This document shows, piece by piece, positions 1 through 64,000 of a stretch of 64,000 nt of DNA. The stretch is taken from contig NZ_JAUSVK010000001.1 of the NCBI RefSeq assembly GCF_030814655.1, positions 937,043-1,001,042 of the forward strand, read 5' to 3'. The notes beneath the pieces are model-generated. The model made no database searches. It was not told the DNA's origin and saw only the letters and a list, made by a program, of their open reading frames with translations. The position numbers and the translations under genes were made by a program. Positions within the stretch are counted from its first letter, which is position 1; every line of letters starts with the position of its first letter. The stretch comes from Labrys monachus (GTDB lineage Bacteria; Pseudomonadota; Alphaproteobacteria; Rhizobiales; Labraceae).

Positions 1-1038
1 TTCATCGGGCCGACCAGCCAGGCGCCGCGCATCGACGAGGCACGGCACGACAGCCTCTACGAACTCGAAATCGCCATGGAGATGGTCCGCGGCCCGCAGG
101 GCGGCAATCCGCCGCCCTGGCTGGTCGACCGCCTGTTCCGCAACCTCCTCGTCGACGTCTCCGGCAATACCCACCGGGCGGAGATCTGCATCGACAAGCT
201 CTATTCGCCCGACAGCGCGACGGGGCGGCTCGGCCTCATCGAATTCCGCTCTTTCGAAATGCCGCCCGACTATCGCATGAGCCTGGCGCAGCAATTGCTG
301 CTGCGTGCGCTCGTCGCCTGGTTCTGGCGCGAACCCCAGGTCGGGGAATTCGCCCGCTGGGGCACCGCGCTGCACGACCGGTTCATGCTGCCGCATTTCG
401 TCTGGGCCGATTTCCTCGACGTGCTCGACGATCTCGGCCGCGCCGGCTATGTCTTCGATCCCGTCTGGTACGAGGCCCAGCGCGAGTTTCGCTTCCCGTT
501 CTACGGCAAGGTTCGCTATGAGGGCGTCGAGCTCGAACTGCGCCAGGCGCTCGAGCCCTGGCATGTCCTGGGTGAGGAGGGTGCCGCGGGGGGCACGGTG
601 CGCTATGTCGACAGTTCCGTGGAGAAGCTGCAGGTCAAGGTCGACGGCTTCACGCCCGGCCGGCACGTCATCGCATGCAATGGCCGGCGCATGCCGATGA
701 CAGCTACCGGCAGGAGCGGCGAGGCGGTCGCCGGCGTGCGCTTCAAGGCCTGGCAGCCGGCTTCCGGCCTGCACCCGACCATCCCGGTGCACGCGCCCCT
801 GACCTTCGACGTCATCGACAGCTGGTCGAACCGTTCGCTGGGCGGCTGCGTCTATCATGTCGCCCATCCGGGCGGGCGCAGTTACGACACGTTCCCCGTC
901 AACGCCTATGAGGCGGAAGCGCGCCGTCTCGCCCGCTTCCAGCCTATGGGCCATACGCCGGGCTGGCCTCCGGTGCCGCCGGCGGAAGGCACGACGGAGT
1001 TCCCGCTCACCCTCGACCTGCGCAGGACGGCGCGATGA
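1..1038 (+). CDS. DUF2126 / transglutaminase-like family protein, C-terminal part (5' end outside window)
   Basis: The reading frame is open from the first base of the window and ends at TGA 1036-1038, so the true start lies upstream; the visible part is 345 residues. The sequence, including a block around [20 protein letters not shown], matches the C-terminal domain of the large DUF2126 proteins, which in full length carry an N-terminal transglutaminase-like domain. In many proteobacteria such proteins sit beside circularly permuted ATP-grasp and alpha-E proteins in predicted peptide ligation and modification clusters, and the next gene here is exactly that. Substrate and reaction are not known. 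An internal ATG at 76 is in frame but would cut the conserved domain, so I treat the gene as running in from the left. Confidence 0.82.
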
Positions 1039-1117
1039 GGCGGGCTTGCCCCCGAGGCGCGGACATGGCGTCCGCTGCCGACATGCCGCCACCCCCGCGC
1101 TTCGCCGGGTGGACGGG

Positions 1118-3634
1118 ATGGCCGCGCTCGGGAACCGCCTGATGCTCGCACCGTCGCGCAAGCCGGATCTGGGGTCCCTGCTCGCCGGCTATCGGCCCCT
1201 GCCGGGCTCGGCCGACGAATTGATGACGGCAGCCGGCGAGATCCGCCCGCACTGGCATCCCGTCCTCGCGGAGATCGCGGGCGCCAAGCCGGAGGACGTC
1301 TCGCAGCGTTTCGCGGTCGCGGACCGGCAGATCAAGAATTCCGGGGTCTATTACCGCGTCTACGACACGCCCGACGGCCGGGACAGGCCGTGGCCGCTGT
1401 CGCATGTGCCGCTGGTGATCCCGGGGGCCGAATGGCGCTCGATCGAGGCCGGCATCATCCAGCGCGCGCAATTGCTGGAACATGTCCTCGCCGACCTGTA
1501 CGGACCGGCGACGCTGGTGCGGGAGGGCGCGCTGCCGGCGGCGGTGGTCGCCGGCAATCCCGACTTCCTGCGCCCGCTGGTGGGATCCGTGCCGCTGGGC
1601 GCGGAGCATCTCGTCGTCTACGCCGCCGACCTCGGCCGCGGCCCGGACGGACGCTGGCGGGTGCTCGGCGACCGTGCCCAGGCCCCCTCCGGCATGGGCT
1701 ATGCGCTGGAGAACCGCCTCGCCATTTCGGCGGCCCTGCCTTCCCTCTATCGCGACATGCATGTCGAGCGCCTGGCGGGCTTCTTCCAGGCCATGCGCTC
1801 CACCCTTGCCGCCAAGGCGGGGCGCGACGGCTCGCGCATCGGCCTGCTCACGCCCGGCCCGGCCAACGAAACCTATTTCGAGCACGCCTATCTCGCCCGC
1901 TATCTCGGCCTGCTCCTGGTCGAGGGCGCCGACCTCACCGTGCAGGACGGCATCGTCTATGTCCGCACGATCGAGGGGCTGAAGCGGATCGACGCCATCG
2001 TGCGGCGGCTGGATGCCGATTTCGCCGATCCGCTCGAGCTCAACCCGTCCTCCCGCATCGGCGTGGCGGGGCTGGTGCAGGCGCTGCGCCGGCGCACGAT
2101 CGCCGTCGCCAACAGCCTCGGCGCCGGCCTCGTCGAGGCGCCGGCGATGCTGGCCTTCATGCCGGCGCTCGCGCGCCGTTTCCTCGGCACGGAGCTCGCG
2201 CTCCCCAACATCGCCACCTGGTGGTGCGGCGAAGAAGGGGTGCTTGCCGACATCGAGCGCGATCTCGGGCGGCTCGCCATCGTCCCGGCCTTCGGGCGCC
2301 GCATCGCCGGCCTGCCCCGGGAAGGGGCGAACGCGGTCGCCGATCTGGACGAGGACGGCCTGGCGCGGCTGCGGGAGATCGTCCGGAACGATCCGCTGGA
2401 AGTCGCCGCCCAGGAAATGGTCAGGCTTTCGACCATGCCGGTGTGGACCGGCGAGAAGCTGGAGCCGCGCCCCTTCACGCTGCGCGTCTATGCCGTGTCG
2501 ACGCCGCAGGGTTGGGAAGTGATGCGCGGCGGATTCTGCCGCGTGGCGGAAAGCGCCGACCCGCGCGCCTTCTCGATGCAGCGTGGCGGCCGGTCGGCCG
2601 ATGTGTGGGTGACCTCGGAGGGACCGGTCGATCACGTTTCGCTGCTGCCGCTGCCCGGCAAGGTGGCGATCCGCCGACGTCTCGGCCACCTGCCGAGCCG
2701 CGCCGCCGACAATCTCTTCTGGTTCGGGCGCTATTTGGAACGGGCCGAGGCGACGCTGCGCGTGGTGCGGGCCGTCAGCGAGATGGCGGCCGAGGCGGAT
2801 GAGGACGTCGCACAGGCGACCGACCGCCTCACAGATCTCCTCGTCGCGTGGGGCGCCGCGGGAGCGCCGCCGCCGGCGAAGGCGAAGCCGGTCCATGCCG
2901 CCGAGGCGACGGAAGCCATCCTGCGCGACGTGCTGGACGGGCGCGAGGATGGCGGCATTCCGGCCCTGATTGGTGCGGCCCGGCGTACGGCATCCTCGAT
3001 CCGCGAACGCCTGTCGCGCGACGCCACGCAGGCGATCGCCGATCTCGGCGCCATGGTCGAGAGCGACCGCGACCTGCCGGCCGCCGATCGCACGGATCGC
3101 TATCTGCGTGTCCTCGCCGCCCTGTCCGGCCTGTCCCACGAGAACATGAACCGCATGGCGGGATGGCGCTTCATGCGGATCGGCCAGCATCTGGAACGGG
3201 CGGTGCTGACCTGCCGTCTCGCTCGCCGCCTGGCCGCCGCCGACGCGTCGGCGGACATGCTCGACGCGCTGTTGCGCGTCACCGACAGCCGCATCACCTA
3301 TCGCGCCCGCTATCTCATGGGCACGCTGCGCCTGCCGGTGCTCGACCTCGTGCTGCTCGACGACGGCAATCCGCGTTCCTCCGCCTTCCAGATCACCCGG
3401 CTGGCCGAGCACCAGAACGAGTTGCCGCGGGTGGTGGGCGAAGGCGAGGTCGACCCGCTGACACGCACCTCGCGCCTCCTCAGGGCCGAGATCGAGACGA
3501 CGGCTGCGGCCGACATCGACGACCGCATGATCCTGTCCCTCGAAAACCGGCTCCTGGCGCTGTCCACTGACATCACCGCCCGCTACTTCAACCAGGACGA
3601 GGCCCGTGCCGAGATCACGGAAGGGCTGGGCTGA
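1118..3634 (+). CDS. Circularly permuted ATP-grasp protein fused to an alpha-E domain
   Basis: 838 residues from the ATG at 1118 (MAALGNRLMLAPSRKP); an in-frame ATG at 1142 is an alternative, and the open frame upstream to 857 overlaps the previous gene and has no family resemblance. The first ~480 residues are a circularly permuted ATP-grasp domain (DUF404/DUF407 type; IKNSGVYYRVYDTPDGRDRP and the NPSSRIGVAGLVQALRRRT block are typical), giving a predicted ATP-dependent amide or peptide ligase. The last ~320 residues are a helical alpha-E (DUF403) domain beginning near LPSRAADNLFWFGRYLERAE. In many species the two parts are separate genes; fused forms are known. With the DUF2126 protein upstream it forms a recognised cluster predicted to make or modify a peptide. 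The substrate is unknown. Confidence 0.85.
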   Translation: MAALGNRLMLAPSRKPDLGSLLAGYRPLPGSADELMTAAGEIRPHWHPVLAEIAGAKPEDVSQRFAVADRQIKNSGVYYRVYDTPDGRDRPWPLSHVPLVIPGAEWRSIEAGIIQRAQLLEHVLADLYGPATLVREGALPAAVVAGNPDFLRPLVGSVPLGAEHLVVYAADLGRGPDGRWRVLGDRAQAPSGMGYALENRLAISAALPSLYRDMHVERLAGFFQAMRSTLAAKAGRDGSRIGLLTPGPANETYFEHAYLARYLGLLLVEGADLTVQDGIVYVRTIEGLKRIDAIVRRLDADFADPLELNPSSRIGVAGLVQALRRRTIAVANSLGAGLVEAPAMLAFMPALARRFLGTELALPNIATWWCGEEGVLADIERDLGRLAIVPAFGRRIAGLPREGANAVADLDEDGLARLREIVRNDPLEVAAQEMVRLSTMPVWTGEKLEPRPFTLRVYAVSTPQGWEVMRGGFCRVAESADPRAFSMQRGGRSADVWVTSEGPVDHVSLLPLPGKVAIRRRLGHLPSRAADNLFWFGRYLERAEATLRVVRAVSEMAAEADEDVAQATDRLTDLLVAWGAAGAPPPAKAKPVHAAEATEAILRDVLDGREDGGIPALIGAARRTASSIRERLSRDATQAIADLGAMVESDRDLPAADRTDRYLRVLAALSGLSHENMNRMAGWRFMRIGQHLERAVLTCRLARRLAAADASADMLDALLRVTDSRITYRARYLMGTLRLPVLDLVLLDDGNPRSSAFQITRLAEHQNELPRVVGEGEVDPLTRTSRLLRAEIETTAAADIDDRMILSLENRLLALSTDITARYFNQDEARAEITEGLG

Positions 3635-3932
3635 GGTCGGCGCCACCCTGGGCGGCAGGACGCCCGCGAGCCCGGAACGGCCGCGCCGTCATGGCTGAAC
3701 AGGGGCCGCTTCCCGCCGCGCGGCTGGCGGCGGCTGTTCCGCGGGCCATTCCCGAGGCTTTCCGGCGGCGGCACGCATAGCGGCTGCCGCGCTCGGCCGG
3801 GCTCACGGCTTGTTGAGATTCCGTCATGGCCGCGCGAGCGGATCCGCCGCCCTTTCGCCGCCGTGGCGAACGAGTATCGCCCACGGGCGCCGGGCTGATG
3901 GAAGCTGAAACCATACAGACGGGACAGATGGA
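3635..3932. other. Intergenic region without a recognised gene
   Basis: About 300 bases between the ATP-grasp gene and paoA. I see no FixK/FNR-type box, no convincing hairpin with a T-run and no small ORF with a good ribosome binding site. The promoter of paoABC should lie here, but I cannot point to it. Confidence 0.5.
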
Positions 3933-4598
3933 ATGAGCGCAGACGACAGCAGGCCTTTGCGTCTGACACGGCGTCAGGTCCTCGAAGGCGGGGCCGCTCT
4001 CGCGGTCCTCGGATATGTGCAGCCCGGCTTCGCCGCCGAGGCGGCTCCGGCCGCACCGCCCGTGCTTCCGAGCGATCCGGGCGTCTCGACCCTGTCGGTC
4101 CGGATGACGATCAACGGCGTCGGGCGGAGCCTCGCCCTGGACACGCGCACCACGCTGCTCGACACGCTGCGCGAGCATCTCGGCTTCACGGGCACCAAGA
4201 AAGGCTGCGACCATGGCCAGTGCGGCGCCTGCACGGTGCTGGTGAACGGGCGCCGGATCAACGCGTGCCTGACGCTGGCCGTGCTGCACGAGGGCGACGC
4301 GGTCACCACGATCGAGGGCCTCGCCCATGGCGATCAACTGCATCCCCTGCAGTCCGCCTTCGTGCATCACGACGGTTTCCAATGCGGCTATTGCACGCCC
4401 GGCCAGATCTGCTCGGCGGTGGGCATGCTGGGCGAGCACCAAGCCGGCATGCCGAGCCTGGTGACGGAAGATCTCGAAAGCCGTCCCGAGCTGACCGACA
4501 CCGAAATCCGCGAGCGGATGAGCGGCAACATCTGCCGCTGTTCCGCCTATCCCAACATCGTCGCCGCCATCAAGGACGCCGCGGGAGAGCCGCTATGA
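3933..4598 (+). CDS. paoA: Aldehyde oxidoreductase, [2Fe-2S] subunit with TAT signal
   Basis: 221 residues, close to E. coli PaoA (YagT). The N terminus carries a twin-arginine export signal ([17 protein letters not shown], about residues 11-27), so the complex should act in the periplasm. A plant-type [2Fe-2S] site is visible as [15 protein letters not shown] followed by a downstream Cys, and the second [2Fe-2S] site as [10 protein letters not shown] plus [10 protein letters not shown], as in the xanthine oxidase family. It passes electrons from the molybdenum centre to the FAD subunit. The stop codon overlaps the ATG of paoB (ATGA), the usual sign of translational coupling in a paoABC operon. 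Confidence 0.9.
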
Positions 4599-5581
4599 AG
4601 ACCTTCACCTTCGAGAGACCCGAAAGCGCCGCGGCGGCGGCCAAGGCGGTGGCCGGCACGCCCGGTGCCAAATTCATCGCCGGCGGCACCAACCTTCTCG
4701 ACCTCATGAAGCTCGAAGTCGAGCAGCCGATGCATCTGGTCGACGTCAACCGCCTGCCGTTCGCCGCCGTGGAGGAAACCGGCGACGGCGGCCTGCGGAT
4801 CGGCGCGCTCGTCCGCAACAGCGATCTGGCGGCCGATCCGCGGGTCAGAAAGGGCTATGGCGTCCTCAGCCGGGCGCTGCTCGCCGGCGCGTCGGGCCAG
4901 TTGCGCAACAAGGCCACCACCGCGGGCAACCTGCTGCAGCGCACGCGATGCTATTATTTCTATGACACCACCAAACCCTGCAACAAGCGCGATCCCGGCT
5001 CGGGCTGTTCGGCCCTGGGAGGCTTCAACCGCATCCATGCGATCGTCGGCGGCAGCCAGGCCTGCATCGCCACCCACCCCTCCGACATGGCGGTCGCCAT
5101 GCGGGCGCTCGACGCCAGGGTCGAGACAATGTTGCCGGACGGCAGGGCCGAGACGATTCCGCTCGCGGACCTGCATCGCCTGCCCGGGACGACGCCGCAG
5201 GTCGAGACTGTGCTCAAGCCCGGGCAGATGATCACGGCCGTCACCCTGCCGCCGCCGCCCAAAGGCGTGCAGATCTACCGCAAGGTGCGCGACCGCGCCT
5301 CCTATGCCTTCGCGCTCGTCTCCGTCGCGGCCGTCGTCGACGTCGAAGGCGGCAGGATCCGCTCCGCCCGCATGGCGTTCGGCGGGCTGGCTCCGAAACC
5401 CTGGCGCGTTGCCGCGGCCGAGGAAGTCCTGATCGGCGCCGCGCCCGGCAAGGCGGCTTTCGCCGAGGCCGGCGAAGAGGTCCTCTCCGGTGCCCGCGGC
5501 CATGGCGACAACGACTTCAAGATCCCGCTGGCCCGGCGGACGCTGGGCGCAGTGCTCTCCACCGCCACCCATACCGCGTGA
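4595..5581 (+). CDS. paoB: Aldehyde oxidoreductase, FAD/[4Fe-4S] subunit
   Basis: 328 residues from the ATG at 4595, which overlaps the paoA stop by four bases. It is a CO-dehydrogenase-type FAD-binding subunit: [20 protein letters not shown] near the N terminus is the flavin-binding segment. A cysteine-rich insertion ([20 protein letters not shown] followed by CSALGG) corresponds to the extra [4Fe-4S] cluster that sets PaoB apart from ordinary xanthine dehydrogenase flavin subunits. It has no signal peptide of its own and is expected to be exported piggy-back with PaoA. It lies between paoA and paoC, 10 bp before the latter. Confidence 0.9.
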
Positions 5582-5591
5582 AGGTGCGCCC

Positions 5592-7844
5592 ATGATCGAC
5601 ATGAACCAGCCGGTGGGCCGGACCCCGCTCGACGAAGCGGGCGGACTGCTCGGGCGCCCCCTCGACCGCACGGACGGCCCGGTGAAAGTCACCGGCCGCG
5701 CGCCCTACGCCTATGAATACCGGGAGGGCGGCGCTCCCGCCTATGCCTTCCTGGTCGAGGCGGGTATCGCCAAGGGCCGCCTCGCGGCGCTCGATACCGC
5801 CGCAGCCGAAAGGGCATCCGGGGTGCTGCTCGTGCTCACCCGCCGGAACGCGCCGAAGCAGGGCGGAAAGGCCGACGGCGCCATTCCGCAACTGGTCGGC
5901 GAGACGATCCTCCACCACGGCCAACCCATTGCCCTGGTGGTGGCCGAGACCTTCGAGCAGGCCCGGGCGGCGGCACAACTGGTCAAGCCGACCTATGAGG
6001 CCGAACAAGGCAGCTATGACCTGGCCTCGGCGATGCCCAAGGCCGTCGTGCCGAAGGCCAGCAACGGCAATCAGCCCGACAGCCGCATCGGCGATACGGA
6101 CGAGGCTTTCGCGGCGGCCCCCGTGAAGATCGACGTCACCTATCGGACCCCGCCCCAGAGCCACGCCATGATGGAGCCGCACGCGACCCTGGCGGTCTGG
6201 GACGGCGGCGGGCTCACCCTCTACACTGCCAACCAGATGCTGCCGCGGGGGATCGCCACCGTCGCCGCCACCCTGCAGATCCCGAAGGAGAAGGTCCGGC
6301 TGATCAGCCGTTACGTGGGCGGCGGATTCGGTTCCAAGCTCCAGGTGCAGCCCGATGCGATCCTGGCGGCGCTCGCGGCCAGGATGGTGAGGCGGCCGGT
6401 GAAACTGGCACTGACGCGCCAGCAGGTGTTCCACGTCACCACGCACCGCACCGACACCATCCAGCGCCTGCGGCTCGCGGCGGAACGCGACGGCCGGCTG
6501 ACTGCCATCGAACATCTCTCCTGGTCGAACAACACGCCGGGGCAGAGCTTCTACGAGACGGCCGCCAATGCGACGCGCAGCATCTACGCAGCGCCGAACC
6601 GGCTGACGGAGCACCGCCTCGCGACGCTCGACCTGCCGATCTCCGCTTCCATGCGGGCGCCGGGCGAAGCGGTCGGCCTGCTGGCGCTGGAATGCGCCAT
6701 GGACGAACTGGCGGTCGCCCTGACCATCGACCCGATCGAATTGCGCATCCGCAACGAACCGGCCGAGGATCCGGAACTGAAGATCCCCTTCTCGTCCCGA
6801 GCGCTGGTGCCCTGCATGAGGAAGGGCGCCGAATTGTTCGGCTGGGACAAGCGCCATCCGGAGCCCGGCCGGGTTCGCGATGGTGAATGGCTCGTCGGCA
6901 TGGGCATGTCCGCTGCGATCCGCGGCAATCCCATGCTGGCGGCGAAGGCGAGCGTCTCGCTGGACGCCGGCGGCGTCGCGACGGTGAAGACCTCGATGAC
7001 CGATATCGGCACGGGCTCCTACACGATCCTCGGCCAGATCGCCGCCGACATGCTCGGCCTCCCGATCGACGGGGTGAAGGTCGAACTGGGCGACAGCGCC
7101 TTGCCGGAAGCGCCGGGCTCGGGCGGCTCCTTCGGCGCCAATTCGGCCGGTTCCGCCGTGTTCGACGCCTGCTCCACCTTGCGTGACGCCATCCTGCGCC
7201 GGTCAGGGCTGCCGGTGGAGGGCGCCGAGTTCAAGGACGGCTTCGTCAGGGCCGGCGGCCGGTCCCTGCGCCTGGCCGATCTCGCGCGGCCGGCCGGAAT
7301 CCAGGCCGACGGCGCGGCCGACCCGGGCAAATCGCGTAGGGAATACAGCCAGCATTCCTACGGTGCGCATTTCGCCGAAGTCGGCGTCGACAGCGTGACG
7401 GGCGAGATCCGGCTGCGCCGGATGCTCGGCGTCTTTGCCATCGGCCGGGTCCTCAATGCCAAGACGGCACGCTCGCAGGCCATCGGCGGCATGACGTTCG
7501 GCGTCGGAGCCGCACTGATGGAAGACGCCGTCATCGACAAGCGCCATGGCCATTTCGTCAACCACGACCTCGCCGAATATCACGTGGCGGTCCATGCCGA
7601 TATTCCGGCCATCGACGCCGTCTTCCTGCCGGAACTCGACGCCCGATCGAGCCCGATGAAGAGCAAGGGCGTCGGCGAACTCGGCATCTGCGGTGCCGGC
7701 GCAGCGGTGGCGAACGCGGTCTACAATGCCACCGGCATCCGCATTCGCGACTATCCGCTGACGCTCGACAAGGTCCTCGACGCCTGGGCGGCCGATGACC
7801 GGCCGGACAGGCGAAGTTCCCTGTCGGTTCGTCAGGCGGGTTGA
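5592..7844 (+). CDS. paoC: Aldehyde oxidoreductase, molybdopterin-binding catalytic subunit
   Basis: 750 residues from the ATG at 5592 (AAGGTG six bases upstream). Family landmarks in order: the N-terminal aldehyde oxidase a/b hammerhead (GRAPYAYEYREGG), the cofactor loop YVGGGFGSKLQ, a second cofactor segment GSGGSFGANSAGSAV, and the C-terminal GVGELGICGAGAAVANAV, which supplies the catalytic Glu. It oxidises aldehydes to carboxylic acids, probably aromatic and detoxifying as in E. coli PaoABC; the substrate range is inferred. E. coli has a fourth gene, paoD, an XdhC-type cofactor insertase; none follows here, so it must be encoded elsewhere. Confidence 0.9.
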   Translation: MIDMNQPVGRTPLDEAGGLLGRPLDRTDGPVKVTGRAPYAYEYREGGAPAYAFLVEAGIAKGRLAALDTAAAERASGVLLVLTRRNAPKQGGKADGAIPQLVGETILHHGQPIALVVAETFEQARAAAQLVKPTYEAEQGSYDLASAMPKAVVPKASNGNQPDSRIGDTDEAFAAAPVKIDVTYRTPPQSHAMMEPHATLAVWDGGGLTLYTANQMLPRGIATVAATLQIPKEKVRLISRYVGGGFGSKLQVQPDAILAALAARMVRRPVKLALTRQQVFHVTTHRTDTIQRLRLAAERDGRLTAIEHLSWSNNTPGQSFYETAANATRSIYAAPNRLTEHRLATLDLPISASMRAPGEAVGLLALECAMDELAVALTIDPIELRIRNEPAEDPELKIPFSSRALVPCMRKGAELFGWDKRHPEPGRVRDGEWLVGMGMSAAIRGNPMLAAKASVSLDAGGVATVKTSMTDIGTGSYTILGQIAADMLGLPIDGVKVELGDSALPEAPGSGGSFGANSAGSAVFDACSTLRDAILRRSGLPVEGAEFKDGFVRAGGRSLRLADLARPAGIQADGAADPGKSRREYSQHSYGAHFAEVGVDSVTGEIRLRRMLGVFAIGRVLNAKTARSQAIGGMTFGVGAALMEDAVIDKRHGHFVNHDLAEYHVAVHADIPAIDAVFLPELDARSSPMKSKGVGELGICGAGAAVANAVYNATGIRIRDYPLTLDKVLDAWAADDRPDRRSSLSVRQAG

Positions 7845-7925
7845 CGGATCCCGCCGGGTCGACGCGACGCTGCCGGGCGCGAGGCGGAGCGCGCCCGTCG
7901 ACGGATGGCTGTCAGCCGGCCTCTT

Positions 7926-7939
7926 CTGAGGTAGATCAA
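7926..7939. promoter_or_regulatory. Weak FixK/FNR-type box upstream of the USP gene
   Basis: CTGAGGTAGATCAA: the right half-site ATCAA is perfect, the left half has two mismatches to TTGAT. The centre is 81.5 bp before the USP start at 8014, within the range of the stronger boxes in the window. I see no clear -10-like hexamer at the usual offset, so this is a weak call. Confidence 0.35.
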
Positions 7940-8013
7940 GGCGCCGACCCGTCGTCCGGCGGAAAATGAGAGATGGCCGGCGATGGATTCCGGCATATCT
8001 CATGGAGACCGTC

Positions 8014-8907
8014 ATGACCGAGGCCCCCGCTTCCGCCCAGTCCCAGCCCGGCGACACCCTGCGCTACCCCACCCGCTACCAGGACGTGATGGTGCATCTG
8101 GACGGCGGCGAGGAGGATGAAAACCGTATCGCCCATGCCGAGGCGATCGCCGGCCTTTCGGGCGGTCATCTCACCGGCCTCTACACCAACATGCTTTCCG
8201 ACATCACCCTCTATGCCGAAGAGGCCGGTGCGGCGGCGATCACGGCATATACCGAGACTTTGCTGGAGGAGGGACGCGCCGTGCAGCACAGGCTCGAAAC
8301 CCGCTTCCAGCGTCTCGGGGTTTCGAACGAGGTCCGCAAGGTCGAGGAGGTATCCGGCGTGCTGCCGCGCCTGGTCGGCACCGAGGCGCGCTGGGCCGAT
8401 CTCTTCGTCGCGTCATGCCCCTACCGGGCCGACGGCCACGACGACTGGGACAGGATGATCGAAGCGGTGATGTTCGAGGGCGGGCACGGCCTCTACCTCG
8501 TGCCGCGCGGGGTGAAGCCGCGAGCGCGCATCGAGACGGCGATGATCGGCTGGGTCGATACGCGCGAGGCGGCCCGCGCCGTCGCCGAGGCGCTGCCGCT
8601 GCTCAGGCTGGCGACGAAGACCGAGCTCGTCGGCGTGCAGGAGCCGGCCAAGGGACGGCTTGGCGGCGGGGAAGCGATGGCGGACATCGCCACCCATCTG
8701 GCGCGGCACGGCATCGAGACCACGGTCACCGTGGTGCCGCCCGGCGAGAACGTCGCCGCGGCGCTGCTCGACCGGGCGCATCATATCTCGGCGGACCTGA
8801 TCGTGGCCGGCGCCTACGGCCATTCGCGCTTCCGGGAATGGATCCTCGGCGGCGCGACGCAGGATCTCATCCGCACCAGCGACCTGCCGCTTCTCATGGC
8901 CCATTGA
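8014..8907 (+). CDS. Universal stress protein, tandem-domain (USP 1)
   Basis: 297 residues from the ATG at 8014, chosen because GGAG lies six bases before it; in-frame ATGs at 8002 and 7966 lack this. Two UspA-like domains are present. The C-terminal one carries the nucleotide-binding signature AGAYGHSRFREWILGG (G-x2-G-x9-G) and the typical ending DLPLLMAH. Such proteins are cytoplasmic, often bind ATP and support survival under oxygen limitation or growth arrest; the exact role is not known. It is the first of five USPs in the window and has a weak FixK-type box upstream. It is convergent with phosphoketolase, with a terminator between. Confidence 0.9.
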   Translation: MTEAPASAQSQPGDTLRYPTRYQDVMVHLDGGEEDENRIAHAEAIAGLSGGHLTGLYTNMLSDITLYAEEAGAAAITAYTETLLEEGRAVQHRLETRFQRLGVSNEVRKVEEVSGVLPRLVGTEARWADLFVASCPYRADGHDDWDRMIEAVMFEGGHGLYLVPRGVKPRARIETAMIGWVDTREAARAVAEALPLLRLATKTELVGVQEPAKGRLGGGEAMADIATHLARHGIETTVTVVPPGENVAAALLDRAHHISADLIVAGAYGHSRFREWILGGATQDLIRTSDLPLLMAH

Positions 8908-9007
8908 GGCCGCGCCGCACGCTCGGGGCCGGCCGACGGCCCTGGGCGTGCCTCCCTCCTGGCAGGCTGCCGGCGACACCGGGCCATTCCCGGGCCTCAA
9001 CGCATGA

Positions 9008-9036
9008 AAGGCCCGGCAGCGTCGCTGCCGGGCCTT
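9008..9036. terminator. Bidirectional terminator hairpin
   Basis: A perfect 13-bp inverted repeat (AAGGCCCGGCAGC, 9008-9020, pairing with 9024-9036 across a 3-base loop) lies between the convergent ends of the USP gene and phosphoketolase. The symmetric A/T ends suit termination from both sides. Confidence 0.8.
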
Positions 9037-9068
9037 GATCGTTCGCTGGAATTGATCGACCGCAGGCT

Positions 9069-11468
9069 TCAGGCGGTGCCCGGGGTCCTCGACGGCCAGA
9101 CCCAGTTCTTGATCTCCGGCATGTCGTCGCCGTAGCGGCGGACATAGTCCTCATGCTCGATCAGCTTGTGCTGGAACGCCTGCTTGACATGGGCTGCGGC
9201 CGGCAGGAGGCCGGGCACTCGGTCGATCGCGGCGATAGCGAGGTGGAACCGGTCGAGGCCGTTGATCACGGCCATGTCGAAGGGCGTGGTCGTCGTGCCT
9301 TCCTCCATGAAGCCGTGGACGTGGAAATTGTCGTGGTTGGCGCGCCGGTAGGTCAGGCGGTGGATGAGATGCGGATAGCCGTGATAGGCGAAGATCACCG
9401 GCTTGTCGGTGGTGAAGAGCCCGTCGAACTCGCGGGCGTCGAGGCCGTGCGGGTGTTGGCGGGGATCCTGCAGCGCCATGAGGTCGACGACGTTGATGAC
9501 GCGGATCTTCAGCGCCGGGCAATGGGTGCGAAGCAGGTCGACGGCCGCCAGCGTCTCGAGCGTCGGGACGTCGCCGGCGCAGGCCATGACGAGGTCGGGC
9601 TCGCTGCCCTCGTCGTTCGAGGCGAAGTCCCACAGGCCGATCCCGGCCCGGCAATGCTTGATCGCGCTGTCCATGTCCAGCCATTGCGGCGAGGGCTGCT
9701 TGCCCGCCACGATGACGTTGATGCGGTCATAGGTGCGCAGGCAGTGGTCGGCGACCCATAGAAGCGTATTGGCGTCGGGCGGCAGGTAGATGCGGACGAT
9801 GTCGGCCTTCTTGTTGGCGACGACGTCGATGAAGCCCGGATCCTGATGGCTGAAGCCGTTGTGGTCCTGCCGCCAGACATGGGAGGTCAGCAGGTAGTTG
9901 AGGGAGGCGATCGGCTGGCGCCAGCCGATCTTGCGCGAGACCTTCAACCATTTGGCGTGCTGGTTGAACATCGAATCGACGATGTGGATGAAGGCCTCGT
10001 AGCAGGAGAAGAAGCCGTGCCGGCCGGTCAGCAGATAGCCCTCGAGCCAGCCCTGGCACAGATGCTCGCTCAGCACCTCCATGACGCGCCCGTCGGGCGA
10101 GAGGTGCACGTCCTCGGGGATGGTCGGTTCCATCCAGACGCGGTCGGTGACCTCGAAGACGGCGTCGAGGCGGTTCGAGGCGGTCTCGTCCGGCCCCATG
10201 ATGCGGAAATTGCGGGCTTCGGCGTTGAGCCGCATGACGTCGCGCAGATAAGTGCCGAGCACGCGGGTGGCTTCGCCCTCATGGGCGCCGGGGGATGTCA
10301 CCGCCACCGCGAAGTCGCGGAAATCCGGACAGTGCAGATAGCGCCGCACGCTGCCGCCATTGGCGTTGGGATTGGCCCCCATGCGGCGCGGGCCCTGCGG
10401 CGCGAGCGCCTGCAGGTCGGGCACGAGCCGGCCCTTGTCGTCGAACAGGTCTTCCGCGCGATAGCCCTTCATCCACGCTTCCAGCTGCGCCAGATGGGCG
10501 GGATTGGTGGCGATGCCGCTGAGCGGCACCTGGTGGGACCGCCAGAAGCCCTCGGTCTTGAGGCCGTCGACCTCCTTGGGCCCGGTCCAGCCCTTGGGAC
10601 TGCGCAGGATGATCATCGGCCAGAGCGGGCGCTCGGCGCCGGCGCCGGAACGCGCCCTGTCCTGGATGGCGCGGATGCGGGCGAAGGTCTCGTCGAAGGT
10701 CCGGGCCATGGCCTCGTGCATCGGGCCGGGCTGGTCGCCCTCCACGAAGAAGACCTCGTGGCCATAGCCTTCGAACAGCTTGCGGATTTCCTCGTCGCCG
10801 AGACGACCGAGGATCGTCGGCCCGGCGATCTTGTAGCCGTTGAGATGGAGGATGGGCAGCACGGCCCCGTCATGGACGGGATTGAGGAATTTGTTCGAGT
10901 GCCAGGAGGCGGCGAGAGGACCGGTCTCGGCTTCGCCGTCGCCGACGACGCAGGCGACGATGAGGTCCGGATTGTCGAAGGCGGCGCCATAGGCATGGAC
11001 GAGGGCGTAGCCGAGTTCGCCGCCCTCATGGATCGAGCCGGGCGTGTCGGGAGAGGCATGGCTCGGAATGCCGCCGGGGAAGGAGAACTGCCGGAACAGG
11101 CGGCGCAGGCCGTCTTCGTCCTGGGTGATCTCCGGATAGAACTCGCTGTAGCTGCCTTCCAGATAGGTGTTGGCGACCACGGCGGGGCCGCCATGTCCGG
11201 GACCGCAGACGAAGATGATGTTGAGATCGTCCCGGCGGATGATGCGGTTGAGATGCGCGTAGAGGAAATTGAGGCCGGGGGTGGTGCCCCAGTGGCCGAG
11301 GAGGCGCGGCTTGACGTCGCTGACTTTCAGGGATTCCCGCAGGAGCGGGTTGTCCAGGAGGTAGATCTGGCCGACGGAAAGGTAGTTGGCGGCCCGCCAG
11401 TAGCGGTCGATCTGGGCGAGTTCGTCCTGGCCCAGCGTCGGCGGGCCCTGCGTCGGATCGTTGGTCAT
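9069..11468 (-). CDS. xfp: Phosphoketolase (xylulose-5-phosphate/fructose-6-phosphate)
   Basis: 799 residues, the usual length. The thiamine diphosphate motif [20 protein letters not shown] and the N-terminal [18 protein letters not shown] are diagnostic of Xfp. It splits xylulose 5-phosphate and/or fructose 6-phosphate with phosphate to give acetyl phosphate plus glyceraldehyde 3-phosphate or erythrose 4-phosphate, a route to ATP through acetate kinase without pyruvate decarboxylation. No acetate kinase lies in this window. The gene begins only 21 bp after the fixK stop on the same strand and has no box of its own, so it is probably co-transcribed with the regulator. That links fermentative carbon flow directly to oxygen sensing. 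Confidence 0.95.
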
Positions 11469-11489
11469 GATCTCTTCTCCGGTAGCCGT

Positions 11490-12185
11490 TCAGATATTCA
11501 TGCCGTGGAGGCGCTGGCGGTTGCGCAGGACGATGTGGCGAGCGCCGGAGAGGCCGAGGACGCCTTCCTGCTGGAGCTGGGAGAGGACGCGTGAGACGGT
11601 CTCGAGGGTGAGGCCGAGATAATCGCCGATGTCTCGGCGGCACATGGGCAGGTCGAGCATGCCGGCGACGGTGAGGCGGCGGTCCATTTCGAGGAGGAAG
11701 GCGGCGACGCGTTCCTTGGCGGTCTTGCGGCCGAGGAGGAGCATGTGGTCCTCGGCGTGGCGCAGGTCGCGGGCGGTGGTGGCCCAGAGGGCATTGGCGA
11801 TGCGCACATCGCCCTGGGCGGCGGCCTCGAGGCTCCTGCGGCGGACGAGGCGGACGGTGGTGTCGACGATGGCGTCGGCGGTGAGGCGGTGGGCGGGGCC
11901 GGATTCGAGGCCGAAGACATCGCCGGGCAGATGGAAGGCGCCGATCTGGCGGCGGCCGTCGTCGAGGAGCTTGCAGGTGCGGACGGCGCCGCTCACCACT
12001 TCGTAGACATAGTCGGCGGGCTCGTCGTCACCATAGATCTCCTCGTCCTTGCCGTAGGAGGCGAGGGTGCCGAGCAGGCCGGGATGGGCGGTGGAGAAGA
12101 AGCGGCTGTCGGCTTTGGGAGGCAGGGCCGGCAGGAGGCCGGTGCGCATGTCGGGGGCGGGAGCGATCATGGTGCGGGAAAGCAT
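11490..12185 (-). CDS. fixK: FixK-type CRP/FNR family transcription regulator
   Basis: 231 residues from the ATG at 12185, preceded by AAGGAG at nine-base spacing; in-frame ATGs at 12194 and 12218 are less well placed. An N-terminal cyclic-nucleotide-like beta-roll is followed by a dimer helix and a C-terminal HTH (RRDIGDYLGLTLETVSRVLS). The E-x2-SR recognition helix is the FNR/FixK type, which reads TTGA half-sites. The N-terminal cysteine cluster of FNR is absent, so it should not sense oxygen through an Fe-S cluster. Cys182, next to the HTH, lies where I recall the redox-sensitive Cys183 of Bradyrhizobium FixK2; that alignment is from memory. It is the natural reader of the boxes found across the window. 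It is the likely FixJ target and lies directly upstream of xfp. Confidence 0.85.
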   Translation of the reverse strand: MLSRTMIAPAPDMRTGLLPALPPKADSRFFSTAHPGLLGTLASYGKDEEIYGDDEPADYVYEVVSGAVRTCKLLDDGRRQIGAFHLPGDVFGLESGPAHRLTADAIVDTTVRLVRRRSLEAAAQGDVRIANALWATTARDLRHAEDHMLLLGRKTAKERVAAFLLEMDRRLTVAGMLDLPMCRRDIGDYLGLTLETVSRVLSQLQQEGVLGLSGARHIVLRNRQRLHGMNI

Positions 12186-12259
12186 CGGAGCCATCTCCTT
12201 GGCGGTGCGGATGGCCAAGTGGTAGAGGCGATCGCCCCGCCGCGAAATTTCGGTCGATG

Positions 12260-12282
12260 CCTTAAGGGCTCCCCCCTAAGGG
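12260..12282. promoter_or_regulatory. Repeated CCTTAAGG / CCCTAAGGG motif in the fixK promoter region
   Basis: Two near-identical palindromic elements, CCTTAAGG (12260-12267) and CCCTAAGGG (12274-12282), are spaced about one and a half helical turns apart, 75-97 bp before the fixK start. There is no FixK/FNR box in this gap. Their place suggests an operator for the regulator of fixK, for which FixJ is the obvious candidate. This is inference from position and symmetry. Confidence 0.4.
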
Positions 12283-12332
12283 ATTTCCCGGAGGCCGGCG
12301 GGGCGCACGCCCGTCCGCGCTTCCGCGCTCGG

Positions 12333-12369
12333 CCGCCCAAGCTCAACCGCCCAAGCTCAACCGCCCAAG
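12333..12369. repeat. 14-bp tandem repeat across the fixJ stop codon
   Basis: The unit CCGCCCAAGCTCAA occurs at 12333-12346 and 12347-12360, followed by a partial third copy at 12361-12369. The fixJ stop (12357-12359) lies within the second copy. It looks like a small replication-slippage duplication at the 3' end of the gene. Confidence 0.75.
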
Positions 12370-12974
12370 GCGCCGCTGCGCATGGCGAGCCTGGCGAGAT
12401 CGGACAGGTCGGCAGCCTGCATCTTGGCCATCACACTGGCGCGATAGACCTCCACGGCGCGCGGGCTGATGTCGCACTCCCTCGCGATCGCCGTGTTGGC
12501 TCGCCCGGAGACCAGAGCCTGCATCACCTGCCGTTCCCGCGGGCTGAGCGAGGCGAGGCGCGCATCGAGACCTTCGGCGGCGGAGGGGAGATCCCGCGCA
12601 TCCGCGCCCCGGTCGAGCGCCGTCCTGAGCGCCCTGAGCAGCCTCTCGTCCTCGAATGGTTTTTCGAGGACGTCGATGGCGCCGAGCTTCATGGCTTCGA
12701 CCGCGAGCGGCACGTCGCCATGGCCGGTCATGACGATTGCCGGCAGCTTCACGCCGGCGGCGTTCAGGCGCTTGAGAAGCTCGATGCCGTCGATTTGCGG
12801 CATGCGGATGTCGGTGACCAGGCAGCCGAAGCCGAGATGCGGAGCGGCCGACAGGAATTGTGCCGCCGCTTCGAACGAGCGCACGGCGAAACCGCTGATG
12901 CCGAGCAGGAATTCGAGGGAATCCCGCATCGCCGCATCATCGTCGATGATGAAGACCTGGGCGTCAGACGGCAT
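12357..12974 (-). CDS. fixJ: FixJ-type two-component response regulator
   Basis: 205 residues from the ATG at 12974; the open frame extends further upstream but only into the fixL coding region. Receiver domain: acidic pocket IIDDD near residues 9-13, phosphoacceptor Asp55 in VTDIRMPQ and the conserved Lys in LEKPF. The C-terminal LuxR-type HTH is intact (LSPRERQVMQALVSGRANTA, then SPRAVEVYRASVMAKMQ). The start overlaps the fixL stop by 11 bp, so the pair is translationally coupled. By analogy with rhizobial FixJ, it should be phosphorylated by FixL at low oxygen and activate transcription, most simply of fixK, which lies 171 bp beyond its stop codon on the same strand. Confidence 0.9.
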   Translation of the reverse strand: MPSDAQVFIIDDDAAMRDSLEFLLGISGFAVRSFEAAAQFLSAAPHLGFGCLVTDIRMPQIDGIELLKRLNAAGVKLPAIVMTGHGDVPLAVEAMKLGAIDVLEKPFEDERLLRALRTALDRGADARDLPSAAEGLDARLASLSPRERQVMQALVSGRANTAIARECDISPRAVEVYRASVMAKMQAADLSDLARLAMRSGALGG

Positions 12975-14640
12975 CGAAACGGTCTCCCGAAGATTTGCGG
13001 CCGGCGGCGGAGGGCAGCGAAAACAGGAAGGTGGCGCCGCCCAGATCGTTCGTCTCGGCCCACATCCTTCCGCCATGCGCCTCGACGATGGTGCGGCTGA
13101 CGGACAGGTCGACACCGATGCCGGTGCCCTTGGTCGTGAAGAAGGGTTGGAACAGGCGCGACCTCGTCTCCTCGCTGAAGCCGCGGCCGGTGTCGGCAAC
13201 CGACAGGAGCGTCATGCCCTCGTCACCCGGGGCGCTCGAAACGGTCAGCTCCCGGCGGCTGCAGTCCTGCATCGCCTCGAGGGCGTTCCGAAAGAGGATG
13301 ACGAGCACCTGCTGGATCTGGAGGCGGTCGACGACCACGAGGTCGCACTCTGCCGGCAGATCGATACGCAGGGTGACCCCCTGCTCGCGCGCACCGATGA
13401 GGCCGAGCGCCCTCGCATCCTCCACCAGCCTCGACAAGCTCTCGGTCCGCTTTTTCGTCTCGCCTCGCGCGACGAAGCCGCGCAGGTGGCGGATGATCCG
13501 CCCGGCGCGGATGGCCTGCTCGGCCGCCTTGTCGAGCGCAACCTCGATCTTGACGGCGTGGGCGAGCTCGTGCGGTTCCAGCAGGCGCCGCGATCCGGTG
13601 ATGTAGTTGCTGATCGCGGCGAGCGGCTGGTTGAGTTCATGGGCGAGGGCGGATGCCATATCGCCCATGGCGCTCAGGCGGGACACATGAATGAGTTCGG
13701 CCTGCAGATCCGCCAGCCGTGCCTCGGTCTGCCGCTGCTCGGTGAGATCGTGCACGAAGCCGGTGAAGTAGCGCCGGCCGCCCGACTGCATTTCGCCTAC
13801 CGACAGGTACATCGGAAAGGTCGAGCCGTCCTTGCGCTCTCCCATGACGATGCGGCCGATGCCGACGATGTGGCGCTCGCCGGTCTCCCGGTAGCGGGCC
13901 ATGTAGCTATCGTGGCGGCTGCGGTCGGGCAGCGGTATCACCATGCTGACGTTGCGCCCGATGGCCGCCGTCTCGTCATGGCCGAACAGGTGCTCGGCGG
14001 CGCGGCTGAAAAGCTGGATCGTCCCTTCGTCGTCGATGACGATCATCCCGTCCGGGATGGTGTCCAGGATCGATCGCAGATGCTCCTCGCGGATGAGAAG
14101 GGTCCGTTCGAGGCGCTTCTCTTCGTCGATGTCGAGCAGGATGCCGGCGAGGCGCGCGTTTCCATCGGCAAGCCCTTGCGATGGCGCGCCGCGCAGGCGC
14201 AGCCAACGGCCGCCGCCGCCGGCCAATCGGCAGCGGACATCCAAGGGTGTTCCGATCCGCGACGCGCTTGCCGCAGCCTCGCCGGCTGCGGCGGCATCCT
14301 CAGGATCCAGCAGGGACAGGAAGTCGTCGAAATCGTCGGCGGGCCGTCCGGCAGGGACCCCCACCAGGGCCCGCGCGGCCGGGGACAGCACCAGCTTTCG
14401 GGTTGCCAGATCGAGGTCCCAGGAGCCGATCCCCGCGCTTTCGAGGCCGATCAGGACCGCATTGTCGTCGACGATGCGCGCCGAATGCGGCCCGAAGCCT
14501 TCGCTGTCCGGCTCGTTCGGGTCGATGCGGCCGAACGGGGCCGGCCGCATCTGATTATCCTCCGCGGAGGCGTTCGTCGCAGACGTCTGGGAACGCGGAG
14601 CGACAGCAGATGTGCCCCGACGGTCGCCATCATGCGACAT
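12964..14640 (-). CDS. fixL: FixL-type haem-PAS oxygen-sensing histidine kinase (soluble)
   Basis: 558 residues from the ATG at 14640 (GAGGA upstream). Order: a first PAS-like domain (about residues 60-170), a haem PAS domain (about 175-295), then HisKA and HATPase domains. The haem PAS keeps the proximal ligand His243 in RHDSYMARY and Arg263 in VGIGRIVMG, exactly 20 residues apart as in FixL. The kinase has His334 in ALAHELNQPLAAISNYI and G-boxes near VADTGRGF and GTGIGVDLS. There is no membrane segment, so it is a cytoplasmic sensor of the Bradyrhizobium FixL layout. Oxygen on the haem should inhibit autophosphorylation. The start overlaps the end of the BON gene by 11 bp. Confidence 0.9.
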   Translation of the reverse strand: MSHDGDRRGTSAVAPRSQTSATNASAEDNQMRPAPFGRIDPNEPDSEGFGPHSARIVDDNAVLIGLESAGIGSWDLDLATRKLVLSPAARALVGVPAGRPADDFDDFLSLLDPEDAAAAGEAAASASRIGTPLDVRCRLAGGGGRWLRLRGAPSQGLADGNARLAGILLDIDEEKRLERTLLIREEHLRSILDTIPDGMIVIDDEGTIQLFSRAAEHLFGHDETAAIGRNVSMVIPLPDRSRHDSYMARYRETGERHIVGIGRIVMGERKDGSTFPMYLSVGEMQSGGRRYFTGFVHDLTEQRQTEARLADLQAELIHVSRLSAMGDMASALAHELNQPLAAISNYITGSRRLLEPHELAHAVKIEVALDKAAEQAIRAGRIIRHLRGFVARGETKKRTESLSRLVEDARALGLIGAREQGVTLRIDLPAECDLVVVDRLQIQQVLVILFRNALEAMQDCSRRELTVSSAPGDEGMTLLSVADTGRGFSEETRSRLFQPFFTTKGTGIGVDLSVSRTIVEAHGGRMWAETNDLGGATFLFSLPSAAGRKSSGDRFDAV

Positions 14641-15277
14641 GCAGATTGTCCTCGACGCTGGACACGCCGGGGGCCGACCACGCCGCGCGCTCGGCGACCG
14701 AGCGTTCGTGCCAGGCCTTGATCTTTCCTTCGAGCACGACCTTGCCGCCGTCCACATTGACGCGGATGGCATCGGCCTCGAACTCGGCGTCACGCTTGAG
14801 CGCAGCCATGATCTTCGACTTCACATCGGTGGCCTGCACATGCGGCTTGACCATGACGTGGTTGATGACACCGATGACGCCACTGAGCTTACGCACGGCC
14901 GTTTCGGCCGCCTCGCGCTGGAACTGCCAGGTGACCGAGCCGGTGAGGGTGACCCAGCCTTTCTCCACCTTCACCTCGACGACCCCTTCCGGAACCATCG
15001 CGTCCCAGGCGATCACCGCGACGGCGCGCTGGGCGATCTGGTCGTCGGCGGTCTTGCGGTCGCTCGGATAGCGCACCTCGATCTCGACCGCGATGGCGCG
15101 CACGCCCTTGATGCGGCGGACGACGGTTTCGGCGGCGATCTTCTCCGCATAGCTTCCGACATGGCCGGTGAGCGTCGCGATGCCATTCTCGACGCCGACG
15201 CCGATATTGGCGGCGTCGAGGCGGGGGTCGAAGTCGAGCGCATCGATGATCGACTGACGGAGGAGCTTGTCATCCAT
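14630..15277 (-). CDS. BON-domain protein with three BON repeats
   Basis: 215 residues from the ATG at 15277 (AAAGGAC at good spacing). Three consecutive BON domains of ~65-70 residues each are visible, marked by NGIATLTGHVGSYAEK, KGWVTLTGSVTWQFQRE and GGKVVLEGKIKAWHERS. BON domains are thought to bind membranes or phospholipids and are often induced by stress. No signal peptide is seen, so this copy is probably cytoplasmic. It lies 56 bp after hsp20 and overlaps fixL by 11 bp, giving an hsp20-BON-fixL-fixJ series that should be driven by the box in front of hsp20. Confidence 0.88.
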   Translation of the reverse strand: MDDKLLRQSIIDALDFDPRLDAANIGVGVENGIATLTGHVGSYAEKIAAETVVRRIKGVRAIAVEIEVRYPSDRKTADDQIAQRAVAVIAWDAMVPEGVVEVKVEKGWVTLTGSVTWQFQREAAETAVRKLSGVIGVINHVMVKPHVQATDVKSKIMAALKRDAEFEADAIRVNVDGGKVVLEGKIKAWHERSVAERAAWSAPGVSSVEDNLHVA

Positions 15278-15333
15278 GGTGATGTCCTTTCCTGTATGAG
15301 CCTCTTGCGCGGGCGGCGGCGACGCCTCCCTGG

Positions 15334-15831
15334 TCACGCGGCGGCCTTGACTTCGATCTTCTTGGCGACGCTCGGCGCGGTCTTGGGGACGGTCACCGTC
15401 AGCACGCCGTTCGAGACGCGTGCGTCGATGCGCGAGGAATCGACGCCGGCCGGCAGTTCCATCCGGCGTGAGAACGAGCCGTGTCGCCGCTCGATCAGCC
15501 GGTAGTCCTTCTTCGTCTCGTCCTTCTCGGCCTTCTTCTCGCCGCGGATGGTCAGGATGTTGTCGGTCAGCGTGACTTCGACGTCCTTTTCCTGGAGTCC
15601 CGGCAGTTCGGCGGTGACTTCGATGGCCTGATCGGTTTCCGAGACGTCCATGCGCGGGACGAGATCCGATGTGGCGGAGGACCCGGTCCAGCCGAGGGAA
15701 CTCAGCGCGGGAAATCCCCGGCCGAAATCATCGAAAATCCTGTCGATTTCCTGCTGCAGGGACCGGAAGATATTCGCCTGCGACAGCTCGGACCCCGTGC
15801 GGTTGAGGGGAGCTAAGGGTTTCAGACTCAT
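15334..15831 (-). CDS. Small heat-shock protein, Hsp20/alpha-crystallin family
   Basis: 165 residues from the ATG at 15831, chosen because GGAGG lies five bases upstream; the ATG at 15843 lacks this. After a variable N-terminal arm comes the alpha-crystallin domain: PRMDVSETDQAIEVTAELPG, then the NILTIRGEKK strand and a C-terminal NGVLTVTVPK, followed by an Ala/Lys-rich tail. It is an ATP-independent holdase that keeps unfolding proteins soluble. It is the first gene of the series reading into fixL-fixJ and has a FixK-type box 79.5 bp upstream. Hsp20 genes are classic members of oxygen-limitation regulons. Confidence 0.93.
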   Translation of the reverse strand: MSLKPLAPLNRTGSELSQANIFRSLQQEIDRIFDDFGRGFPALSSLGWTGSSATSDLVPRMDVSETDQAIEVTAELPGLQEKDVEVTLTDNILTIRGEKKAEKDETKKDYRLIERRHGSFSRRMELPAGVDSSRIDARVSNGVLTVTVPKTAPSVAKKIEVKAAA

Positions 15832-15903
15832 TTCTGCCTCCATGTTCTGCCGTTTCCGACATTGGGAACGGTCCACGAAGACCATCCGGCGGCTGCGAGC
15901 GCG

Positions 15904-15917
15904 TTGATCTTGGTCAA
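15904..15917. promoter_or_regulatory. FixK/FNR-type box for hsp20
   Basis: TTGATCTTGGTCAA differs from the symmetrical TTGAT-N4-ATCAA at one position. The centre is 79.5 bp before the hsp20 start. I do not see a convincing -10-like hexamer at the offset found for most other boxes. Confidence 0.6.
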
Positions 15918-15973
15918 ATCCGTACCGTTTTTGGCGGTTTTCGGCGGTTGCGGGACCGTGCCGCGGCCTTCGG

Positions 15974-15987
15974 TTGAGATGGATCAA
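15974..15987. promoter_or_regulatory. FixK/FNR-type box for the kinase-like/P-loop gene
   Basis: TTGAGATGGATCAA has one mismatch to TTGAT-N4-ATCAA and is centred 77.5 bp before the plus-strand gene at 16058. With the box at 15904 it makes a divergent pair serving both strands. Confidence 0.6.
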
Positions 15988-16057
15988 TACGCCGCCCGCG
16001 ATCCCCCTGTTTTCTGGGGCGGCGCGCGCAGGCGCTTTCGCTGAACGGAGGAGATCG

Positions 16058-17728
16058 ATGCCCGAAACAAATGCAGAAGCGACGCATCCAGCGGCGAATC
16101 CGTCGCATGTGGTTGCCGACCAAAGCGAGGTCATCGAGTTCCTGTGCGCTCCCGATACCTATGGCGTGGCCGGTCCGGTCAAGCGCATCGATACCCATGG
16201 GGCGGTGGTCTTCCTCGCCGGCGAGCATGCCTATAAGCTGAAGCGCGCCGTGCTCTTTCCCTTCATGGATTTCTCGACGATCGCCAGGCGCCGGGACGCC
16301 TGCGAGAAGGAAATCGAGATCAACCGGCCGAACGCGCCGGGCATCTATCTCGATGCCGTGCCGATAACGCGCCGGAACGGCCGGCTGCAGCTGGACGGCG
16401 ACGGCGAAGCGGTCGATTGGGTGGTGCGGATGCGCCGGTTCGACGAGAGCCAGACGCTGGATCGCGTGGCCGACGTGGCTCCGCTCGAGCCGCCGCTGCT
16501 CGCCGCGGTCGCGCAGGTGATATTCCAGTCGCATCGGCGGGCGCCGCTGCGGGACGGCCGCGCCGCGGCCGCCAGCCTGGAGCGCTATATCGCGCAGAAC
16601 GACGAGGCACTGCGGGAAAGCCCGGCGCTCTTCGGCGCCGACGAGGTCGACCGTCTCACGCAGGCGGCGAAGGAAGCGTTCAATGCCTGCCGGCCGCTGC
16701 TGATCGAACGCGGCGAGGCCGGCCTGGTGCGGCGCTGCCACGGCGACCTGCATCTGCGCAACATCGCCCTGATCTCGGGAAAGCCGGTGCTGTTCGATGC
16801 GATCGAGTTCGACGACGCGATCGCCACCTGCGACGTGCTGTACGATCTCGCCTTCCTGCTCATGGACCTGTGGAGCCGCGGCCTGCACCAGGCCGCCAAT
16901 TTCGTCATGAACCGCTATCTGTGGGCGGCGGGCGAGGAGGCGCATCTGGCGGGCCTCAAGGCGCTGCCGCTCTTCCTCGGCATCCGCGCCTCGCTTCGCG
17001 CGAAGATCGCCGCCGCGGCGGCCCCGCTGCAGCCCCGGGACAGGGCCGGCGCCATGGAGGACGAGGCGCGGCATTACTTCAAGCTGGCGATGGGATTCCT
17101 CGTCGGTGCGCCTCCTCGGCTGGTCGCGATCGGCGGCCTGTCGGGCACGGGCAAAAGCACGCTGGCGGCGGCGCTCGCCCCCTTCATCGGCACGGCACCC
17201 GGTGCGGTGATCCTGCGCAGCGACATCGAGCGCAAGCGCCTGGCCGGCGTGCCGGAGAAGGAGCGCCTTCCGGCCGCCGCCTATACCCCGGCCGCGAGCG
17301 CGGTGGTCTACGAGACGCTGAACCGCAAGGCCCATCTCGTCATCGAGGCGGGATACAGCGTCATCCTCGATGCCGTCCACGGCCAGTTTCCGGAACGCAA
17401 CGTCGTCGAGGGGATCGCCAGCCATGCAGGCGTTCCCTTCACCGGATTCTGGCTGGATGCGCCGGTTCCCGTGATGATCCAGCGCGTGACCGAACGTTCG
17501 AACGACGCGTCCGACGCCGACCCGGCCGTCGTGCGGGCGCAGGTCAGCCACGACCTCGGCCTGATCTCGTGGCACCGTCTCGACAGCACCTTCACGCCGG
17601 CGGCGGTCGTCGACGAGGCGCTGTCGATCCTGGCGCTGAAGCGGGAGGCCCATGCGGGGCCGGCCGCCTGGGGGTGCGGCCGCGCCTGCCTCGAGGCCGC
17701 CGCCTTCCGGGCACGGCCTTTGATGTAG
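16058..17728 (+). CDS. Aminoglycoside phosphotransferase-like domain fused to an AAA/P-loop kinase domain
   Basis: 556 residues from the ATG at 16058 (GGAGGAG upstream). The N-terminal ~340 residues resemble the APH/choline-kinase fold: YKLKRAVLFPFMDFST near the lysine position and the catalytic loop VRRCHGDLHLRNI followed by LFDAIEFDD. The C-terminal ~190 residues form a P-loop domain of the AAA_33 type with Walker A GGLSGTGKST. Such two-domain proteins recur in proteobacteria but have no settled function; antibiotic resistance should not be assumed. It is the first of a plus-strand series with an HdeD-like protein and an alcohol dehydrogenase, behind a FixK-type box. Confidence 0.82.
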   Translation: MPETNAEATHPAANPSHVVADQSEVIEFLCAPDTYGVAGPVKRIDTHGAVVFLAGEHAYKLKRAVLFPFMDFSTIARRRDACEKEIEINRPNAPGIYLDAVPITRRNGRLQLDGDGEAVDWVVRMRRFDESQTLDRVADVAPLEPPLLAAVAQVIFQSHRRAPLRDGRAAAASLERYIAQNDEALRESPALFGADEVDRLTQAAKEAFNACRPLLIERGEAGLVRRCHGDLHLRNIALISGKPVLFDAIEFDDAIATCDVLYDLAFLLMDLWSRGLHQAANFVMNRYLWAAGEEAHLAGLKALPLFLGIRASLRAKIAAAAAPLQPRDRAGAMEDEARHYFKLAMGFLVGAPPRLVAIGGLSGTGKSTLAAALAPFIGTAPGAVILRSDIERKRLAGVPEKERLPAAAYTPAASAVVYETLNRKAHLVIEAGYSVILDAVHGQFPERNVVEGIASHAGVPFTGFWLDAPVPVMIQRVTERSNDASDADPAVVRAQVSHDLGLISWHRLDSTFTPAAVVDEALSILALKREAHAGPAAWGCGRACLEAAAFRARPLM

Positions 17729-17769
17729 CGGCGGCCGATCGGCTGCCGGACGGGAAGAGGAGAGCCACC

Positions 17770-18354
17770 ATGGCGTCCCAGCCTGCGGCCGGTGACCGCC
17801 GCTCCAGCGGGGAGCAGCGATCGGCCGCCGATCTCAGATCGGTCTTTCTTGCCGAAGGCGTCGTGCTGGTCGTGCTGGGCTGCGCCGCCGTTCTCGCCCC
17901 GATGCTCGGCGGCCTGGTGACCGTCGCTTTTCTCGGATGGCTCTTCCTGATCGCCGGAATCGCCGGCGGCATCGCCGCCTTCCCGGCGCGGGGGGCGATC
18001 AAGCTGGCATGGTCGCTGACGTCGGCGGCCCTCGCGCTGCTCGTGGGGCTTGCCCTGCTGGTGGACCCGTTCCAGGGGACGGTGTCGCTCACCATCCTGC
18101 TCGCGGCCTTCTTCGTCGTCGATGCCATCCTGCTGATCGGGCTGGCGGCCGTCTGCCGCCGCGACCTGCCGGGCCGGTGGGAATGGATGACGATGAACGG
18201 GGTCGCCGACCTGATCTTCGCCGGAATCGTGCTGGCGGGCCTGCCCGGATCCCCCCTCTGGGCACTCGGCCTTCTGGTCGGCATCGACATGGTGTTCGGC
18301 GGCATCGCGCTGATCGCGCTGGCCGCAGATCCGCGGCGGCAGGGGGCGGGCTGA
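17770..18354 (+). CDS. HdeD-like (DUF308) integral membrane protein
   Basis: 194 residues, start at ATG 17770. About six hydrophobic segments follow a short polar N terminus (for example VFLAEGVVLVVLGCAAVLAP and LAWSLTSAALALLVGLALLV), with the paired-helix pattern of the HdeD/DUF308 family. E. coli HdeD is an acid-stress membrane protein; the molecular role is unknown. It lies 41 bp after the kinase-like fusion and 68 bp before an alcohol dehydrogenase, all on the plus strand, so the three probably share the box at 15974. Confidence 0.82.
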   Translation: MASQPAAGDRRSSGEQRSAADLRSVFLAEGVVLVVLGCAAVLAPMLGGLVTVAFLGWLFLIAGIAGGIAAFPARGAIKLAWSLTSAALALLVGLALLVDPFQGTVSLTILLAAFFVVDAILLIGLAAVCRRDLPGRWEWMTMNGVADLIFAGIVLAGLPGSPLWALGLLVGIDMVFGGIALIALAADPRRQGAG

Positions 18355-18422
18355 GTGCCGCGGCGTCCAGGTGATCGGCCTGTCGCCGACCGCCTCTCGA
18401 AACGCTCTCCGAGGAGACAGAC

Positions 18423-19406
18423 ATGAAAGCCATGGTCCTGCGTGCGATCGGCACGCCGCTGCAGCTCGAAGACAGGCCGGACCCCCAGCCGGGGCCCGGC
18501 GAGATCCGGGTACGGGTCGAGGCCTGCGCGGTGTGCCGGACCGACCTTCACGTCGTCGACGGCGAACTGGCCAACCCCAAGGTGCCCATCGTCCCGGGGC
18601 ACGAGATCGTCGGCATCGTCGAGACGCTCGGCGCGGGCGTGTCGGCTCCCGTGCCGGGCACGCGTGTCGGCATTCCCTGGCTCGGGCATACATGCGGCCA
18701 TTGCCCCTATTGCGCTTCCGGCCACGAGAATCTCTGCGACGAGCCGGCCTTCACCGGCTATACCCGCGACGGCGGCTTTGCGACCCATGTCGTGGCGGAC
18801 GCCGCCTTCGCCTTTCCCCTGCCGCACTGCGAGGACCCCGTCCATACGGCCCCTCTGATGTGCGCCGGCCTGATCGGCTGGCGCTCGCTCACCATGGCGG
18901 GGGAGAGCCGCAGGATCGGGCTCTACGGATTCGGCGCCGCGGCCCATATCCTCGCCCAGGTCTGCCGCTGGCAGGGACGCGAGGTCTACGCCTTCACGCG
19001 CGCCGGCGACGATGCCGCCCAGGCGATGGCCCGTTCGCTCGGCGCCTGCTGGGCCGGCAGTTCCGACGAGACGCCGCCGGAGCCGCTCGACGCCGCTATC
19101 ATCTTCGCCCCCGTCGGAGCCCTGGTGCCGAGCGCGCTGCGGGCCGTCCGGAAAGGCGGGCGCGTGGTCTGCGGCGGCATCCATATGAGCGACATACCGC
19201 AGTTCCCCTATGCCATCCTGTGGGAGGAGCGCCAGCTCGTCTCCGTGGCCAACCTGACGCGTCACGACGCCGTCGAATTTCTCGCCCTCGCGCCGCAGGC
19301 CGGCATCCGGACGACCACGACGGTCTACCCGCTCGAACGCGCCAACGACGCGCTCGCCGATCTGAGGGCTGGTCGGTTCCAGGGCGCAGCGGTGCTGGTG
19401 CCCTGA
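18423..19406 (+). CDS. Zinc-dependent alcohol dehydrogenase family protein
   Basis: 327 residues from the ATG at 18423 (GAGGAG upstream). A medium-chain dehydrogenase: catalytic zinc ligands in CAVCRTDLH and the GHE of PGHEIVGIVE, the four structural-zinc cysteines in CGHCPYCASGHENLC, and a nucleotide-binding fold at IGLYGFGAAAHILAQ. That glycine motif is somewhat altered from GxGxxG, so the cofactor is less certain. It interconverts alcohols and aldehydes with NAD(P). The place in a low-oxygen island suggests disposal of reducing power, or aldehyde handling alongside PaoABC; both are inference. It converges with the MgtA-type ATPase gene. Confidence 0.88.
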   Translation: MKAMVLRAIGTPLQLEDRPDPQPGPGEIRVRVEACAVCRTDLHVVDGELANPKVPIVPGHEIVGIVETLGAGVSAPVPGTRVGIPWLGHTCGHCPYCASGHENLCDEPAFTGYTRDGGFATHVVADAAFAFPLPHCEDPVHTAPLMCAGLIGWRSLTMAGESRRIGLYGFGAAAHILAQVCRWQGREVYAFTRAGDDAAQAMARSLGACWAGSSDETPPEPLDAAIIFAPVGALVPSALRAVRKGGRVVCGGIHMSDIPQFPYAILWEERQLVSVANLTRHDAVEFLALAPQAGIRTTTTVYPLERANDALADLRAGRFQGAAVLVP

Positions 19407-19427
19407 ACGGCGCGGCAGAAAATGCTT

Positions 19428-22031
19428 CTATTTGCCAGCTAAGGAAGGCATGGCGATCCTTTTCAGGATCGCCGCCGAGGCGAGATAGGCCGCGCTGATG
19501 CCGATGACGGCCAGCAGAGTCGGCGCGGGAAGCGGGACGAATCCGACGAAAGCGCCGAGCGGGGACAGCGCCAGGAACAGCGCCGCCGCCAGCGCGCCGA
19601 GCGAGGTCGCCACCAGGACGGGGTGGGGCCTGCTCGCCCAAAGCGGCCTTGCCGTGCGGATCACGAAGATGACCAGGATCTGGGTCGAGATCGATTCGAC
19701 GAACCAGGCCGTCCGGAACACCGCGACGTCGGACGCAAAGCCCCAATGGAGGAGGATGAAGGTGGCGATGTCGAACAGCGACGACAGGGGCCCCATGATC
19801 AGCGTGAAGCGGAGGACCGCCTTCATGTCCCAGGCCTGCGGCGCGGCGAGCATTTCCCGGTCGGTGACGTCGAAGGGGATGCCGATCTCGGAGACGTCGT
19901 AGATCAGATTGTTGAGCAGGATCTGCAGGGGGGCCAGCGGGAGGAACGGCAGGATCAGCGAGGCCAGCGCCATCGAGAGCATGTTGCCGAAATTCGAGCT
20001 CGTTCCCATGCGGATATATTTCATGATGTTGGCATAGGTGCGCCGGCCCTCGACGATGCCGTCGCCGAGAACCCCGAGGTCGGGGGCGAGCAGGATGATA
20101 TCGGCCGCTTCGCGCGCGACGTCCGTGCCGCCCTCCACCGAAAGCCCGACGTCGGCGGCGTGGATGGCGGGGGCGTCGTTGATGCCGTCGCCGATGAAGC
20201 CGACGGTGTGCCCCGCCCGGCGCAGCGCCCGCACGATGCGGCTCTTCTGGTCGGGCGATATGCGGACGAAGAGGTTCGTCCTGCCGACGCGGTCGATGAG
20301 GGCCGCCTCGCTGAGCGAGGCGATTTCGTCACCCGACAGGATGCCCTGCGCCGGAAGGTGCAGGGTTTCGACGAGATGCAGCACCACGGCGGCGGCATCG
20401 CCCGAGATGATCTTCACCGCTACCCCCGCCTCCATCAGGCGGGCGACGGCCTCGGTCGCGCTGGCCTTCGGCGGATCGACGAAGATGGCGCAGCCGACGA
20501 AGACGAGGCCGGCTTCCGCATCGACCTCGACCTTGCTGCAATCGGGCGGCATGGCGCGGCGGGCGACGGCGAGCAGGCGCAGGCCCTGGCGTCCCTTCTC
20601 CTCGAAAAGGGCAACCAGCTTCGCCCGCATCGCCTCGTCGAGGGGGATGGGGGTGCCGTCCGGCGCCTCGACGTCGCTGCAGATCGCCAGGATCGCCTCG
20701 GGCGCCCCCTTGGTGATCAATTCCGGCGCGGAACCGCTGGAGACCAGGACGGAGCACCGCCTTCGCTCGAAGTCGAACGGCAGGTCGTCCAGGCATCGCC
20801 AGTCGCCGGCGGGCATCGGGCCGGCGTTGATCGCATCGTCGAGATTGCTCTGCATGCCGCTGACGAAGTGGCTGTTCAGCCGGACCAGTTCGGCGACCCG
20901 CGTATTTTCGAGGCCGTCGGGGCCGACGCTGCCGACATGGGTGATGCGCGCTTCGGTCAGCGTTCCCGTCTTGTCGGTACACAGGACGTCCATGGCGCCG
21001 AGATCGTGGATGGCGGAGAGGCGCTTCACCACCACCTTGCGTTCGGCCATCCTGACGGCTCCGCGCGCCAGCGTCACCGTCATGACCATCGGCAGCAGTT
21101 CCGGGGTCAGCCCGACGGCGAGGGCCACGGCGAACATGAAACTCTCGAGCGAGAGGCCGTGATGCACGACCTGCGTGAGGAGCACGAACAGGACGAGGAA
21201 GCCGGTGAGGCGCAGGATGAGCATGCCGAGGCCGTGGACCCCGCGCTCCAGCGCCGTCGGCGGCTGCCGGGCCTGGAGGGAGGCCGCAATGGCACCGAAT
21301 CGCGTCTTTCCGCCCGTGGCGATCACGAGCATGACGGCCTCGCCGCCGACGATGCTCGTGCCGCTGAACAGCGCGTTGAAGGCATCGTTGGGCGCAAGGC
21401 CGGCGGCGGGGCCCGTGCGCTTCTCGACCGAATAGGGCTCGCCCGTCAGCATCGCCTCGTTCACCAGGGCGCCGCGGCCCGACAAGAGGACGCCATCGGC
21501 CGGAACGAGGTTGCCGCTGCGCAGCTCCACCACGTCGCCCGGCACGATATCGCGCACGGGCAGTTCCACCGCCTTTCCATCCCGTCGCACCGAGGCCGTC
21601 ACCGCCACCGAATGCCGGAGCGCGTCGACGGCCGATTCCGCCTTCTGCTCCTGCACGATGTCGAGAAGGATCGAGAACAATACGATCACGACGATCAGGA
21701 TGAAGCTCTGCCAGTCGCCGGTGGCGCCGGACAGGACGGCGGCGATGAGGAGGATGGCGATCAGCGGCTCGGCGAGGCGTTTGCCGAGCTTGGCGAGGAG
21801 GCCGCGCCGGTTCTTCACCACAGCGAGGTTGGGGCCGTACCGCGCGAGGCGCTCGGCGCTTTCAGCGGCCGTGAGGCCGGAGGGCCTGCTCGACGTCGCC
21901 CGCAGCGCTTCCTCGTTGGACACCGTCCAGAACGCGTCTCCGGCATCCGACGAAAGGCGGCTGCCCGTGCCGGGAAGCGGGGCGGGGCCGGCCGCCTTCG
22001 GAGCGCCCGGCAGGATCGTGCTTTCCGTCAT
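19428..22031 (-). CDS. mgtA: P-type ATPase, MgtA/MgtB type (magnesium import)
   Basis: 867 residues from the ATG at 22031, which overlaps the chaB stop as ATGA; an ATG four codons upstream (22043) is possible. Features in order: cation-ATPase N-terminal domain, two membrane helices, actuator domain with MLTGEPYSVEK, helix M4 with VGLTPELLPMVMTV as in Mg2+ P-type ATPases, the phosphorylation site CTDKTGTLTEA, the hinge GDGINDAPA and four C-terminal membrane helices. It should move Mg2+ into the cytoplasm using ATP. It is the last gene of a minus-strand operon with an ABC exporter and ChaB. It is one of three different P-type ATPases in the window. Confidence 0.88.
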   Translation of the reverse strand: MTESTILPGAPKAAGPAPLPGTGSRLSSDAGDAFWTVSNEEALRATSSRPSGLTAAESAERLARYGPNLAVVKNRRGLLAKLGKRLAEPLIAILLIAAVLSGATGDWQSFILIVVIVLFSILLDIVQEQKAESAVDALRHSVAVTASVRRDGKAVELPVRDIVPGDVVELRSGNLVPADGVLLSGRGALVNEAMLTGEPYSVEKRTGPAAGLAPNDAFNALFSGTSIVGGEAVMLVIATGGKTRFGAIAASLQARQPPTALERGVHGLGMLILRLTGFLVLFVLLTQVVHHGLSLESFMFAVALAVGLTPELLPMVMTVTLARGAVRMAERKVVVKRLSAIHDLGAMDVLCTDKTGTLTEARITHVGSVGPDGLENTRVAELVRLNSHFVSGMQSNLDDAINAGPMPAGDWRCLDDLPFDFERRRCSVLVSSGSAPELITKGAPEAILAICSDVEAPDGTPIPLDEAMRAKLVALFEEKGRQGLRLLAVARRAMPPDCSKVEVDAEAGLVFVGCAIFVDPPKASATEAVARLMEAGVAVKIISGDAAAVVLHLVETLHLPAQGILSGDEIASLSEAALIDRVGRTNLFVRISPDQKSRIVRALRRAGHTVGFIGDGINDAPAIHAADVGLSVEGGTDVAREAADIILLAPDLGVLGDGIVEGRRTYANIMKYIRMGTSSNFGNMLSMALASLILPFLPLAPLQILLNNLIYDVSEIGIPFDVTDREMLAAPQAWDMKAVLRFTLIMGPLSSLFDIATFILLHWGFASDVAVFRTAWFVESISTQILVIFVIRTARPLWASRPHPVLVATSLGALAAALFLALSPLGAFVGFVPLPAPTLLAVIGISAAYLASAAILKRIAMPSLAGK

Positions 22032-22240
22032 CGTTCCACCCATGTGCCGTCGTCCTTGCGGTATTTGCGCTTCACCGCGGCCCAGGCCACGCGATGGGCG
22101 ATCTCCTCCCGAGCGGCGGTCCCATAGCGTGCATAGCCGGTCCAGGCGCTGTTGAAGGCGGCGCGGTAGATTTCCTGCGCATGAAGCGGCAGATGCGCCC
22201 GGACGCTTTCGGGGATATCCTCGATGGCGGCATAGGGCAT
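22028..22240 (-). CDS. chaB: ChaB family protein
   Basis: 70 residues. The sequence (PESVRAHLPLHAQEIYRAAF, then AHRVAWAAVKRKYRKDDGTW) matches the whole ChaB family, small cytoplasmic proteins named for their place next to the ChaA Ca2+/H+ antiporter in E. coli and proposed to regulate cation transport. Here the downstream partner is an MgtA-type ATPase, coupled by a four-base overlap, which supports a link with cation transport. Its actual function is unproven. Confidence 0.9.
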   Translation of the reverse strand: MPYAAIEDIPESVRAHLPLHAQEIYRAAFNSAWTGYARYGTAAREEIAHRVAWAAVKRKYRKDDGTWVER

Positions 22241-22255
22241 GGTCGCCTCCTTCGA

Positions 22256-23089
22256 TCAGGCCGTCAGGCGCGGGTAGAGGCGGGCGGCGATCGCGATGAG
22301 CACCGCGGTGGTGACCAGCAGCACCGTGCAGTCCACGGAAAGCCCGAAGCGGCTCGTCCCCCCGGTCAGCATGAGCGTGCGCAGGGCGTCCACCTCATAG
22401 GTCAGGGGATTGGCGAGGGAGATGGCCTTCAGCCATGCCGGCATGAGTTCGATCGGATAGATGGCGTTGCTGGCGAAGAAGATCGGCATGGTGAGCACCT
22501 GGCCGATGCCCATGAAGCGGTCCCTGGTCCTGACGATGCAGGCCATGATCAGGGAGAAGGTGGAGAACAGCGCCGAGCCGAGCATGATCACGCCGGCAAC
22601 GGCGGCGAGGTTTGCCGGATGAACGTCGACGGCGATGCCGAGCGCATAAGCGAGGAGATAGACCACGACGGCCTGCGACAGGCCCCTGGCGCCGGCGGAG
22701 ACGGCCTTGCCGATGACCAGGGCGCTGCGCGGGGCGGGGCTCACCATGTAGCGATGCAGGATGCCGAGGTCGCGCTCCCAGATGGCGGCGATGCCGTAGA
22801 AGATCGCGGCGAACAGGACGCTTTGCGCCAGGATGCCGGGCGCGAGAAAGTCGAGGTAGCGGCCGTTCTCGGACGCCAGACCGCGAACCTGGGCCATGAC
22901 CTCGCCGAACAGCACCAGCCAGAGCGCCGGCTGGATCGCGCGGGTGAGCAACTCGCTCGGGTCGCGGCGCAGCTTGCTGAGCTCGGCAGCGGCCACCGCA
23001 TAGACCTGGGTGGCGTAGTCGCCGACGGGCCGAACGAGCCCCCTATCCATGGGCGCTGGCATTGAAACGGGCCTGGCGGACGTTGCCAT
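22256..23089 (-). CDS. ABC-2 type transporter permease (DrrB-like)
   Basis: 277 residues from the ATG at 23089, with GGGAGGAG a few bases upstream; the open frame extends to 23152 inside the ATPase gene. Six hydrophobic segments follow a ~50-residue cytoplasmic N terminus, and the family signature region ANPLTYEVDALRTLM lies before the last helix. It is the membrane half of a daunorubicin-resistance-type exporter; the substrate is unknown. The preceding ATPase gene overlaps it by 47 bp, so the two are expressed together. Confidence 0.88.
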   Translation of the reverse strand: MATSARPVSMPAPMDRGLVRPVGDYATQVYAVAAAELSKLRRDPSELLTRAIQPALWLVLFGEVMAQVRGLASENGRYLDFLAPGILAQSVLFAAIFYGIAAIWERDLGILHRYMVSPAPRSALVIGKAVSAGARGLSQAVVVYLLAYALGIAVDVHPANLAAVAGVIMLGSALFSTFSLIMACIVRTRDRFMGIGQVLTMPIFFASNAIYPIELMPAWLKAISLANPLTYEVDALRTLMLTGGTSRFGLSVDCTVLLVTTAVLIAIAARLYPRLTA

Positions 23090-23891
23090 AGTCTCCTCCC
23101 TGGTCGATATCGCTGCCGGCCACCTGCGCGAAGACGTCGTCGAGCGTCGCATCCGGCCCCAGCTGCGCCTTCAAGGCCGCCGGCGAACCCACCCTTTCGA
23201 GGCGGCCGCGGTGGAGGATGCCGATGCGGTCGCAGAGCGTCTCCGCTTCTTCCATGACGTGGGTGGTGATGAGGATCGCAGTGCCGTAGCGGGTGCGAAG
23301 ATCGCGGACGTGGTCCCAGATCGCGGTTCTCGCCACCGGGTCGAGACCGACCGTCGGCTCGTCCATGATGAGGAGCACGGGACGGTGGAGCGTGCTCTGG
23401 GCGATCTCGAGGCGGCGCAGCATGCCGCCGGAATAGTGTTGCGCCGGCCGGTCGGCGACGCCGGCCAGACCGGTCATCGCGAGCGCTTCGGCGATCCTCG
23501 ATGCGCGCTCCCGAGGCGGAATGAGATAGAGCCGCGCCGAGAGGAGCAGATTCTCGCGGCCGGTGAGGGCGCCGTCTGCGGACAGCAATTGCGGCACGTA
23601 GCCGATCAGCGCCCGCACCTCCTTCGAGGATCGCGAAAGGTCCCGCCCGGCTATCCAGGCATTGCCGCCGGTCGCGGGAAGGAGCGTCGTCAGCATCTTG
23701 ATGAGCGTCGATTTGCCGGCGCCGTTGGGTCCGATGAGGCCGAAGATCTCGCCGCGCGCGATGGCGAGATCGACGCCGTCGACGACGACGTGTCCGTCGT
23801 AGGACTTGGTCAGGGCCGCCGTGCGCAGGAGGGGAGCGGCAGCCTCTTCCGAGGCCGTCTTCGGCGCGATCGATACCGCATGCTGTTCCAT
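23043..23891 (-). CDS. ABC transporter ATP-binding protein (DrrA-like)
   Basis: 282 residues from the ATG at 23891. Walker A is GPNGAGKST, the ABC signature is HYSGGMLRRLEIA, Walker B is LLIMDEPTVGLD, and the switch histidine follows in LITTHVMEEAETLCDRIG. It energises the permease encoded next. The C-terminal extension resembles DrrA-type exporters. It is the first gene of the minus-strand operon with the permease, chaB and mgtA; a FixK-like box lies 87.5 bp upstream with a TAAGGT hexamer at the expected -10 place. Confidence 0.9.
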   Translation of the reverse strand: MEQHAVSIAPKTASEEAAAPLLRTAALTKSYDGHVVVDGVDLAIARGEIFGLIGPNGAGKSTLIKMLTTLLPATGGNAWIAGRDLSRSSKEVRALIGYVPQLLSADGALTGRENLLLSARLYLIPPRERASRIAEALAMTGLAGVADRPAQHYSGGMLRRLEIAQSTLHRPVLLIMDEPTVGLDPVARTAIWDHVRDLRTRYGTAILITTHVMEEAETLCDRIGILHRGRLERVGSPAALKAQLGPDATLDDVFAQVAGSDIDQGGDYGNVRQARFNASAHG

Positions 23892-23971
23892 CCCTGGCCC
23901 TCTACCAGCGCCACGCCGGACTCCCGGAGCGGCCACGCGGCGCCACCTTACAGAGGGAGGTCTCCCGCGCC

Positions 23972-23985
23972 TTGATCCATGACAA
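23972..23985. promoter_or_regulatory. FixK/FNR-like box for the ABC-chaB-mgtA operon
   Basis: TTGATCCATGACAA: perfect left half, two mismatches in the right half. The centre is 87.5 bp before the ATPase start at 23891. A -10-like TAAGGT (minus strand, from 23950) begins 28.5 bp downstream of the box centre. Confidence 0.5.
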
Positions 23986-24043
23986 GCGGCCGGGCGAACG
24001 GCGGCCGGGCGCCGGAGAAGGGGGCGGGAATCGAGCCGGCCGA

Positions 24044-26590
24044 TCAGGCCTGCCTGGCCCGCCGCGCCGCTGCGGCTTCACCCAGCCAGCGCGCGAAGCC
24101 GACCCATCCGCCGGCAGCGGCGCTGAGCAGCAGGCCCGCGGCCAGGACGGGCCATGGAGGCAGGGAGACGCGGAAGACGGAGGCGAGGGCGGGGATGCCG
24201 AAGATCGCCGCCATCACCAGGAACGAGAGCGTTGCGATGGCGAAGAAGACCCAGTGGCGGCGATCGAGGAACGGCGTTCCCACCTCGGCCGCCTCGGCGA
24301 AGGCGAGCGACAGGTTCCCGGCGATCAGCATGACGAAGGCGAGCGCACGGGCGCTGTCTTCCGGCAGGCCCTGCGCCCAGGCCCACAGATAGGCGCCGAA
24401 CACGCAGGCGAGGACGACCAGACCCTGAAGGACGCCGAACGCCATGTGGCGCATGCCGAACAACGCCTCGCCCGACCGCCGCGGCGGCTTGTCCATGGCG
24501 TGCCGCTCGCCGGGCTCTCCTTCGAAGACGAGGGAGCAGACGGGATCGATGATGAGTTCGAGGAGGACGACATGGAGCGGAAACAGGACGGGAGGCAGGC
24601 CCGTCACGACAGGGAGCAGCGCCAGGCCGGCAACCGGGATGTGGATCGCGGTGACGTAGACGAGCGCCTTGCGCAGATTGGCGAAGATGCGCCGGCCCAG
24701 CCTTATGCCGCCGATGATCGAGGCGAGCCGGTCATCGAGAAGCACGATGTCCGCCGCCTCGCGCGCGACGTCCGTGCCGCGCCGGCCCATGGCGATGCCG
24801 ATATGGGCCGCTTCCAGCGCGGGGGCGTCGTTGATGCCGTCTCCGGTCATGGCGACCACCTCGCCATTGGCCTTGAAGGCTTCGACGAGAGCGAGTTTCT
24901 GTTCCGGGGCCACGCGGGCGAAGACCCGGGTCCGCCGCACGCGCTGTTCGAGCGCACCGGGTGCAAGCCGTGCGATCTCGGCGCCTGTCATGGCACCCGC
25001 GCCGGTGTCGATGCCCGCCTGGCGGGCGATCTCGACCGCCGTGGCAGGGTAGTCGCCGGTGATCATGGCGACGTCGATGCCGGCATGCCGCGCCTGCGAC
25101 AACGCGGCGGCGGCATCGCTCCGGACAGGATCCTCGAACGCGACGAGGCCGTCGAACCCGAAGAGCGGGAGGCGCCCGTCCGCGCCGACTCCGGCCCGGC
25201 GGCTGCTCGCGACGCCCAGCACGCGCAGCCCGCGCTCGGCGAGTTCGGCGACGGCACCTTCCGCCGGCGCCCGTTCGCCGGCCGGCATCCCGCACAGGTC
25301 GAAGATCGCTTCGGGAGCGCCCTTTGCCGCATGGAGGACCTCGCCGTCCGGCATGGCCCAGGCCTGGATGAAGGCGAGGCGGTCCGGCCGCAAGGGGTAG
25401 GACCGCAGAGGCTGGGTTGCGGATACCGGGAGGGGCGACGAGCCGACCGCCTCGCGCACCGCTTTGTCCATCGGATCGACCGGGCGAGGTGCCGAGGCCA
25501 GCGCCGCCGGCACGAGCACATCGAGGGCGCCGGCGGCTGAGGGATCGTAGAGGATGCCGGTCCGCCATGTCGCGGCGACACGCATGCGGTTCTCGGTGAG
25601 CGTGCCGGTCTTGTCGACGCACAGCATCGTCACCGCGCCCAGCGTCTCGATGGCGGCGGAGCGGCGGACCAGCACCTTTTGCCGGGCGAGGCGGAAGGAG
25701 CCGAGCGCGAGGAAGATGGCCAGCACCATCGGGAATTCCTCGGGCAGCAGCGCGATGGCGAGCGTGATGCCGGCGAGCCCGCCCTCGATCCAATCGCCCC
25801 TCAGCACCCCGTAGGTCAGGGCGACGATGCCGCAAAAAGCGAGGGCGGTAGCGCCGAGCCTGGCGACGAGCGGCTGCATGCTCTTCTGGAGGAGCGTCGG
25901 CTCGTCTTCGATCGAGGCCAGGGACAGACCGATGCGTCCGAGATTGGTGGAAACGCCGGTGCGCGTCACCTCGACCACGCCCTGCCCGCGGACATTCATC
26001 GTACCCGCATAGACGAAGGACGTTGCCTCGCCGCCCGGCTGTGCCTCCGCATGCTCTGCCGGTCCCCCGTCGCCCGCCGGTCGCTTGCTGACGGGGACGC
26101 TCTCCCCGGTGAGAACGGATTCATCGACCGTCAGGGCGTCGCCGGCGACCAGGACGCCGTCGGCCGGCAGGCGCTCGCCTTCCCCCGCCAGCATCAGGTC
26201 GCCCGGCACGAGCTCGTGCGCCGGGATGCGCCGCTCCCGGCCTTCGCGGATCACCCTGGCGAAAGGCTCCGCCAGTTGGCGCAACGCCGAGACCACACGT
26301 TCGGTTCGCGCTTCCTGGAAGACCACGAGGCCGATGGTGACGGCAGCACCGCAGAGGACGAAGATGCCTTCCCCCCAATCGCCCACCGTCAGATAGAGAA
26401 CCGCGGCGGCGAGGAGGAGCAGGAACATCGGCTCGCGCAGGATGTCCCGCATGATGTCGGCCACGTTCCGCGAACGCGGCTTTTCGAGCGTGTTCGGGCC
26501 ATGACGCGCCAGGCGCCGGGCCGCTTCCTGTTCCGACAGTCCTTCGAGGCGGCCAGCCGCGGCGGCTGGAGGCGCTGCGCCGTCGTTCAT
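24044..26590 (-). CDS. Cation-transporting P-type ATPase (P2-type, calcium-pump-like)
   Basis: 848 residues. N-terminal cation-ATPase domain (LSEQEAARRLARHGPNTLEK), actuator domain with VLTGESVPVSKRP, helix M4 ALLPEEFPMVLAI, phosphorylation site CVDKTGTLTEN, hinge GDGINDAPALEAAHIG and a six-helix C-terminal region. The overall form is P2A, but the M4 motif PEEFPMV differs from the PEGLP of known Ca2+ pumps, so the ion is uncertain. It follows a USP gene by 46 bp on the same strand, and both should read from the perfect box at 27790. A P-type ATPase (CtpF) is also part of the mycobacterial dormancy regulon. Confidence 0.85.
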   Translation of the reverse strand: MNDGAAPPAAAAGRLEGLSEQEAARRLARHGPNTLEKPRSRNVADIMRDILREPMFLLLLAAAVLYLTVGDWGEGIFVLCGAAVTIGLVVFQEARTERVVSALRQLAEPFARVIREGRERRIPAHELVPGDLMLAGEGERLPADGVLVAGDALTVDESVLTGESVPVSKRPAGDGGPAEHAEAQPGGEATSFVYAGTMNVRGQGVVEVTRTGVSTNLGRIGLSLASIEDEPTLLQKSMQPLVARLGATALAFCGIVALTYGVLRGDWIEGGLAGITLAIALLPEEFPMVLAIFLALGSFRLARQKVLVRRSAAIETLGAVTMLCVDKTGTLTENRMRVAATWRTGILYDPSAAGALDVLVPAALASAPRPVDPMDKAVREAVGSSPLPVSATQPLRSYPLRPDRLAFIQAWAMPDGEVLHAAKGAPEAIFDLCGMPAGERAPAEGAVAELAERGLRVLGVASSRRAGVGADGRLPLFGFDGLVAFEDPVRSDAAAALSQARHAGIDVAMITGDYPATAVEIARQAGIDTGAGAMTGAEIARLAPGALEQRVRRTRVFARVAPEQKLALVEAFKANGEVVAMTGDGINDAPALEAAHIGIAMGRRGTDVAREAADIVLLDDRLASIIGGIRLGRRIFANLRKALVYVTAIHIPVAGLALLPVVTGLPPVLFPLHVVLLELIIDPVCSLVFEGEPGERHAMDKPPRRSGEALFGMRHMAFGVLQGLVVLACVFGAYLWAWAQGLPEDSARALAFVMLIAGNLSLAFAEAAEVGTPFLDRRHWVFFAIATLSFLVMAAIFGIPALASVFRVSLPPWPVLAAGLLLSAAAGGWVGFARWLGEAAAARRARQA

Positions 26591-26636
26591 CTGGATGGCT
26601 CAGTTCCTTCGGGCCGTACGCTGCGTCAGCCCGACC

Positions 26637-27479
26637 TCAATGCGACATGAACAGCGGCACCGGGCAATGGTCGAGGAGGGACCGGGTCACGCCGCCGAAA
26701 ACGGTCTCGTGCAGCCGCGAATGGACAAATCCGCCCATCACCAGCAGATCCGCCCCGAATCCCACGGCGTGGCTGCGCAGCGTCGCCGCAACGTCGCCGT
26801 CGGCGGCGTCCAGGCTGTTCACGGACACGCGAATGCCGTGCCGTGCCAGGCAGGGCGCGAGGTCCGCTCCCATCAGGGCGTCCGGCAGGTCCTTCTCGCC
26901 GGTTACCGAGACGATCTCCACCGCCTCGGCGTCCTTCAGGAATGGCAGGGCATCGCCCGTCGCCCGCGCGGCCTTGGCGCTGCCGTCCCAGGCGACGATC
27001 ACCCGCCTGCTTCGGCACACGTCGTGTCCGGCGGGGACGATGATCAGAGGACGGCCGCTGTCCAGAAGCAATGTCTCCACCACCGCCCGATCGAGAGCGA
27101 TGGACTCCGGTTCGGCGTCGAGAACCGCGAGATCGTGCACGCGGGCCTGCGCCGTGAACGAGGCCAGCAGATCGGGATAGGACAATTGCGGCGTCTCGGT
27201 GGAACAGATGATTCCGGCTGCCGCCGCGTCCGCCCGCGCGGTCTGGGCGACGGTTTCGACGAGCGCCTCCAATCGCCTGTTCTCGGCCTGCACAAGGTCC
27301 CAGACCAGCCCGTTGGCCCAGTTGAAAGGCAATTTCAGCCTGACGGACGAAGCCTGCACCGTTGTGTGGGCGTCTGCCCGGTGGGCGAGCGAAAGCCCGT
27401 AAGGCAGCGCGAAGGATGTTTCCGCCGGCCCGAACTGCTTCGTCACTGCGACGAACACGTTCTTCACGTTCCCGATCAT
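26637..27479 (-). CDS. Universal stress protein, tandem-domain (USP 2)
   Basis: 280 residues from the ATG at 27479 (GGAG six bases upstream; the ATG at 27515 is worse placed). Two UspA-like domains. The C-terminal nucleotide-binding motif reads GGFVHSRLHETVFGG, with Val in place of the second Gly, so ATP binding may be altered. It ends with CPVPLFMSH as its relatives do. It lies between a 39-aa membrane-protein gene upstream and a P-type ATPase downstream on the same strand. It may have its own promoter from the weaker box at 27539. Confidence 0.9.
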   Translation of the reverse strand: MIGNVKNVFVAVTKQFGPAETSFALPYGLSLAHRADAHTTVQASSVRLKLPFNWANGLVWDLVQAENRRLEALVETVAQTARADAAAAGIICSTETPQLSYPDLLASFTAQARVHDLAVLDAEPESIALDRAVVETLLLDSGRPLIIVPAGHDVCRSRRVIVAWDGSAKAARATGDALPFLKDAEAVEIVSVTGEKDLPDALMGADLAPCLARHGIRVSVNSLDAADGDVAATLRSHAVGFGADLLVMGGFVHSRLHETVFGGVTRSLLDHCPVPLFMSH

Positions 27480-27538
27480 GTCATTCTCCGTCCCGCCTCT
27501 TGGAAGAAGGAGCATGCGACATGCGCGGGGGGCCTGCC

Positions 27539-27552
27539 TTGATCCGCCGCAA
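27539..27552. promoter_or_regulatory. FixK-type box for USP 2
   Basis: TTGATCCGCCGCAA fits the looser FixK2 pattern TTG[AC]-N6-[TG]CAA. It is centred 66.5 bp before the USP start at 27479. A -10-like CATGCT (minus strand, from 27516) begins 29.5 bp downstream of the box centre. Confidence 0.5.
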
Positions 27553-27591
27553 GCCCGAGCTGGCCGGTCGAGGACGGCGCGAGGGGCGTGT

Positions 27592-27711
27592 TTACCCTCG
27601 TATCAGCCGGAAGAAGGCGATCGCCGCCAGCACGGCGACGAGGAGCGCGAGAAAATGGAGGGTGTTCATGCCGCGAACGACATCGCTCATCATTCCCTGC
27701 AGACCCGTCAT
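27592..27711 (-). CDS. Small hydrophobic membrane protein, 39 aa
   Basis: A complete short frame from ATG 27711 to TAA 27592, preceded by GGAGG at five-base spacing. The product begins MTGLQGMMSDVVRGMNTLHF and continues into one hydrophobic helix (about residues 18-35, LHFLALLVAVLAAIAFFR) ending in a short basic tail, so a single-span inner-membrane protein with its N terminus probably outside. I recognise no family. It is the first gene behind a perfect FixK/FNR box (27790-27803), with USP 2 and a P-type ATPase downstream on the same strand. Small single-span proteins often modulate a neighbouring transporter, and the ATPase is the obvious candidate; that is inference. Confidence 0.7.
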   Translation of the reverse strand: MTGLQGMMSDVVRGMNTLHFLALLVAVLAAIAFFRLIRG

Positions 27712-27789
27712 GGCCGCCTCCGTGTTCCGACGGCCCGCACCGATTGCCGCGCCGAAGTGTCACGATGAGACGGCGCGAGGCGAGGGGCC

Positions 27790-27803
27790 TTGATGCCGAT
27801 CAA
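27790..27803. promoter_or_regulatory. Perfect FixK/FNR box for the small protein-USP-ATPase operon
   Basis: TTGATGCCGATCAA is a perfect TTGAT-N4-ATCAA palindrome, centred 85.5 bp before the start of the 39-aa gene. A -10-like CATCGT (minus strand, from 27767) lies 29.5 bp from its centre. Confidence 0.8.
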
Positions 27804-27841
27804 GTCGCGACGATGCGCGCCGGCCATGGCCTCGCGGGCGA

Positions 27842-27855
27842 TTGATCGAAATCAA
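27842..27855. promoter_or_regulatory. Perfect FixK/FNR box for yhiI-rbbA-yhhJ
   Basis: TTGATCGAAATCAA is a second perfect palindrome, 52 bp from the one at 27790 centre to centre, facing the plus-strand exporter operon. The centre is 101.5 bp before the GTG at 27950. TAGACA at 27878-27883 begins 29.5 bp downstream of the centre. Confidence 0.8.
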
Positions 27856-27949
27856 CGGCGCCGTGCGCAAGGCATCCTAGACAGGAGCGACGCCCGCCGC
27901 GGAACAACAAAAGGGCCGAGCCGACGCCATTGACAAGGGATGTTCAATC

Positions 27950-29077
27950 GTGAGCAACGACGCTACCTCGAGTCCGATCACGCCGACATCGCCGGATGCG
28001 GCCGGGCTGCAGACACCTGCCGGGGGCACCGCGCCGGTTCCTGCTTCCGTGCCCGTGCCGGTCGTGCGGGAGGAGACGCCGCCTCTACGCCGCTGGCTCA
28101 ACTGGCGGTTCTGGAGCCTCGCCGGGCTGGTCGTGATCGCCGTCGCCGGCGGCGGGTTGTATTGGTGGCATGCCCGCCAGAACGTCCTGCCGGCGGGCAT
28201 CGTGACCTCGAACGGGCGGGTCGAGGCGGAGGAGATCGATATCGAAACGAAATTCGCCGGCAGGGTCGCCGAGACCCTCGTCGACGAGGGCGACACCGTT
28301 GCGGCCGGGCAGGTCCTCGCCCGCATGGACACGCGCGACCTGCAGGCTTCCCTCGACAAGGCGAAGGCAACCATGCATCAGGCCCGGCACAGCCTCGACG
28401 AGGCGCATGCCGATGTCGTGCAGCAGCAGACGCAGGTCACCCTCGCACAGCAGGAGTTCGACCGCACGAACACGCTGGTCGGGCGCGGCTACGCGACCCA
28501 TGAAACGCTGGACCAGCGCCGCCAGGCCCTCGCGGCGGCCGCCGCCGGCCTGACGGCCGCCAATGCCCGCGCCGGCGCGGCGGATCAATCGCTCGCCGCC
28601 GCCAGCCACGACGTCAGCCTCTACGGGATCAATATCGCCGACAACACGCTGGTCTCGCCGCGGGATGGCCGCATCCAGTACCGTATCTCCAATGTCGGCG
28701 AGGTCCTGGGCGTCGGCGGCAAGGTGTTCACTTTGCTCGATACGTCCGATGTCTACATGGACGTCTATCTGCCGACGGCGGACGCCGGCAAGGCCCGCGT
28801 CGGCTCCGACGCCCGTATCGTGCTCGACGCCTATCCGAGTTTCGCCGTTCCCGCCCATGTCTCCTTCATCGCCACCCAGGCGCAGTTCACGCCCAAGGCG
28901 GTGGAGACCAAGAGCGAGCGCGACAAGCTGATGTTCCGCGTCAAGGTGCGGGTCGATTCGAGCTTCCTGAAAGCGCATGCCGGCGAGGTCCGCACCGGCC
29001 TGCCGGGCGTCGCCTATGTGAAGGTGGACGCAGGCACGCCCTGGCCGGCGTCCCTGCAGGGCCCCGCCGCGCCATGA
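27950..29077 (+). CDS. yhiI: HlyD-family membrane fusion protein (YhiI-like)
   Basis: 375 residues from a GTG at 27950 (AAGGGA nine bases upstream). A Pro/Thr-rich cytoplasmic N terminus is followed by one membrane anchor ([20 protein letters not shown], about residues 52-71), then a biotinyl-lipoyl-like half ([20 protein letters not shown]), a ~100-residue coiled-coil hairpin rich in Gln and Ala, and a beta-barrel domain. It should bridge the inner-membrane ABC transporter to an outer-membrane channel. The stop overlaps the rbbA ATG (ATGA), and gene order matches E. coli yhiI-rbbA-yhhJ. Confidence 0.88.
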
Positions 29078-31890
29078 CGCCCTCAACCGAGGCCGCCTGC
29101 AGCCTTCGCGACGTGAGCCTGCGCTACGGGGCGAGGCTCGCGCTCGACGATGTCACCCTCTCCGTTCCCGCCGGCGGGATCATGGGCGTGATCGGGCCGG
29201 ACGGGGTCGGCAAGTCGTCCCTGCTGGCACTCCTTGCCGGCGCCCGCCGCATCCAGACGGGCGAGGTCGAGGTTCTCGGGCGGGATCTGCGCGACGCGCG
29301 CCACCGCGCCGAAGCATGCCCGCGCATCGCCTATATGCCGCAGGGACTCGGCAAGAACCTCTATCCCGACCTCAGCGTCGCGGAGAACCTGACCTTCTTC
29401 GCCCGCCTGTTCGGGCAGTCCGCGGACGAGCGCCGGGAGCGCATCGGCGAACTCCTGCGTGCAACCGGCCTCTCGCCGTTTTCCGATCGTCCGGCGGGCA
29501 AATTGTCCGGCGGCATGCGCCAGAAGCTGGGACTGTGCTGCGCCCTCATCCACGATCCCGACCTGCTCATCCTCGACGAGCCCACCACCGGCGTCGATCC
29601 GCTCTCGCGCCGGCAATTCTGGCGCCTCATCGCCGGCATGCGCGCTGCGCGGCCCGGCATGACGGTCGTCGTCGCCACGGCCTATATGGAGGAGGCGGAC
29701 CAGTTCGACTGGCTCGCCGCCATGAACGAGGGCCGGGTTCTGGCGACCGGTTCCCCGGCCGACCTCAAGGCGCGGACGGGATGCGCCACGCTGGAGGAAA
29801 GCTTCATCGCGCTCCTGCCGGAGGCCGCGACCCGCGGGCACGCCCGCTTCGTCATCCCGCCCCGCGTCTCCGCCGATGGCGAGGCGGTCATCGTCGCCCG
29901 CAACCTGTCCCGCCGCTTCGGCGACTTCACGGCGGTCGACCGGGTGAATTTCTCCATCGAGCGCGGCGAGATCTTCGGCTTCCTCGGTTCGAACGGCTGC
30001 GGCAAGACCACGACCATGAAGATGCTCACCGGCCTGCTGCAGGCCAGCGCCGGCGAGGCCTATCTGTTCGGAAAGCCGGTCAACGCCGCCGATCTCGGGG
30101 CACGGTTCCGCGTCGGCTACATGTCGCAGTCCTTCTCGCTCTACACCGAGCTCACCGTCCGCCAGAATCTCGATCTGCATGCCCGTTTGTTCCGTCTCGA
30201 TCGCGGCGTGGCCGAGGCGCGGACGAAGGAGCTCGTCGCCCGCTTCGGGCTGGCCGACTATCTCGACCGGCGGGCTGCGGACCTGCCGCTCGGCATCAGG
30301 CAGCGCCTCTCGCTGGCGGTCGCCATCATCCAGAAGCCCGAAATCCTCATCCTCGACGAGCCGACATCGGGGGTCGATCCCCTCGCACGCGACCAGTTCT
30401 GGGCCCTGCTGGCCGATCTCTCGCGCCAGGACGGCGTCACCATCTTCGTCTCGACCCACTTCATGAACGAAGCGGCGCGCTGCGACCGCATCGCGCTGAT
30501 GGATGCGGGAAGGGTCCTGGCGACCGGCACGCCGGCCTCGCTCGCCGAGGCGCGGCATCGCGACAACCTCGAGGATGCCTTCGTCGACTATCTGGAGGAA
30601 GCGGCCGGCGTCGAGGCGCCGACGGGCAGCGCCGTCTCCGACACCCGGACTGTCGCTTCGAAGGGGCGGACGCCGCCCGGCCGGCCGACGGGGTTCAGCC
30701 CGCAGCGGCTGTTCGCCTATGCCGTGCGCGAGGGCCTCGAATTGCTGCGCGACCCCATCCGCATGGGATTCGCGCTGCTCGGCACGGCGTTCCTGATGCT
30801 GATCTTCGGGGCGGGCATCACCACCGACGTCAACAATCTGTCCTTCGCCGTGCTGGACCGCGACAACACACCGGAAAGCCGCGCCTATGTCGAGGAACTG
30901 CGCGGCTCTCCCTATTTCGTCGAGAAGCCTCCGATCGCCGACCAGGCCGGGCTCGAAACCCGGCTCCAATCCGGAGACATCAGGGCGGGCCTCGAGATTC
31001 CCCCCGATTTCGGCCGCGACCTGCGCAAGGGCGTCGCCACCTCCATCGCCGCCTGGATCGACGGGGCGATGCCGTTCCGCGCCGAGACGATCCGCCAATA
31101 TCTGCAGGGCGCGCATCAGCAGTTCCTGTCCGACGTCGCTGTGAAGAGCGGGCAGAGCGCGGAAGCGACGAACGACGAGAAGTTCAACGCCCTGCGCAGC
31201 GGGGAGCCCGCCGCGTCCGGCGATCGCGGCAACGCATCGGCCGGCAGCGCCATCATCGAGACGCGCTTTCGCTACAACCAGCACTTCGACAGCATCTACG
31301 CGATGGTGCCGAGCACCATGGCGCTGCTCCTGGTCGAAATTCCCGCCATCCTGATGGCGCTGTCGATCGTTCGCGAGAAGGAACTCGGCTCGATCACCAA
31401 TCTCTACGTCACGCCGGTCACCCGCATCGAGTTCCTGCTGGGCAAGCAATTGCCCTATATCGTGATCGGCATGATCAATTTCGGGCTGTTGTGCCTGATG
31501 GCGGTCCTTGTGTTCGGGGTTCCCCTCAAGGGGAGCTTCCTGACGCTCCTTCTCGGCGCCCTGGTCTATGTGACGACGACCACCGGCATGGGCATGCTGA
31601 TCTCCTCCTTCTGCAGCACGCAGATCGCCGCCCTGTTCGGGACGGCGATCCTGACCATCCTGCCGGCAACGCAGTTCAGCGGCATGCTCACGCCGGTCTC
31701 GTCGCTGACGGGGGCACCCGCCGTGATGGGCAAGCTGTTTCCGATGACCTATTTCCTCACGATCAGCGTCGGCACCTTCACCAAGGCGCTGGGCCTGCAG
31801 GATCTCGCGGCGAGCCTGCTGGCCCTGTGCGTGTTCGTGCCCGTCCTGCTCGGCCTCAGCCTCCTGTTCCTGCGCAAGCAGGAGGCTTGA
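29074..31890 (+). CDS. rbbA: Dual ABC ATPase fused to an ABC-2 permease (RbbA-like)
   Basis: 938 residues. Two ATP-binding domains come first: domain 1 with Walker [10 protein letters not shown], signature [13 protein letters not shown] and Walker [13 protein letters not shown]; domain 2 with Walker [10 protein letters not shown], a signature region in which [14 protein letters not shown] replaces LSGGQ, and Walker [14 protein letters not shown] linker leads to an ABC-2 permease with an N-terminal helix, a large periplasmic loop and five C-terminal helices. Size and layout match E. coli RbbA, named for association with ribosomes. A transport role with YhiI and YhhJ is likely; a role at the ribosome is known only from E. 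coli. Confidence 0.9.
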
Positions 31891-31891
31891 A

Positions 31892-33040
31892 ATGGCAAGT
31901 CTCAGCAACATCCTGTGGCTCGGCATCAAGGAACTGCGCAGCTTCTCGCGTGATTTCGTCCTTCTCGGGCTGGTGGTCTGGTCCTTCTCCTTCGCCGTCT
32001 ACACGCAGGCGCAGAGCAATTCGCAGGAACTGCACAACGCCTCGATCGGCATCGTCGACGAGGACCGCTCGCCCCTGTCCCGCCAGATGTCCGGTGCGTT
32101 CCTTCCCCCCTACTTCAAGCCGCCTCAGGCGGTGAGGGAGAGCGATGTCGATCGTCTCATGGACACCGCGGCCTATACCTTCATCATGGTCGTCCCGCCG
32201 GGATTCCAGCGCGACGTCGAGGCGGGGCGCAGCCCCTCCGTCCAGGTGAACGTCGACGCTACCGCGATGGTGCAGGCCGGCCTCGGCTCGGGCTACATCC
32301 AGCAGATCCTCTCCACGGAAATCGCCAATTTCGTGTCCCGCGACGAGGGGAGCTTTCTGTCCCGCTCGCAAGGCGTCCAAACGTCGCCGGTGACGCTCGC
32401 CGTCCGCATCGCCTTCAATCCCACGGTCGAGACCGCCTGGTTCACCAGCCTTATGGGCATCATCAACAGCGTGACCATGCTGGCCATCATCCTCGCAGGC
32501 GCGGCGATCATCCGCGAGCGCGAGCACGGCACCATGGACCACCTGCTCGTGCTGCCGGTGACGCCGTTCGAAATCGCCATCTCGAAGATCTGGGCCAACA
32601 GCCTGGTGATCACGGTGGCGGCCGGGCTGTCGCTGTTCATCGTCGTACGCCAGCTTCTCCACGTGCCCATCGCCGGGTCCGTCCCGCTCTTTCTGTCTGG
32701 CGTGGTGATCTACCTGTTCTTCGCCACGGCGATCGGGATCTTCCTGGCCACCATCGCGCGGACGATGCCGCAGCTCGGCCTGCTCTACATCCTCGTCGCC
32801 ATGCCCATGAACATGCTGTCCGGCAGCAACACGCCGCTGGAGTCGATGCCGCCGGCCTTGCGCACGATCATGAATGCCTCGCCATCGACGCATTTCGTCT
32901 CCTTCGCGCAGGCCATTCTCTACCGTGGCGCGGGATTCGACGTCGTCTGGCCCGACTACCTCTTCGTCGCGTTCGTGGGAGGGCTGTTCCTCTTCGCCGC
33001 GCTGATGCGGTTCCGTGCCGTGACGGCGCAGGCGGGCTGA
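31892..33040 (+). CDS. yhhJ: ABC-2 type permease (YhhJ-like)
   Basis: 382 residues, starting one base after the rbbA stop. One N-terminal membrane segment (LLGLVVWSFSFAVYTQAQSN) is followed by a ~150-residue periplasmic domain and five more helices; AAIIREREHGTMDHLLVLPV is the ABC-2 family motif. It is the second membrane subunit of the YhiI-RbbA-YhhJ exporter. Nothing in the sequence shows the substrate. Confidence 0.9.
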   Translation: MASLSNILWLGIKELRSFSRDFVLLGLVVWSFSFAVYTQAQSNSQELHNASIGIVDEDRSPLSRQMSGAFLPPYFKPPQAVRESDVDRLMDTAAYTFIMVVPPGFQRDVEAGRSPSVQVNVDATAMVQAGLGSGYIQQILSTEIANFVSRDEGSFLSRSQGVQTSPVTLAVRIAFNPTVETAWFTSLMGIINSVTMLAIILAGAAIIREREHGTMDHLLVLPVTPFEIAISKIWANSLVITVAAGLSLFIVVRQLLHVPIAGSVPLFLSGVVIYLFFATAIGIFLATIARTMPQLGLLYILVAMPMNMLSGSNTPLESMPPALRTIMNASPSTHFVSFAQAILYRGAGFDVVWPDYLFVAFVGGLFLFAALMRFRAVTAQAG

Positions 33041-33158
33041 GACGGCGGATTACGGAAGCGGCGGAAAGGGGCGCTCTGCCTGCCGGGCCGGCACTCCGGC
33101 CCCGCAACGAAACATCCCCCGGCGAGGCTGCCGGAGGATGGTGAAGGCCCGGGATATT

Positions 33159-33182
33159 GAGGCCGGCGTGGTTGCCGGCTTC
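33159..33182. terminator. Possible terminator hairpin between convergent genes
   Basis: GCCGGC (33162-33167) and its repeat at 33174-33179 can pair across a six-base loop, with short flanking pairs. There is no strong T-run. It lies between the convergent yhhJ gene and the small secreted protein gene. Confidence 0.35.
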
Positions 33183-33191
33183 TCCTTCGTC

Positions 33192-33623
33192 CTACTTCAG
33201 CTTGATCACGATCCCGCTCGCCGAAAGGTGGAGCTTGAGACCGGCCGTCGTCGAATGGAAATGGACGATGACGCCGTTCTGGTTCTGTAGCGCGGCCACG
33301 GTACCCCCACCGGCGATCGTCGCGCCGACGCCGGCTGCGACATAGGTCCCGGCCGCGTCCGCGACGTTCCTGAGATTGTAGACCGTTCCCGTGCCGTCGA
33401 TCCTCGCGGCGCCGACGTCGACGACGCTGAGGCCCGACACGGTGAAGGGGTAGGCCTTGCCCTTGTAGCGGAGCGTGCCGCTTCCCCAGGTGTAGCCGAC
33501 GCCCGCCGCGACGCTGCCGCCCGAGAAGGTGATGGTGGCATCGGGGGCGTTCTGGGCGAAAGCGGGGGCCGACATGCAGAAGAGAGAGGCTGCCACCAGG
33601 CAGGTTTTCAGCGTGGGTGTCAT
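33192..33623 (-). CDS. Small secreted protein, DUF1134/EipA-like
   Basis: 143 residues from the ATG at 33623 (GGAG seven bases upstream). A clear Sec signal peptide (MTPTLKTCLVAASLFCMSAP, cleavage after AFA) leaves a ~120-residue mature protein rich in Gly, Ala and Val. Blocks such as GYTWGSGTLRYKGKAYPFTV and NQNGVIVHFHSTTAGLKLHL suggest a beta-rich periplasmic domain resembling the DUF1134 (EipA) family of envelope proteins; the family call is from memory and moderate. A TTGAC-N4-GTCAA box and a TAGGAT hexamer lie upstream at the usual spacing. Confidence 0.72.
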   Translation of the reverse strand: MTPTLKTCLVAASLFCMSAPAFAQNAPDATITFSGGSVAAGVGYTWGSGTLRYKGKAYPFTVSGLSVVDVGAARIDGTGTVYNLRNVADAAGTYVAAGVGATIAGGGTVAALQNQNGVIVHFHSTTAGLKLHLSASGIVIKLK

Positions 33624-33676
33624 TTGAAATCTCCATTGGTTGCGGGGCGATCCTAGGCAGGCGGCGTCCCGTCGCG

Positions 33677-33690
33677 TTGACACAGGTCAA
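33677..33690. promoter_or_regulatory. FixK/FNR-type box for the secreted protein
   Basis: TTGACACAGGTCAA is a symmetric TTGAC-N4-GTCAA variant, centred 60.5 bp before the start at 33623. TAGGAT (minus strand, from 33655) begins 28.5 bp downstream of the centre. Confidence 0.65.
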
Positions 33691-33760
33691 GCCGGGGCGC
33701 CGGCATGGGAGGAGGCCGCCGAAGGATCGGCACCACCTCCGGCGCCGATTGCGCCGGTAC

Positions 33761-33774
33761 TTGATTTCGCTCAA
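33761..33774. promoter_or_regulatory. FixK/FNR-type box for adhP
   Basis: TTGATTTCGCTCAA has one mismatch to TTGAT-N4-ATCAA and is centred 58.5 bp before the adhP start. TAGCCT at 33796-33801 begins 28.5 bp downstream of the centre. Confidence 0.7.
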
Positions 33775-33825
33775 GGCGTCATCCGCCGCCGCCTCTAGCC
33801 TGTCCGCATGCAGGAGGATCGAGCG

Positions 33826-34899
33826 ATGACGAGAACGATGAAAGCCGCTGTGGTGCGGGCCTTTGGAAAACCCCTGACGATCGAGGACGTGGCGATTCCC
33901 ACGCCTGGACCGGGCGAACTCCTGGTCAAGGTCTACGCCTGCGGCGTGTGCCATACGGATCTGCACGCGGCGGAGGGCGACTGGCCGGTGAAGCCGACGC
34001 CGCCCTTTATCCCCGGGCATGAGGTGACCGGCGTCGTCGCCGCCCTCGGCGCCGGCGTGACGGACTTCAAGGAGGGGGACGCGGTCGGCGTGGCCTGGCT
34101 CCATGACGCCTGCATGCGCTGCGAATATTGCGAGACCGGCTGGGAAACGCTGTGCGAGCACCAGCACGACACCGGCTACAGCTGCGACGGCGGCTTTGCC
34201 GAATATGTCATCGCTTCCGCCCCCTTCGCCGCCCGCCTGCCGGCTGGCGTCGATTTCGCGCAGATGGCGCCGATCCTGTGCGCCGGCGTCACCACCTATA
34301 AGGGGCTGAAGGAGACCGAGGCCCGGCCGGGCGAATGGGTGGCCATCTCGGGCATCGGCGGCCTCGGCCATGTCGCCATCCAATATGCCAAGGCGATGGG
34401 CCTGCATGTCGCCGCGCTCGACGTCACGCCGGACAAGCTCGCCTTGGCGCGGGCGACCGGCGCCGACATCGCCGTCGACGCGCGCTCGCCCGATGCCGTG
34501 GCCGACATCCTCAAGGCGACCGGCGGGGGCGCCCATGGCGTGCTGGTGACGGCCGTTTCGCCGCCGGCCTTCTCCCAGGCGCTGCATATGGTACGCCGCA
34601 AGGGCACGGTTGCCCTGGTCGGCCTGCCCCCGGGGGATTTCCCGACGCCGATCTTCGACGTGGTGCTGAAGCGCATCACCGTGCGCGGCTCGATCGTAGG
34701 AACCCGGCGCGACCTCGACGAGGCGATCGCCTTCGCCACCGAGGGCAAGGTGAAGGCGGAGATCACCAAGGCACCGCTGAGCGACATCAACGACATCTTC
34801 GCCAGGCTCAAGGCGGGCAAGGTGGACGGCCGCGTGGTGCTGAGCATGGTGGAGAGCGCCGAACCCAGGGCTGAAAAGCTCGAAGTGACCTTCTGCTGA
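33826..34899 (+). CDS. adhP: Zinc-dependent alcohol dehydrogenase, AdhP type
   Basis: 357 residues from the ATG at 33826, with GGAGG seven bases upstream; the ATG at 33808 overlaps that site. Catalytic zinc ligands in CGVCHTDLH and PGHEVTGVVA, structural zinc cysteines in CMRCEYCETGWETLC, and NAD-binding motif ISGIGGLGHVAIQYAK. It interconverts primary alcohols and aldehydes with NAD, so it could re-oxidise NADH when respiration stops. It has its own FixK-type box and -10, and a strong terminator downstream. Confidence 0.93.
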   Translation: MTRTMKAAVVRAFGKPLTIEDVAIPTPGPGELLVKVYACGVCHTDLHAAEGDWPVKPTPPFIPGHEVTGVVAALGAGVTDFKEGDAVGVAWLHDACMRCEYCETGWETLCEHQHDTGYSCDGGFAEYVIASAPFAARLPAGVDFAQMAPILCAGVTTYKGLKETEARPGEWVAISGIGGLGHVAIQYAKAMGLHVAALDVTPDKLALARATGADIAVDARSPDAVADILKATGGGAHGVLVTAVSPPAFSQALHMVRRKGTVALVGLPPGDFPTPIFDVVLKRITVRGSIVGTRRDLDEAIAFATEGKVKAEITKAPLSDINDIFARLKAGKVDGRVVLSMVESAEPRAEKLEVTFC

Positions 34900-34940
34900 A
34901 GGGTCGCCGCCGCGGGTGCGGCAGGATCGCAGGCAATCAA

Positions 34941-34974
34941 GGCACCGGCCCGCGTCGCAACCCGGGCCGGTGCC
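34941..34974. terminator. Terminator hairpin after adhP
   Basis: A perfect 12-bp inverted repeat (GGCACCGGCCCG at 34941-34952 with its complement at 34963-34974) around a 10-base loop, 42 bp after the adhP stop. There is no T-run, but the position suits a terminator isolating adhP from ftsH. Confidence 0.6.
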
Positions 34975-35135
34975 GTCAGGCGCGATGGCCTCGTCGAGGC
35001 GGGGGAGCGCCCTGCCGGCCGGTCCCCGTAACCGCAACCCGGCAAGCCGATGTCTGCGGGTTCCGGCGCGTCAGCGGGGAACCCGTCCGACCGTGGCACA
35101 CCCGAAATCCCGCCCCGAGCCGCATGGAGTCGACG

Positions 35136-37016
35136 ATGGCGATGGCGCCGAAACCGTCCAACCGCAAACAATACATCACGATATGGTATGTCCTTGCCGC
35201 GATGGTCGGCATGTTGCTCCTGCAATGGGCATGGGCGAGCTACACGCAGGTGGAGACCGTATCCTTCACCGAATTCGACCAGCTGGTGGCCCAGAACAAG
35301 GTGGCCGAGGTGGCGGTGGGCGCCGACACCATCCAGGGCACGCTGAAGGAGGCGCTGCCGAGCGGCAAGAAGATCTTCGTCACCGCGCGCGTCGACCCGC
35401 AATTGGCCGAGAAGCTGGCGGCGCACGGCATCGTGGTGAGCGGGGCGCCTTCGAGCGGACTCCTCCAGACGCTGCTGTCCTGGGTCGTGCCGGCCGTGTT
35501 GTTCTACCTCGTCTGGGCCTTCCTGATCCGCCGTATGGGCGATGGGCAGGGCCTCGGCGGCATGATGACGATCGGCAAGTCCCGCGCCAAGGTCTATGTC
35601 GAGAAGGACACCAAGGTGACCTTCGCCGACGTGGCCGGCGTCGACGAGGCGAAGTTCGAGCTCAAGGAGGTCGTGTCCTTTCTCAAGGATCCCAAGACCT
35701 TCGGGCGTCTCGGCGCGCGCGTGCCCAAGGGCATCCTGCTGGTCGGTCCGCCGGGGACCGGCAAGACCCTGCTCGCCCGCGCCGTCGCGGGCGAGGCCGG
35801 CGTGCCGTTCTTCTCGATCTCCGGCTCAGAATTCGTCGAGATGTTCGTCGGCGTCGGCGCGGCGCGCGTGCGCGACCTGTTCGAGCAGGCGCGGCAGGCG
35901 GCGCCCTGCATCATCTTCATCGACGAACTCGACGCGCTCGGCCGCAGCCGCACCCCGGGGGCGCTGGGCGGCTATGACGAGAAGGAGCAGACGCTCAACC
36001 AGCTCCTCTCGGAGCTGGACGGCTTCGACCCGAGTTCCGGCGTCATCCTGCTCGCCGCGACCAACCGGCCCGAGATCCTCGACCCGGCGCTGCTGCGCGC
36101 CGGGCGCTTCGACAGGCAGGTCCTCGTCGACAGGCCGGATCACGGCGGGCGCCTCGCGATCCTCAAGGTGCATGCCCGCAAGATCCGCCTCGGCCCCGAT
36201 GTGGATTTCGAGCAGATCGCCGGGATGACCATCGGCTTCACGGGCGCGGACATCGCCAATCTCATCAACGAGGCAGCGATCGCCGCCACGCGCCGCAACG
36301 CGGAGGCCGTCGGCCTGCAGGACTTCACCACCGCGATCGAGCGCATCGTGGCCGGCGCGGAGAAGAAGAGCCGGGTGCTCGGCAAGGCGGAACGCCGGCG
36401 CGTGGCCTATCACGAGATGGGCCACGCCCTGGTAGCCGCCAGCCTTCCCGGCGTCGATCCGGTCCAGAAGGTCTCGATCGTTCCCCGCGGGGTGGGCGCC
36501 CTCGGATATACGATGCAGCGGCCGACGGAGGATCGCTTCCTGCTGGCGTCGAGCGAGCTTGCCAACCGTCTGGCGGTGCTGATGGGCGGCAGGGCGGCGG
36601 AACGGCTGATATTCGACGGGGACATCTCGACTGGCGCCGCCGACGATCTCCAGAGGGCGACCGAGATGGCGCTCGAGATGGTCACGAAATACGGAATGGA
36701 CAAAACGATAGGGGAGCGGACCTACGCCGCGCCCTCGCAGGCCTTTCTCGGCCTGCCGCAGGACAGGCTGGTCAACGCGGCGGAAGAGACCGGGCGCGAG
36801 ATCGACCTGGCGGTCCGCGGCCTTATCGAAGAGGCGGCCAACCGCGCCCGGGCGATCCTGGAGCGCCGGCGCGTCGACCTCGACGCCGGCAGCGCCCTGC
36901 TGCTGGACAAGGAAACGCTGACGCCCGCCGAATTCGAACCCCTGCGCCGCCCCGAGACGCTCCCCGGTACTTCCGCCGAAGCTTCTTCCGGCCGATTCCC
37001 GCAGGCCGCCCGGTAG
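35136..37016 (+). CDS. ftsH: ATP-dependent zinc metalloprotease FtsH (stress-island copy)
   Basis: 626 residues from the ATG at 35136 (GGAG six bases upstream; 35124 is also possible). Two membrane helices ([19 protein letters not shown] and [16 protein letters not shown]) flank a short periplasmic domain. The AAA domain has Walker A GPPGTGKT, Walker [12 protein letters not shown] and second region of homology [18 protein letters not shown]. The protease domain has the zinc site HEMGH, where most FtsH have HEAGH; the zinc ligands are unchanged. It degrades misfolded membrane proteins and selected regulators. This is probably an additional copy, since the housekeeping ftsH normally sits with tilS. 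I found no FixK-type box in front of it. Confidence 0.9.
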
Positions 37017-37273
37017 CGGCATCCGGCGTTCATTCCTCCCGGCCGAGCGGCAGGGAGGGAGATTTCACCCTTGCGGCAGGGAGGGCCGTGATGAGGCTTC
37101 GAGAAGATGGCCGAAACTGAACATCTTCTATACGGCGGAATGACATTCGTGCATAATACCGGGGTCGAAATCGATACTGAAGCTATTCTCTACCCTATTT
37201 TTTAACGGATACATCGCGGCCTCGCCGCTTTCGTTTGTTGCTGCATGTTATTGAAATCGCAGCGGGATTGAGT
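37017..37273. promoter_or_regulatory. AT-rich intergenic region before the second fixL
   Basis: About 250 bases without a gene. Bases 37130-37215 are much richer in A and T than the rest of the window (for example CTACCCTATTTTTTAACGG), which suggests a promoter or binding region for the downstream kinase gene. No FixK-type box or obvious operator was found. Confidence 0.4.
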
Positions 37274-38779
37274 ATGGACAGGCTCTGGAAAGTGATGGAT
37301 GAGGACGCTGCCTCATCAAAGCCTTCCCGGGCGGAGGCATTTTCGGCCTATTCCTATGCCGTCCTCCTCATCGGCCTGGGTGTCATCGCCAGCCTGGCGC
37401 TGCAGCACCTGCTCGGCGACGGCGTCGTTTTCCTGCTCTTCGTCCCCAGCCTGCTGGTTGCGTCCGCACGCGGAGGCCTGTGGCCTGGCTTGGCGGCGAC
37501 CGTTCTGGGCGTCGTTGCCGGGTCCATCCTCGTTCTGTCCGCAGACCGGTTCGTTCTCGGAAATGTCGTCAATGAAATGCTTTTTGCCGGCCTCGGCGTT
37601 GCCGTCGCGATCGGTGGCGAGAGGCTGCGCGAGGGACGGCGCCGCGCCGATGCGATGGCGCAGCAGATCGGGGAGCGGGAAGCCTATCTGCAATCGATCC
37701 TGAGCACCGTGCCCGACGCCATGGTCGTCATCGACGAGCACGGCATCGTGCAATCCTTCAGCGCGGCTGCCGAGAAACTGTTCGGCTGGAGCGTGAGCGA
37801 GGTCGCGGGGCAGAACGTCAGCATCCTCATGCCTTCGCCGTACCGGGAGGCGCATGACGGCTATCTTCGGCATTATGCCATGACAGGGGAGCGCCGCATG
37901 ATCGGTCTGCGCCGCATGGAATTGGCACAGCGGAAAGACGGCTCGACCTTCGTGATGGAACTGTCGGTCGGCGAGATGGCCTGGGGCGGACACCGATATT
38001 TCACCGGTTTCGTCAAGGATCTCACCGATAGGCAGGAATCGGAAAGGCGCGTGCAGTTCCTGCAGTCGGAACTCGCACACGTCTCGCGGTTCTCCGCCAT
38101 GGGCGAGATGGCGGCTGCTCTGGCCCATGAGCTCAACCAGCCGCTTTCGGCGATTTCCAATTATCTCCGGGGTGCCCAGCGCCTGCTCGATGCGCAGAAC
38201 CCCGGCAGCGAAGCCATCGGCGCGATCGGCCGGGCGGCGGAGCAGGCATTGCGGGCCGGGCAGATCATCCGGCGCCTGCGCAATTTCGTCAGCCGGGAGG
38301 AGACGGAAAAGCGGGTCGAAAGCCTGGCGAGGCTCCTCGACGAAGTCTTCGCCCTGGCCCTGATCGGAGCGAAGGAGCGGGGCGTGCAGGTTCACATCGA
38401 CAGGGATCCGGCGGCGGACGTGGTGCTGGTCGACAAGGTTCAGATCCAGCAGGTCGTGTTCAACCTCGTCCGGAATGCGCTCGAGGCCATGGATGGCTGC
38501 GATCGGCGGGAGCTGGTCATTCGGGTCGTCCGCGCACCGTGCGACATGGCCGAGGTTTCGATCGAGGATACGGGCTCGGGGATCGATCCGGACATCATGG
38601 AGCGATTGTTCCAGCCCCTGGTCACCACCAAGGGATCTCAGGGCATGGGCGTCGGCCTGTCGATCTGCCGCACGATCGTCGAAGCGCATGGCGGACGCAT
38701 CTGGCCGGGAACCAATCCCCGGGGAGGCGCGACATTCAGCTTCACCGTGCCGCTCGCGCGAGAAGATGAGGTGGCGTGA
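37274..38779 (+). CDS. FixL-type haem-PAS histidine kinase, membrane-bound (second copy)
   Basis: 501 residues from the ATG at 37274; ATGs at 37235 and 37295 are possible. With this start, the haem ligand is His194 in EAHDGYLRHY and the distal Arg is Arg214 in IGLRRMELAQ, the same numbers as in Sinorhizobium FixL (505 residues), which supports the choice. Four hydrophobic segments of DUF4118 type occupy residues ~20-115, then come a single PAS domain, HisKA with ALAHELNQPLSAISNYL and HATPase with EDTGSGI and GMGVGLSICRTIVEAHGG. It should sense oxygen at the membrane and phosphorylate a FixJ-type regulator, either the next gene or the FixJ at 12357. Confidence 0.88.
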   Translation: MDRLWKVMDEDAASSKPSRAEAFSAYSYAVLLIGLGVIASLALQHLLGDGVVFLLFVPSLLVASARGGLWPGLAATVLGVVAGSILVLSADRFVLGNVVNEMLFAGLGVAVAIGGERLREGRRRADAMAQQIGEREAYLQSILSTVPDAMVVIDEHGIVQSFSAAAEKLFGWSVSEVAGQNVSILMPSPYREAHDGYLRHYAMTGERRMIGLRRMELAQRKDGSTFVMELSVGEMAWGGHRYFTGFVKDLTDRQESERRVQFLQSELAHVSRFSAMGEMAAALAHELNQPLSAISNYLRGAQRLLDAQNPGSEAIGAIGRAAEQALRAGQIIRRLRNFVSREETEKRVESLARLLDEVFALALIGAKERGVQVHIDRDPAADVVLVDKVQIQQVVFNLVRNALEAMDGCDRRELVIRVVRAPCDMAEVSIEDTGSGIDPDIMERLFQPLVTTKGSQGMGVGLSICRTIVEAHGGRIWPGTNPRGGATFSFTVPLAREDEVA

Positions 38780-38780
38780 G

Positions 38781-39404
38781 ATGAATACGCGGGTGGTCCA
38801 TGTCATCGACGACGACGACGCCGTTCGCGACTCGCTGGCCTTCCTGCTCGGCACCGCCGGCTTCGAAGTGAAGACCTACGAGTCGGGCCAGGGCTTCCTC
38901 GACCTGCGCGAGGAAGCCCTGGAAGGCTGCGTCGTGACCGATGTGCGCATGCCCGGCCTTTCGGGCTTCGAGCTCGCGGTCCGGCTCAGGGCCCGGGGAT
39001 CGCGGTTGCCGCTGATCGTGATCACCGGCGAAGCCGATATGCCGCTCGCGATCGAGGCCATGAAGGCGGGGGCCGTGGATTTCCTCGAAAAGCCCTTCGA
39101 CGACGGCAGAATGATCCGGGCCATCGAGAACGCGATCTCCGCCGATGGCGAGCCGAGTGGCGAGGAGGGGCCGTTCGACATCGTCGCGAGGCGGCTCGCC
39201 ATGCTGTCGGAGCATGAGCGCAGGGTCCTCGACGATCTCATCGACGGCGTGGCGGGTTCCGCGGCGGCGGCGGAACCCGGCGCCGGCGCGCAGGCCGTCC
39301 AAGCCGACAGGGACAGCCTGGTGACCAAGATGCAGGCGGGAACGACGGCGGACCTCGTCCGGCTTGCGCTTGTCACCCGGCGATCACGGAAATCCTTGCG
39401 ATAG
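38781..39404 (+). CDS. FixJ-like response regulator with degenerate HTH
   Basis: 207 residues, starting one base after the kinase stop. The receiver is intact: IDDDD acidic cluster near residues 9-13, phosphoacceptor Asp54 in VTDVRMPG and Lys in LEKPF. The C-terminal LuxR-type region still aligns at both ends (LSEHERRVLDDLIDGV and LVTKMQAGTTADLVRLAL), but the turn and recognition helix read AAAAEPGAGAQAVQADRDSL where FixJ has IARECDISPRAVEVYRASV. The Pro-Gly-rich stretch should disrupt DNA binding, while the frame is open and no frameshift is visible. It may act without DNA binding, for example as a phosphate sink, or be decaying. Confidence 0.82.
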   Translation: MNTRVVHVIDDDDAVRDSLAFLLGTAGFEVKTYESGQGFLDLREEALEGCVVTDVRMPGLSGFELAVRLRARGSRLPLIVITGEADMPLAIEAMKAGAVDFLEKPFDDGRMIRAIENAISADGEPSGEEGPFDIVARRLAMLSEHERRVLDDLIDGVAGSAAAAEPGAGAQAVQADRDSLVTKMQAGTTADLVRLALVTRRSRKSLR

Positions 39405-39409
39405 CTCAA
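39396..39409. promoter_or_regulatory. FixK-type box for the single-domain response regulator
   Basis: TTGCGATAGCTCAA fits the loose FixK2 pattern TTG[AC]-N6-[TG]CAA and overlaps the last codons of the upstream gene. The centre is 66.5 bp before the start at 39469, and TATGCA at 39432-39437 begins 29.5 bp downstream. Confidence 0.5.
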
Positions 39410-39468
39410 GGCCGCCTGTCGCTCCCCGGTCTATGCAGGTGAATGTCTTCCTTCACTGCGAGGGGGTC

Positions 39469-39849
39469 ATGAGTATCGACATGGCCCAGCCTCTCCCCGT
39501 CAGGTCTGTCATCATCGTGGACGACGATGTGGCGCTTCTTCACGCCTTGACATTCGCCTTCATGGTGGAAGGTTTCGACGTGCGATCCTATGCGAGCGGG
39601 GAGAGCCTCCTCGCCGAGGCCTCGCTTCCCGTCCGGGGCTGCCTGGTCATCGACTACAAGCTGCCGGGGCTCGACGGCTTCCAGTTGCTCGAGCGCCTGA
39701 GGGCGCGGGGCGTGGGCATGCCGGCCATCCTGATGACGACGCTGACGCCGGCCATGGCGCGGCGGGCTGCCGCGGCTGCGGTGCGGACGGTGGACAAGCC
39801 CCTCCTCAACGGCAAGCTTTTCGACACGGTGAAGGAATTGCTGGACTGA
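39469..39849 (+). CDS. Single-domain response regulator (receiver only)
   Basis: 126 residues from the ATG at 39469 (GAGGGGG upstream). The protein is a receiver domain only: acidic residues in IIVDDD, phosphoacceptor Asp62 in VIDYKLPG, Thr in MTTLTP and Lys in VDKPL. There is no output domain. Its place after a FixL/FixJ-like pair suggests a competitor or sink for phosphate from FixL, a role FixT plays in Sinorhizobium, though FixT works by another mechanism. It seems to have its own FixK-type promoter, which would give negative feedback; that is inference. Confidence 0.85.
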   Translation: MSIDMAQPLPVRSVIIVDDDVALLHALTFAFMVEGFDVRSYASGESLLAEASLPVRGCLVIDYKLPGLDGFQLLERLRARGVGMPAILMTTLTPAMARRAAAAAVRTVDKPLLNGKLFDTVKELLD

Positions 39850-39968
39850 CGGTGCGCCCGTTCCTGCGCCCCTCGGTGTGCATGTCCTGCCTGTGCCGTC
39901 GTCGTGCGCGCGTCCGGGAGGAGATGCGCGGATCGCTGCCGCCGCGCGGGCGGCTTGTTTTGCCGGCT

Positions 39969-39982
39969 TTGATCTGGCGCAA
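39969..39982. promoter_or_regulatory. Possible FixK-type box upstream of the 50-aa gene
   Basis: TTGATCTGGCGCAA fits TTG[AC]-N6-[TG]CAA with a TTGCG right half-site, like the boxes at 27539, 43421 and 61475. The centre is 109.5 bp before the ATG at 40085, longer than usual. Confidence 0.4.
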
Positions 39983-40084
39983 CGCGTTCCGGGACCCCAT
40001 GTGGTGTATCGGGGCTTGAGCTTCACGGATGGAGCTCCCCAGGCTGAAGTCAGCCGATGCCGTTTCTGATCAGGGAGAAGAGCA

Positions 40085-40237
40085 ATGTTACACACCTTGG
40101 TGACCCTCGCATTTCTGGTCATCCCGGCATCTCTGACGCTCATGGCCTTCCGGCAGATGACGCAGGTCCAAGTGCAGCCCGTCAGGGTCCGGGCCGACGA
40201 TGCCTCCCGCCATCGTCGACGGCCGCGACCGGACTGA
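40085..40237 (+). CDS. Small membrane protein, 50 aa
   Basis: A complete frame from ATG 40085 to TGA 40237 with GGAG seven bases upstream. One hydrophobic helix at the N terminus (LVTLAFLVIPASLTLMAF, residues 5-22) is followed by a basic tail rich in Arg (SRHRRRPRPD at the end). It looks like a single-span protein with a positively charged cytoplasmic tail. No family is recognised. It lies 102 bp before the HAD/P-loop fusion gene. The gap 39850-40339 contains nothing else I can support. Confidence 0.55.
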   Translation: MLHTLVTLAFLVIPASLTLMAFRQMTQVQVQPVRVRADDASRHRRRPRPD

Positions 40238-40339
40238 CGGTGCGGCAGGGCCGGGAATGCCGGTCACCGCGTCGGGCGCCTCGCTTCGACATACGGCCCG
40301 CCTGCGCGTCGACCGCTCGATGCCGCAAGGAGACGCATC

Positions 40340-42049
40340 TTGTATTTCCTGGCCCTCGCTACCGACTATGACGGCACGATCGCCGACAAGGAGATCGTCA
40401 CGGCGCAGACCTGCGGCGCGCTGCAGCGCTTCAAGGATTCCGGGAGGCGGCTGATCCTGGTGACCGGTCGGGAGCTTCCCGACCTTCGGCGCCTGTTCCC
40501 GCGGATGGACCTGTTCGACCGCGTCGTCGCGGAGAACGGGGCGTTGCTCTTCAACCCCGCGGACGGAGAGGAGCGGCTTCTCGCGCCGCCCGTGCCACCG
40601 GCGGTGGCCCGCCGGCTGCGGGAGATGAATGTCGCACCCTTGGCAGTCGGACGCGTGATCGTGTCGACGTGGGAGCCCCACCAGCAGGCCGCTCTCGACG
40701 TCATCCGGGAACTGGGCCTGGAGCTGCAGATCTCCTTCAACAAGGGCGCGGTCATGATCCTGCCGCCCAACGTCAACAAGGCGAGCGGCCTGATGGCCGC
40801 GATACGCGAACTCGACCTGGCTCCCCAGAATGTCGTCGCGGTGGGCGATGCCGAGAACGATCATGCCTTTCTCAGCGCCTGCGGCTGCTCCGCAGCCGTG
40901 GCCAATGCCTTGCCGGTCATCAAGACCGAAGCCGACATCGTGCTGTCGGGGGACCATGGCGTGGGTGTCGCCGAACTGATCGACAGGGTGATACGCGAGG
41001 ACGCCGGCATCGCCTCGAAGGCGGACCACGGCATCCTCGCCGGGGTGGATCGGCAGGGCAGGGACGTCCACCTGGAACCCTATCGGGGCAACGTGCTGAT
41101 CGTCGGGCCGTCCGCCTGCGGCAAGTCGACCCTGGCGACCGCCCTCAGCGAGCGCATGGCGGACAAGAAATTCGAGTTCTGCATCGTCGACCCCGAAGGC
41201 GACTATGTCGAGCTGGAGCATGCGATCTCCATCGGCAATCGCGAGACGCCGCCGTCGCTGACGGAGGCGATCAAGCTTCTGGACGAAGTCGGGGTGAATC
41301 TCGTCGTCAACCTGCAGGCACTCGGGCTTAGGGAGCGCTGGACGCTGTTCTCGACGCTGCTGCAGCAGACGGCCTTCCTGCGGGCACGAACCGGGCGGCC
41401 GCATTGGCTCGTCATCGACGAGGCGCATGAAGTCCTGCAGAAGGCGCATGAAGGCGCGATCGCCCTCCTGCCGCCTTCGGGCACCGTCCTGATCACCGCC
41501 TATCCTCAGGCCCTGGCGCGGCCCATCCTCGATACGATCGATCTCGTCATCGCGCTCGGCGACGAGCCGTCGGCCACGCTCGCGGCGGTCGGCCGCTCGA
41601 TGCACCTGCCGCTTCCGGCGAGCCAGGTGGAGGCGGCAGGCGGAGAGGCGCTGTTCTGGACATGCCGCTCCGGTGCGGCGTCGGTGCCGGTGCCGGTGCG
41701 GGTCGGCCTGCCGATCCAGGCGCATAGGCGGCACGCCGGCAAATATGCCGTGGGCGACGTCGGCCCGGCGCGCAGCTTCTACTTTCACAACCCCCTCAAC
41801 GGATCGATGGCGAAGGCCGAAAACCTGTTCAAATTCGTGGATGTCGCCGGCACGATCGACGATGTGACATGGCAGCGGCATCTTGCCGCCGGCGATTATT
41901 CGGCCTGGTTCAGGCACGTCATCAAGGACGGGGCCCTGGCGGATGAGACCGCACGGATAGAGGCCGACCGGAGCCTGCCCTCACGCGACAGCCGCGCCCT
42001 CGTCCGCCAGGCGATATGGCAGCGCTATGCCGCGCCCTGCGAGGCCTGA
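40340..42049 (+). CDS. HAD-superfamily phosphatase fused to a HerA/DUF87-like P-loop ATPase
   Basis: 569 residues from a TTG at 40340, preceded by AAGGAG at eight-base spacing. The N-terminal ~220 residues form a Cof-type (IIB) HAD phosphatase with DYDGTIADK (the first Asp is the nucleophile), VTGRELPDL, KGAVMILPPNVNKASGL and the metal site VGDAENDHAFL. The C-terminal ~340 residues carry Walker A VGPSACGKST, a CIVDPEGDYVELEHA segment and WLVIDEAHEVLQKA as Walker B, resembling DUF87/HerA/VirB4-type ATPases. HAD and P-loop domains in one chain are uncommon, and I know no function. The HAD domain suggests a sugar phosphate or similar substrate. Confidence 0.85.
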   Translation: MYFLALATDYDGTIADKEIVTAQTCGALQRFKDSGRRLILVTGRELPDLRRLFPRMDLFDRVVAENGALLFNPADGEERLLAPPVPPAVARRLREMNVAPLAVGRVIVSTWEPHQQAALDVIRELGLELQISFNKGAVMILPPNVNKASGLMAAIRELDLAPQNVVAVGDAENDHAFLSACGCSAAVANALPVIKTEADIVLSGDHGVGVAELIDRVIREDAGIASKADHGILAGVDRQGRDVHLEPYRGNVLIVGPSACGKSTLATALSERMADKKFEFCIVDPEGDYVELEHAISIGNRETPPSLTEAIKLLDEVGVNLVVNLQALGLRERWTLFSTLLQQTAFLRARTGRPHWLVIDEAHEVLQKAHEGAIALLPPSGTVLITAYPQALARPILDTIDLVIALGDEPSATLAAVGRSMHLPLPASQVEAAGGEALFWTCRSGAASVPVPVRVGLPIQAHRRHAGKYAVGDVGPARSFYFHNPLNGSMAKAENLFKFVDVAGTIDDVTWQRHLAAGDYSAWFRHVIKDGALADETARIEADRSLPSRDSRALVRQAIWQRYAAPCEA

Positions 42050-42078
42050 CATCGAGGGTCCCCATCAGGATACTCGGA

Positions 42079-42735
42079 TCAGGATCCGGCAGGATATCCG
42101 ACCGACTGCGCGAAGAGCACGCGCTGCCCGTCCCGCAGGCGGAGCGCGGCGGCGAGCCCCGGCCTGTCGCAATTGTGGAACCAGGCGCCGAGGCCCTGTG
42201 CAGCGGCGAAGAGATAGACATTCGCGGCAATGATGCCGGTATCGACATAGTAGTAGGATTTCTGGATGTCGCCGTCATGCAGACCGGGCTCCTGGAAACC
42301 GGTGGTGTGCGTCAGCTTCTCGATGTCGACGACATAGACCAGCTGGACCGGCGCCTTCGGGCCGACCATCCGCTGGCCGAGGGTGAGCGCCTCGCCGCGC
42401 AGGTCGCCGCCGACGATCGGCGTCAGCCGGTTTCCGACGGCATCATAGAGATAGGTGCCTTCATCGAGCGCGACATAGACGTCGATCTCCTGGGAATTGC
42501 TGGCGGAAGCCGCCGTCCGGCCACTGCCGCCGAAGGGCCCAACCTCGCGATTGACGCCGCAGGCAGCCCACAGGAGGTCGGAGAGGAGCTGCGCGGGCAG
42601 CGATGTCGGGCGGAACGCCCGCGTGGTCGTCCTGCGCTTCAGGGCGGCGGAGACCGTCAGGTCGCCCTCGCCGGCCGGCGGCGGAAGCAGAACGGCGCGC
42701 AGGGGCGAAGGCTCGGTGGTTGCGGGAGCCGACAT
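42079..42735 (-). CDS. Nitroreductase family flavoprotein
   Basis: 218 residues from the ATG at 42735 (GGAGG eight bases upstream). The fold is recognised from VSAALKRRTTTRAFRPTSLP (the FMN-binding R-R-T region) and YVDTGIIAANVYLFAAAQGL before the C-terminal Cys/Arg segment; it resembles the SagB/ThcOx-like nitroreductases. It would use FMN and NAD(P)H; the natural substrate is unknown. It lies 88 bp after an unknown 137-residue gene on the same strand. A nitroreductase-like protein (Acg) is also part of the mycobacterial dormancy regulon. Confidence 0.85.
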   Translation of the reverse strand: MSAPATTEPSPLRAVLLPPPAGEGDLTVSAALKRRTTTRAFRPTSLPAQLLSDLLWAACGVNREVGPFGGSGRTAASASNSQEIDVYVALDEGTYLYDAVGNRLTPIVGGDLRGEALTLGQRMVGPKAPVQLVYVVDIEKLTHTTGFQEPGLHDGDIQKSYYYVDTGIIAANVYLFAAAQGLGAWFHNCDRPGLAAALRLRDGQRVLFAQSVGYPAGS

Positions 42736-42823
42736 GTTCGTGTCCTCCATGATGCGTCGTTTCTCGGGAGTGCCAATCCAGGCGAGGCGGCCGTGCCGCC
42801 GACGGATCCCTGGCCTTGCTCTT

Positions 42824-43237
42824 CTACGCCCGGGCCACGGCCATGATGTGGAAGGTGCGCATGTCGCCATCCTCGCCCTGGACGGAGAGATAATCCCCGG
42901 CCCGGACGGTATGGGCCTCGAGCATGTGCAGGACTTCCTCGCCGTCGCCGTAATCGAAGATCCACCGCGCCCCGTGCACGCCGCCGGCACGGTGCACGAG
43001 CCTGCCGCGGCGGCTCTCCTCGTCCTCCCGGAACCGGACGACGGCGCATGAGTCGCGCAGATGCGCCCAAGCATCGGCGTCGACCCGCGCGTTCGCGTCG
43101 AGCGGCAGGATGAACCTGTAGCCTTCGTTCGGATTGCCTTCCGGATGTTCGCTGCTGCGCGCAAGATAGAGCGTGACCGCAAAGAGACCGGCCGTCTGTC
43201 TGCGGTCCACCGGATACTCGGCCATGAGCATGGTCAT
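42824..43237 (-). CDS. Conserved-looking hypothetical protein, 137 aa
   Basis: 137 residues from the ATG at 43237 (GAGGAG six bases upstream); ATGs at 43231 and 43225 follow in frame. No domain is recognised. The sequence is polar and acidic with blocks such as GYRFILPLDANARVDADAW, RWIFDYGDGEEVLHMLEAHT and SVQGEDGDMRTFHIMAVARA, and has no signal peptide or membrane segment. It appears to be the first gene of an operon with the nitroreductase and may be driven by the box at 43358. Confidence 0.7.
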   Translation of the reverse strand: MTMLMAEYPVDRRQTAGLFAVTLYLARSSEHPEGNPNEGYRFILPLDANARVDADAWAHLRDSCAVVRFREDEESRRGRLVHRAGGVHGARWIFDYGDGEEVLHMLEAHTVRAGDYLSVQGEDGDMRTFHIMAVARA

Positions 43238-43357
43238 TCCCGTCTCCTCGGCGCGCCGGGCGCCGGTCCCGTAGAGGCGGGCGCCGCGCATCGCGGCGGC
43301 CGGACGAAGCCTGTCGCCCCTCGTCCTCGACCTGAGCACGGGCGGCATTCGAACGCC

Positions 43358-43371
43358 TTGATGTATCTCAA
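43358..43371. promoter_or_regulatory. FixK/FNR-type box between the nitroreductase operon and arcD
   Basis: TTGATGTATCTCAA has one mismatch to TTGAT-N4-ATCAA. It is centred 127.5 bp before the minus-strand gene at 43237 and 131.5 bp before arcD. Since arcD has a closer box, this one probably serves the minus strand. Confidence 0.6.
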
Positions 43372-43420
43372 AGGCCGCCGGAGGCCGCCATCGGCCGGCC
43401 CGATACGAAAATGGCGCTTC

Positions 43421-43434
43421 TTGATCCTGCGCAA
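43421..43434. promoter_or_regulatory. FixK-type box for arcDABC
   Basis: TTGATCCTGCGCAA fits TTG[AC]-N6-[TG]CAA, centred 68.5 bp before the arcD start, the usual distance in this window. The -10 region is not clear. Confidence 0.5.
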
Positions 43435-43495
43435 CGAGCCCTGCGGCAAAGTGGGTTTTCCTGCCCCCATCGCAGTGCGAATGTTGGAGGCAGGC

Positions 43496-44968
43496 ATGAC
43501 GGTCACGAATTCTTCGCCGGCGGATGCAGCAGGGGCCAAGGCCGGCGCCACGTCGGGCAAGTTGCGGCTGGGGGCGCTCAGCGCGCTCGTCATCGGCTCC
43601 ATGGTCGGGTCGGGGGTGTTCAGCCTGCCGCAGAACATGGCGGCAGGGGCCGGGCCTCTCGCCATCCTGATCGGCTGGGGCATCACGGCGGTGGGCATGC
43701 TGGCCCTCGCTTTCGTCTACCAGTCGCTCTCGATGAGGCGGCCGGATCTCGACGCGGGCCCCTACGCCTACGCCAAGGCCGGGTTCGGCTCCTATGTCGG
43801 CTTCAACAGCGCGTGGGGCTATTGGCTCAGCGCCTGGATCGGCAATGTCTCCTACGCCGTCGTCATGTTCAGCGCGCTGTCCTATTTCTTTCCGGCCTTC
43901 GGCGACGGCAATACCTGGCAGGCGGTGCTCGGCGCGTCGATCCTGCTGTGGGTCGTCCACGCCTTGATCCTCGTCGGCATCCGGCAGGCCGCCTTCGCCA
44001 ACCTGATCGTGACCATCGCCAAGATCGCGCCCGTCGTCCTGTTCATCGCCATCGTCGTCATCGCCTTCAAGGTCGACATCTTCTCGCTGGACTTCACCGG
44101 CTCGGCCACGCCGACGCTGGGATCGATCATGCAGCAGACCAAGAGCACCATGCTGGTGACGCTGTGGGCCTTCATCGGCATCGAGGGTGCGAGCGTGTTG
44201 TCGGCGCGGGCCGAGCGCCGGACGGATATCGCCAAGGCGACGATCTTCGGGTTCCTGTCCTGCCTGGCCCTGTATGTTCTCGTCTCCGTGCTGTCGCTGG
44301 GCATCCTCACCCAGCCGGAACTGGCGGCGCTCAAGAATCCCTCGATGGCGGGCGTGCTCGAACATGTCGTCGGCCCGTGGGGCGCGATCCTCATCAATAT
44401 CGCTTTGGTCGTGTCGGTCGGCGGCGCCTTCCTGAGCTGGACCCTGCTGGCTGCGGAGATCCCCTTCGCGGCGGCGCGTGACGGAACGATGCCCAAGCTG
44501 CTCGGGGTGCAGAACGCCCAGGGGGTTCCGGCCAACTCGCTCTGGCTGACGAACGGCCTCGTCCAGATCTTCCTCATCATCACCCTGTTCGCGCAGAGCA
44601 CCTACCAGGCGCTGTTCTCGATCGCTTCGGTCGCCATCCTCGTGCCCTATGTCCTGTCCGGCGCCTTCGCCGCGAAACTGGCGATCACCGGGGAGGGCTA
44701 CCGGCCCGGCGAACGCCGCCTGGGCGCCCTGTTCGTCGGCCTGCTGGCGACGGTCTACGGCGCCTGGCTGGTCTACGCGGCCGGCCTCTCCTTCCTGTTC
44801 ATGTGCGCCATCCTCTATGCCGTCGGCATCGGCTTCTACTGCGTGGCGCGGCGTGAACGGGGCGAGCCGATGTTCGGCGTGGTCGAGGCCGTCATCGCGA
44901 TCGCCATCGCCGCGCTCGGCCTCATCGCCGCCTATCTGATGTGGACCGGCGCCATCAGCCCCCTGTGA
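43496..44968 (+). CDS. arcD: Arginine/ornithine antiporter, APC family
   Basis: 490 residues from the ATG at 43496 (GGAGG upstream); an ATG 15 bases earlier is less well placed. About 12-13 membrane helices. The N-terminal region [20 protein letters not shown] is the APC-family unwound-helix motif. It is assigned as ArcD because arcA, arcB and arcC follow directly on the same strand: it should import arginine in exchange for ornithine at no energy cost. There are two candidate FixK-type boxes upstream. Confidence 0.92.
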
Positions 44969-44997
44969 AAATTGTCTTCCGGATCGGAGAATTGAAA

Positions 44998-46212
44998 ATG
45001 ATGACGCTCGGAGTCCATTCTGAGGTGGGCCGGCTGCGGCAGGTGATGGTCCATCGTCCCGACCTCGACCTCAGGCGGCTGACGCCCGACAATTGCAAGG
45101 CGCTGCTCTTCGACGACGTCCTCTGGGTCAAGCGCGCCCGGCAGGAGCACGACGCCTTCGTCGATACGCTGACGGAGCGCGGCGTGGACGTCCTGGACCT
45201 CGGAAGCCTGCTCGCCGAGACCCTGGAGAAGCCGGAGGCGCGCCGCTGGCTGCTCGACCGCCGTCTCGCGCCCGTCGTGGTCGGCCAGGACCTGGCGGGA
45301 GAGCTGCGCGGCTGGTTCGACGGGCTTCCGGCCGAGGACCTCGCAATCCGCCTCATCGGCGGCGTCCTGCGCGTCGAGCTGCCGTTCGCGCCGGCGGGCC
45401 TTTCCGCCCGCGCCCTCGCGCCGAACGACTTCGTGCTGCCGCCCTTGCCCAACCAGCTGTTCACCCGCGACAGTTCGTGCTGGATCTATGGCGGCCTGTT
45501 CGTCAATTCGATGTTCTGGCCGGCGCGGCGGCCCGAGGCGGACAATGTCGAAGCGATCTACCGCTTCCATCCCCGCTTCGCCCAGGGCGGGTTCGAGACC
45601 TTCTACGACGACGATCCGCGCCGGCCGACCCTGGAGGGCGGCGACGTCATGCCGATCGGCAACGGCGTGGTGCTGATCGGCATGGGGGAACGCTCGACGC
45701 CGCAGGCGGTCGGCGCCCTGGCCCGGCGGCTCTTCAGCACCGGGGCGGCCGAGCACGTCGTCGCGGCGCTGATGCCGCGCGATCGCAGTTTCATGCATCT
45801 CGACACGGTCTTCACCTTCTGCGACCGCGATCTCGTCACCCTGTTTCCGCCGGTGGTCGACCGCCTGAAGATCTTCTCGCTCCGGCCGTCCAATCAGGAG
45901 GGCGAAGTGTCCGTCACCGAGGAGACGGCGCCCTTCACGCAGGTCGTCGCCGAGGCGCTGGGGCTCAAGAGCCTGCGCGTCGTCGCCACGGGCGGCGACA
46001 ATTTCGAGGCCGAACGCGAACAATGGGACGACGGCAACAACGTCATCGCCGTCGAGCCCGGCGTGGTCGTCGCCTATGACCGCAACGTCTACACCAACAC
46101 CAAGCTGCGTCATGCAGGGGTGGAGGTGATCACCATCGAGAGCTTCGAGCTCAGCCGCGGGCGAGGCGGAGGCCATTGCATGACCTGCCCGCTCGTCCGC
46201 GAAGCCGCCTGA
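44998..46212 (+). CDS. arcA: Arginine deiminase
   Basis: 404 residues from the ATG at 44998 (GGAGA eight bases upstream). Catalytic regions in order: [42 protein letters not shown] and the nucleophile Cys in [16 protein letters not shown]. It hydrolyses arginine to citrulline and ammonia, the first step of the arginine deiminase pathway, which yields ATP without respiration and raises pH. It lies 29 bp after arcD and 20 bp before arcB. Confidence 0.96.
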
Positions 46213-46232
46213 CCAATCCGGAGGACAATCCG

Positions 46233-47234
46233 ATGCCCACCAATCTGCATGGACGCAGCCTTTTGACGCTCGACGATTTCTCGCCGGACGAGATCCGCTT
46301 CCTGCTGCGCCTGGCCGACGAATTGAAGGCTGCGAAATATGGCGGCTATGAAGCGCCCCGGCTGGCGCGCAAGAACATCGCCCTGATCTTCGAGAAGGAC
46401 TCGACTCGGACGCGCTCCGGCTTCGAGGTGGCGGCCTATGATCAGGGGGCCCATGTGACCTATCTCGGCCCGTCGGGCAGTCAGATCGGCCACAAGGAGT
46501 CGATCAAGGATACCGCCCGCGTCCTCGGGCGCATGTATGACGCCATCGAATATCGCGGCTTTGCGCAAGCCTCGGTCGAGACGCTGGCAGCCTATTCCGG
46601 CGTGCCCGTCTATAACGGCCTCACCGACATGTCGCATCCGACCCAGACGCTGGCCGATTTCATGACCATGCGCGAATTCACCCACAAGCACCTGTCCGAC
46701 CTGACCGTCACCTTTCTCGGCGACGGCCGCAACAACGTCGCCCGCTCGCTCGCCGTCGGCGCCGCCCAGCTCGGCGTCGACATGCGCATCGCCGCGCCCC
46801 AGACCCTGTGGCCGGAAGCGGCCTTCGGCCGGCACCTGCAGGATATCGGCGCCCAGACCGGCGGACGCTTCACCCTCACCGAAAACGTACGGGAGGCGAT
46901 CGCCGGGGCGGATTTCCTCTATACCGACGTATGGCTCTCGATGGGCGAGAACGAAGCCGCCTGGCCGGACCGCATCCGCCTGCTGACGCCCTACCGCATC
47001 ACGCGCGAGGTGATGGCGGGCACGGGCAATCCCTTCACGAAGTTCATGCACTGCCTGCCCGCCTTCCACAACACGCAGACCGAAGTCGGCGAACACATCG
47101 CCAAGCAATACGGCGTGACGGAGATGGAGGTGACGGACGAGGTGTTCGAATCGCATGCCTCGATCGTGTTCGACCAGGCCGAGAACCGCATGCACATGAT
47201 CAAGGCGATCCTCGTCGCCACCATCGGAGGCTGA
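46233..47234 (+). CDS. arcB: Ornithine carbamoyltransferase, catabolic
   Basis: 333 residues from the ATG at 46233 (GGAGGA upstream). The carbamoyl-phosphate site is [14 protein letters not shown], the ornithine-side motif is [16 protein letters not shown], and [13 protein letters not shown] is also present. In this operon it should run in the catabolic direction, splitting citrulline with phosphate to ornithine and carbamoyl phosphate. It is separated from arcC by only 3 bp. Confidence 0.95.
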
Positions 47235-47237
47235 GCC

Positions 47238-48203
47238 ATGCGCCTCGTCGTCGCCCTCGGCGGCAATGCCCTCCTGCGTCGCGGCGAACCCCTCACGGTC
47301 GAGAACCAGCGGGTGAATGTCCGCAAGGCGGCGCAGGCCCTGGCGGACCTCGTCGCCCAGGGCCATACGCTGGTGATCACCCACGGCAACGGACCGCAGG
47401 TCGGCATGCTCGCCCTGCAGGCGTCGGCGGGGCCCAGCGACGGCGCCTATCCGCTCGACGTCCTCGGGGCGGAGAGCGAGGGGATGATCGGCTATATGAT
47501 CGAGCAGGAACTGGACAATGTCCTGCCGGCGGATGCGCTGGTCGCCACGCTGCTGACGCAGACCCGCGTCTCGGCGGACGACGAGGCCTTCGCCCATCCG
47601 ACGAAGCCGATCGGGCCTGTCTATGACGAGGCGACGGCAAAGAAGCTCGCCGAGGATCGCGGCTGGAGCGTGGCTGCGGACGGCAAGGGCTGGCGGCGCG
47701 TCGTGCCCTCGCCCCAGCCGGTCGAGATCCTGGAGGCGCGCGTCATCGCCATGCTGAGCGCCCGCCAGGTGACGGTGATCTGCGCCGGCGGCGGCGGCAT
47801 TCCGGTGATCCGGGCGCCCGACGGCAGCTTCCGGGGCGCCGAGGCCGTCATCGACAAGGACATGACCAGCGCCCTGCTGGCGCGCCAGCTCGATGCGGAC
47901 ATGCTGGTGATGCTCACGGATGTCGATGCCGTCTATCTCGATTGGGGCGGGCGCTCGCCCCGCCGCATCCGGAACGCGGCCCCGTCGGCGCTTTCGCCTT
48001 CGGACTTCGCCGCCGGCTCGATGGGCCCGAAGATCGCCGCCGCCAACAGCTTCGCGGCGGCGACGCGGCGGCCGGCCGCCATCGGCCGCCTGGAGGATCT
48101 TTCCGGCATCGTCGCCGGGGCCTGCGGCACCCGCATCGACGCACGGGTGGAGGGCATCGTCGAGCAGGCCGCCGGTCCGCTTCAGGCGGCTTCGCCGGGT
48201 TGA
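47238..48203 (+). CDS. arcC: Carbamate kinase
   Basis: 321 residues. Family motifs: VVALGGNALLRRGE at the N terminus, ITHGNGPQVGMLALQ, VICAGGGGIPVIR and the region DMLVMLTDVDAVYLDWG. It transfers phosphate from carbamoyl phosphate to ADP, giving ATP, ammonia and CO2, the energy-yielding step of the arginine deiminase pathway. It is the last gene of arcDABC. No strong terminator follows. Confidence 0.96.
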   Translation: MRLVVALGGNALLRRGEPLTVENQRVNVRKAAQALADLVAQGHTLVITHGNGPQVGMLALQASAGPSDGAYPLDVLGAESEGMIGYMIEQELDNVLPADALVATLLTQTRVSADDEAFAHPTKPIGPVYDEATAKKLAEDRGWSVAADGKGWRRVVPSPQPVEILEARVIAMLSARQVTVICAGGGGIPVIRAPDGSFRGAEAVIDKDMTSALLARQLDADMLVMLTDVDAVYLDWGGRSPRRIRNAAPSALSPSDFAAGSMGPKIAAANSFAAATRRPAAIGRLEDLSGIVAGACGTRIDARVEGIVEQAAGPLQAASPG

Positions 48204-48253
48204 AGCGACGGCGGCCGTGCGGAGCAGGGCGGTGACGTCGGCGCCCGCCGGCC

Positions 48254-48267
48254 TTGATCCAGATCAG
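48254..48267. promoter_or_regulatory. FixK/FNR-type box for the CYTH-CHAD gene
   Basis: TTGATCCAGATCAG has one mismatch, in the last base, to TTGAT-N4-ATCAA. The centre is 64.5 bp before the start at 48325. Confidence 0.55.
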
Positions 48268-48324
48268 CGAGAGGCCGCTGGCGGCGGCGCATGGTCGCGC
48301 ACGCCGAAAGCAGGGGTGACGCGT

Positions 48325-49827
48325 ATGGCCGACAACACGGATCCTCTCGAGCGCGAGCTCAAATTCACCATCGCCGCCGGCGATGTCGATCGGGTCGCAT
48401 CGCACCCGCTGCTCGCTTCCGCATCGCGAAGCAGCGCGAAGCTGAGTTCCACCTATTTCGACACGGCGGACCGGATCTTCCAGCAGGCGGGCATGTCGCT
48501 GCGCCTGCGGGCATCCGGCGGCCGGATCGTCCAGACCCTGAAGCAGCGCGTCCGGCCGGCGGGCGGGCTGCAGGTCCGCCGGGAAGACGAGATCGATCGC
48601 GCCGTTCCCGAACCCGACCTCGATCACGTCCGGCGCCATTGTCCGCCCGATCTGCGCAAGAAGATCGCCGGGCCCCTGCAGCCGGTCTTTTCCGTCGACG
48701 TTACGCGTACCACTTGGTCCGTCGCATGGGAGGACAGCCGCATCGAGGTGTCGCTCGACGAGGGGACGATCCGGGCGGGGGCAAGCGGCGAGCCCATCCG
48801 CGAAGTCGAGATGGAGCTGCGCCAGGGCGACGTCGGTGCCCTGTTCGCCGTGGCACGGCAGATCGCCGGGGCGGTGGATCTGCGCATCGAGGTGGCGACC
48901 AAGTCCGAGCGCGGCTACCGCCTCGCCGCCGGCGGTCCGGTGGAAGCCTTCGGCGCCGAAGCGGTGAGCCTTCCCGCAAACGCCACGGCAGCGGAGGCTT
49001 TCCGGATCATCGCGTCCGGCTGCCTCCACCATTTTGCGCAGAACGAAGCGGTCTTCGCGGTCTCTCCCTTGCCCGAGGCCGTCCACCAGATGCATGTCGG
49101 GCTCAGGCGCCTGCGTTCGTTGCTGTCCCTCTATCATGGACGGTTTTCGAAACGGGAGCGGTCGATGTTTCGGGCGAGCGTCGGGCGGCCCTTCAAACAG
49201 CTCGGCAAGGCGCGGGATCTCGACATCGCGCTGGAAACCATCCGCAAGGCCACCGCCGAGGGGCGGCCGGCCGTCGCGGCGGGGCTCGATCGCAGGCGCC
49301 GTGCCGAATATAAGCGCCTCGCCGCCCTGCTGTCGTCGCGGCGCTTCTGCCAGCGCAGGCTGGACCTTCTGGCCTTCATCGAGGCCGGTACCCTGGCCAA
49401 GGCGGCTCGCGCCGGAAAAGACGTGCCGGATTTCCATGCCGAAGCGGCCGGGATGCTGCAACGGCAATGGCGCAAACTCGGCCGCTACGGCCGCGTGTCG
49501 CGGCTGGGAGCGAAGAGGCGTCATCGCCTGCGCATTCGCGCCAAGACCTTCCGCTATGCCTGCGAGTTCTTCGGCGACCTGTTTGCCGGCCCCGAACAGG
49601 TGCGGCTGCGCCGGACCATGCTGACCAGCCTCCGGCACCTTCAGGATTGCCTGGGCACGCTCAACGATCGCGCGTCGGCGCACGCGCTGCTGCCCCACAG
49701 CGCGGGGCTCGCAGCCGGAGAGGCCGGCATGGCCGAAGATCGGGATCTGCTCGATGCTGCGGATGACGAACAGAGGCGTCTCGCCCGGCAGGAGCCGTTC
49801 TGGGCGCAGGACGTGCAGGGGGCATAG
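48325..49827 (+). CDS. CYTH-CHAD domain protein
   Basis: 500 residues from the ATG at 48325. The N-terminal CYTH (triphosphate tunnel) domain has the ExExK signature ERELK at residues 9-13. The C-terminal CHAD domain is helical and rich in conserved His and Arg, for example EAVHQMHVGLRRLRSLLSLY and LGAKRRHRLRIRAKTFRYAC. CYTH proteins hydrolyse triphosphates or inorganic polyphosphate chains, and CHAD domains bind polyphosphate, so a role in polyphosphate metabolism is likely. Polyphosphate is a stress-linked energy and phosphate store, which suits the island. Confidence 0.88.
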   Translation: MADNTDPLERELKFTIAAGDVDRVASHPLLASASRSSAKLSSTYFDTADRIFQQAGMSLRLRASGGRIVQTLKQRVRPAGGLQVRREDEIDRAVPEPDLDHVRRHCPPDLRKKIAGPLQPVFSVDVTRTTWSVAWEDSRIEVSLDEGTIRAGASGEPIREVEMELRQGDVGALFAVARQIAGAVDLRIEVATKSERGYRLAAGGPVEAFGAEAVSLPANATAAEAFRIIASGCLHHFAQNEAVFAVSPLPEAVHQMHVGLRRLRSLLSLYHGRFSKRERSMFRASVGRPFKQLGKARDLDIALETIRKATAEGRPAVAAGLDRRRRAEYKRLAALLSSRRFCQRRLDLLAFIEAGTLAKAARAGKDVPDFHAEAAGMLQRQWRKLGRYGRVSRLGAKRRHRLRIRAKTFRYACEFFGDLFAGPEQVRLRRTMLTSLRHLQDCLGTLNDRASAHALLPHSAGLAAGEAGMAEDRDLLDAADDEQRRLARQEPFWAQDVQGA

Positions 49828-49831
49828 GGGC

Positions 49832-49845
49832 TTGAGCGAGATCAA
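49832..49845. promoter_or_regulatory. FixK/FNR-type box for the 59-aa gene
   Basis: TTGAGCGAGATCAA has one mismatch to TTGAT-N4-ATCAA, centred 65.5 bp before the ATG at 49904. CATGCT at 49867-49872 begins 28.5 bp downstream of the centre. Confidence 0.65.
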
Positions 49846-49903
49846 CTCGCCGACGCGGCGCTCTGCCATGCTGGATCGATGATATCCGGTTCAGGAGAAC
49901 CCC

Positions 49904-50083
49904 ATGAAGCCTCCCGCCCAGCATTTCGTCGTGGAGATCCGGCGCAGCCGGCGGATTGCGCCCGGACGCCATCCGGTGCCCGTAGCGGAGAAGTTCCCGG
50001 AACCGGATCCGAAGCGGACGATGCATCTCCATGCGGCCCGCCGCAGCGACGAGCATTTTCGCCAGTCGGAGTGGCAGAATTAG
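49904..50083 (+). CDS. Small basic protein of unknown function, 59 aa
   Basis: A complete frame from ATG 49904 to TAG 50083 with AGGAG seven bases upstream. The product is soluble and very rich in Arg, His and Pro (FVVEIRRSRRIAPGRHPVPV in the first third; HAARRSDEHFRQSEWQN at the end), without a membrane segment or signal peptide. No family is recognised. A basic protein of this size might bind nucleic acid, polyphosphate (the CYTH-CHAD gene is just upstream) or ribosomes; this is speculation. It has its own FixK-type box and -10. Confidence 0.65.
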   Translation: MKPPAQHFVVEIRRSRRIAPGRHPVPVAEKFPEPDPKRTMHLHAARRSDEHFRQSEWQN

Positions 50084-50253
50084 AGAAAACGGCGGTTCAT
50101 CACATCGCAATTTTCTCCAACGGGTTGTTTGGACGCATTTTTCCATGGAGGAGCCCGTCGACTCTTCCGGGGAATGCTCCAGCGGCCGCCGGCCGACGCC
50201 GCCGTAATTCGCCTCCGACGGCACCTGAATCCGAAGGAAATGGAGTGGGAAAC

Positions 50254-50652
50254 ATGAGTGCCCGATATCATGCGGTCGTCTGGATCGACCATCGCGAAGC
50301 GCGGATCTTCTATTTCGACAGCCATGCCGCCGATGGACGGACGGTCCGCTCGGAGAGCCTGACCCCGCATCTTCATCACAAGGCCAGTTCGATCGGTGAC
50401 GGGCGGGCGGCGGAGGACCATGATTTCCTGCAGCGAACCGCGGTCGCGCTCGCCGATGCCGCTGCGATCCTCATCACCGGACCGGCCAACGAGAAGACCG
50501 AACTCGCCAAGCATATCGAGCGGCACGACCCCGCCTTGCTGAAGCGCATCGTCGGCGTGGAGACCTTGGACCACCCCTCCGATCCAGCGCTGGTCGCCGC
50601 GGCACGCGCCTATTTCCGGGCCGATCATCAGGCGCCGCCGCGCTCCCCTTAG
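50254..50652 (+). CDS. eRF1-like / translational machinery-type protein
   Basis: 132 residues from the ATG at 50254 (GGAG upstream). It begins YHAVVWIDHREARIFYFDSH, contains the HLHHKASSI segment and an AILITGPANEKTELAKHIER block, and ends with GVETLDHPSDPALVAAARAY. This pattern matches short bacterial proteins annotated as translational machinery or eRF1-domain-like proteins, which share a fold with archaeal/eukaryotic release factors. Function in bacteria is unproven; a role at stalled ribosomes has been suggested for related families. It lies before a Clp-type unfoldase gene on the same strand. Confidence 0.75.
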   Translation: MSARYHAVVWIDHREARIFYFDSHAADGRTVRSESLTPHLHHKASSIGDGRAAEDHDFLQRTAVALADAAAILITGPANEKTELAKHIERHDPALLKRIVGVETLDHPSDPALVAAARAYFRADHQAPPRSP

Positions 50653-50876
50653 CTCTTTCGTGCCGATCGGGATCGCTTGGCCCGCTCGCCCGTGCCCTTA
50701 GCGCAGCGCGCCGGCACGGGAGTCTCTCCCCATACGGCCTCCGTTCCCGGCCTGGGAAGCCGAGGCCGTGCCGGTGCGGCCGGTGATGAGCCGCGGGCTA
50801 CCTCGGCATGCGGCGGCCCGGTGCAAACGGCTGCGGCGTCCCATGCGGGGAACATCAAAAGACATAGGAGGCATCA

Positions 50877-53657
50877 TTGCCACAGCATATGTGCGACATC
50901 TGCGGAGCCCGGCCTGCCACCGTTCGCGTGGTCGTCGCCCAGAACGGCCAGGAGAAGCAGCTCGATGTCTGCGATTATCACTATGCCCAGCTGACGAGGC
51001 ACCAGACCTCGCTTTCGCCGCTGGAGGCGCTGTTTCGCGGCGGGCTGTTCAATGATTTCTTCGGCGTCGCAGACCCACGGGCTGGCGGGTCCGGCGGGAG
51101 CCGGCGCGCCGCCGCGTCCGATCGGGACGCGCTGAGCCTGGAGCGGCATTTCAGCGACCAGGCCAAGGAAATCCTCCAGCGCGCCGCCGAGCGCGCCGTC
51201 CAGTTCGGCAAGGCGGATGTGGACAGCGAGCACCTGCTCTACGAACTGCCCGAGAGTGATGTCGTGCAGGCGATCCTCAAGCAGTTCAAGATCTCGGTCG
51301 ACGACCTGCGCAGCCAGATCGACGCCAACGCCGCCAAGGGCGAGGCCAAGGAGCCGCCCGGTGGGCGCATCGGCGTTTCGCCGCGGGTCAAGAGCGCTCT
51401 CGACCGCGCCTTCATCGCCTCGCGTGAGTTCGGCCATTCCTATGTCGGCCCGGAGCACATCCTGCTGGGGCTCGCCGAGGTTTCCGACAGCTTCGCCGGC
51501 AATCTGCTGGCCAAATACGGGCTGACACCGCAGGCGCTGCGCCAGCAGACCGCCAAGGTGGCGGGCAAGGGGACGGAAGAAGGCCGCGTGGCGACGCCTT
51601 CCAGCACGCCGCAGCTCGACAAATACAGCCGGGACCTCACAAGTCTCGCACGCGAAGGCAAACTCGACCCGGTGATCGGCCGTTCGAAGGAGGTCGAGAC
51701 CACGATCGAGGTTCTCGCGCGTCGCAAGAAGAACAATCCCGTGCTGATCGGCGAACCCGGCGTCGGCAAGACGGCGATCATAGAGGGCCTCGCCCAGCGC
51801 ATCGTCAACGGCGATGTTCCCGAAGTGCTGCGCGACAAGCGCCTGGTGGAACTCAACGTCAATTCCCTGGTCGCCGGCTCGAAATATCGCGGCGAGTTCG
51901 AGGAGCGCGTGAAGCGCGTCATGGACGAGATCGCCGACAAGCGCGACGAGCTCGTGCTGTTCATCGACGAGGTGCATACCATCGTCGGCGCCGGGCAGGG
52001 CGGCGGCGAAGGCGGGCTGGACATCGCCAATACGTTCAAGCCCGCCATGGCACGCGGCGAGATGAACCTCATCGGCGCCACGACGCTCGGCGAGTATCAG
52101 AAATATATCGAGAAGGACGCCGCCCTGGAGCGGCGCTTCCAGCCCGTCATGATCGCGGAGCCGACGGTCGACCAGACCGTCAACATCCTGCGCGGCCTGC
52201 GCGACCGGCTCGAAGTGCACCACAAGGTGACGATCCAGGACCAGGCGCTGGTGGCGGCGGCCGAATTGTCGGACCGGTACATCACCGGCCGCTTCATGCC
52301 GGACAAGGCGATTGATCTCATCGACCAGGCGGCGGCGCGCGTGCATCTCTCGACGACGTCGCGGCCTCCGGAGATCCTGGAACTGGAGGCCGAGATCGCC
52401 CAGTTGAAGCGCGAGCAGACCTATGCCGCTTCGCGCAAGCAATTCGACCGGGCCAAGATGTTCGAGGAGCAGATCACGCAGAAGGGCGACCGCCTCGCCG
52501 AGGCCTCCGAGGCATGGAAGACGAAGATCGGCTCCGACAAGGCCGAGGTGACCGTGGAGAACATTGCCGAGGTGGTGTCCAAGCTCACGGGCATTCCGGT
52601 TACCGAGCTGACGGAGGAGGAGAGGGCGAAGCTCCTGAAGATGGAGGAGCGGCTGCACCAGCGGGTGATCGGGCAGGACGAGGCCATCCAGGCCGTCAGC
52701 GATGCGGTCAGGCTGGCGCGGGCCGGATTGCTGCCGGGGCACAGGCCGGTCGCGACCTTCCTCTTCCTGGGGCCGACGGGCGTCGGCAAGACCGAACTCG
52801 CCAAGGCGCTCGCCGAGGTGGTGTTCGGCGACGAGGACGCGATCATCCGCATCGACATGAGCGAATATATGGAACGCCATGCCGTCGCGCGCCTGATCGG
52901 CGCCCCGCCCGGCTATGTCGGCTATGAGGAAGGCGGCCAGCTCACCGAGCGCGTGCGCCGCCGGCCCTACAGCGTCATCCTGCTCGATGAGATCGAGAAG
53001 GCCCATGCCGACGTCTACAACGTCCTGCTGCAGGTGTTCGACGACGGCCGGCTCACCGACGGCAAGGGGCGCGTCGTCGATTTCTCCAACACGCTGATCA
53101 TCGCCACCAGCAATCTCGCCTCCAGCGTCATCATGGGCGCCGGGCACAGGCCGGGCTTCCTCCCGGCTGCGCGGGACAACGTCAAGGACGAGGTGATGAG
53201 CGTGCTGAGGGGGCATTTCAGGCCGGAATTCCTCAACCGCATCGACGAGATCATCATCTTCCAGGCGCTCGACCAGGCGCAGATCCGCACCATCGTCCGC
53301 CTTCAGCTCGATCGGGTGCGCAAGACCGCACAGGCGCAGGACATCGAGCTGGCCTTCGATGAGAGCCTGGTCGACCATCTCGCCGTCGAGGGCTACCAGC
53401 CGGAATACGGTGCGCGCGAGCTGCGCCGCCAGATCCGGATATTGCTCGAGACCAAGCTCGCAAGGGCGATGCTCAAGGGCGAGATCAAGGAAGGCAACCG
53501 TGTTCGCTGCTCGTTCGATGCTGCTGCGCGGGAAGTGACCTTCGCGGTGGAGCAGGAGCCGCAAAAGGAACAGGCGGCGGTCGAGAACGAGCCCGTCAAG
53601 CCGCGCCCGGCCGGCAAGAAGGCCAAGGCCAAGACGAGGGCGACCAAGAAATCCTGA
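50877..53657 (+). CDS. ClpC/ClpE-like AAA+ unfoldase with N-terminal zinc-binding motif
   Basis: 926 residues from a TTG at 50877, five bases after AGGAGG; the ATG at 50889 would be too far from it. An N-terminal zinc motif (Cys6-x2-Cys9 and Cys32-x2-His35) resembles ClpE. Then come Clp N-repeats (about residues 85-220), NBD1 with GEPGVGKT and VLFIDEVHT, a middle region with a UVR-like coiled coil ([13 protein letters not shown]), NBD2 with GPTGVGKTE and [11 protein letters not shown], and a Lys-rich tail. At the place of the ClpP-binding [LIV]-G-[FL] loop it reads RPGFL, so ClpP docking is uncertain. It should unfold or disaggregate proteins under stress. Confidence 0.88.
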
Positions 53658-53708
53658 AGTGAAATCCTGAAACCGCCGAGCCGCACCGCTCGCCGCGGGA
53701 CTGCGAAA

Positions 53709-53736
53709 GGCCCGATCCGCTGCCGCGGGTCGGGCC
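53709..53736. terminator. Terminator hairpin between convergent genes
   Basis: GGCCCGATCCGC (53709-53720) pairs with 53725-53736 over a four-base loop, 12 bp with one G-T pair, followed by CCGTCGTTT. It separates the Clp gene from the convergent P-type ATPase gene. Confidence 0.75.
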
Positions 53737-53796
53737 CCGTCGTTTCGAGCGGCGGAAGAGACTCGGTTTGCCGTCGTTCCCGGTCGAGGGACAATT

Positions 53797-56148
53797 TCAG
53801 TCGATGCGCAAATGCGAGAGGACCGCGATCTTGACGGTATCCATGCCCAGCGCGAACAGCGCCGTTCCCGCCAGCAGGAGGCCGATCATCGCCGCCGGCA
53901 GCGCGTCCATCAGAATGCCCCCGGCGGCGAGGACGACGGCGAGAACCACATTGGCCGTGGAGGCGACGATCATCAGCGGAACGGGGCGCGAATGCCAGAA
54001 GCGGCCCCGTTCGCGCAGGATGAAGATGTTGGCCTGGCCTGCCAGGACCAGCGTCAGGAAGGTCAGGGTCTGCATCCGTCCGGGAGCGAAGCGGAACACA
54101 TACCAGCCCAGGGCGAGCATGCCGACGCAATAGAGAAGCTTGAACAGGCCGAGCGGCACGGCCGCCAGCGTCAGGTTGCCGACGCGCCAGGCGTTGGGAT
54201 AGGCCGAGGGCGTGGCGTGATCCGCCGTGCGCGACATGGTGACGAAATCGCCGGCCAGCATCGAGAGGGCGAGGAGAAGCGGCGTCAGGACGGCATGTCC
54301 GGTCACGATCAGGCCCATCCCCATCATCAGCAGCGTCACGCATTTGTTCACCAGGATCGTCAGCGTGTAGGTGAGGACGCGCTGGAAGGCCGATCTTCCT
54401 TCCCCGATACAGGTGACGATGCCGCCGAGCCCAGGCTCGGTCAGCACGACGCCGGCGGCGGCCTTCGCCACGTCGGTCGCGGTGGAGACCGCAATGCCCA
54501 TTTGGGCCTGGCGCAGGGCCGGCGCGTCGTTGGCGCCGTCTCCACACATGCCCACCGCGTGCCCCGCCTGCTGGAAAGCCTTCACGAGCCGGAACTTCTG
54601 CTCGGGAAATACGCCGGCATAGACGGCGAAGTCGGATGGGCCGACCCCGTCCGGGATGCGGCCCGGCGGGCATACCGGCCCGTCCAGTCCGATGGTCCGG
54701 GCGATGGCCGCGGCGGTCGCCGCCGAATCGCCGGTGACCATGACCGGATGGACGCCGAGGCCCTTCAGCCGGGCCAGGAGTTCGGCCGAATCCGGCCGCG
54801 GCGGGTCGCTGAGCGCCACCAGCCCGATCATCACGAGCGCGTCGGGAGGGCCGACGGCCACGGCGAGGACGCGGTGGCCGGTTCCGGTGAGCCGGTCCAG
54901 CTCGGCCGCCGCCCCGGGTGGCATCGGCGCGACGGCGGCGATCACGGCAGGCGCGCCCTTGACCACCCGCAATGTCCGCCCATGATCGAGCACCATCGCC
55001 TCCGCCATCTTGACCGCGGGGTCGAAGGGAACGAAACGCTGGGCGGCCAGCGTTTCGCCTTTGGCCGTGGCACGCGCCGCATGCATCGTGCGGATGGCCG
55101 AATCGATGGGATCCTGACCATCGGCGGAACTGGCCAAGGCGGCGAAGCGGAGCACGTCGCCTTCGTCATAGCCGGGCGCCACCGGCCGTATGGCGCTGAC
55201 CTTGAGCGCATTGGCGGTGAGGGTGCCGGTCTTGTCGGCGCAGAGAACGTCGATTCCCGCCGCTTCCTGCAAGGCGGAGAGGCGGGTGAGCAGCACGCCC
55301 TTGGCGGCAAGGGTCCGGGCGCCCAGGGCTGCCGCAAGCGTGAAGGTTGCCGGCAATGCCACCGGCACCACCGACAGAAGCGCCGTCAGGACGAGCGGTA
55401 TGATCTCGGCCGGCCCCATGCCGATGTGGAGGGCGTAGGCGACCATTCCCGCGACGATGACGAGATTGACGATCGTCAGGTTGCGCACGACGCCCAGAAC
55501 CGCCTTCTGTTCGGCGCTCTCCACGCTGGCGGTCCGCACGAGCTCCGCCGTCCGCCCGAAAAAGGTGCGTGCCCCGGTCGCGGAGACCGTTCCGGTCGCC
55601 TCGCCCCGGCGCACGAGGCCGCCGGAATAGGCAAGCTGACCGACCCCGATTTCCGCCGGCACCGATTCTCCGGTCAGCATCGACTGGTCGATCAGCAGGG
55701 AGCCGGTGGCGAGGGTGATATCGGCCGGAACGATGCCGCCGAGCGAGATCTGCACCACATCGCCCGGCACGAGAGCGGCGGAGGGAAGGAGTATCCAGCC
55801 GCCGTCGCGCCGGACCCGCACCGTCAGCGCAAGGTGCTTCTTCAGCAAAGCCAGCGCGGCGGTGGCGCGCCCCTCCTGGAAGACGCCGAGGCCGACATTG
55901 AGCAGGAGCAGCGCCGCGATCATCAGGGCTTCCAGGCGCTCGCCGGCGAGGAATTGCAGAACGACGGCGGCCTCCAGCATCCAGGGAACCGGCGCCCAGA
56001 AATGGCGGAGTACGCGCCGGAGCGGCGAGGTCTCGTCCTCGCTCACGGCATTCGATCCGAACGCGATGCGCTGCGTCGCGGCTTCCTGGGTCGTCAGGCC
56101 GGACGGAACGGCGACAGCGAGCGGCACGCCGTCGGTCTGGATGGTCAT
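53797..56148 (-). CDS. P-type ATPase, proton-pump-like (P3A)
   Basis: 783 residues from the ATG at 56148 (GGAGA seven bases upstream). Actuator domain with SMLTGESVPAEIG, helix M4 VPVALPATFTLAAALGARTL, phosphorylation site CADKTGTLTAN, hinge GDGANDAPALRQAQMGIAV and C-terminal helices with FILRERGRFW. The M4 PVALP sequence and the lack of heavy-metal motifs place it with plasma-membrane H+-ATPases (type IIIA). It would export protons at the cost of ATP, useful for keeping pH or membrane potential when respiration stops. A 68-aa gene lies 76 bp upstream on the same strand, behind a FixK-type box. Confidence 0.85.
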   Translation of the reverse strand: MTIQTDGVPLAVAVPSGLTTQEAATQRIAFGSNAVSEDETSPLRRVLRHFWAPVPWMLEAAVVLQFLAGERLEALMIAALLLLNVGLGVFQEGRATAALALLKKHLALTVRVRRDGGWILLPSAALVPGDVVQISLGGIVPADITLATGSLLIDQSMLTGESVPAEIGVGQLAYSGGLVRRGEATGTVSATGARTFFGRTAELVRTASVESAEQKAVLGVVRNLTIVNLVIVAGMVAYALHIGMGPAEIIPLVLTALLSVVPVALPATFTLAAALGARTLAAKGVLLTRLSALQEAAGIDVLCADKTGTLTANALKVSAIRPVAPGYDEGDVLRFAALASSADGQDPIDSAIRTMHAARATAKGETLAAQRFVPFDPAVKMAEAMVLDHGRTLRVVKGAPAVIAAVAPMPPGAAAELDRLTGTGHRVLAVAVGPPDALVMIGLVALSDPPRPDSAELLARLKGLGVHPVMVTGDSAATAAAIARTIGLDGPVCPPGRIPDGVGPSDFAVYAGVFPEQKFRLVKAFQQAGHAVGMCGDGANDAPALRQAQMGIAVSTATDVAKAAAGVVLTEPGLGGIVTCIGEGRSAFQRVLTYTLTILVNKCVTLLMMGMGLIVTGHAVLTPLLLALSMLAGDFVTMSRTADHATPSAYPNAWRVGNLTLAAVPLGLFKLLYCVGMLALGWYVFRFAPGRMQTLTFLTLVLAGQANIFILRERGRFWHSRPVPLMIVASTANVVLAVVLAAGGILMDALPAAMIGLLLAGTALFALGMDTVKIAVLSHLRID

Positions 56149-56224
56149 TGCGATGTCTCCGCCAGGCGGCGCCGCTGGTACGGCGCGGGGCAACCGGATC
56201 GCCACCCCATGGCTCGCCGGCTCC

Positions 56225-56431
56225 CTATTTGCGATCCGCCAGACCGAGCCTGGCGATCACCGACTGCAGCTGCCGGGACAGGGTGTTCGCCTGCAGCGAA
56301 GACGGCGGCCCTGCATCGTCGCGGCGCTCGCGGCGGACGCCGGTGAAGAACAGGATCTGCCCCGTCGGCCCGTCGGCCGTGAATTTGCTCGGGCTGCGTC
56401 TATTCTGCGGAAAGACCATGATTTCGCACAT
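56225..56431 (-). CDS. Small protein of unknown function, 68 aa
   Basis: The frame runs from ATG 56431 to the stop at 56225, with GAGGT six bases upstream. The product starts MCEIMVFPQNRRSPSKFTAD and ends ARLGLADRK, with a basic middle (GVRRERRDD); it is soluble with no known domain. It lies between a FixK-type box (56510) and the P-type ATPase gene on the same strand, so it probably leads that operon. An open frame continues upstream to 56842, but only as an overlap with the divergent cytochrome gene. Confidence 0.6.
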   Translation of the reverse strand: MCEIMVFPQNRRSPSKFTADGPTGQILFFTGVRRERRDDAGPPSSLQANTLSRQLQSVIARLGLADRK

Positions 56432-56509
56432 CTGTGACCTCGACTTGCCACCGGGAGCATCCGGCAAAAGTGCCGTGGATAGAGGTAGCAACGTCCTCCG
56501 CCGAGGGCC

Positions 56510-56523
56510 TTGATCCACCTCAA
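56510..56523. promoter_or_regulatory. FixK/FNR-type box for the 68-aa gene and P-type ATPase
   Basis: TTGATCCACCTCAA has one mismatch to TTGAT-N4-ATCAA, centred 85.5 bp before the ATG at 56431. CTACCT (minus strand, from 56488) begins 28.5 bp downstream of the centre. Confidence 0.7.
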
Positions 56524-56546
56524 CTGCGCGCGATCGGCCGCCGCGG

Positions 56547-56560
56547 TTGATCCGGATCAA
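56547..56560. promoter_or_regulatory. Perfect FixK/FNR box for the cytochrome c gene
   Basis: TTGATCCGGATCAA is a perfect palindrome, centred 92.5 bp before the ATG at 56646. CTTATT at 56583-56588 begins 29.5 bp downstream of its centre. It forms a divergent pair with the box at 56510, the centres 37 bp apart. Confidence 0.8.
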
Positions 56561-56645
56561 TACGCGCCCGCGCGAATGCTGGCTTATTTCGCGGAGGGGA
56601 TGCGCGCTGCCCGCCGCCCGGATTTGCCTCGGAAAGGATCGGACC

Positions 56646-57131
56646 ATGAAACCCGTGATCTTCGCCGCCGCGATCGCATGCATGACGGCCGTGCCCGCGC
56701 TCGGGGGCGACGTGCCGTTCGCAGCACCGCCGCCTTCCCGGCCCGGCCAGCTCGACCAGATGATGATGCCTGGTCTCGGGGAGTTCATGTCGATGATCCA
56801 GACCCGCCACATCAAGCTTTGGTACGCCGGAAAGTTCGGCAATTGGGATCTTGCCGACTATCAGCTCGACCGCATCGCCGAGAACCTCAACAAGGCCGCC
56901 CTTCTCTATACGGGCATACCCGTCACCTATGTGACCGCGGTCCAGGCGCCCTTGACCGAGATGCGCGACGCCGCACAGGCAAAGAACGCGGCCCAATTCA
57001 TCCGCGGCTATGCCGACCTGACCGCGGCATGCAACAGCTGTCACCAGGCCGGCAATGTCCGTTTCATCCAGATCCGGACCCCAATCGCCTCCCCCTTCGG
57101 CGACGAGGACTATCACCCGCCGGCGGATTGA
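56646..57131 (+). CDS. Class II cytochrome c (c'/c556-like), periplasmic
   Basis: 161 residues from the ATG at 56646 (AAAGGA upstream). A Sec signal peptide (MKPVIFAAAIACMTAVPALG) precedes a ~140-residue mature domain predicted to be mostly helical. A single haem-c site CNSCH (Cys129, Cys132, His133) lies close to the C terminus, the place typical of class II cytochromes such as c' and c556. Cytochromes c' bind NO and c556 types carry electrons; which applies cannot be told. The perfect box and clear -10 make strong low-oxygen control likely. Confidence 0.82.
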   Translation: MKPVIFAAAIACMTAVPALGGDVPFAAPPPSRPGQLDQMMMPGLGEFMSMIQTRHIKLWYAGKFGNWDLADYQLDRIAENLNKAALLYTGIPVTYVTAVQAPLTEMRDAAQAKNAAQFIRGYADLTAACNSCHQAGNVRFIQIRTPIASPFGDEDYHPPAD

Positions 57132-57235
57132 GCGCACCGTCCCGCATGCCGGCGCCGATCGGGCGCCGAGACAAGGAGAAACGGAGGCAGCCTTCGCCGG
57201 AAAGGCGCGCGCTGCTCCGGCTTTGACGGCTCTCC

Positions 57236-58948
<1,713 letters not shown>

Positions 58949-59728
58949 TCAATGCGACATCAGCACCGGCAGAGACAGCCCTTCGATGAGCTCCTGGCTT
59001 GCGCCTCCGAGCAATCCCTCCAGCATGGGGGAATGCCCATAGGCGCCGGCCACGATGAGGTCCGCCTCCGCCGTGTCCAGCGATGCGTAGAGGGCCTCGA
59101 TCGGCGATATCTGTCCGGTATCCTCCCAGCTCGAGGCGCGCGCCGGCACGCCGTGGCGGTGCAGGTGATCCACGACGATCCGCTGCTCCTCGGCGACGGA
59201 GCCCCTGCCGGACGAGAAGGTGAAGACCGTCACGACCTCCGCCTGCTGCAGCAGGGGCATCGCGTCATGCATGGCCCGTGTCGCCTCGCGGCTGGCGTTC
59301 CAGGCCAGCACGATGTTCTTGCCGACAGGCTCGGGCTTCCAGCCATAGGGCAGCAGCAGGACCGGGACACCGGCGCCGAGGAGAATGTCCTTCGGAACCG
59401 CATCGATGACGAGGCGGCGGCTTTCGAATTCCGGCCGGGGTGCGATGATGAGATCGACGCAATGCGCATAGCGATGCGGGCCATGCGCCCGGGCGCCGGT
59501 CTCGGTATGGAACTCGGCCGGAATCCTGCTTCGCTCGGCCGCCTCCCTGAAGAGATCCCCGATCGCGGCGGTCCTGTCCCGCCAGTCCTTGTCGAAGGCG
59601 TCCTCCGAACTCGCATCGATGCCGATCAGCCGGGCGCCATGCTGTTCGGCCATGGAGACGGCGAAGGCGAGGCGATTCTCGCCGTCCGGCGTGGGATCGA
59701 GGTAAACCAGGATGTCCTTGAAGGTCAT
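58949..59728 (-). CDS. Universal stress protein, tandem-domain (USP 3)
   Basis: 259 residues from the ATG at 59728 (GGAG seven bases upstream); the open frame to 60517 lies antisense to another gene. Two UspA-like domains. The C-terminal motif AGAYGHSPMLEGLLGGASQE keeps the G-x2-G-x9-G ATP-binding signature, and the protein ends SLPVLMSH. A symmetric TTGAC-type box and a CATCCT hexamer lie upstream at the usual spacing. Confidence 0.92.
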   Translation of the reverse strand: MTFKDILVYLDPTPDGENRLAFAVSMAEQHGARLIGIDASSEDAFDKDWRDRTAAIGDLFREAAERSRIPAEFHTETGARAHGPHRYAHCVDLIIAPRPEFESRRLVIDAVPKDILLGAGVPVLLLPYGWKPEPVGKNIVLAWNASREATRAMHDAMPLLQQAEVVTVFTFSSGRGSVAEEQRIVVDHLHRHGVPARASSWEDTGQISPIEALYASLDTAEADLIVAGAYGHSPMLEGLLGGASQELIEGLSLPVLMSH

Positions 59729-59789
59729 TGTGAACTCCAGCCGATGCGTTGTCGTGAATGGCAGGATGGCAGAGGCGCGCAAGGGCAAC

Positions 59790-59803
59790 TTGACGCAGGT
59801 CAA
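59790..59803. promoter_or_regulatory. FixK/FNR-type box for USP 3
   Basis: TTGACGCAGGTCAA is the same TTGAC-N4-GTCAA variant as at 33677, centred 68.5 bp before the start at 59728. CATCCT (minus strand, from 59768) begins 28.5 bp downstream of the centre. Confidence 0.65.
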
Positions 59804-59864
59804 TCGTGCGGCCGCGATTCCGGCGTGCGCTCCGTCCGCGGATGGGTTGCCGCGACCCGAAAGC

Positions 59865-59878
59865 TTGACCTGGCTCAA
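59865..59878. promoter_or_regulatory. FixK/FNR-type box for the 151-aa gene
   Basis: TTGACCTGGCTCAA fits TTG[AC]-N6-[TG]CAA. TAGACT at 59900-59905 begins 28.5 bp downstream of the centre, close to the TAGACA after the perfect box at 27842. The centre is 124.5 bp before the start at 59996. Confidence 0.6.
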
Positions 59879-59995
59879 CGCGCGGCTCCTCCCCCTTGCT
59901 AGACTGCAGGCAAGCTTCGGCATTGCAGCATCGCCGATGGTTCGGACGGCGGCAGGCGGGCGGAATGCGACCACCGGGTCTATGAGGAGCCATCG

Positions 59996-60451
59996 ATGTC
60001 CCACGAAGTGCCGCCCTGCGCCGGCTTCTCGCTGTCGATGGACCGGCGGCCCGGCATCTGCTCGTCGATGGCGTGGTGCCTGTCCTGCCGCCTCGGGGTG
60101 AGCGCAAGGTGGCGGCGGGACAACGCGGGGACGGAGCAATATTGGAACGTCTTTTCTCCCAGCGAAATTGGTTTCCTGGAGAGTAAGGCCGATAAATTCG
60201 GCTGGTATGTTTTCACCGACGAAACGCGGGCGATGATCCAGGGCCTCTGCGCCAGGGGCCTCATGGCTGCCAATGGCGATTTCAAGGTCTCGCCCCGGAC
60301 GGACGCGGCCGGCCATGGCGAGCATGGCGAAGGGAAGCCGCGCTACTACGAACTGGTCGGCAAGGGATGCCTTGCCTTTCGTGCCCTGCGGCGGGCGGAT
60401 CGAGGCGTCGGCCCCGCTGCGGAACCGGAACTGGCCGAACTGTCGGCATAG
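59996..60451 (+). CDS. Hypothetical protein, 151 aa, Cys-rich N terminus
   Basis: 151 residues from the ATG at 59996 (GAGGAG eight bases upstream). No family is recognised. The first 35 residues contain four Cys (PPCAGF, PGICSSMAWCLSC), which could bind metal or form disulfides. The middle (EIGFLESKADKFGWYVFTDE, then IQGLCARGLMAANGDFKV) and the end (KPRYYELVGKGCLAFRALRR) have the rhythm of a small winged-helix-like domain, but that is only an impression. It has a FixK-type box and -10 upstream and lies between USP genes. Confidence 0.62.
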   Translation: MSHEVPPCAGFSLSMDRRPGICSSMAWCLSCRLGVSARWRRDNAGTEQYWNVFSPSEIGFLESKADKFGWYVFTDETRAMIQGLCARGLMAANGDFKVSPRTDAAGHGEHGEGKPRYYELVGKGCLAFRALRRADRGVGPAAEPELAELSA

Positions 60452-60532
60452 CGGGACCGCGAGCGGCGGACGCCGGGAAGCCCGCCACGTCCGCGCCGCG
60501 ATATTCTCCCGCGACATTCCGATGAGAGGTGT

Positions 60533-61366
60533 TCAACTGCTCAGCAGCACGCAGATCGGACTTTTCTTGAGCATGCGATAGGTGTCGCCGCCGAAGGTCC
60601 ATTCGCGCAGGCGCGTATGGCCCTGGCCTCCCATGACGATCAGCCCCGCACCGACGCCCCTGGCGAGCGCCAGCAATTGCGGCGTCGGCCCGTCCCCGTC
60701 GTCGAGCAGGGCCCTGCCTTCCGCGCGCACGCCGTGCCGGGAGAGATAGGTCGCGACGTCGCTCGTCCTGAATCTGGCGGCTTCGAGATCCCCCGCCGGG
60801 GCGATCTCCACGACGTCCACCCGGCTCGATTTGCGCAGGATGGGGGTGGCGTCCTGCACGGCCCTGCGCGCCTCCCGGCTGTCCTTCCAGGCCACGATCG
60901 CCCTCGAGCCGAGGGGACCGATCCCCACGGCCGGCGGGACCACCAGCAGTGGCCTGCCGATCTCGAGCAGCATGTCGCTGGGATTGGCGAGACTGTAGGG
61001 GGCGACCTCGTTCCTGATCTGGCCGACGACGACGAGATCCGCCGCGCGGGCTTCGCGGGAGAGGAAGCGGGCCGGATGGTCCATGGAGCAGCGCCACTCG
61101 ATCGGACGGCCGAATGCGCGGGCAGCCTGGCGGAAGAGGGCCTCCGAATAGCCCAGATCGGCTTCGGCCGCCTGCTGCGGCGGGGTCAGGACGGGGCCGG
61201 CGACCGGGCCGAAACGAGACGGGGCCATGACGGGAAACATCGGCACGCTCGCCGATGCCCCGATGACGCTCGCCTCGAACGCGGCTGCGATCTCGCAGGC
61301 CAGATTGACACGGGCGGCGGCATGGCTGCCATTATCGACGTAGACCATGATCGCGGCGTAACGCAT
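60533..61366 (-). CDS. Universal stress protein, tandem-domain (USP 4)
   Basis: 277 residues from the ATG at 61366 (GGAGG seven bases upstream). Two UspA-like domains, with the ATP-binding signature GGQGHTRLREWTFGGDTYRM near the end. It has a box (61431) with TAGGCT at the usual place. It is divergent from USP 5, 176 bp apart. Confidence 0.92.
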   Translation of the reverse strand: MRYAAIMVYVDNGSHAAARVNLACEIAAAFEASVIGASASVPMFPVMAPSRFGPVAGPVLTPPQQAAEADLGYSEALFRQAARAFGRPIEWRCSMDHPARFLSREARAADLVVVGQIRNEVAPYSLANPSDMLLEIGRPLLVVPPAVGIGPLGSRAIVAWKDSREARRAVQDATPILRKSSRVDVVEIAPAGDLEAARFRTSDVATYLSRHGVRAEGRALLDDGDGPTPQLLALARGVGAGLIVMGGQGHTRLREWTFGGDTYRMLKKSPICVLLSS

Positions 61367-61430
61367 CGTGAGCCTCCGGGGCGGCGACAGTCCAGAGTAT
61401 CCAGCCTAGTCGCGCATGCCCGGCCGCATG

Positions 61431-61444
61431 TTGACATCGATCAA
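61431..61444. promoter_or_regulatory. FixK/FNR-type box for USP 4
   Basis: TTGACATCGATCAA has one mismatch to TTGAT-N4-ATCAA, centred 71.5 bp before the start at 61366. TAGGCT (minus strand, from 61408) begins 29.5 bp downstream of the centre, so it faces USP 4. Confidence 0.7.
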
Positions 61445-61474
61445 GGGACGAAAGCCATAGGCACGGGGGGCCGG

Positions 61475-61488
61475 TTGATCCAACGCAA
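61475..61488. promoter_or_regulatory. FixK-type box for USP 5
   Basis: TTGATCCAACGCAA fits TTG[AC]-N6-[TG]CAA, centred 61.5 bp before the start at 61543. It is the fourth box of the TTGATC-N4-GCAA type, after 27539, 39969 and 43421. Confidence 0.5.
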
Positions 61489-61542
61489 TGCGAGAGGCGG
61501 CGGCGCGTTCCAGGGTGCCTCACCTTGTAAGGAGATCGCCCC

Positions 61543-62400
61543 ATGCCCCTTCGTTGCATACTCGTTCCCATCGGACCGGGAATCGATGCGCGCCATCGCC
61601 TGGATGCGGCGCTCCGCATCTGCCGCTACACCCATGCCCATATCGATGCGCTCTACATAGAGCCCGATCCGGAAAGCACCCTGCGCAACATGCCGGACGT
61701 CGTGCTGGCGAGCGGCATCACCGCCGAGAGCATCCAGCAGGATGCCCGCGAGGCGGCCGGCAAGGCACAGGCCCAGTTCGACGAATGGTGCGTCCGCAAC
61801 GACGTCCCCAGCGGTTCCGACCATCGCCTCGACCGCACTTTCGCATCCTGGCGCCGGAAGGTCGGCGATCTCGAGGCGACCGTTGCGCTGTCGGGACGGG
61901 TCAGCGACCTCATCGTTATCGACAAGCCGGCCTTGGCCACGCCCTTCCACGCCGTCGCCTTCGATGCCGCGGTGTTCTCCTCCGGCCGTCCGGTTCTCGT
62001 GATCCCCCGCGAGGGCTATGTCGATCCTCTCGGACATGTCGCGATCGCATGGAACGGCAGCCTGGAAGGTGCCCGTGCCGTCGGCCAGTCGATCGCGCTC
62101 CTGCACGAGGCAGAACGTGTCTCGGTGATCACCGTGCCGTCCGAACGGTCCGGCGAGGCGGCCGGCGCGGATCTCTGCCAATATCTGCAATGGCATGGCA
62201 TCGTCACCGGTCCGCCGATCACCGCGTCCGCGGGCTCCGGGTCGGCCGGCGAGGCCATCCTGGCGACATGCGGGCAATTGCACGCCACGATGCTCGTCAT
62301 GGGGGCGTATACGCACAGCCGCATGCGCGAACTGTTCCTCGGGGGCGTCACCAAGCATGTCCTTGCCCATGGCACGCTGCCCGTCCTCATGGCGCATTAG
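61543..62400 (+). CDS. Universal stress protein, tandem-domain (USP 5)
   Basis: 285 residues from the ATG at 61543 (AAGGAG upstream). Two UspA-like domains. The C-terminal motif is GAYTHSRMRELFLGGVTKHV, with Thr in place of the second Gly, so nucleotide binding may be altered as in USP 2. It ends GTLPVLMAH. It is divergent from USP 4 and convergent with the formamidase gene, 36 bp away. Confidence 0.92.
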   Translation: MPLRCILVPIGPGIDARHRLDAALRICRYTHAHIDALYIEPDPESTLRNMPDVVLASGITAESIQQDAREAAGKAQAQFDEWCVRNDVPSGSDHRLDRTFASWRRKVGDLEATVALSGRVSDLIVIDKPALATPFHAVAFDAAVFSSGRPVLVIPREGYVDPLGHVAIAWNGSLEGARAVGQSIALLHEAERVSVITVPSERSGEAAGADLCQYLQWHGIVTGPPITASAGSGSAGEAILATCGQLHATMLVMGAYTHSRMRELFLGGVTKHVLAHGTLPVLMAH

Positions 62401-62436
62401 CCAGCCCGGATCGGGCGCCGGCATCGTCACGACCCG

Positions 62437-63375
62437 TCACAGATACGCCTTCGGAAACAGCATGTGGATGCCCTTGTTGCCGTCCACCACTTGCGTGACC
62501 CTGAGATTGCCGGCGAGGGAGCACAGCATATAGGCCTGATTCCGGGTCAGCGTGGAACGTGCGCAGATGTGGTGGACCATCTCGCGCACGGCCTGCTCGG
62601 CGGCGTCGTCGAGATCCTCGTCGAGGCCGATCGACATCAAATGGGTCGACGTCTCGGCGAAGGGCCAGCGCAGCGACATGTCCTTGCGAACAGTCAGGCG
62701 GAACGAGCCGGTGACGCCGGTCTCCAGCGCCGTGATGCACACTTCGCCATCGCCCTGCACCGCATGCCCGTCGCCGGCATAGAACAGCCCGCCTTCGTTG
62801 TAGATCGGCAGATAGAGCGTGGTGCCCGGCCGCAGCTCCTTGTTGTCCATGTTGCCGCCGAAGCTGCGCGGAACGGGCGAGCCGACCCGGCCCCAGGCCG
62901 GCGGCGGCGCCACGGCGATGATGCCGAAGAACGGCGCCAGCGGCAGTTCCGTCCCCCAGGGCATCACGGCGAGATTGCGTTCGTGATCGATCCTGGCGTG
63001 GACGATCTCGTAATCGGTGAACTCCTCGATGAGCGTGCCGACGAGCGGCAGGATCGCGACGAAGCCCCAGTCCTGCCGGATCTTCACGTCGAGGATGTCG
63101 ATCTGCAGCGTATCGCCCGGTTCGGCGCCGCGAATATGCACCGGACCGGTGATGAAATGCGGGCCGGGCCCCTGCGGCAGCGCCTGCAGCGCGGCGAGGT
63201 AATCGCTTCCGACCATCGACCGGTCCGCGGGCAGCGTCTCAGGGCCGCCGGCAGGGAAGGAATGGAGGATGACGGTGTCGCCGGAATCCACTTCCAGAAT
63301 GGGAGGGCGGCTGGCGTCGAGATAGCCCCAGACCATGGCTTCCGGCGTCGCCGGTATGTGGTGGCTCTTGGCCAT
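62437..63375 (-). CDS. Acetamidase/formamidase family protein
   Basis: 312 residues from the ATG at 63375 (AGGAG ten bases upstream); the ATG at 63438 would overlap the promoter dyad. Family landmarks: SGDTVILHSFPAGGPE, the ITGPVHIRGAEPGDTLQIDI block, and GDGHAVQGDGEVCITALETG with metal-binding residues. It should hydrolyse formamide or short amides to ammonia and the acid. Such genes are often nitrogen-controlled, which fits the palindromic sigma-54-like promoter 40-65 bp upstream. It lies outside the FixK-type pattern. Confidence 0.88.
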   Translation of the reverse strand: MAKSHHIPATPEAMVWGYLDASRPPILEVDSGDTVILHSFPAGGPETLPADRSMVGSDYLAALQALPQGPGPHFITGPVHIRGAEPGDTLQIDILDVKIRQDWGFVAILPLVGTLIEEFTDYEIVHARIDHERNLAVMPWGTELPLAPFFGIIAVAPPPAWGRVGSPVPRSFGGNMDNKELRPGTTLYLPIYNEGGLFYAGDGHAVQGDGEVCITALETGVTGSFRLTVRKDMSLRWPFAETSTHLMSIGLDEDLDDAAEQAVREMVHHICARSTLTRNQAYMLCSLAGNLRVTQVVDGNKGIHMLFPKAYL

Positions 63376-63413
63376 GTCGGTCGTGCTCCTGAAGCGGTGA
63401 TCGGGTGGGACGG

Positions 63414-63440
63414 GAATGGCACGCATATTGCGTGCCATTC
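63414..63440. promoter_or_regulatory. Palindromic sigma-54-like promoter
   Basis: A perfect 12-bp inverted repeat around three bases. On the plus strand TGGCACGCATATTGCG (63417-63432) matches the sigma-54 consensus TGGCACG-N4-TTGC; on the minus strand TGGCACGCAATATGCG keeps GG-N10-GC. The minus-strand start would fall near 63411, 36 bases before the formamidase ATG. Confidence 0.55.
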
Positions 63441-63494
63441 TTCGAGCGCGGGCGGCTCCCGGTGAACCCGGCGCCTGCGCGCGGGAGCTTCGCC

Positions 63495-63851
63495 ATGCGA
63501 CCTTCGATCTATTCCGATACAGAAATGCAGTCCTTCGTGCGGGACCTGCAGTCGGGGCGGCCGATCGACGAGATCTGCCGCGTCACCGGTCTTTCGCCGC
63601 GCACGCTCTATCGCTGGCAGCAGCGCTTCGGCGGCCTGAAACCCTTCGGCGTGCAGGCGCTGCGCCGGCTCCAGCAGGAAAACCGCCGCCTGCGGGCCGA
63701 GGTGGCTCGCAGAAGCGCCGCTGTCGCAGAGGACGGCGACCGCAGCCGCCAGCCCATCCTGCGCAGCGATGTCGGCATGGCATCCTCGCCCGACGGCATT
63801 GTCTCGCGCCCGACGGTCAACGGGCGCTACGCGTCGCTGCGGATCCGATGA
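63495..63851 (+). CDS. Orphan HTH protein related to IS3-type transposase OrfA
   Basis: 118 residues from the ATG at 63495 (GGGAG nine bases upstream). Residues ~8-50 form a transposase-type helix-turn-helix (ICRVTGLSPRTLYRWQQRF), followed by a leucine-zipper-like segment (ALRRLQQENRRLRAEVA), both as in IS3 OrfA. The remaining ~40 residues are unrelated and polar. No OrfB, inverted repeats or target duplication are visible in the 150 bases that follow, so it may be a remnant or a domesticated regulator. The end of the window (63852-64000) holds no gene I can support. Confidence 0.6.
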   Translation: MRPSIYSDTEMQSFVRDLQSGRPIDEICRVTGLSPRTLYRWQQRFGGLKPFGVQALRRLQQENRRLRAEVARRSAAVAEDGDRSRQPILRSDVGMASSPDGIVSRPTVNGRYASLRIR

Positions 63852-64000
63852 GCCGGCACCTTCCCAAATTTTGAGCAGACGGCGCTGCGTATAATGGCAT
63901 TGCTGACATAATCTCGATGACACCGGACAAGCGAAGTTTCAGTGCGCGGCGCCAGCGTCTTATATGAGAATATCGTGCCTATTACTCCGGCATTTTGCAT

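Follow-up and report, generated by a model that had tools for sequence, protein, structure and literature searches.

A putative FixLJ-FixK regulon laid out as a low-oxygen survival island in Labrys monachus

Introduction

A 64-kb stretch of Labrys monachus DNA, referred to here as the window, contains an island of about 54 kb (7,966-62,400) in which stress proteins, transporters and metabolic enzymes lie together with a FixL-FixJ-FixK circuit, and it raises the question of whether these genes form one oxygen-responsive regulon or are neighbours under several controls. An earlier note on this DNA had named two haem-PAS kinases, a FixJ and a FixK-type regulator; five universal stress proteins (USPs), Hsp20, a BON protein, a nitroreductase and three P-type ATPases; and the arginine deiminase (ADI) pathway, phosphoketolase (XFP), alcohol dehydrogenases (ADHs), Clp and FtsH. 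Pfam searches, joined for the circuit by matches to proteins of solved structure, found all of these classes within the island, with two ADHs. To judge from its sequence, the stretch is very probably a single FixLJ-FixK regulon whose members sit together as an island. Gene starts in our map were trimmed by hand, guided by Pfam matches, and genome-wide statements come from pattern and family searches and from 40 stretches of the same genome (738 kb in total), 20 of which are chosen neighbours and box/USP sites and 20 are controls spread by hand.

The sensor and regulator genes

The island carries one complete circuit at its left end and a second FixL-type kinase with its partners further inside:

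7966..8907, +, USP1, universal stress protein (Pfam); a paralogue adjoins the second fixLJ-fixK locus
9069..11468, -, phosphoketolase XFP (Pfam)
11490..12218, -, FixK, FixK2-type CRP/FNR regulator with a Cys at the FixK2 C183 position (Pfam, structure-protein match, alignment)
11486..12301, -, 816-bp fixK tract, 99.3% identical to the second fixK locus (3,401,084-3,401,899)
12219..12356, -, fixK upstream region with CCCTTA-type repeats, candidate FixJ site
12357..12974, -, FixJ response regulator, receiver and GerE (Pfam)
12964..14793, -, FixL1, PAS, HisKA and HATPase (Pfam); start probably near 14650
14630..15337, -, BON-domain protein (domain search); start probably near 15283
15334..15987, -, Hsp20 (Pfam); start probably near 15840
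37235..38779, +, FixL2, PAS kinase with N-terminal DUF4118 (Pfam, FixL match)
38766..39404, +, FixJ-like regulator (Pfam)
39364..39849, +, single-receiver response regulator (Pfam)

Among proteins of solved structure FixL1 hits FixL and FixL chimeras (best E 9e-105), and it keeps all four of the haem-pocket residues checked, aligned to His200, Arg206, His214 and Arg220 of FixL; it is a putative haem-PAS oxygen sensor. FixL2 also matches FixL structure proteins (best E 3.5e-96) and retains the proximal His and one distal Arg, but is without two of the four residues, so that the claim of two haem-PAS kinases holds for the first kinase and is weakened for the second, whose position is resolved in an 8-row tree but not in a 13-row tree. 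No DNA-binding domain (HTH) is detectable in the FixJ-like regulator beside FixL2. FixK has its best match in FixK2 (4i2o, E 6.7e-98) and contains two Cys, neither of them in the N-terminal part, with no N-terminal Cys cluster of the FNR type. The element upstream of fixK is conserved in three same-genus relatives (G001, G002 and G003) and may be where FixJ binds. Gene orientation makes Hsp20 the likely first gene of an Hsp20-BON-FixL-FixJ-FixK-XFP operon.

FixK/FNR-type boxes and the remaining genes

The rest of the island is made up of the following genes:

15974..17728, +, APH-like and AAA_33 kinase-like protein (Pfam); start probably near 16058
17722..18354, +, DUF308 membrane protein (domain search)
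18423..19406, +, ADH1, zinc ADH (Pfam; TIGR02822 over cut-off)
19428..22043, -, P-type ATPase 1, magnesium-translocating type IIIB, over cut-off (Pfam, NCBIfam)
22028..22240, -, ChaB (Pfam)
22256..23936, -, ABC-2 permease and ABC ATPase (Pfam)
24044..26590, -, P-type ATPase 2 (Pfam), with no NCBIfam equivalog over cut-off
26637..27515, -, USP2 (Pfam)
27950..33040, +, exporter operon of HlyD, fused ABC and ABC-2 permease (Pfam)
33192..33683, -, small protein with a weak EipA match, below the curated cut-off
33808..34899, +, ADH2 (Pfam)
35124..37016, +, FtsH (Pfam)
40340..42049, +, HAD-IIB phosphatase fused to an AAA domain (Pfam, NCBIfam)
42079..43090, -, nitroreductase (weak SagB-like match, below cut-off) and small unnamed protein
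43061..48203, +, amino-acid permease, arginine deiminase, OTC and AA_kinase-family protein (Pfam)
47920..49827, +, CYTH-CHAD protein (Pfam); true start probably after 48203
50254..50652, +, 132-aa protein
50877..53657, +, Clp ATPase (Pfam)
53797..56205, -, P-type ATPase 3, nearest the proton-efflux type, just below cut-off (Pfam, NCBIfam)
56547..57131, +, CxxCH-motif protein, cytochrome-like by sight, with no Pfam match found; start probably near 56646
57236..58903, -, succinyl-CoA:acetate CoA-transferase (Pfam; NF053853 over cut-off)
58949..59728, -, USP3, trimmed from ORF 58949-60517 (Pfam)
60533..61366, -, USP4 (Pfam)
61543..62400, +, USP5 (Pfam)

The AA_kinase-family protein is taken as carbamate kinase, and the ADI pathway is present in one of the six genomes searched. 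A box was called where TTG-N8-CAA was intact and 8 or more of the 10 positions agreed with TTGAY-N4-RTCAA; the boxes include the following:

15904..15917, box 10/10, between Hsp20 and APH/AAA_33
15974..15987, box 9/10
23972..23985, box 9/10
27539..27552, box 8/10
27790..27855, two boxes, both 10/10 (27790, 27842)
33677..33774, two boxes (33677, 10/10; 33761, 9/10)
39969..39982, box 8/10
43358..43434, two boxes (43358, 9/10; 43421, 8/10)
49832..49845, box 9/10
56510..56560, two boxes (56510, 9/10; 56547, 10/10)
59790..59878, two boxes (59790, 10/10; 59865, 9/10)
61431..61488, two boxes (61431, 10/10; 61475, 8/10), between the divergent USP4 and USP5

Against 400 kb of control DNA from this genome, taken as 20 stretches, the window holds 21 boxes of at least 8/10 where 2.72 are expected, which agrees with the "about twenty" reported earlier, 15 of at least 9/10 (0.48 expected), and seven perfect ones (none in the controls); genome-wide, 7 of 46 perfect boxes fall within the window, which is 0.9% of the chromosome. 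On the hand-trimmed gene map 18 of the 21 are intergenic although intergenic DNA makes up 11.3% of the window, whereas with the longest, untrimmed ORFs the figure is 11 of 21 (vs 6.3% of the window) and the other 10 lie inside an ORF, so that counts of well-placed boxes depend on the hand-trimmed starts. Boxes stand ahead of 13 of the 17 transcription units, or 16 of 17 if those up to about 420 bp away are counted, the nearest boxes to HAD-AAA, to the 50254 gene with Clp and to P-type ATPase 3 being some 350-420 bp upstream of the estimated starts. The pair at 43358 and 43421 is upstream of the amino-acid permease only if that gene starts near 43571; its domain begins near 43577. Not every gene has its own box: the window scan found none upstream of USP1, and none directly upstream of XFP, FixK, FixJ or FixL1, whose expression would rely on the box in front of Hsp20 or on further promoters.

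A second fixLJ-fixK locus, and classical outputs not found

The circuit lies inside the island, as had been claimed, but it is not the island's own in the sense of being the only one, for the same genome has a second fixLJ-fixK locus at 3.40 Mb, near a cytochrome bd gene. The fixK tracts of these loci agree at 810 of 816 bases while neighbouring genes are 74-86% identical (USP1 and its 3.40-Mb copy, 85.6% at the DNA level), and from this contrast we infer that there has probably been recent gene conversion between them. The trees allow the two FixL copies to group together (AU p 0.252), and likewise the two FixJ copies (AU p 0.175), in tests that used 8 of 13 FixL, 9 of 24 FixJ and 9 of 13 FixK rows; the larger trees, with 13 FixL rows, leave out two FixJ rows.

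The usual target of FixLJ-FixK is the cbb3 oxidase (fixNOQP), which is not part of the circuit itself. In this genome ccoN (TIGR00780) gave no match at E 0.001 and no nifH was found over cut-off, which points to a circuit serving survival and fermentation: it looks, from gene content, redirected from microaerobic respiration to survival, and perhaps also serves cytochrome bd.

The island in other genomes

Gene order in relatives qualifies the idea that these genes are gathered in one place. The genes shared with G001-G003 fall there into two separate modules, which lie on different contigs or 400 kb from each other, and the stress block of these genomes has about 6-8 boxes of at least 9/10. 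In L. monachus the two modules are joined and the ADI pathway is added, and compact versions with both together also occur in G004 and G008, so that the joint arrangement is real but not general. Island-type clusters recur in distant Pseudomonadota. At least three other island markers occur at 17 of 50 full-length named ADH1 loci (vs 0 of 20 control stretches) and fewer than three at the other 33, in a count that leaves out 30 of 80 named loci as shorter than 20 kb, scores repeated copies of one marker more than once, and does not count as markers ADH1, ABC ATPase, ADH2, MoCo/2Fe-2S/FAD subunits, FmdA, ATP-grasp, DUF2126, HTH or DUF308; FixL/FixJ-type markers may be ordinary two-component genes, and the cyanobacterial locus L135 passes on them alone. 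Locus L104 has six markers and no box of at least 9/10.

Which signal and which regulator

The island could instead be a general stress island answering several signals (stationary phase, heat, redox), with oxygen one among them, since general stress proteins (USP, Hsp20, Clp, FtsH) are among its products and FixL2, next to a regulator without HTH, suggests other inputs. The strong enrichment of FixK boxes in this very stretch, and the presence of FixL, FixJ and FixK genes in or beside such clusters in G004, G008 and Reyranella too, make this unlikely. Slightly less probable still is that another CRP/FNR-family regulator (FNR/ANR/DNR type) uses the boxes and FixK has a minor part: the FNR, FixK and DNR regulons are grouped as recognising very similar sites in the portion of PMC2908626 consulted, and a first look gave 17 candidates in this genome, two of them passing E 1e-20. 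Against it, strong matches to the FixK family are confined to the two FixK2-type copies, a 37% relative found in G001-G003 is absent here at E 1e-20, and one fixK sits within the box-rich stretch. A chance neighbourhood of unrelated stress genes in a plastic region, to which the separate modules of G001-G003 and the lack of a full marker set at most ADH1 loci might point, is very improbable given 21 boxes against 2.7 expected, marker enrichment over own-genome controls and recurrence of the cluster across distant Pseudomonadota.

Comparison with known systems

The mycobacterial DosR regulon, to which the island had been likened, combines haem kinases with Hsp20, USPs, a nitroreductase and a P-type ATPase; its kinases DosS and DosT, partners of DosR, are of the GAF type. 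The island kinases both carry PAS and match FixL, and no GAF domain is listed in them, so the two systems differ in kinase type and regulator; the idea is the same as an analogy, and nearer counterparts exist. Material consulted in PMC6127331, which treats both DosR and the Burkholderia lxa locus, gives 10 USPs among 48 DosR genes, plus alpha-crystallin.

The gene set itself is not new, and its closest known counterparts are the B. diazoefficiens FixK2 regulon and the lxa locus. In the former, according to the sections consulted, FixK2-dependent genes with boxes 48-89 bp upstream include those for phosphoketolase, Hsp20, USP and nitroreductase (PMC9104804), USP, phosphoketolase and Hsp20 proteins are induced in microoxia (PMC6515984), and one part of the regulon, bll4634-blr4655 (efflux adaptor, GroEL, Hsp20, USP, nitroreductase, DnaJ, ppsA), is itself clustered. 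As a whole that regulon is spread, its listed targets extending from bll0330 past blr4655, whereas that of Labrys lies largely in one stretch. The Labrys FixK is closest to FixK2 and shares its redox Cys but has two Cys where FixK2 is described with one; FixK2 also drives fixNOQP, and fixLJ-fixK is doubled in Labrys, unlike the B. diazoefficiens system. The predicted alphaproteobacterial FixK regulon (Dufour 2010, PMC2908626) includes, in the lists as far as seen, FixJ, FixL, Hsp20, HlyD, ABC parts, phosphoketolase and zinc ADH but not ADI, Clp or FtsH, and is a regulon list rather than an island.

The B. cenocepacia lxa locus (BCAM0275-BCAM0323) comprises, in the excerpt of PMC6127331 used, some 50 neighbouring low-oxygen genes, among them those for six USPs, alpha-crystallin and a BON protein; at the level of gene classes, as described, the island resembles it in its USPs, Hsp20 and BON protein, but the regulators discussed there (BCAM0049; the FixLJ homologues BCAL2210/2211) lie outside it, whereas fixLJ-fixK is inside the Labrys island. 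Strain H111 survives anoxia without the lxa locus (part of PMC9104464), so such islands are not the sole route to anoxic survival. What is new here is the second fixLJ-fixK near a cytochrome bd gene, the near-identical fixK pair, and the failure to find ccoN and nifH. In the open-licence papers searched, none was found with Labrys and FixK together, none by keyword on duplicated FixLJ-FixK lacking cbb3, and none combining most of the island's hallmark terms, and fixK with gene conversion matched solely papers with animal titles.

Proposed operation of the regulon

The core of the earlier proposal, a low-oxygen survival island under FixLJ-FixK, draws support from the circuit and boxes and from the B. 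diazoefficiens literature, having shed its DosR, single-place and sole-circuit parts. As oxygen falls, haem in the FixL1 PAS domain would lose its ligand; FixL1 would phosphorylate FixJ, which would activate fixK through the conserved upstream element, and FixK would bind the TTGAY-N4-RTCAA boxes ahead of most units. The genes switched on in this way would be those for chaperones and proteases (Hsp20, Clp, FtsH), for USPs and for proteins that keep membranes and ion levels in order (P-type ATPases, ABC exporters, BON), together with ATP- or redox-yielding routes (phosphoketolase, ADI, succinyl-CoA:acetate CoA-transferase, ADHs), with the box ahead of Hsp20-BON-FixL-FixJ-FixK-XFP giving positive feedback. 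Because its fixK is nearly identical, a likeness probably maintained by gene conversion, the second locus would feed the same regulon.

A broader reading, which we offer tentatively, is that FixLJ-FixK has been freed from cbb3 and nitrogen-fixation outputs to run an anoxic-survival island, that two diverged FixLJ pairs, perhaps with different oxygen thresholds, share one output via gene conversion, and that a third FixL circuit persists as a kinase and a regulator unable to bind DNA. The locus offers an alphaproteobacterial case in which one could delete or transfer much of a FixK stress regulon in a single piece, and a natural experiment on FixLJ-FixK function without cbb3 oxidase or nitrogenase; with doubled sensors and a homogenised regulator, the coupling of duplicated two-component circuits becomes directly testable.

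Acetate kinase would convert acetyl-phosphate to ATP; its gene lies at 5.81 Mb, away from the island and without a box, which we count against the island-regulon model, and is beside XFP in all five other genomes searched. The 132-aa protein (50254..50652), with no match in Pfam or NCBIfam, has relatives at 42-48% in loci L059, L071 and L097.

Gene content and regulators

Judged from its sequence, the window is a predicted FixLJ-FixK regulon island of an already known kind, since FixK2-dependent genes include a phosphoketolase in an operon with acetate kinase, Hsp20, a universal stress protein (USP), a nitroreductase and others, with boxes at -37 to -287 (PMC9104804), microoxia-induced proteins are catalogued (PMC6515984), the same gene classes are predicted (PMC2908626), and the lxa locus is tied to anoxic persistence (PMC6127331, PMC9104464), strain H111 surviving anoxia without that locus (PMC9104464). 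What is new, and partly surprising, in this island is the joining of modules, the doubling of the circuit with a homogenised fixK, and the failure to find a cbb3 oxidase in the genome.

The window occupies 937,043-1,001,042 of one 6.92-Mb contig of Labrys monachus, a member of the order Hyphomicrobiales. Pfam scans of 60 window ORFs, 16 of which gave no match and were mostly wrong-frame or overlapped by a better gene, recovered all the gene classes that the earlier note had named in proposing an oxygen-limitation survival island. Absent from its list were a HlyD-ABC-ABC2 exporter operon (27950-33040), an ABC pair, ChaB, DUF308, a CYTH-CHAD protein, a HAD-AAA fusion, and a succinyl-CoA:acetate CoA-transferase scoring over its NCBIfam cut-off. 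One of the three P-type ATPases passed the Mg-translocating cut-off, and the remaining two matched no NCBIfam transporter equivalog over cut-off. As a control, 48 window proteins were searched by tblastn against 20 own-genome control stretches; the 17 matches comprised 11 to ABC proteins, 3 to two-component proteins and single matches to FtsH, a P-type ATPase and Hsp20. Six USP5-like proteins were found genome-wide, of which five are encoded in the window and one beside a second fixLJ-fixK locus; a genome-wide Pfam Usp search listed 7 matches, a lower bound because USP3 and USP4 were missed. The left flank (76-7844) encodes a DUF2126 protein, an ATP-grasp/Alpha-E protein and a molybdopterin dehydrogenase (2Fe-2S, FAD and MoCo subunits), and holds no FixK box of at least 8. 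Two further genome copies of the exporter operon were noted, one at 133-138 kb with a 10/10 box adjoining HlyD, and one at 3.771-3.776 Mb, after which comes a USP whose 10/10 box lies some 90 bp upstream.

Two FixL-type kinases are encoded:

12964-14793, FixL1, matching FixL (8js5, 1dp6) across its PAS
37235-38779, FixL2, with the proximal His and one distal Arg kept and the other two haem-pocket residues not kept

Alignment to FixL entries places His, Arg, His and Arg at the four columns of FixL1 taken to be haem-pocket positions; entries 2cmn and 1y28 have Ala in both Arg columns. The nearest match of the window FixK is FixK2 (4i2o, a C183S entry); the Ser at that position is Cys in the window protein, which also has a second Cys. 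The FixJ-like protein adjoining FixL2 (38766-39404) has no GerE match. FixL2 clusters with the FixL of G004 (a same-genus relative) and of Reyranella with support 100/99 in an 8-row tree, a placement that a 13-row tree does not settle; because the FixL2-type kinase of G004 is accompanied by FixJ, a receiver and FixK, the three genes at the FixL2 locus may be left over from a third circuit.

FixK boxes

Boxes (TTGAY-N4-RTCAA with TTG-N8-CAA fixed, scored as matches of 10) are in clear excess over 400 kb of own-genome control, numbering 21 in the window against 17 in the control at 8 or more (2.72 expected per 64 kb; Poisson tail 2e-12), 15 against 3 at 9 or more (0.48 expected per 64 kb; 8e-18), and 7 against none at 10/10, with at most 3 sites of at least 8 in any 20-kb control stretch. 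The whole genome has 46 perfect sites, of which the window holds 7; a reversed control pattern occurs 6 times. On a gene map with hand-trimmed starts, 18 of the 21 boxes are intergenic, against 11.3% of the window; because of that trimming, placement was recounted on longest ORFs, giving 11 of 21 against 6.3% (P 1e-8). Orientation and spacing suggest 17 transcription units from 7.97 to 62.4 kb: the leading gene has a box no more than 300 bp upstream in 13 of them and one some 350-420 bp upstream in three, and USP1 is the sole unit with none upstream.

The 14-mer TTGATCGAAATCAA (genome 964,884, window 27842) has seven exact genome occurrences, more than other box variants, which could reflect a repeat element or a preferred site. 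Five perfect boxes also lie 50 kb beyond the window's right end (genome 1,051,070-1,058,115), near genes for a phasin, an NAD(P)HX repair enzyme and, judged by sight, a phosphoribosyltransferase-like protein.

A second fixLJ-fixK locus

At genome 3.398-3.402 Mb lie FixL, FixJ, receiver, FixK and USP genes; an Nramp gene and the gene for cytochrome bd subunit II come next. Relative to the window, DNA identity is 74% for FixL-FixJ, 85.6% for the USP, and 810 of 816 positions across a tract comprising fixK and 83 bp upstream. In trees the two FixK copies are joined by near-zero branches and the FixL copies stand far apart, as do the FixJ copies. The simplest reading is a recent gene conversion, or a replacement, that took in fixK together with its promoter. 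The upstream part of the tract holds an element kept at the same place in the same-genus relatives G001, G002 and G003. Among the other four same-genus genomes, G004 carries a single FixK2-type gene at 48%, and the remaining three each carry one at 69-72% together with a relative at 37%. About 75 bp upstream of the USP adjoining the second locus is a 9/10 box (genome 3,402,937); USP1, the window paralogue of that USP, is without one.

Module layout in relatives

At E 1e-50, phosphoketolase (XFP) matches came from 10 of 40 genomes, this one and all four same-genus relatives among them. Window proteins were mapped on stretches from ten genomes. In G001-G003, module A comprises XFP, FixK, receiver, FixJ, FixL, APH/AAA_33 and acetate kinase (with USP5 in G001 and G002), and module B, a stress block, comprises USPs, a 28% match to P-type ATPase 3, HlyD-ABC, alcohol dehydrogenase ADH1, P-type ATPase 1 and boxes (with BON in G001 and G002, Hsp20 in G001 only, ChaB in G002 and G003, and USP5 in G003). 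In G001 some 400 kb separates the two modules; in G002 and G003 they are on separate contigs. The genes are not scattered in all relatives, the outcome that would have gone against the earlier note's reading: G004 has a compact joint version in about 13 kb (USPs, FixK, receiver, FixJ, FixL, ADH1, XFP), and in G008, from another family, a joint version spans about 30 kb (HAD-AAA, P-type ATPase, ADH1, FixL, FixK, HlyD-ABC, USPs, FixJ), its XFP being on another contig. The stretches taken from G039, G027, G035, G010 and G032 hold little besides XFP, HlyD-ABC or HAD-AAA. Given this layout, and arginine deiminase in only one of six genomes searched (this one), the island in this exact form seems to have been assembled locally from modules, with an arginine deiminase pathway added.

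An ADH1-alignment scan (best 80 of 585 confirmed loci, 50 full length) found at least three island markers at 17 of the 50 full-length loci against 0 of 20 control stretches. Boxes averaged 3.8 in those 17 loci and 1.1 in the remaining 33, against a mean of 0.15 for the control stretches, a rough yardstick because control and test come from different genomes. The 17 include loci in Rhizobium, Bosea, Ancylobacter, Bradyrhizobium, Reyranella, Sphingobium, Castellaniella, Variovorax and Rhizobacter, the Labrys locus of G003, and one cyanobacterium with two-component matches only.

Classical outputs and acetate kinase

The textbook role of FixLJ-FixK is control of cbb3 oxidase and nitrogen fixation. 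Among the five genomes searched for ccoN (TIGR00780), this genome and G004 gave no match, G001 and G003 one each, and G008 one over cut-off; nifH gave weak matches only, none over cut-off, in all five same-genus genomes. The textbook outputs were therefore not found in this genome. PMC9104804 ties fixNOQP to FixK2 control.

Acetate kinase lies beside or a few kb from XFP in all five other genomes searched (G001-G004, G008). Here it lies at 5.81 Mb, a distance of 4.9 Mb along the contig, or about 2.1 Mb the other way if circular, in a 20-kb stretch with no box of at least 8. In Variovorax paradoxus 110B, an XFP/BON/ADH1/USP cluster lies a few kb from genes that, by sight, resemble a ccoNOP-ccoG cbb3 oxidase set.
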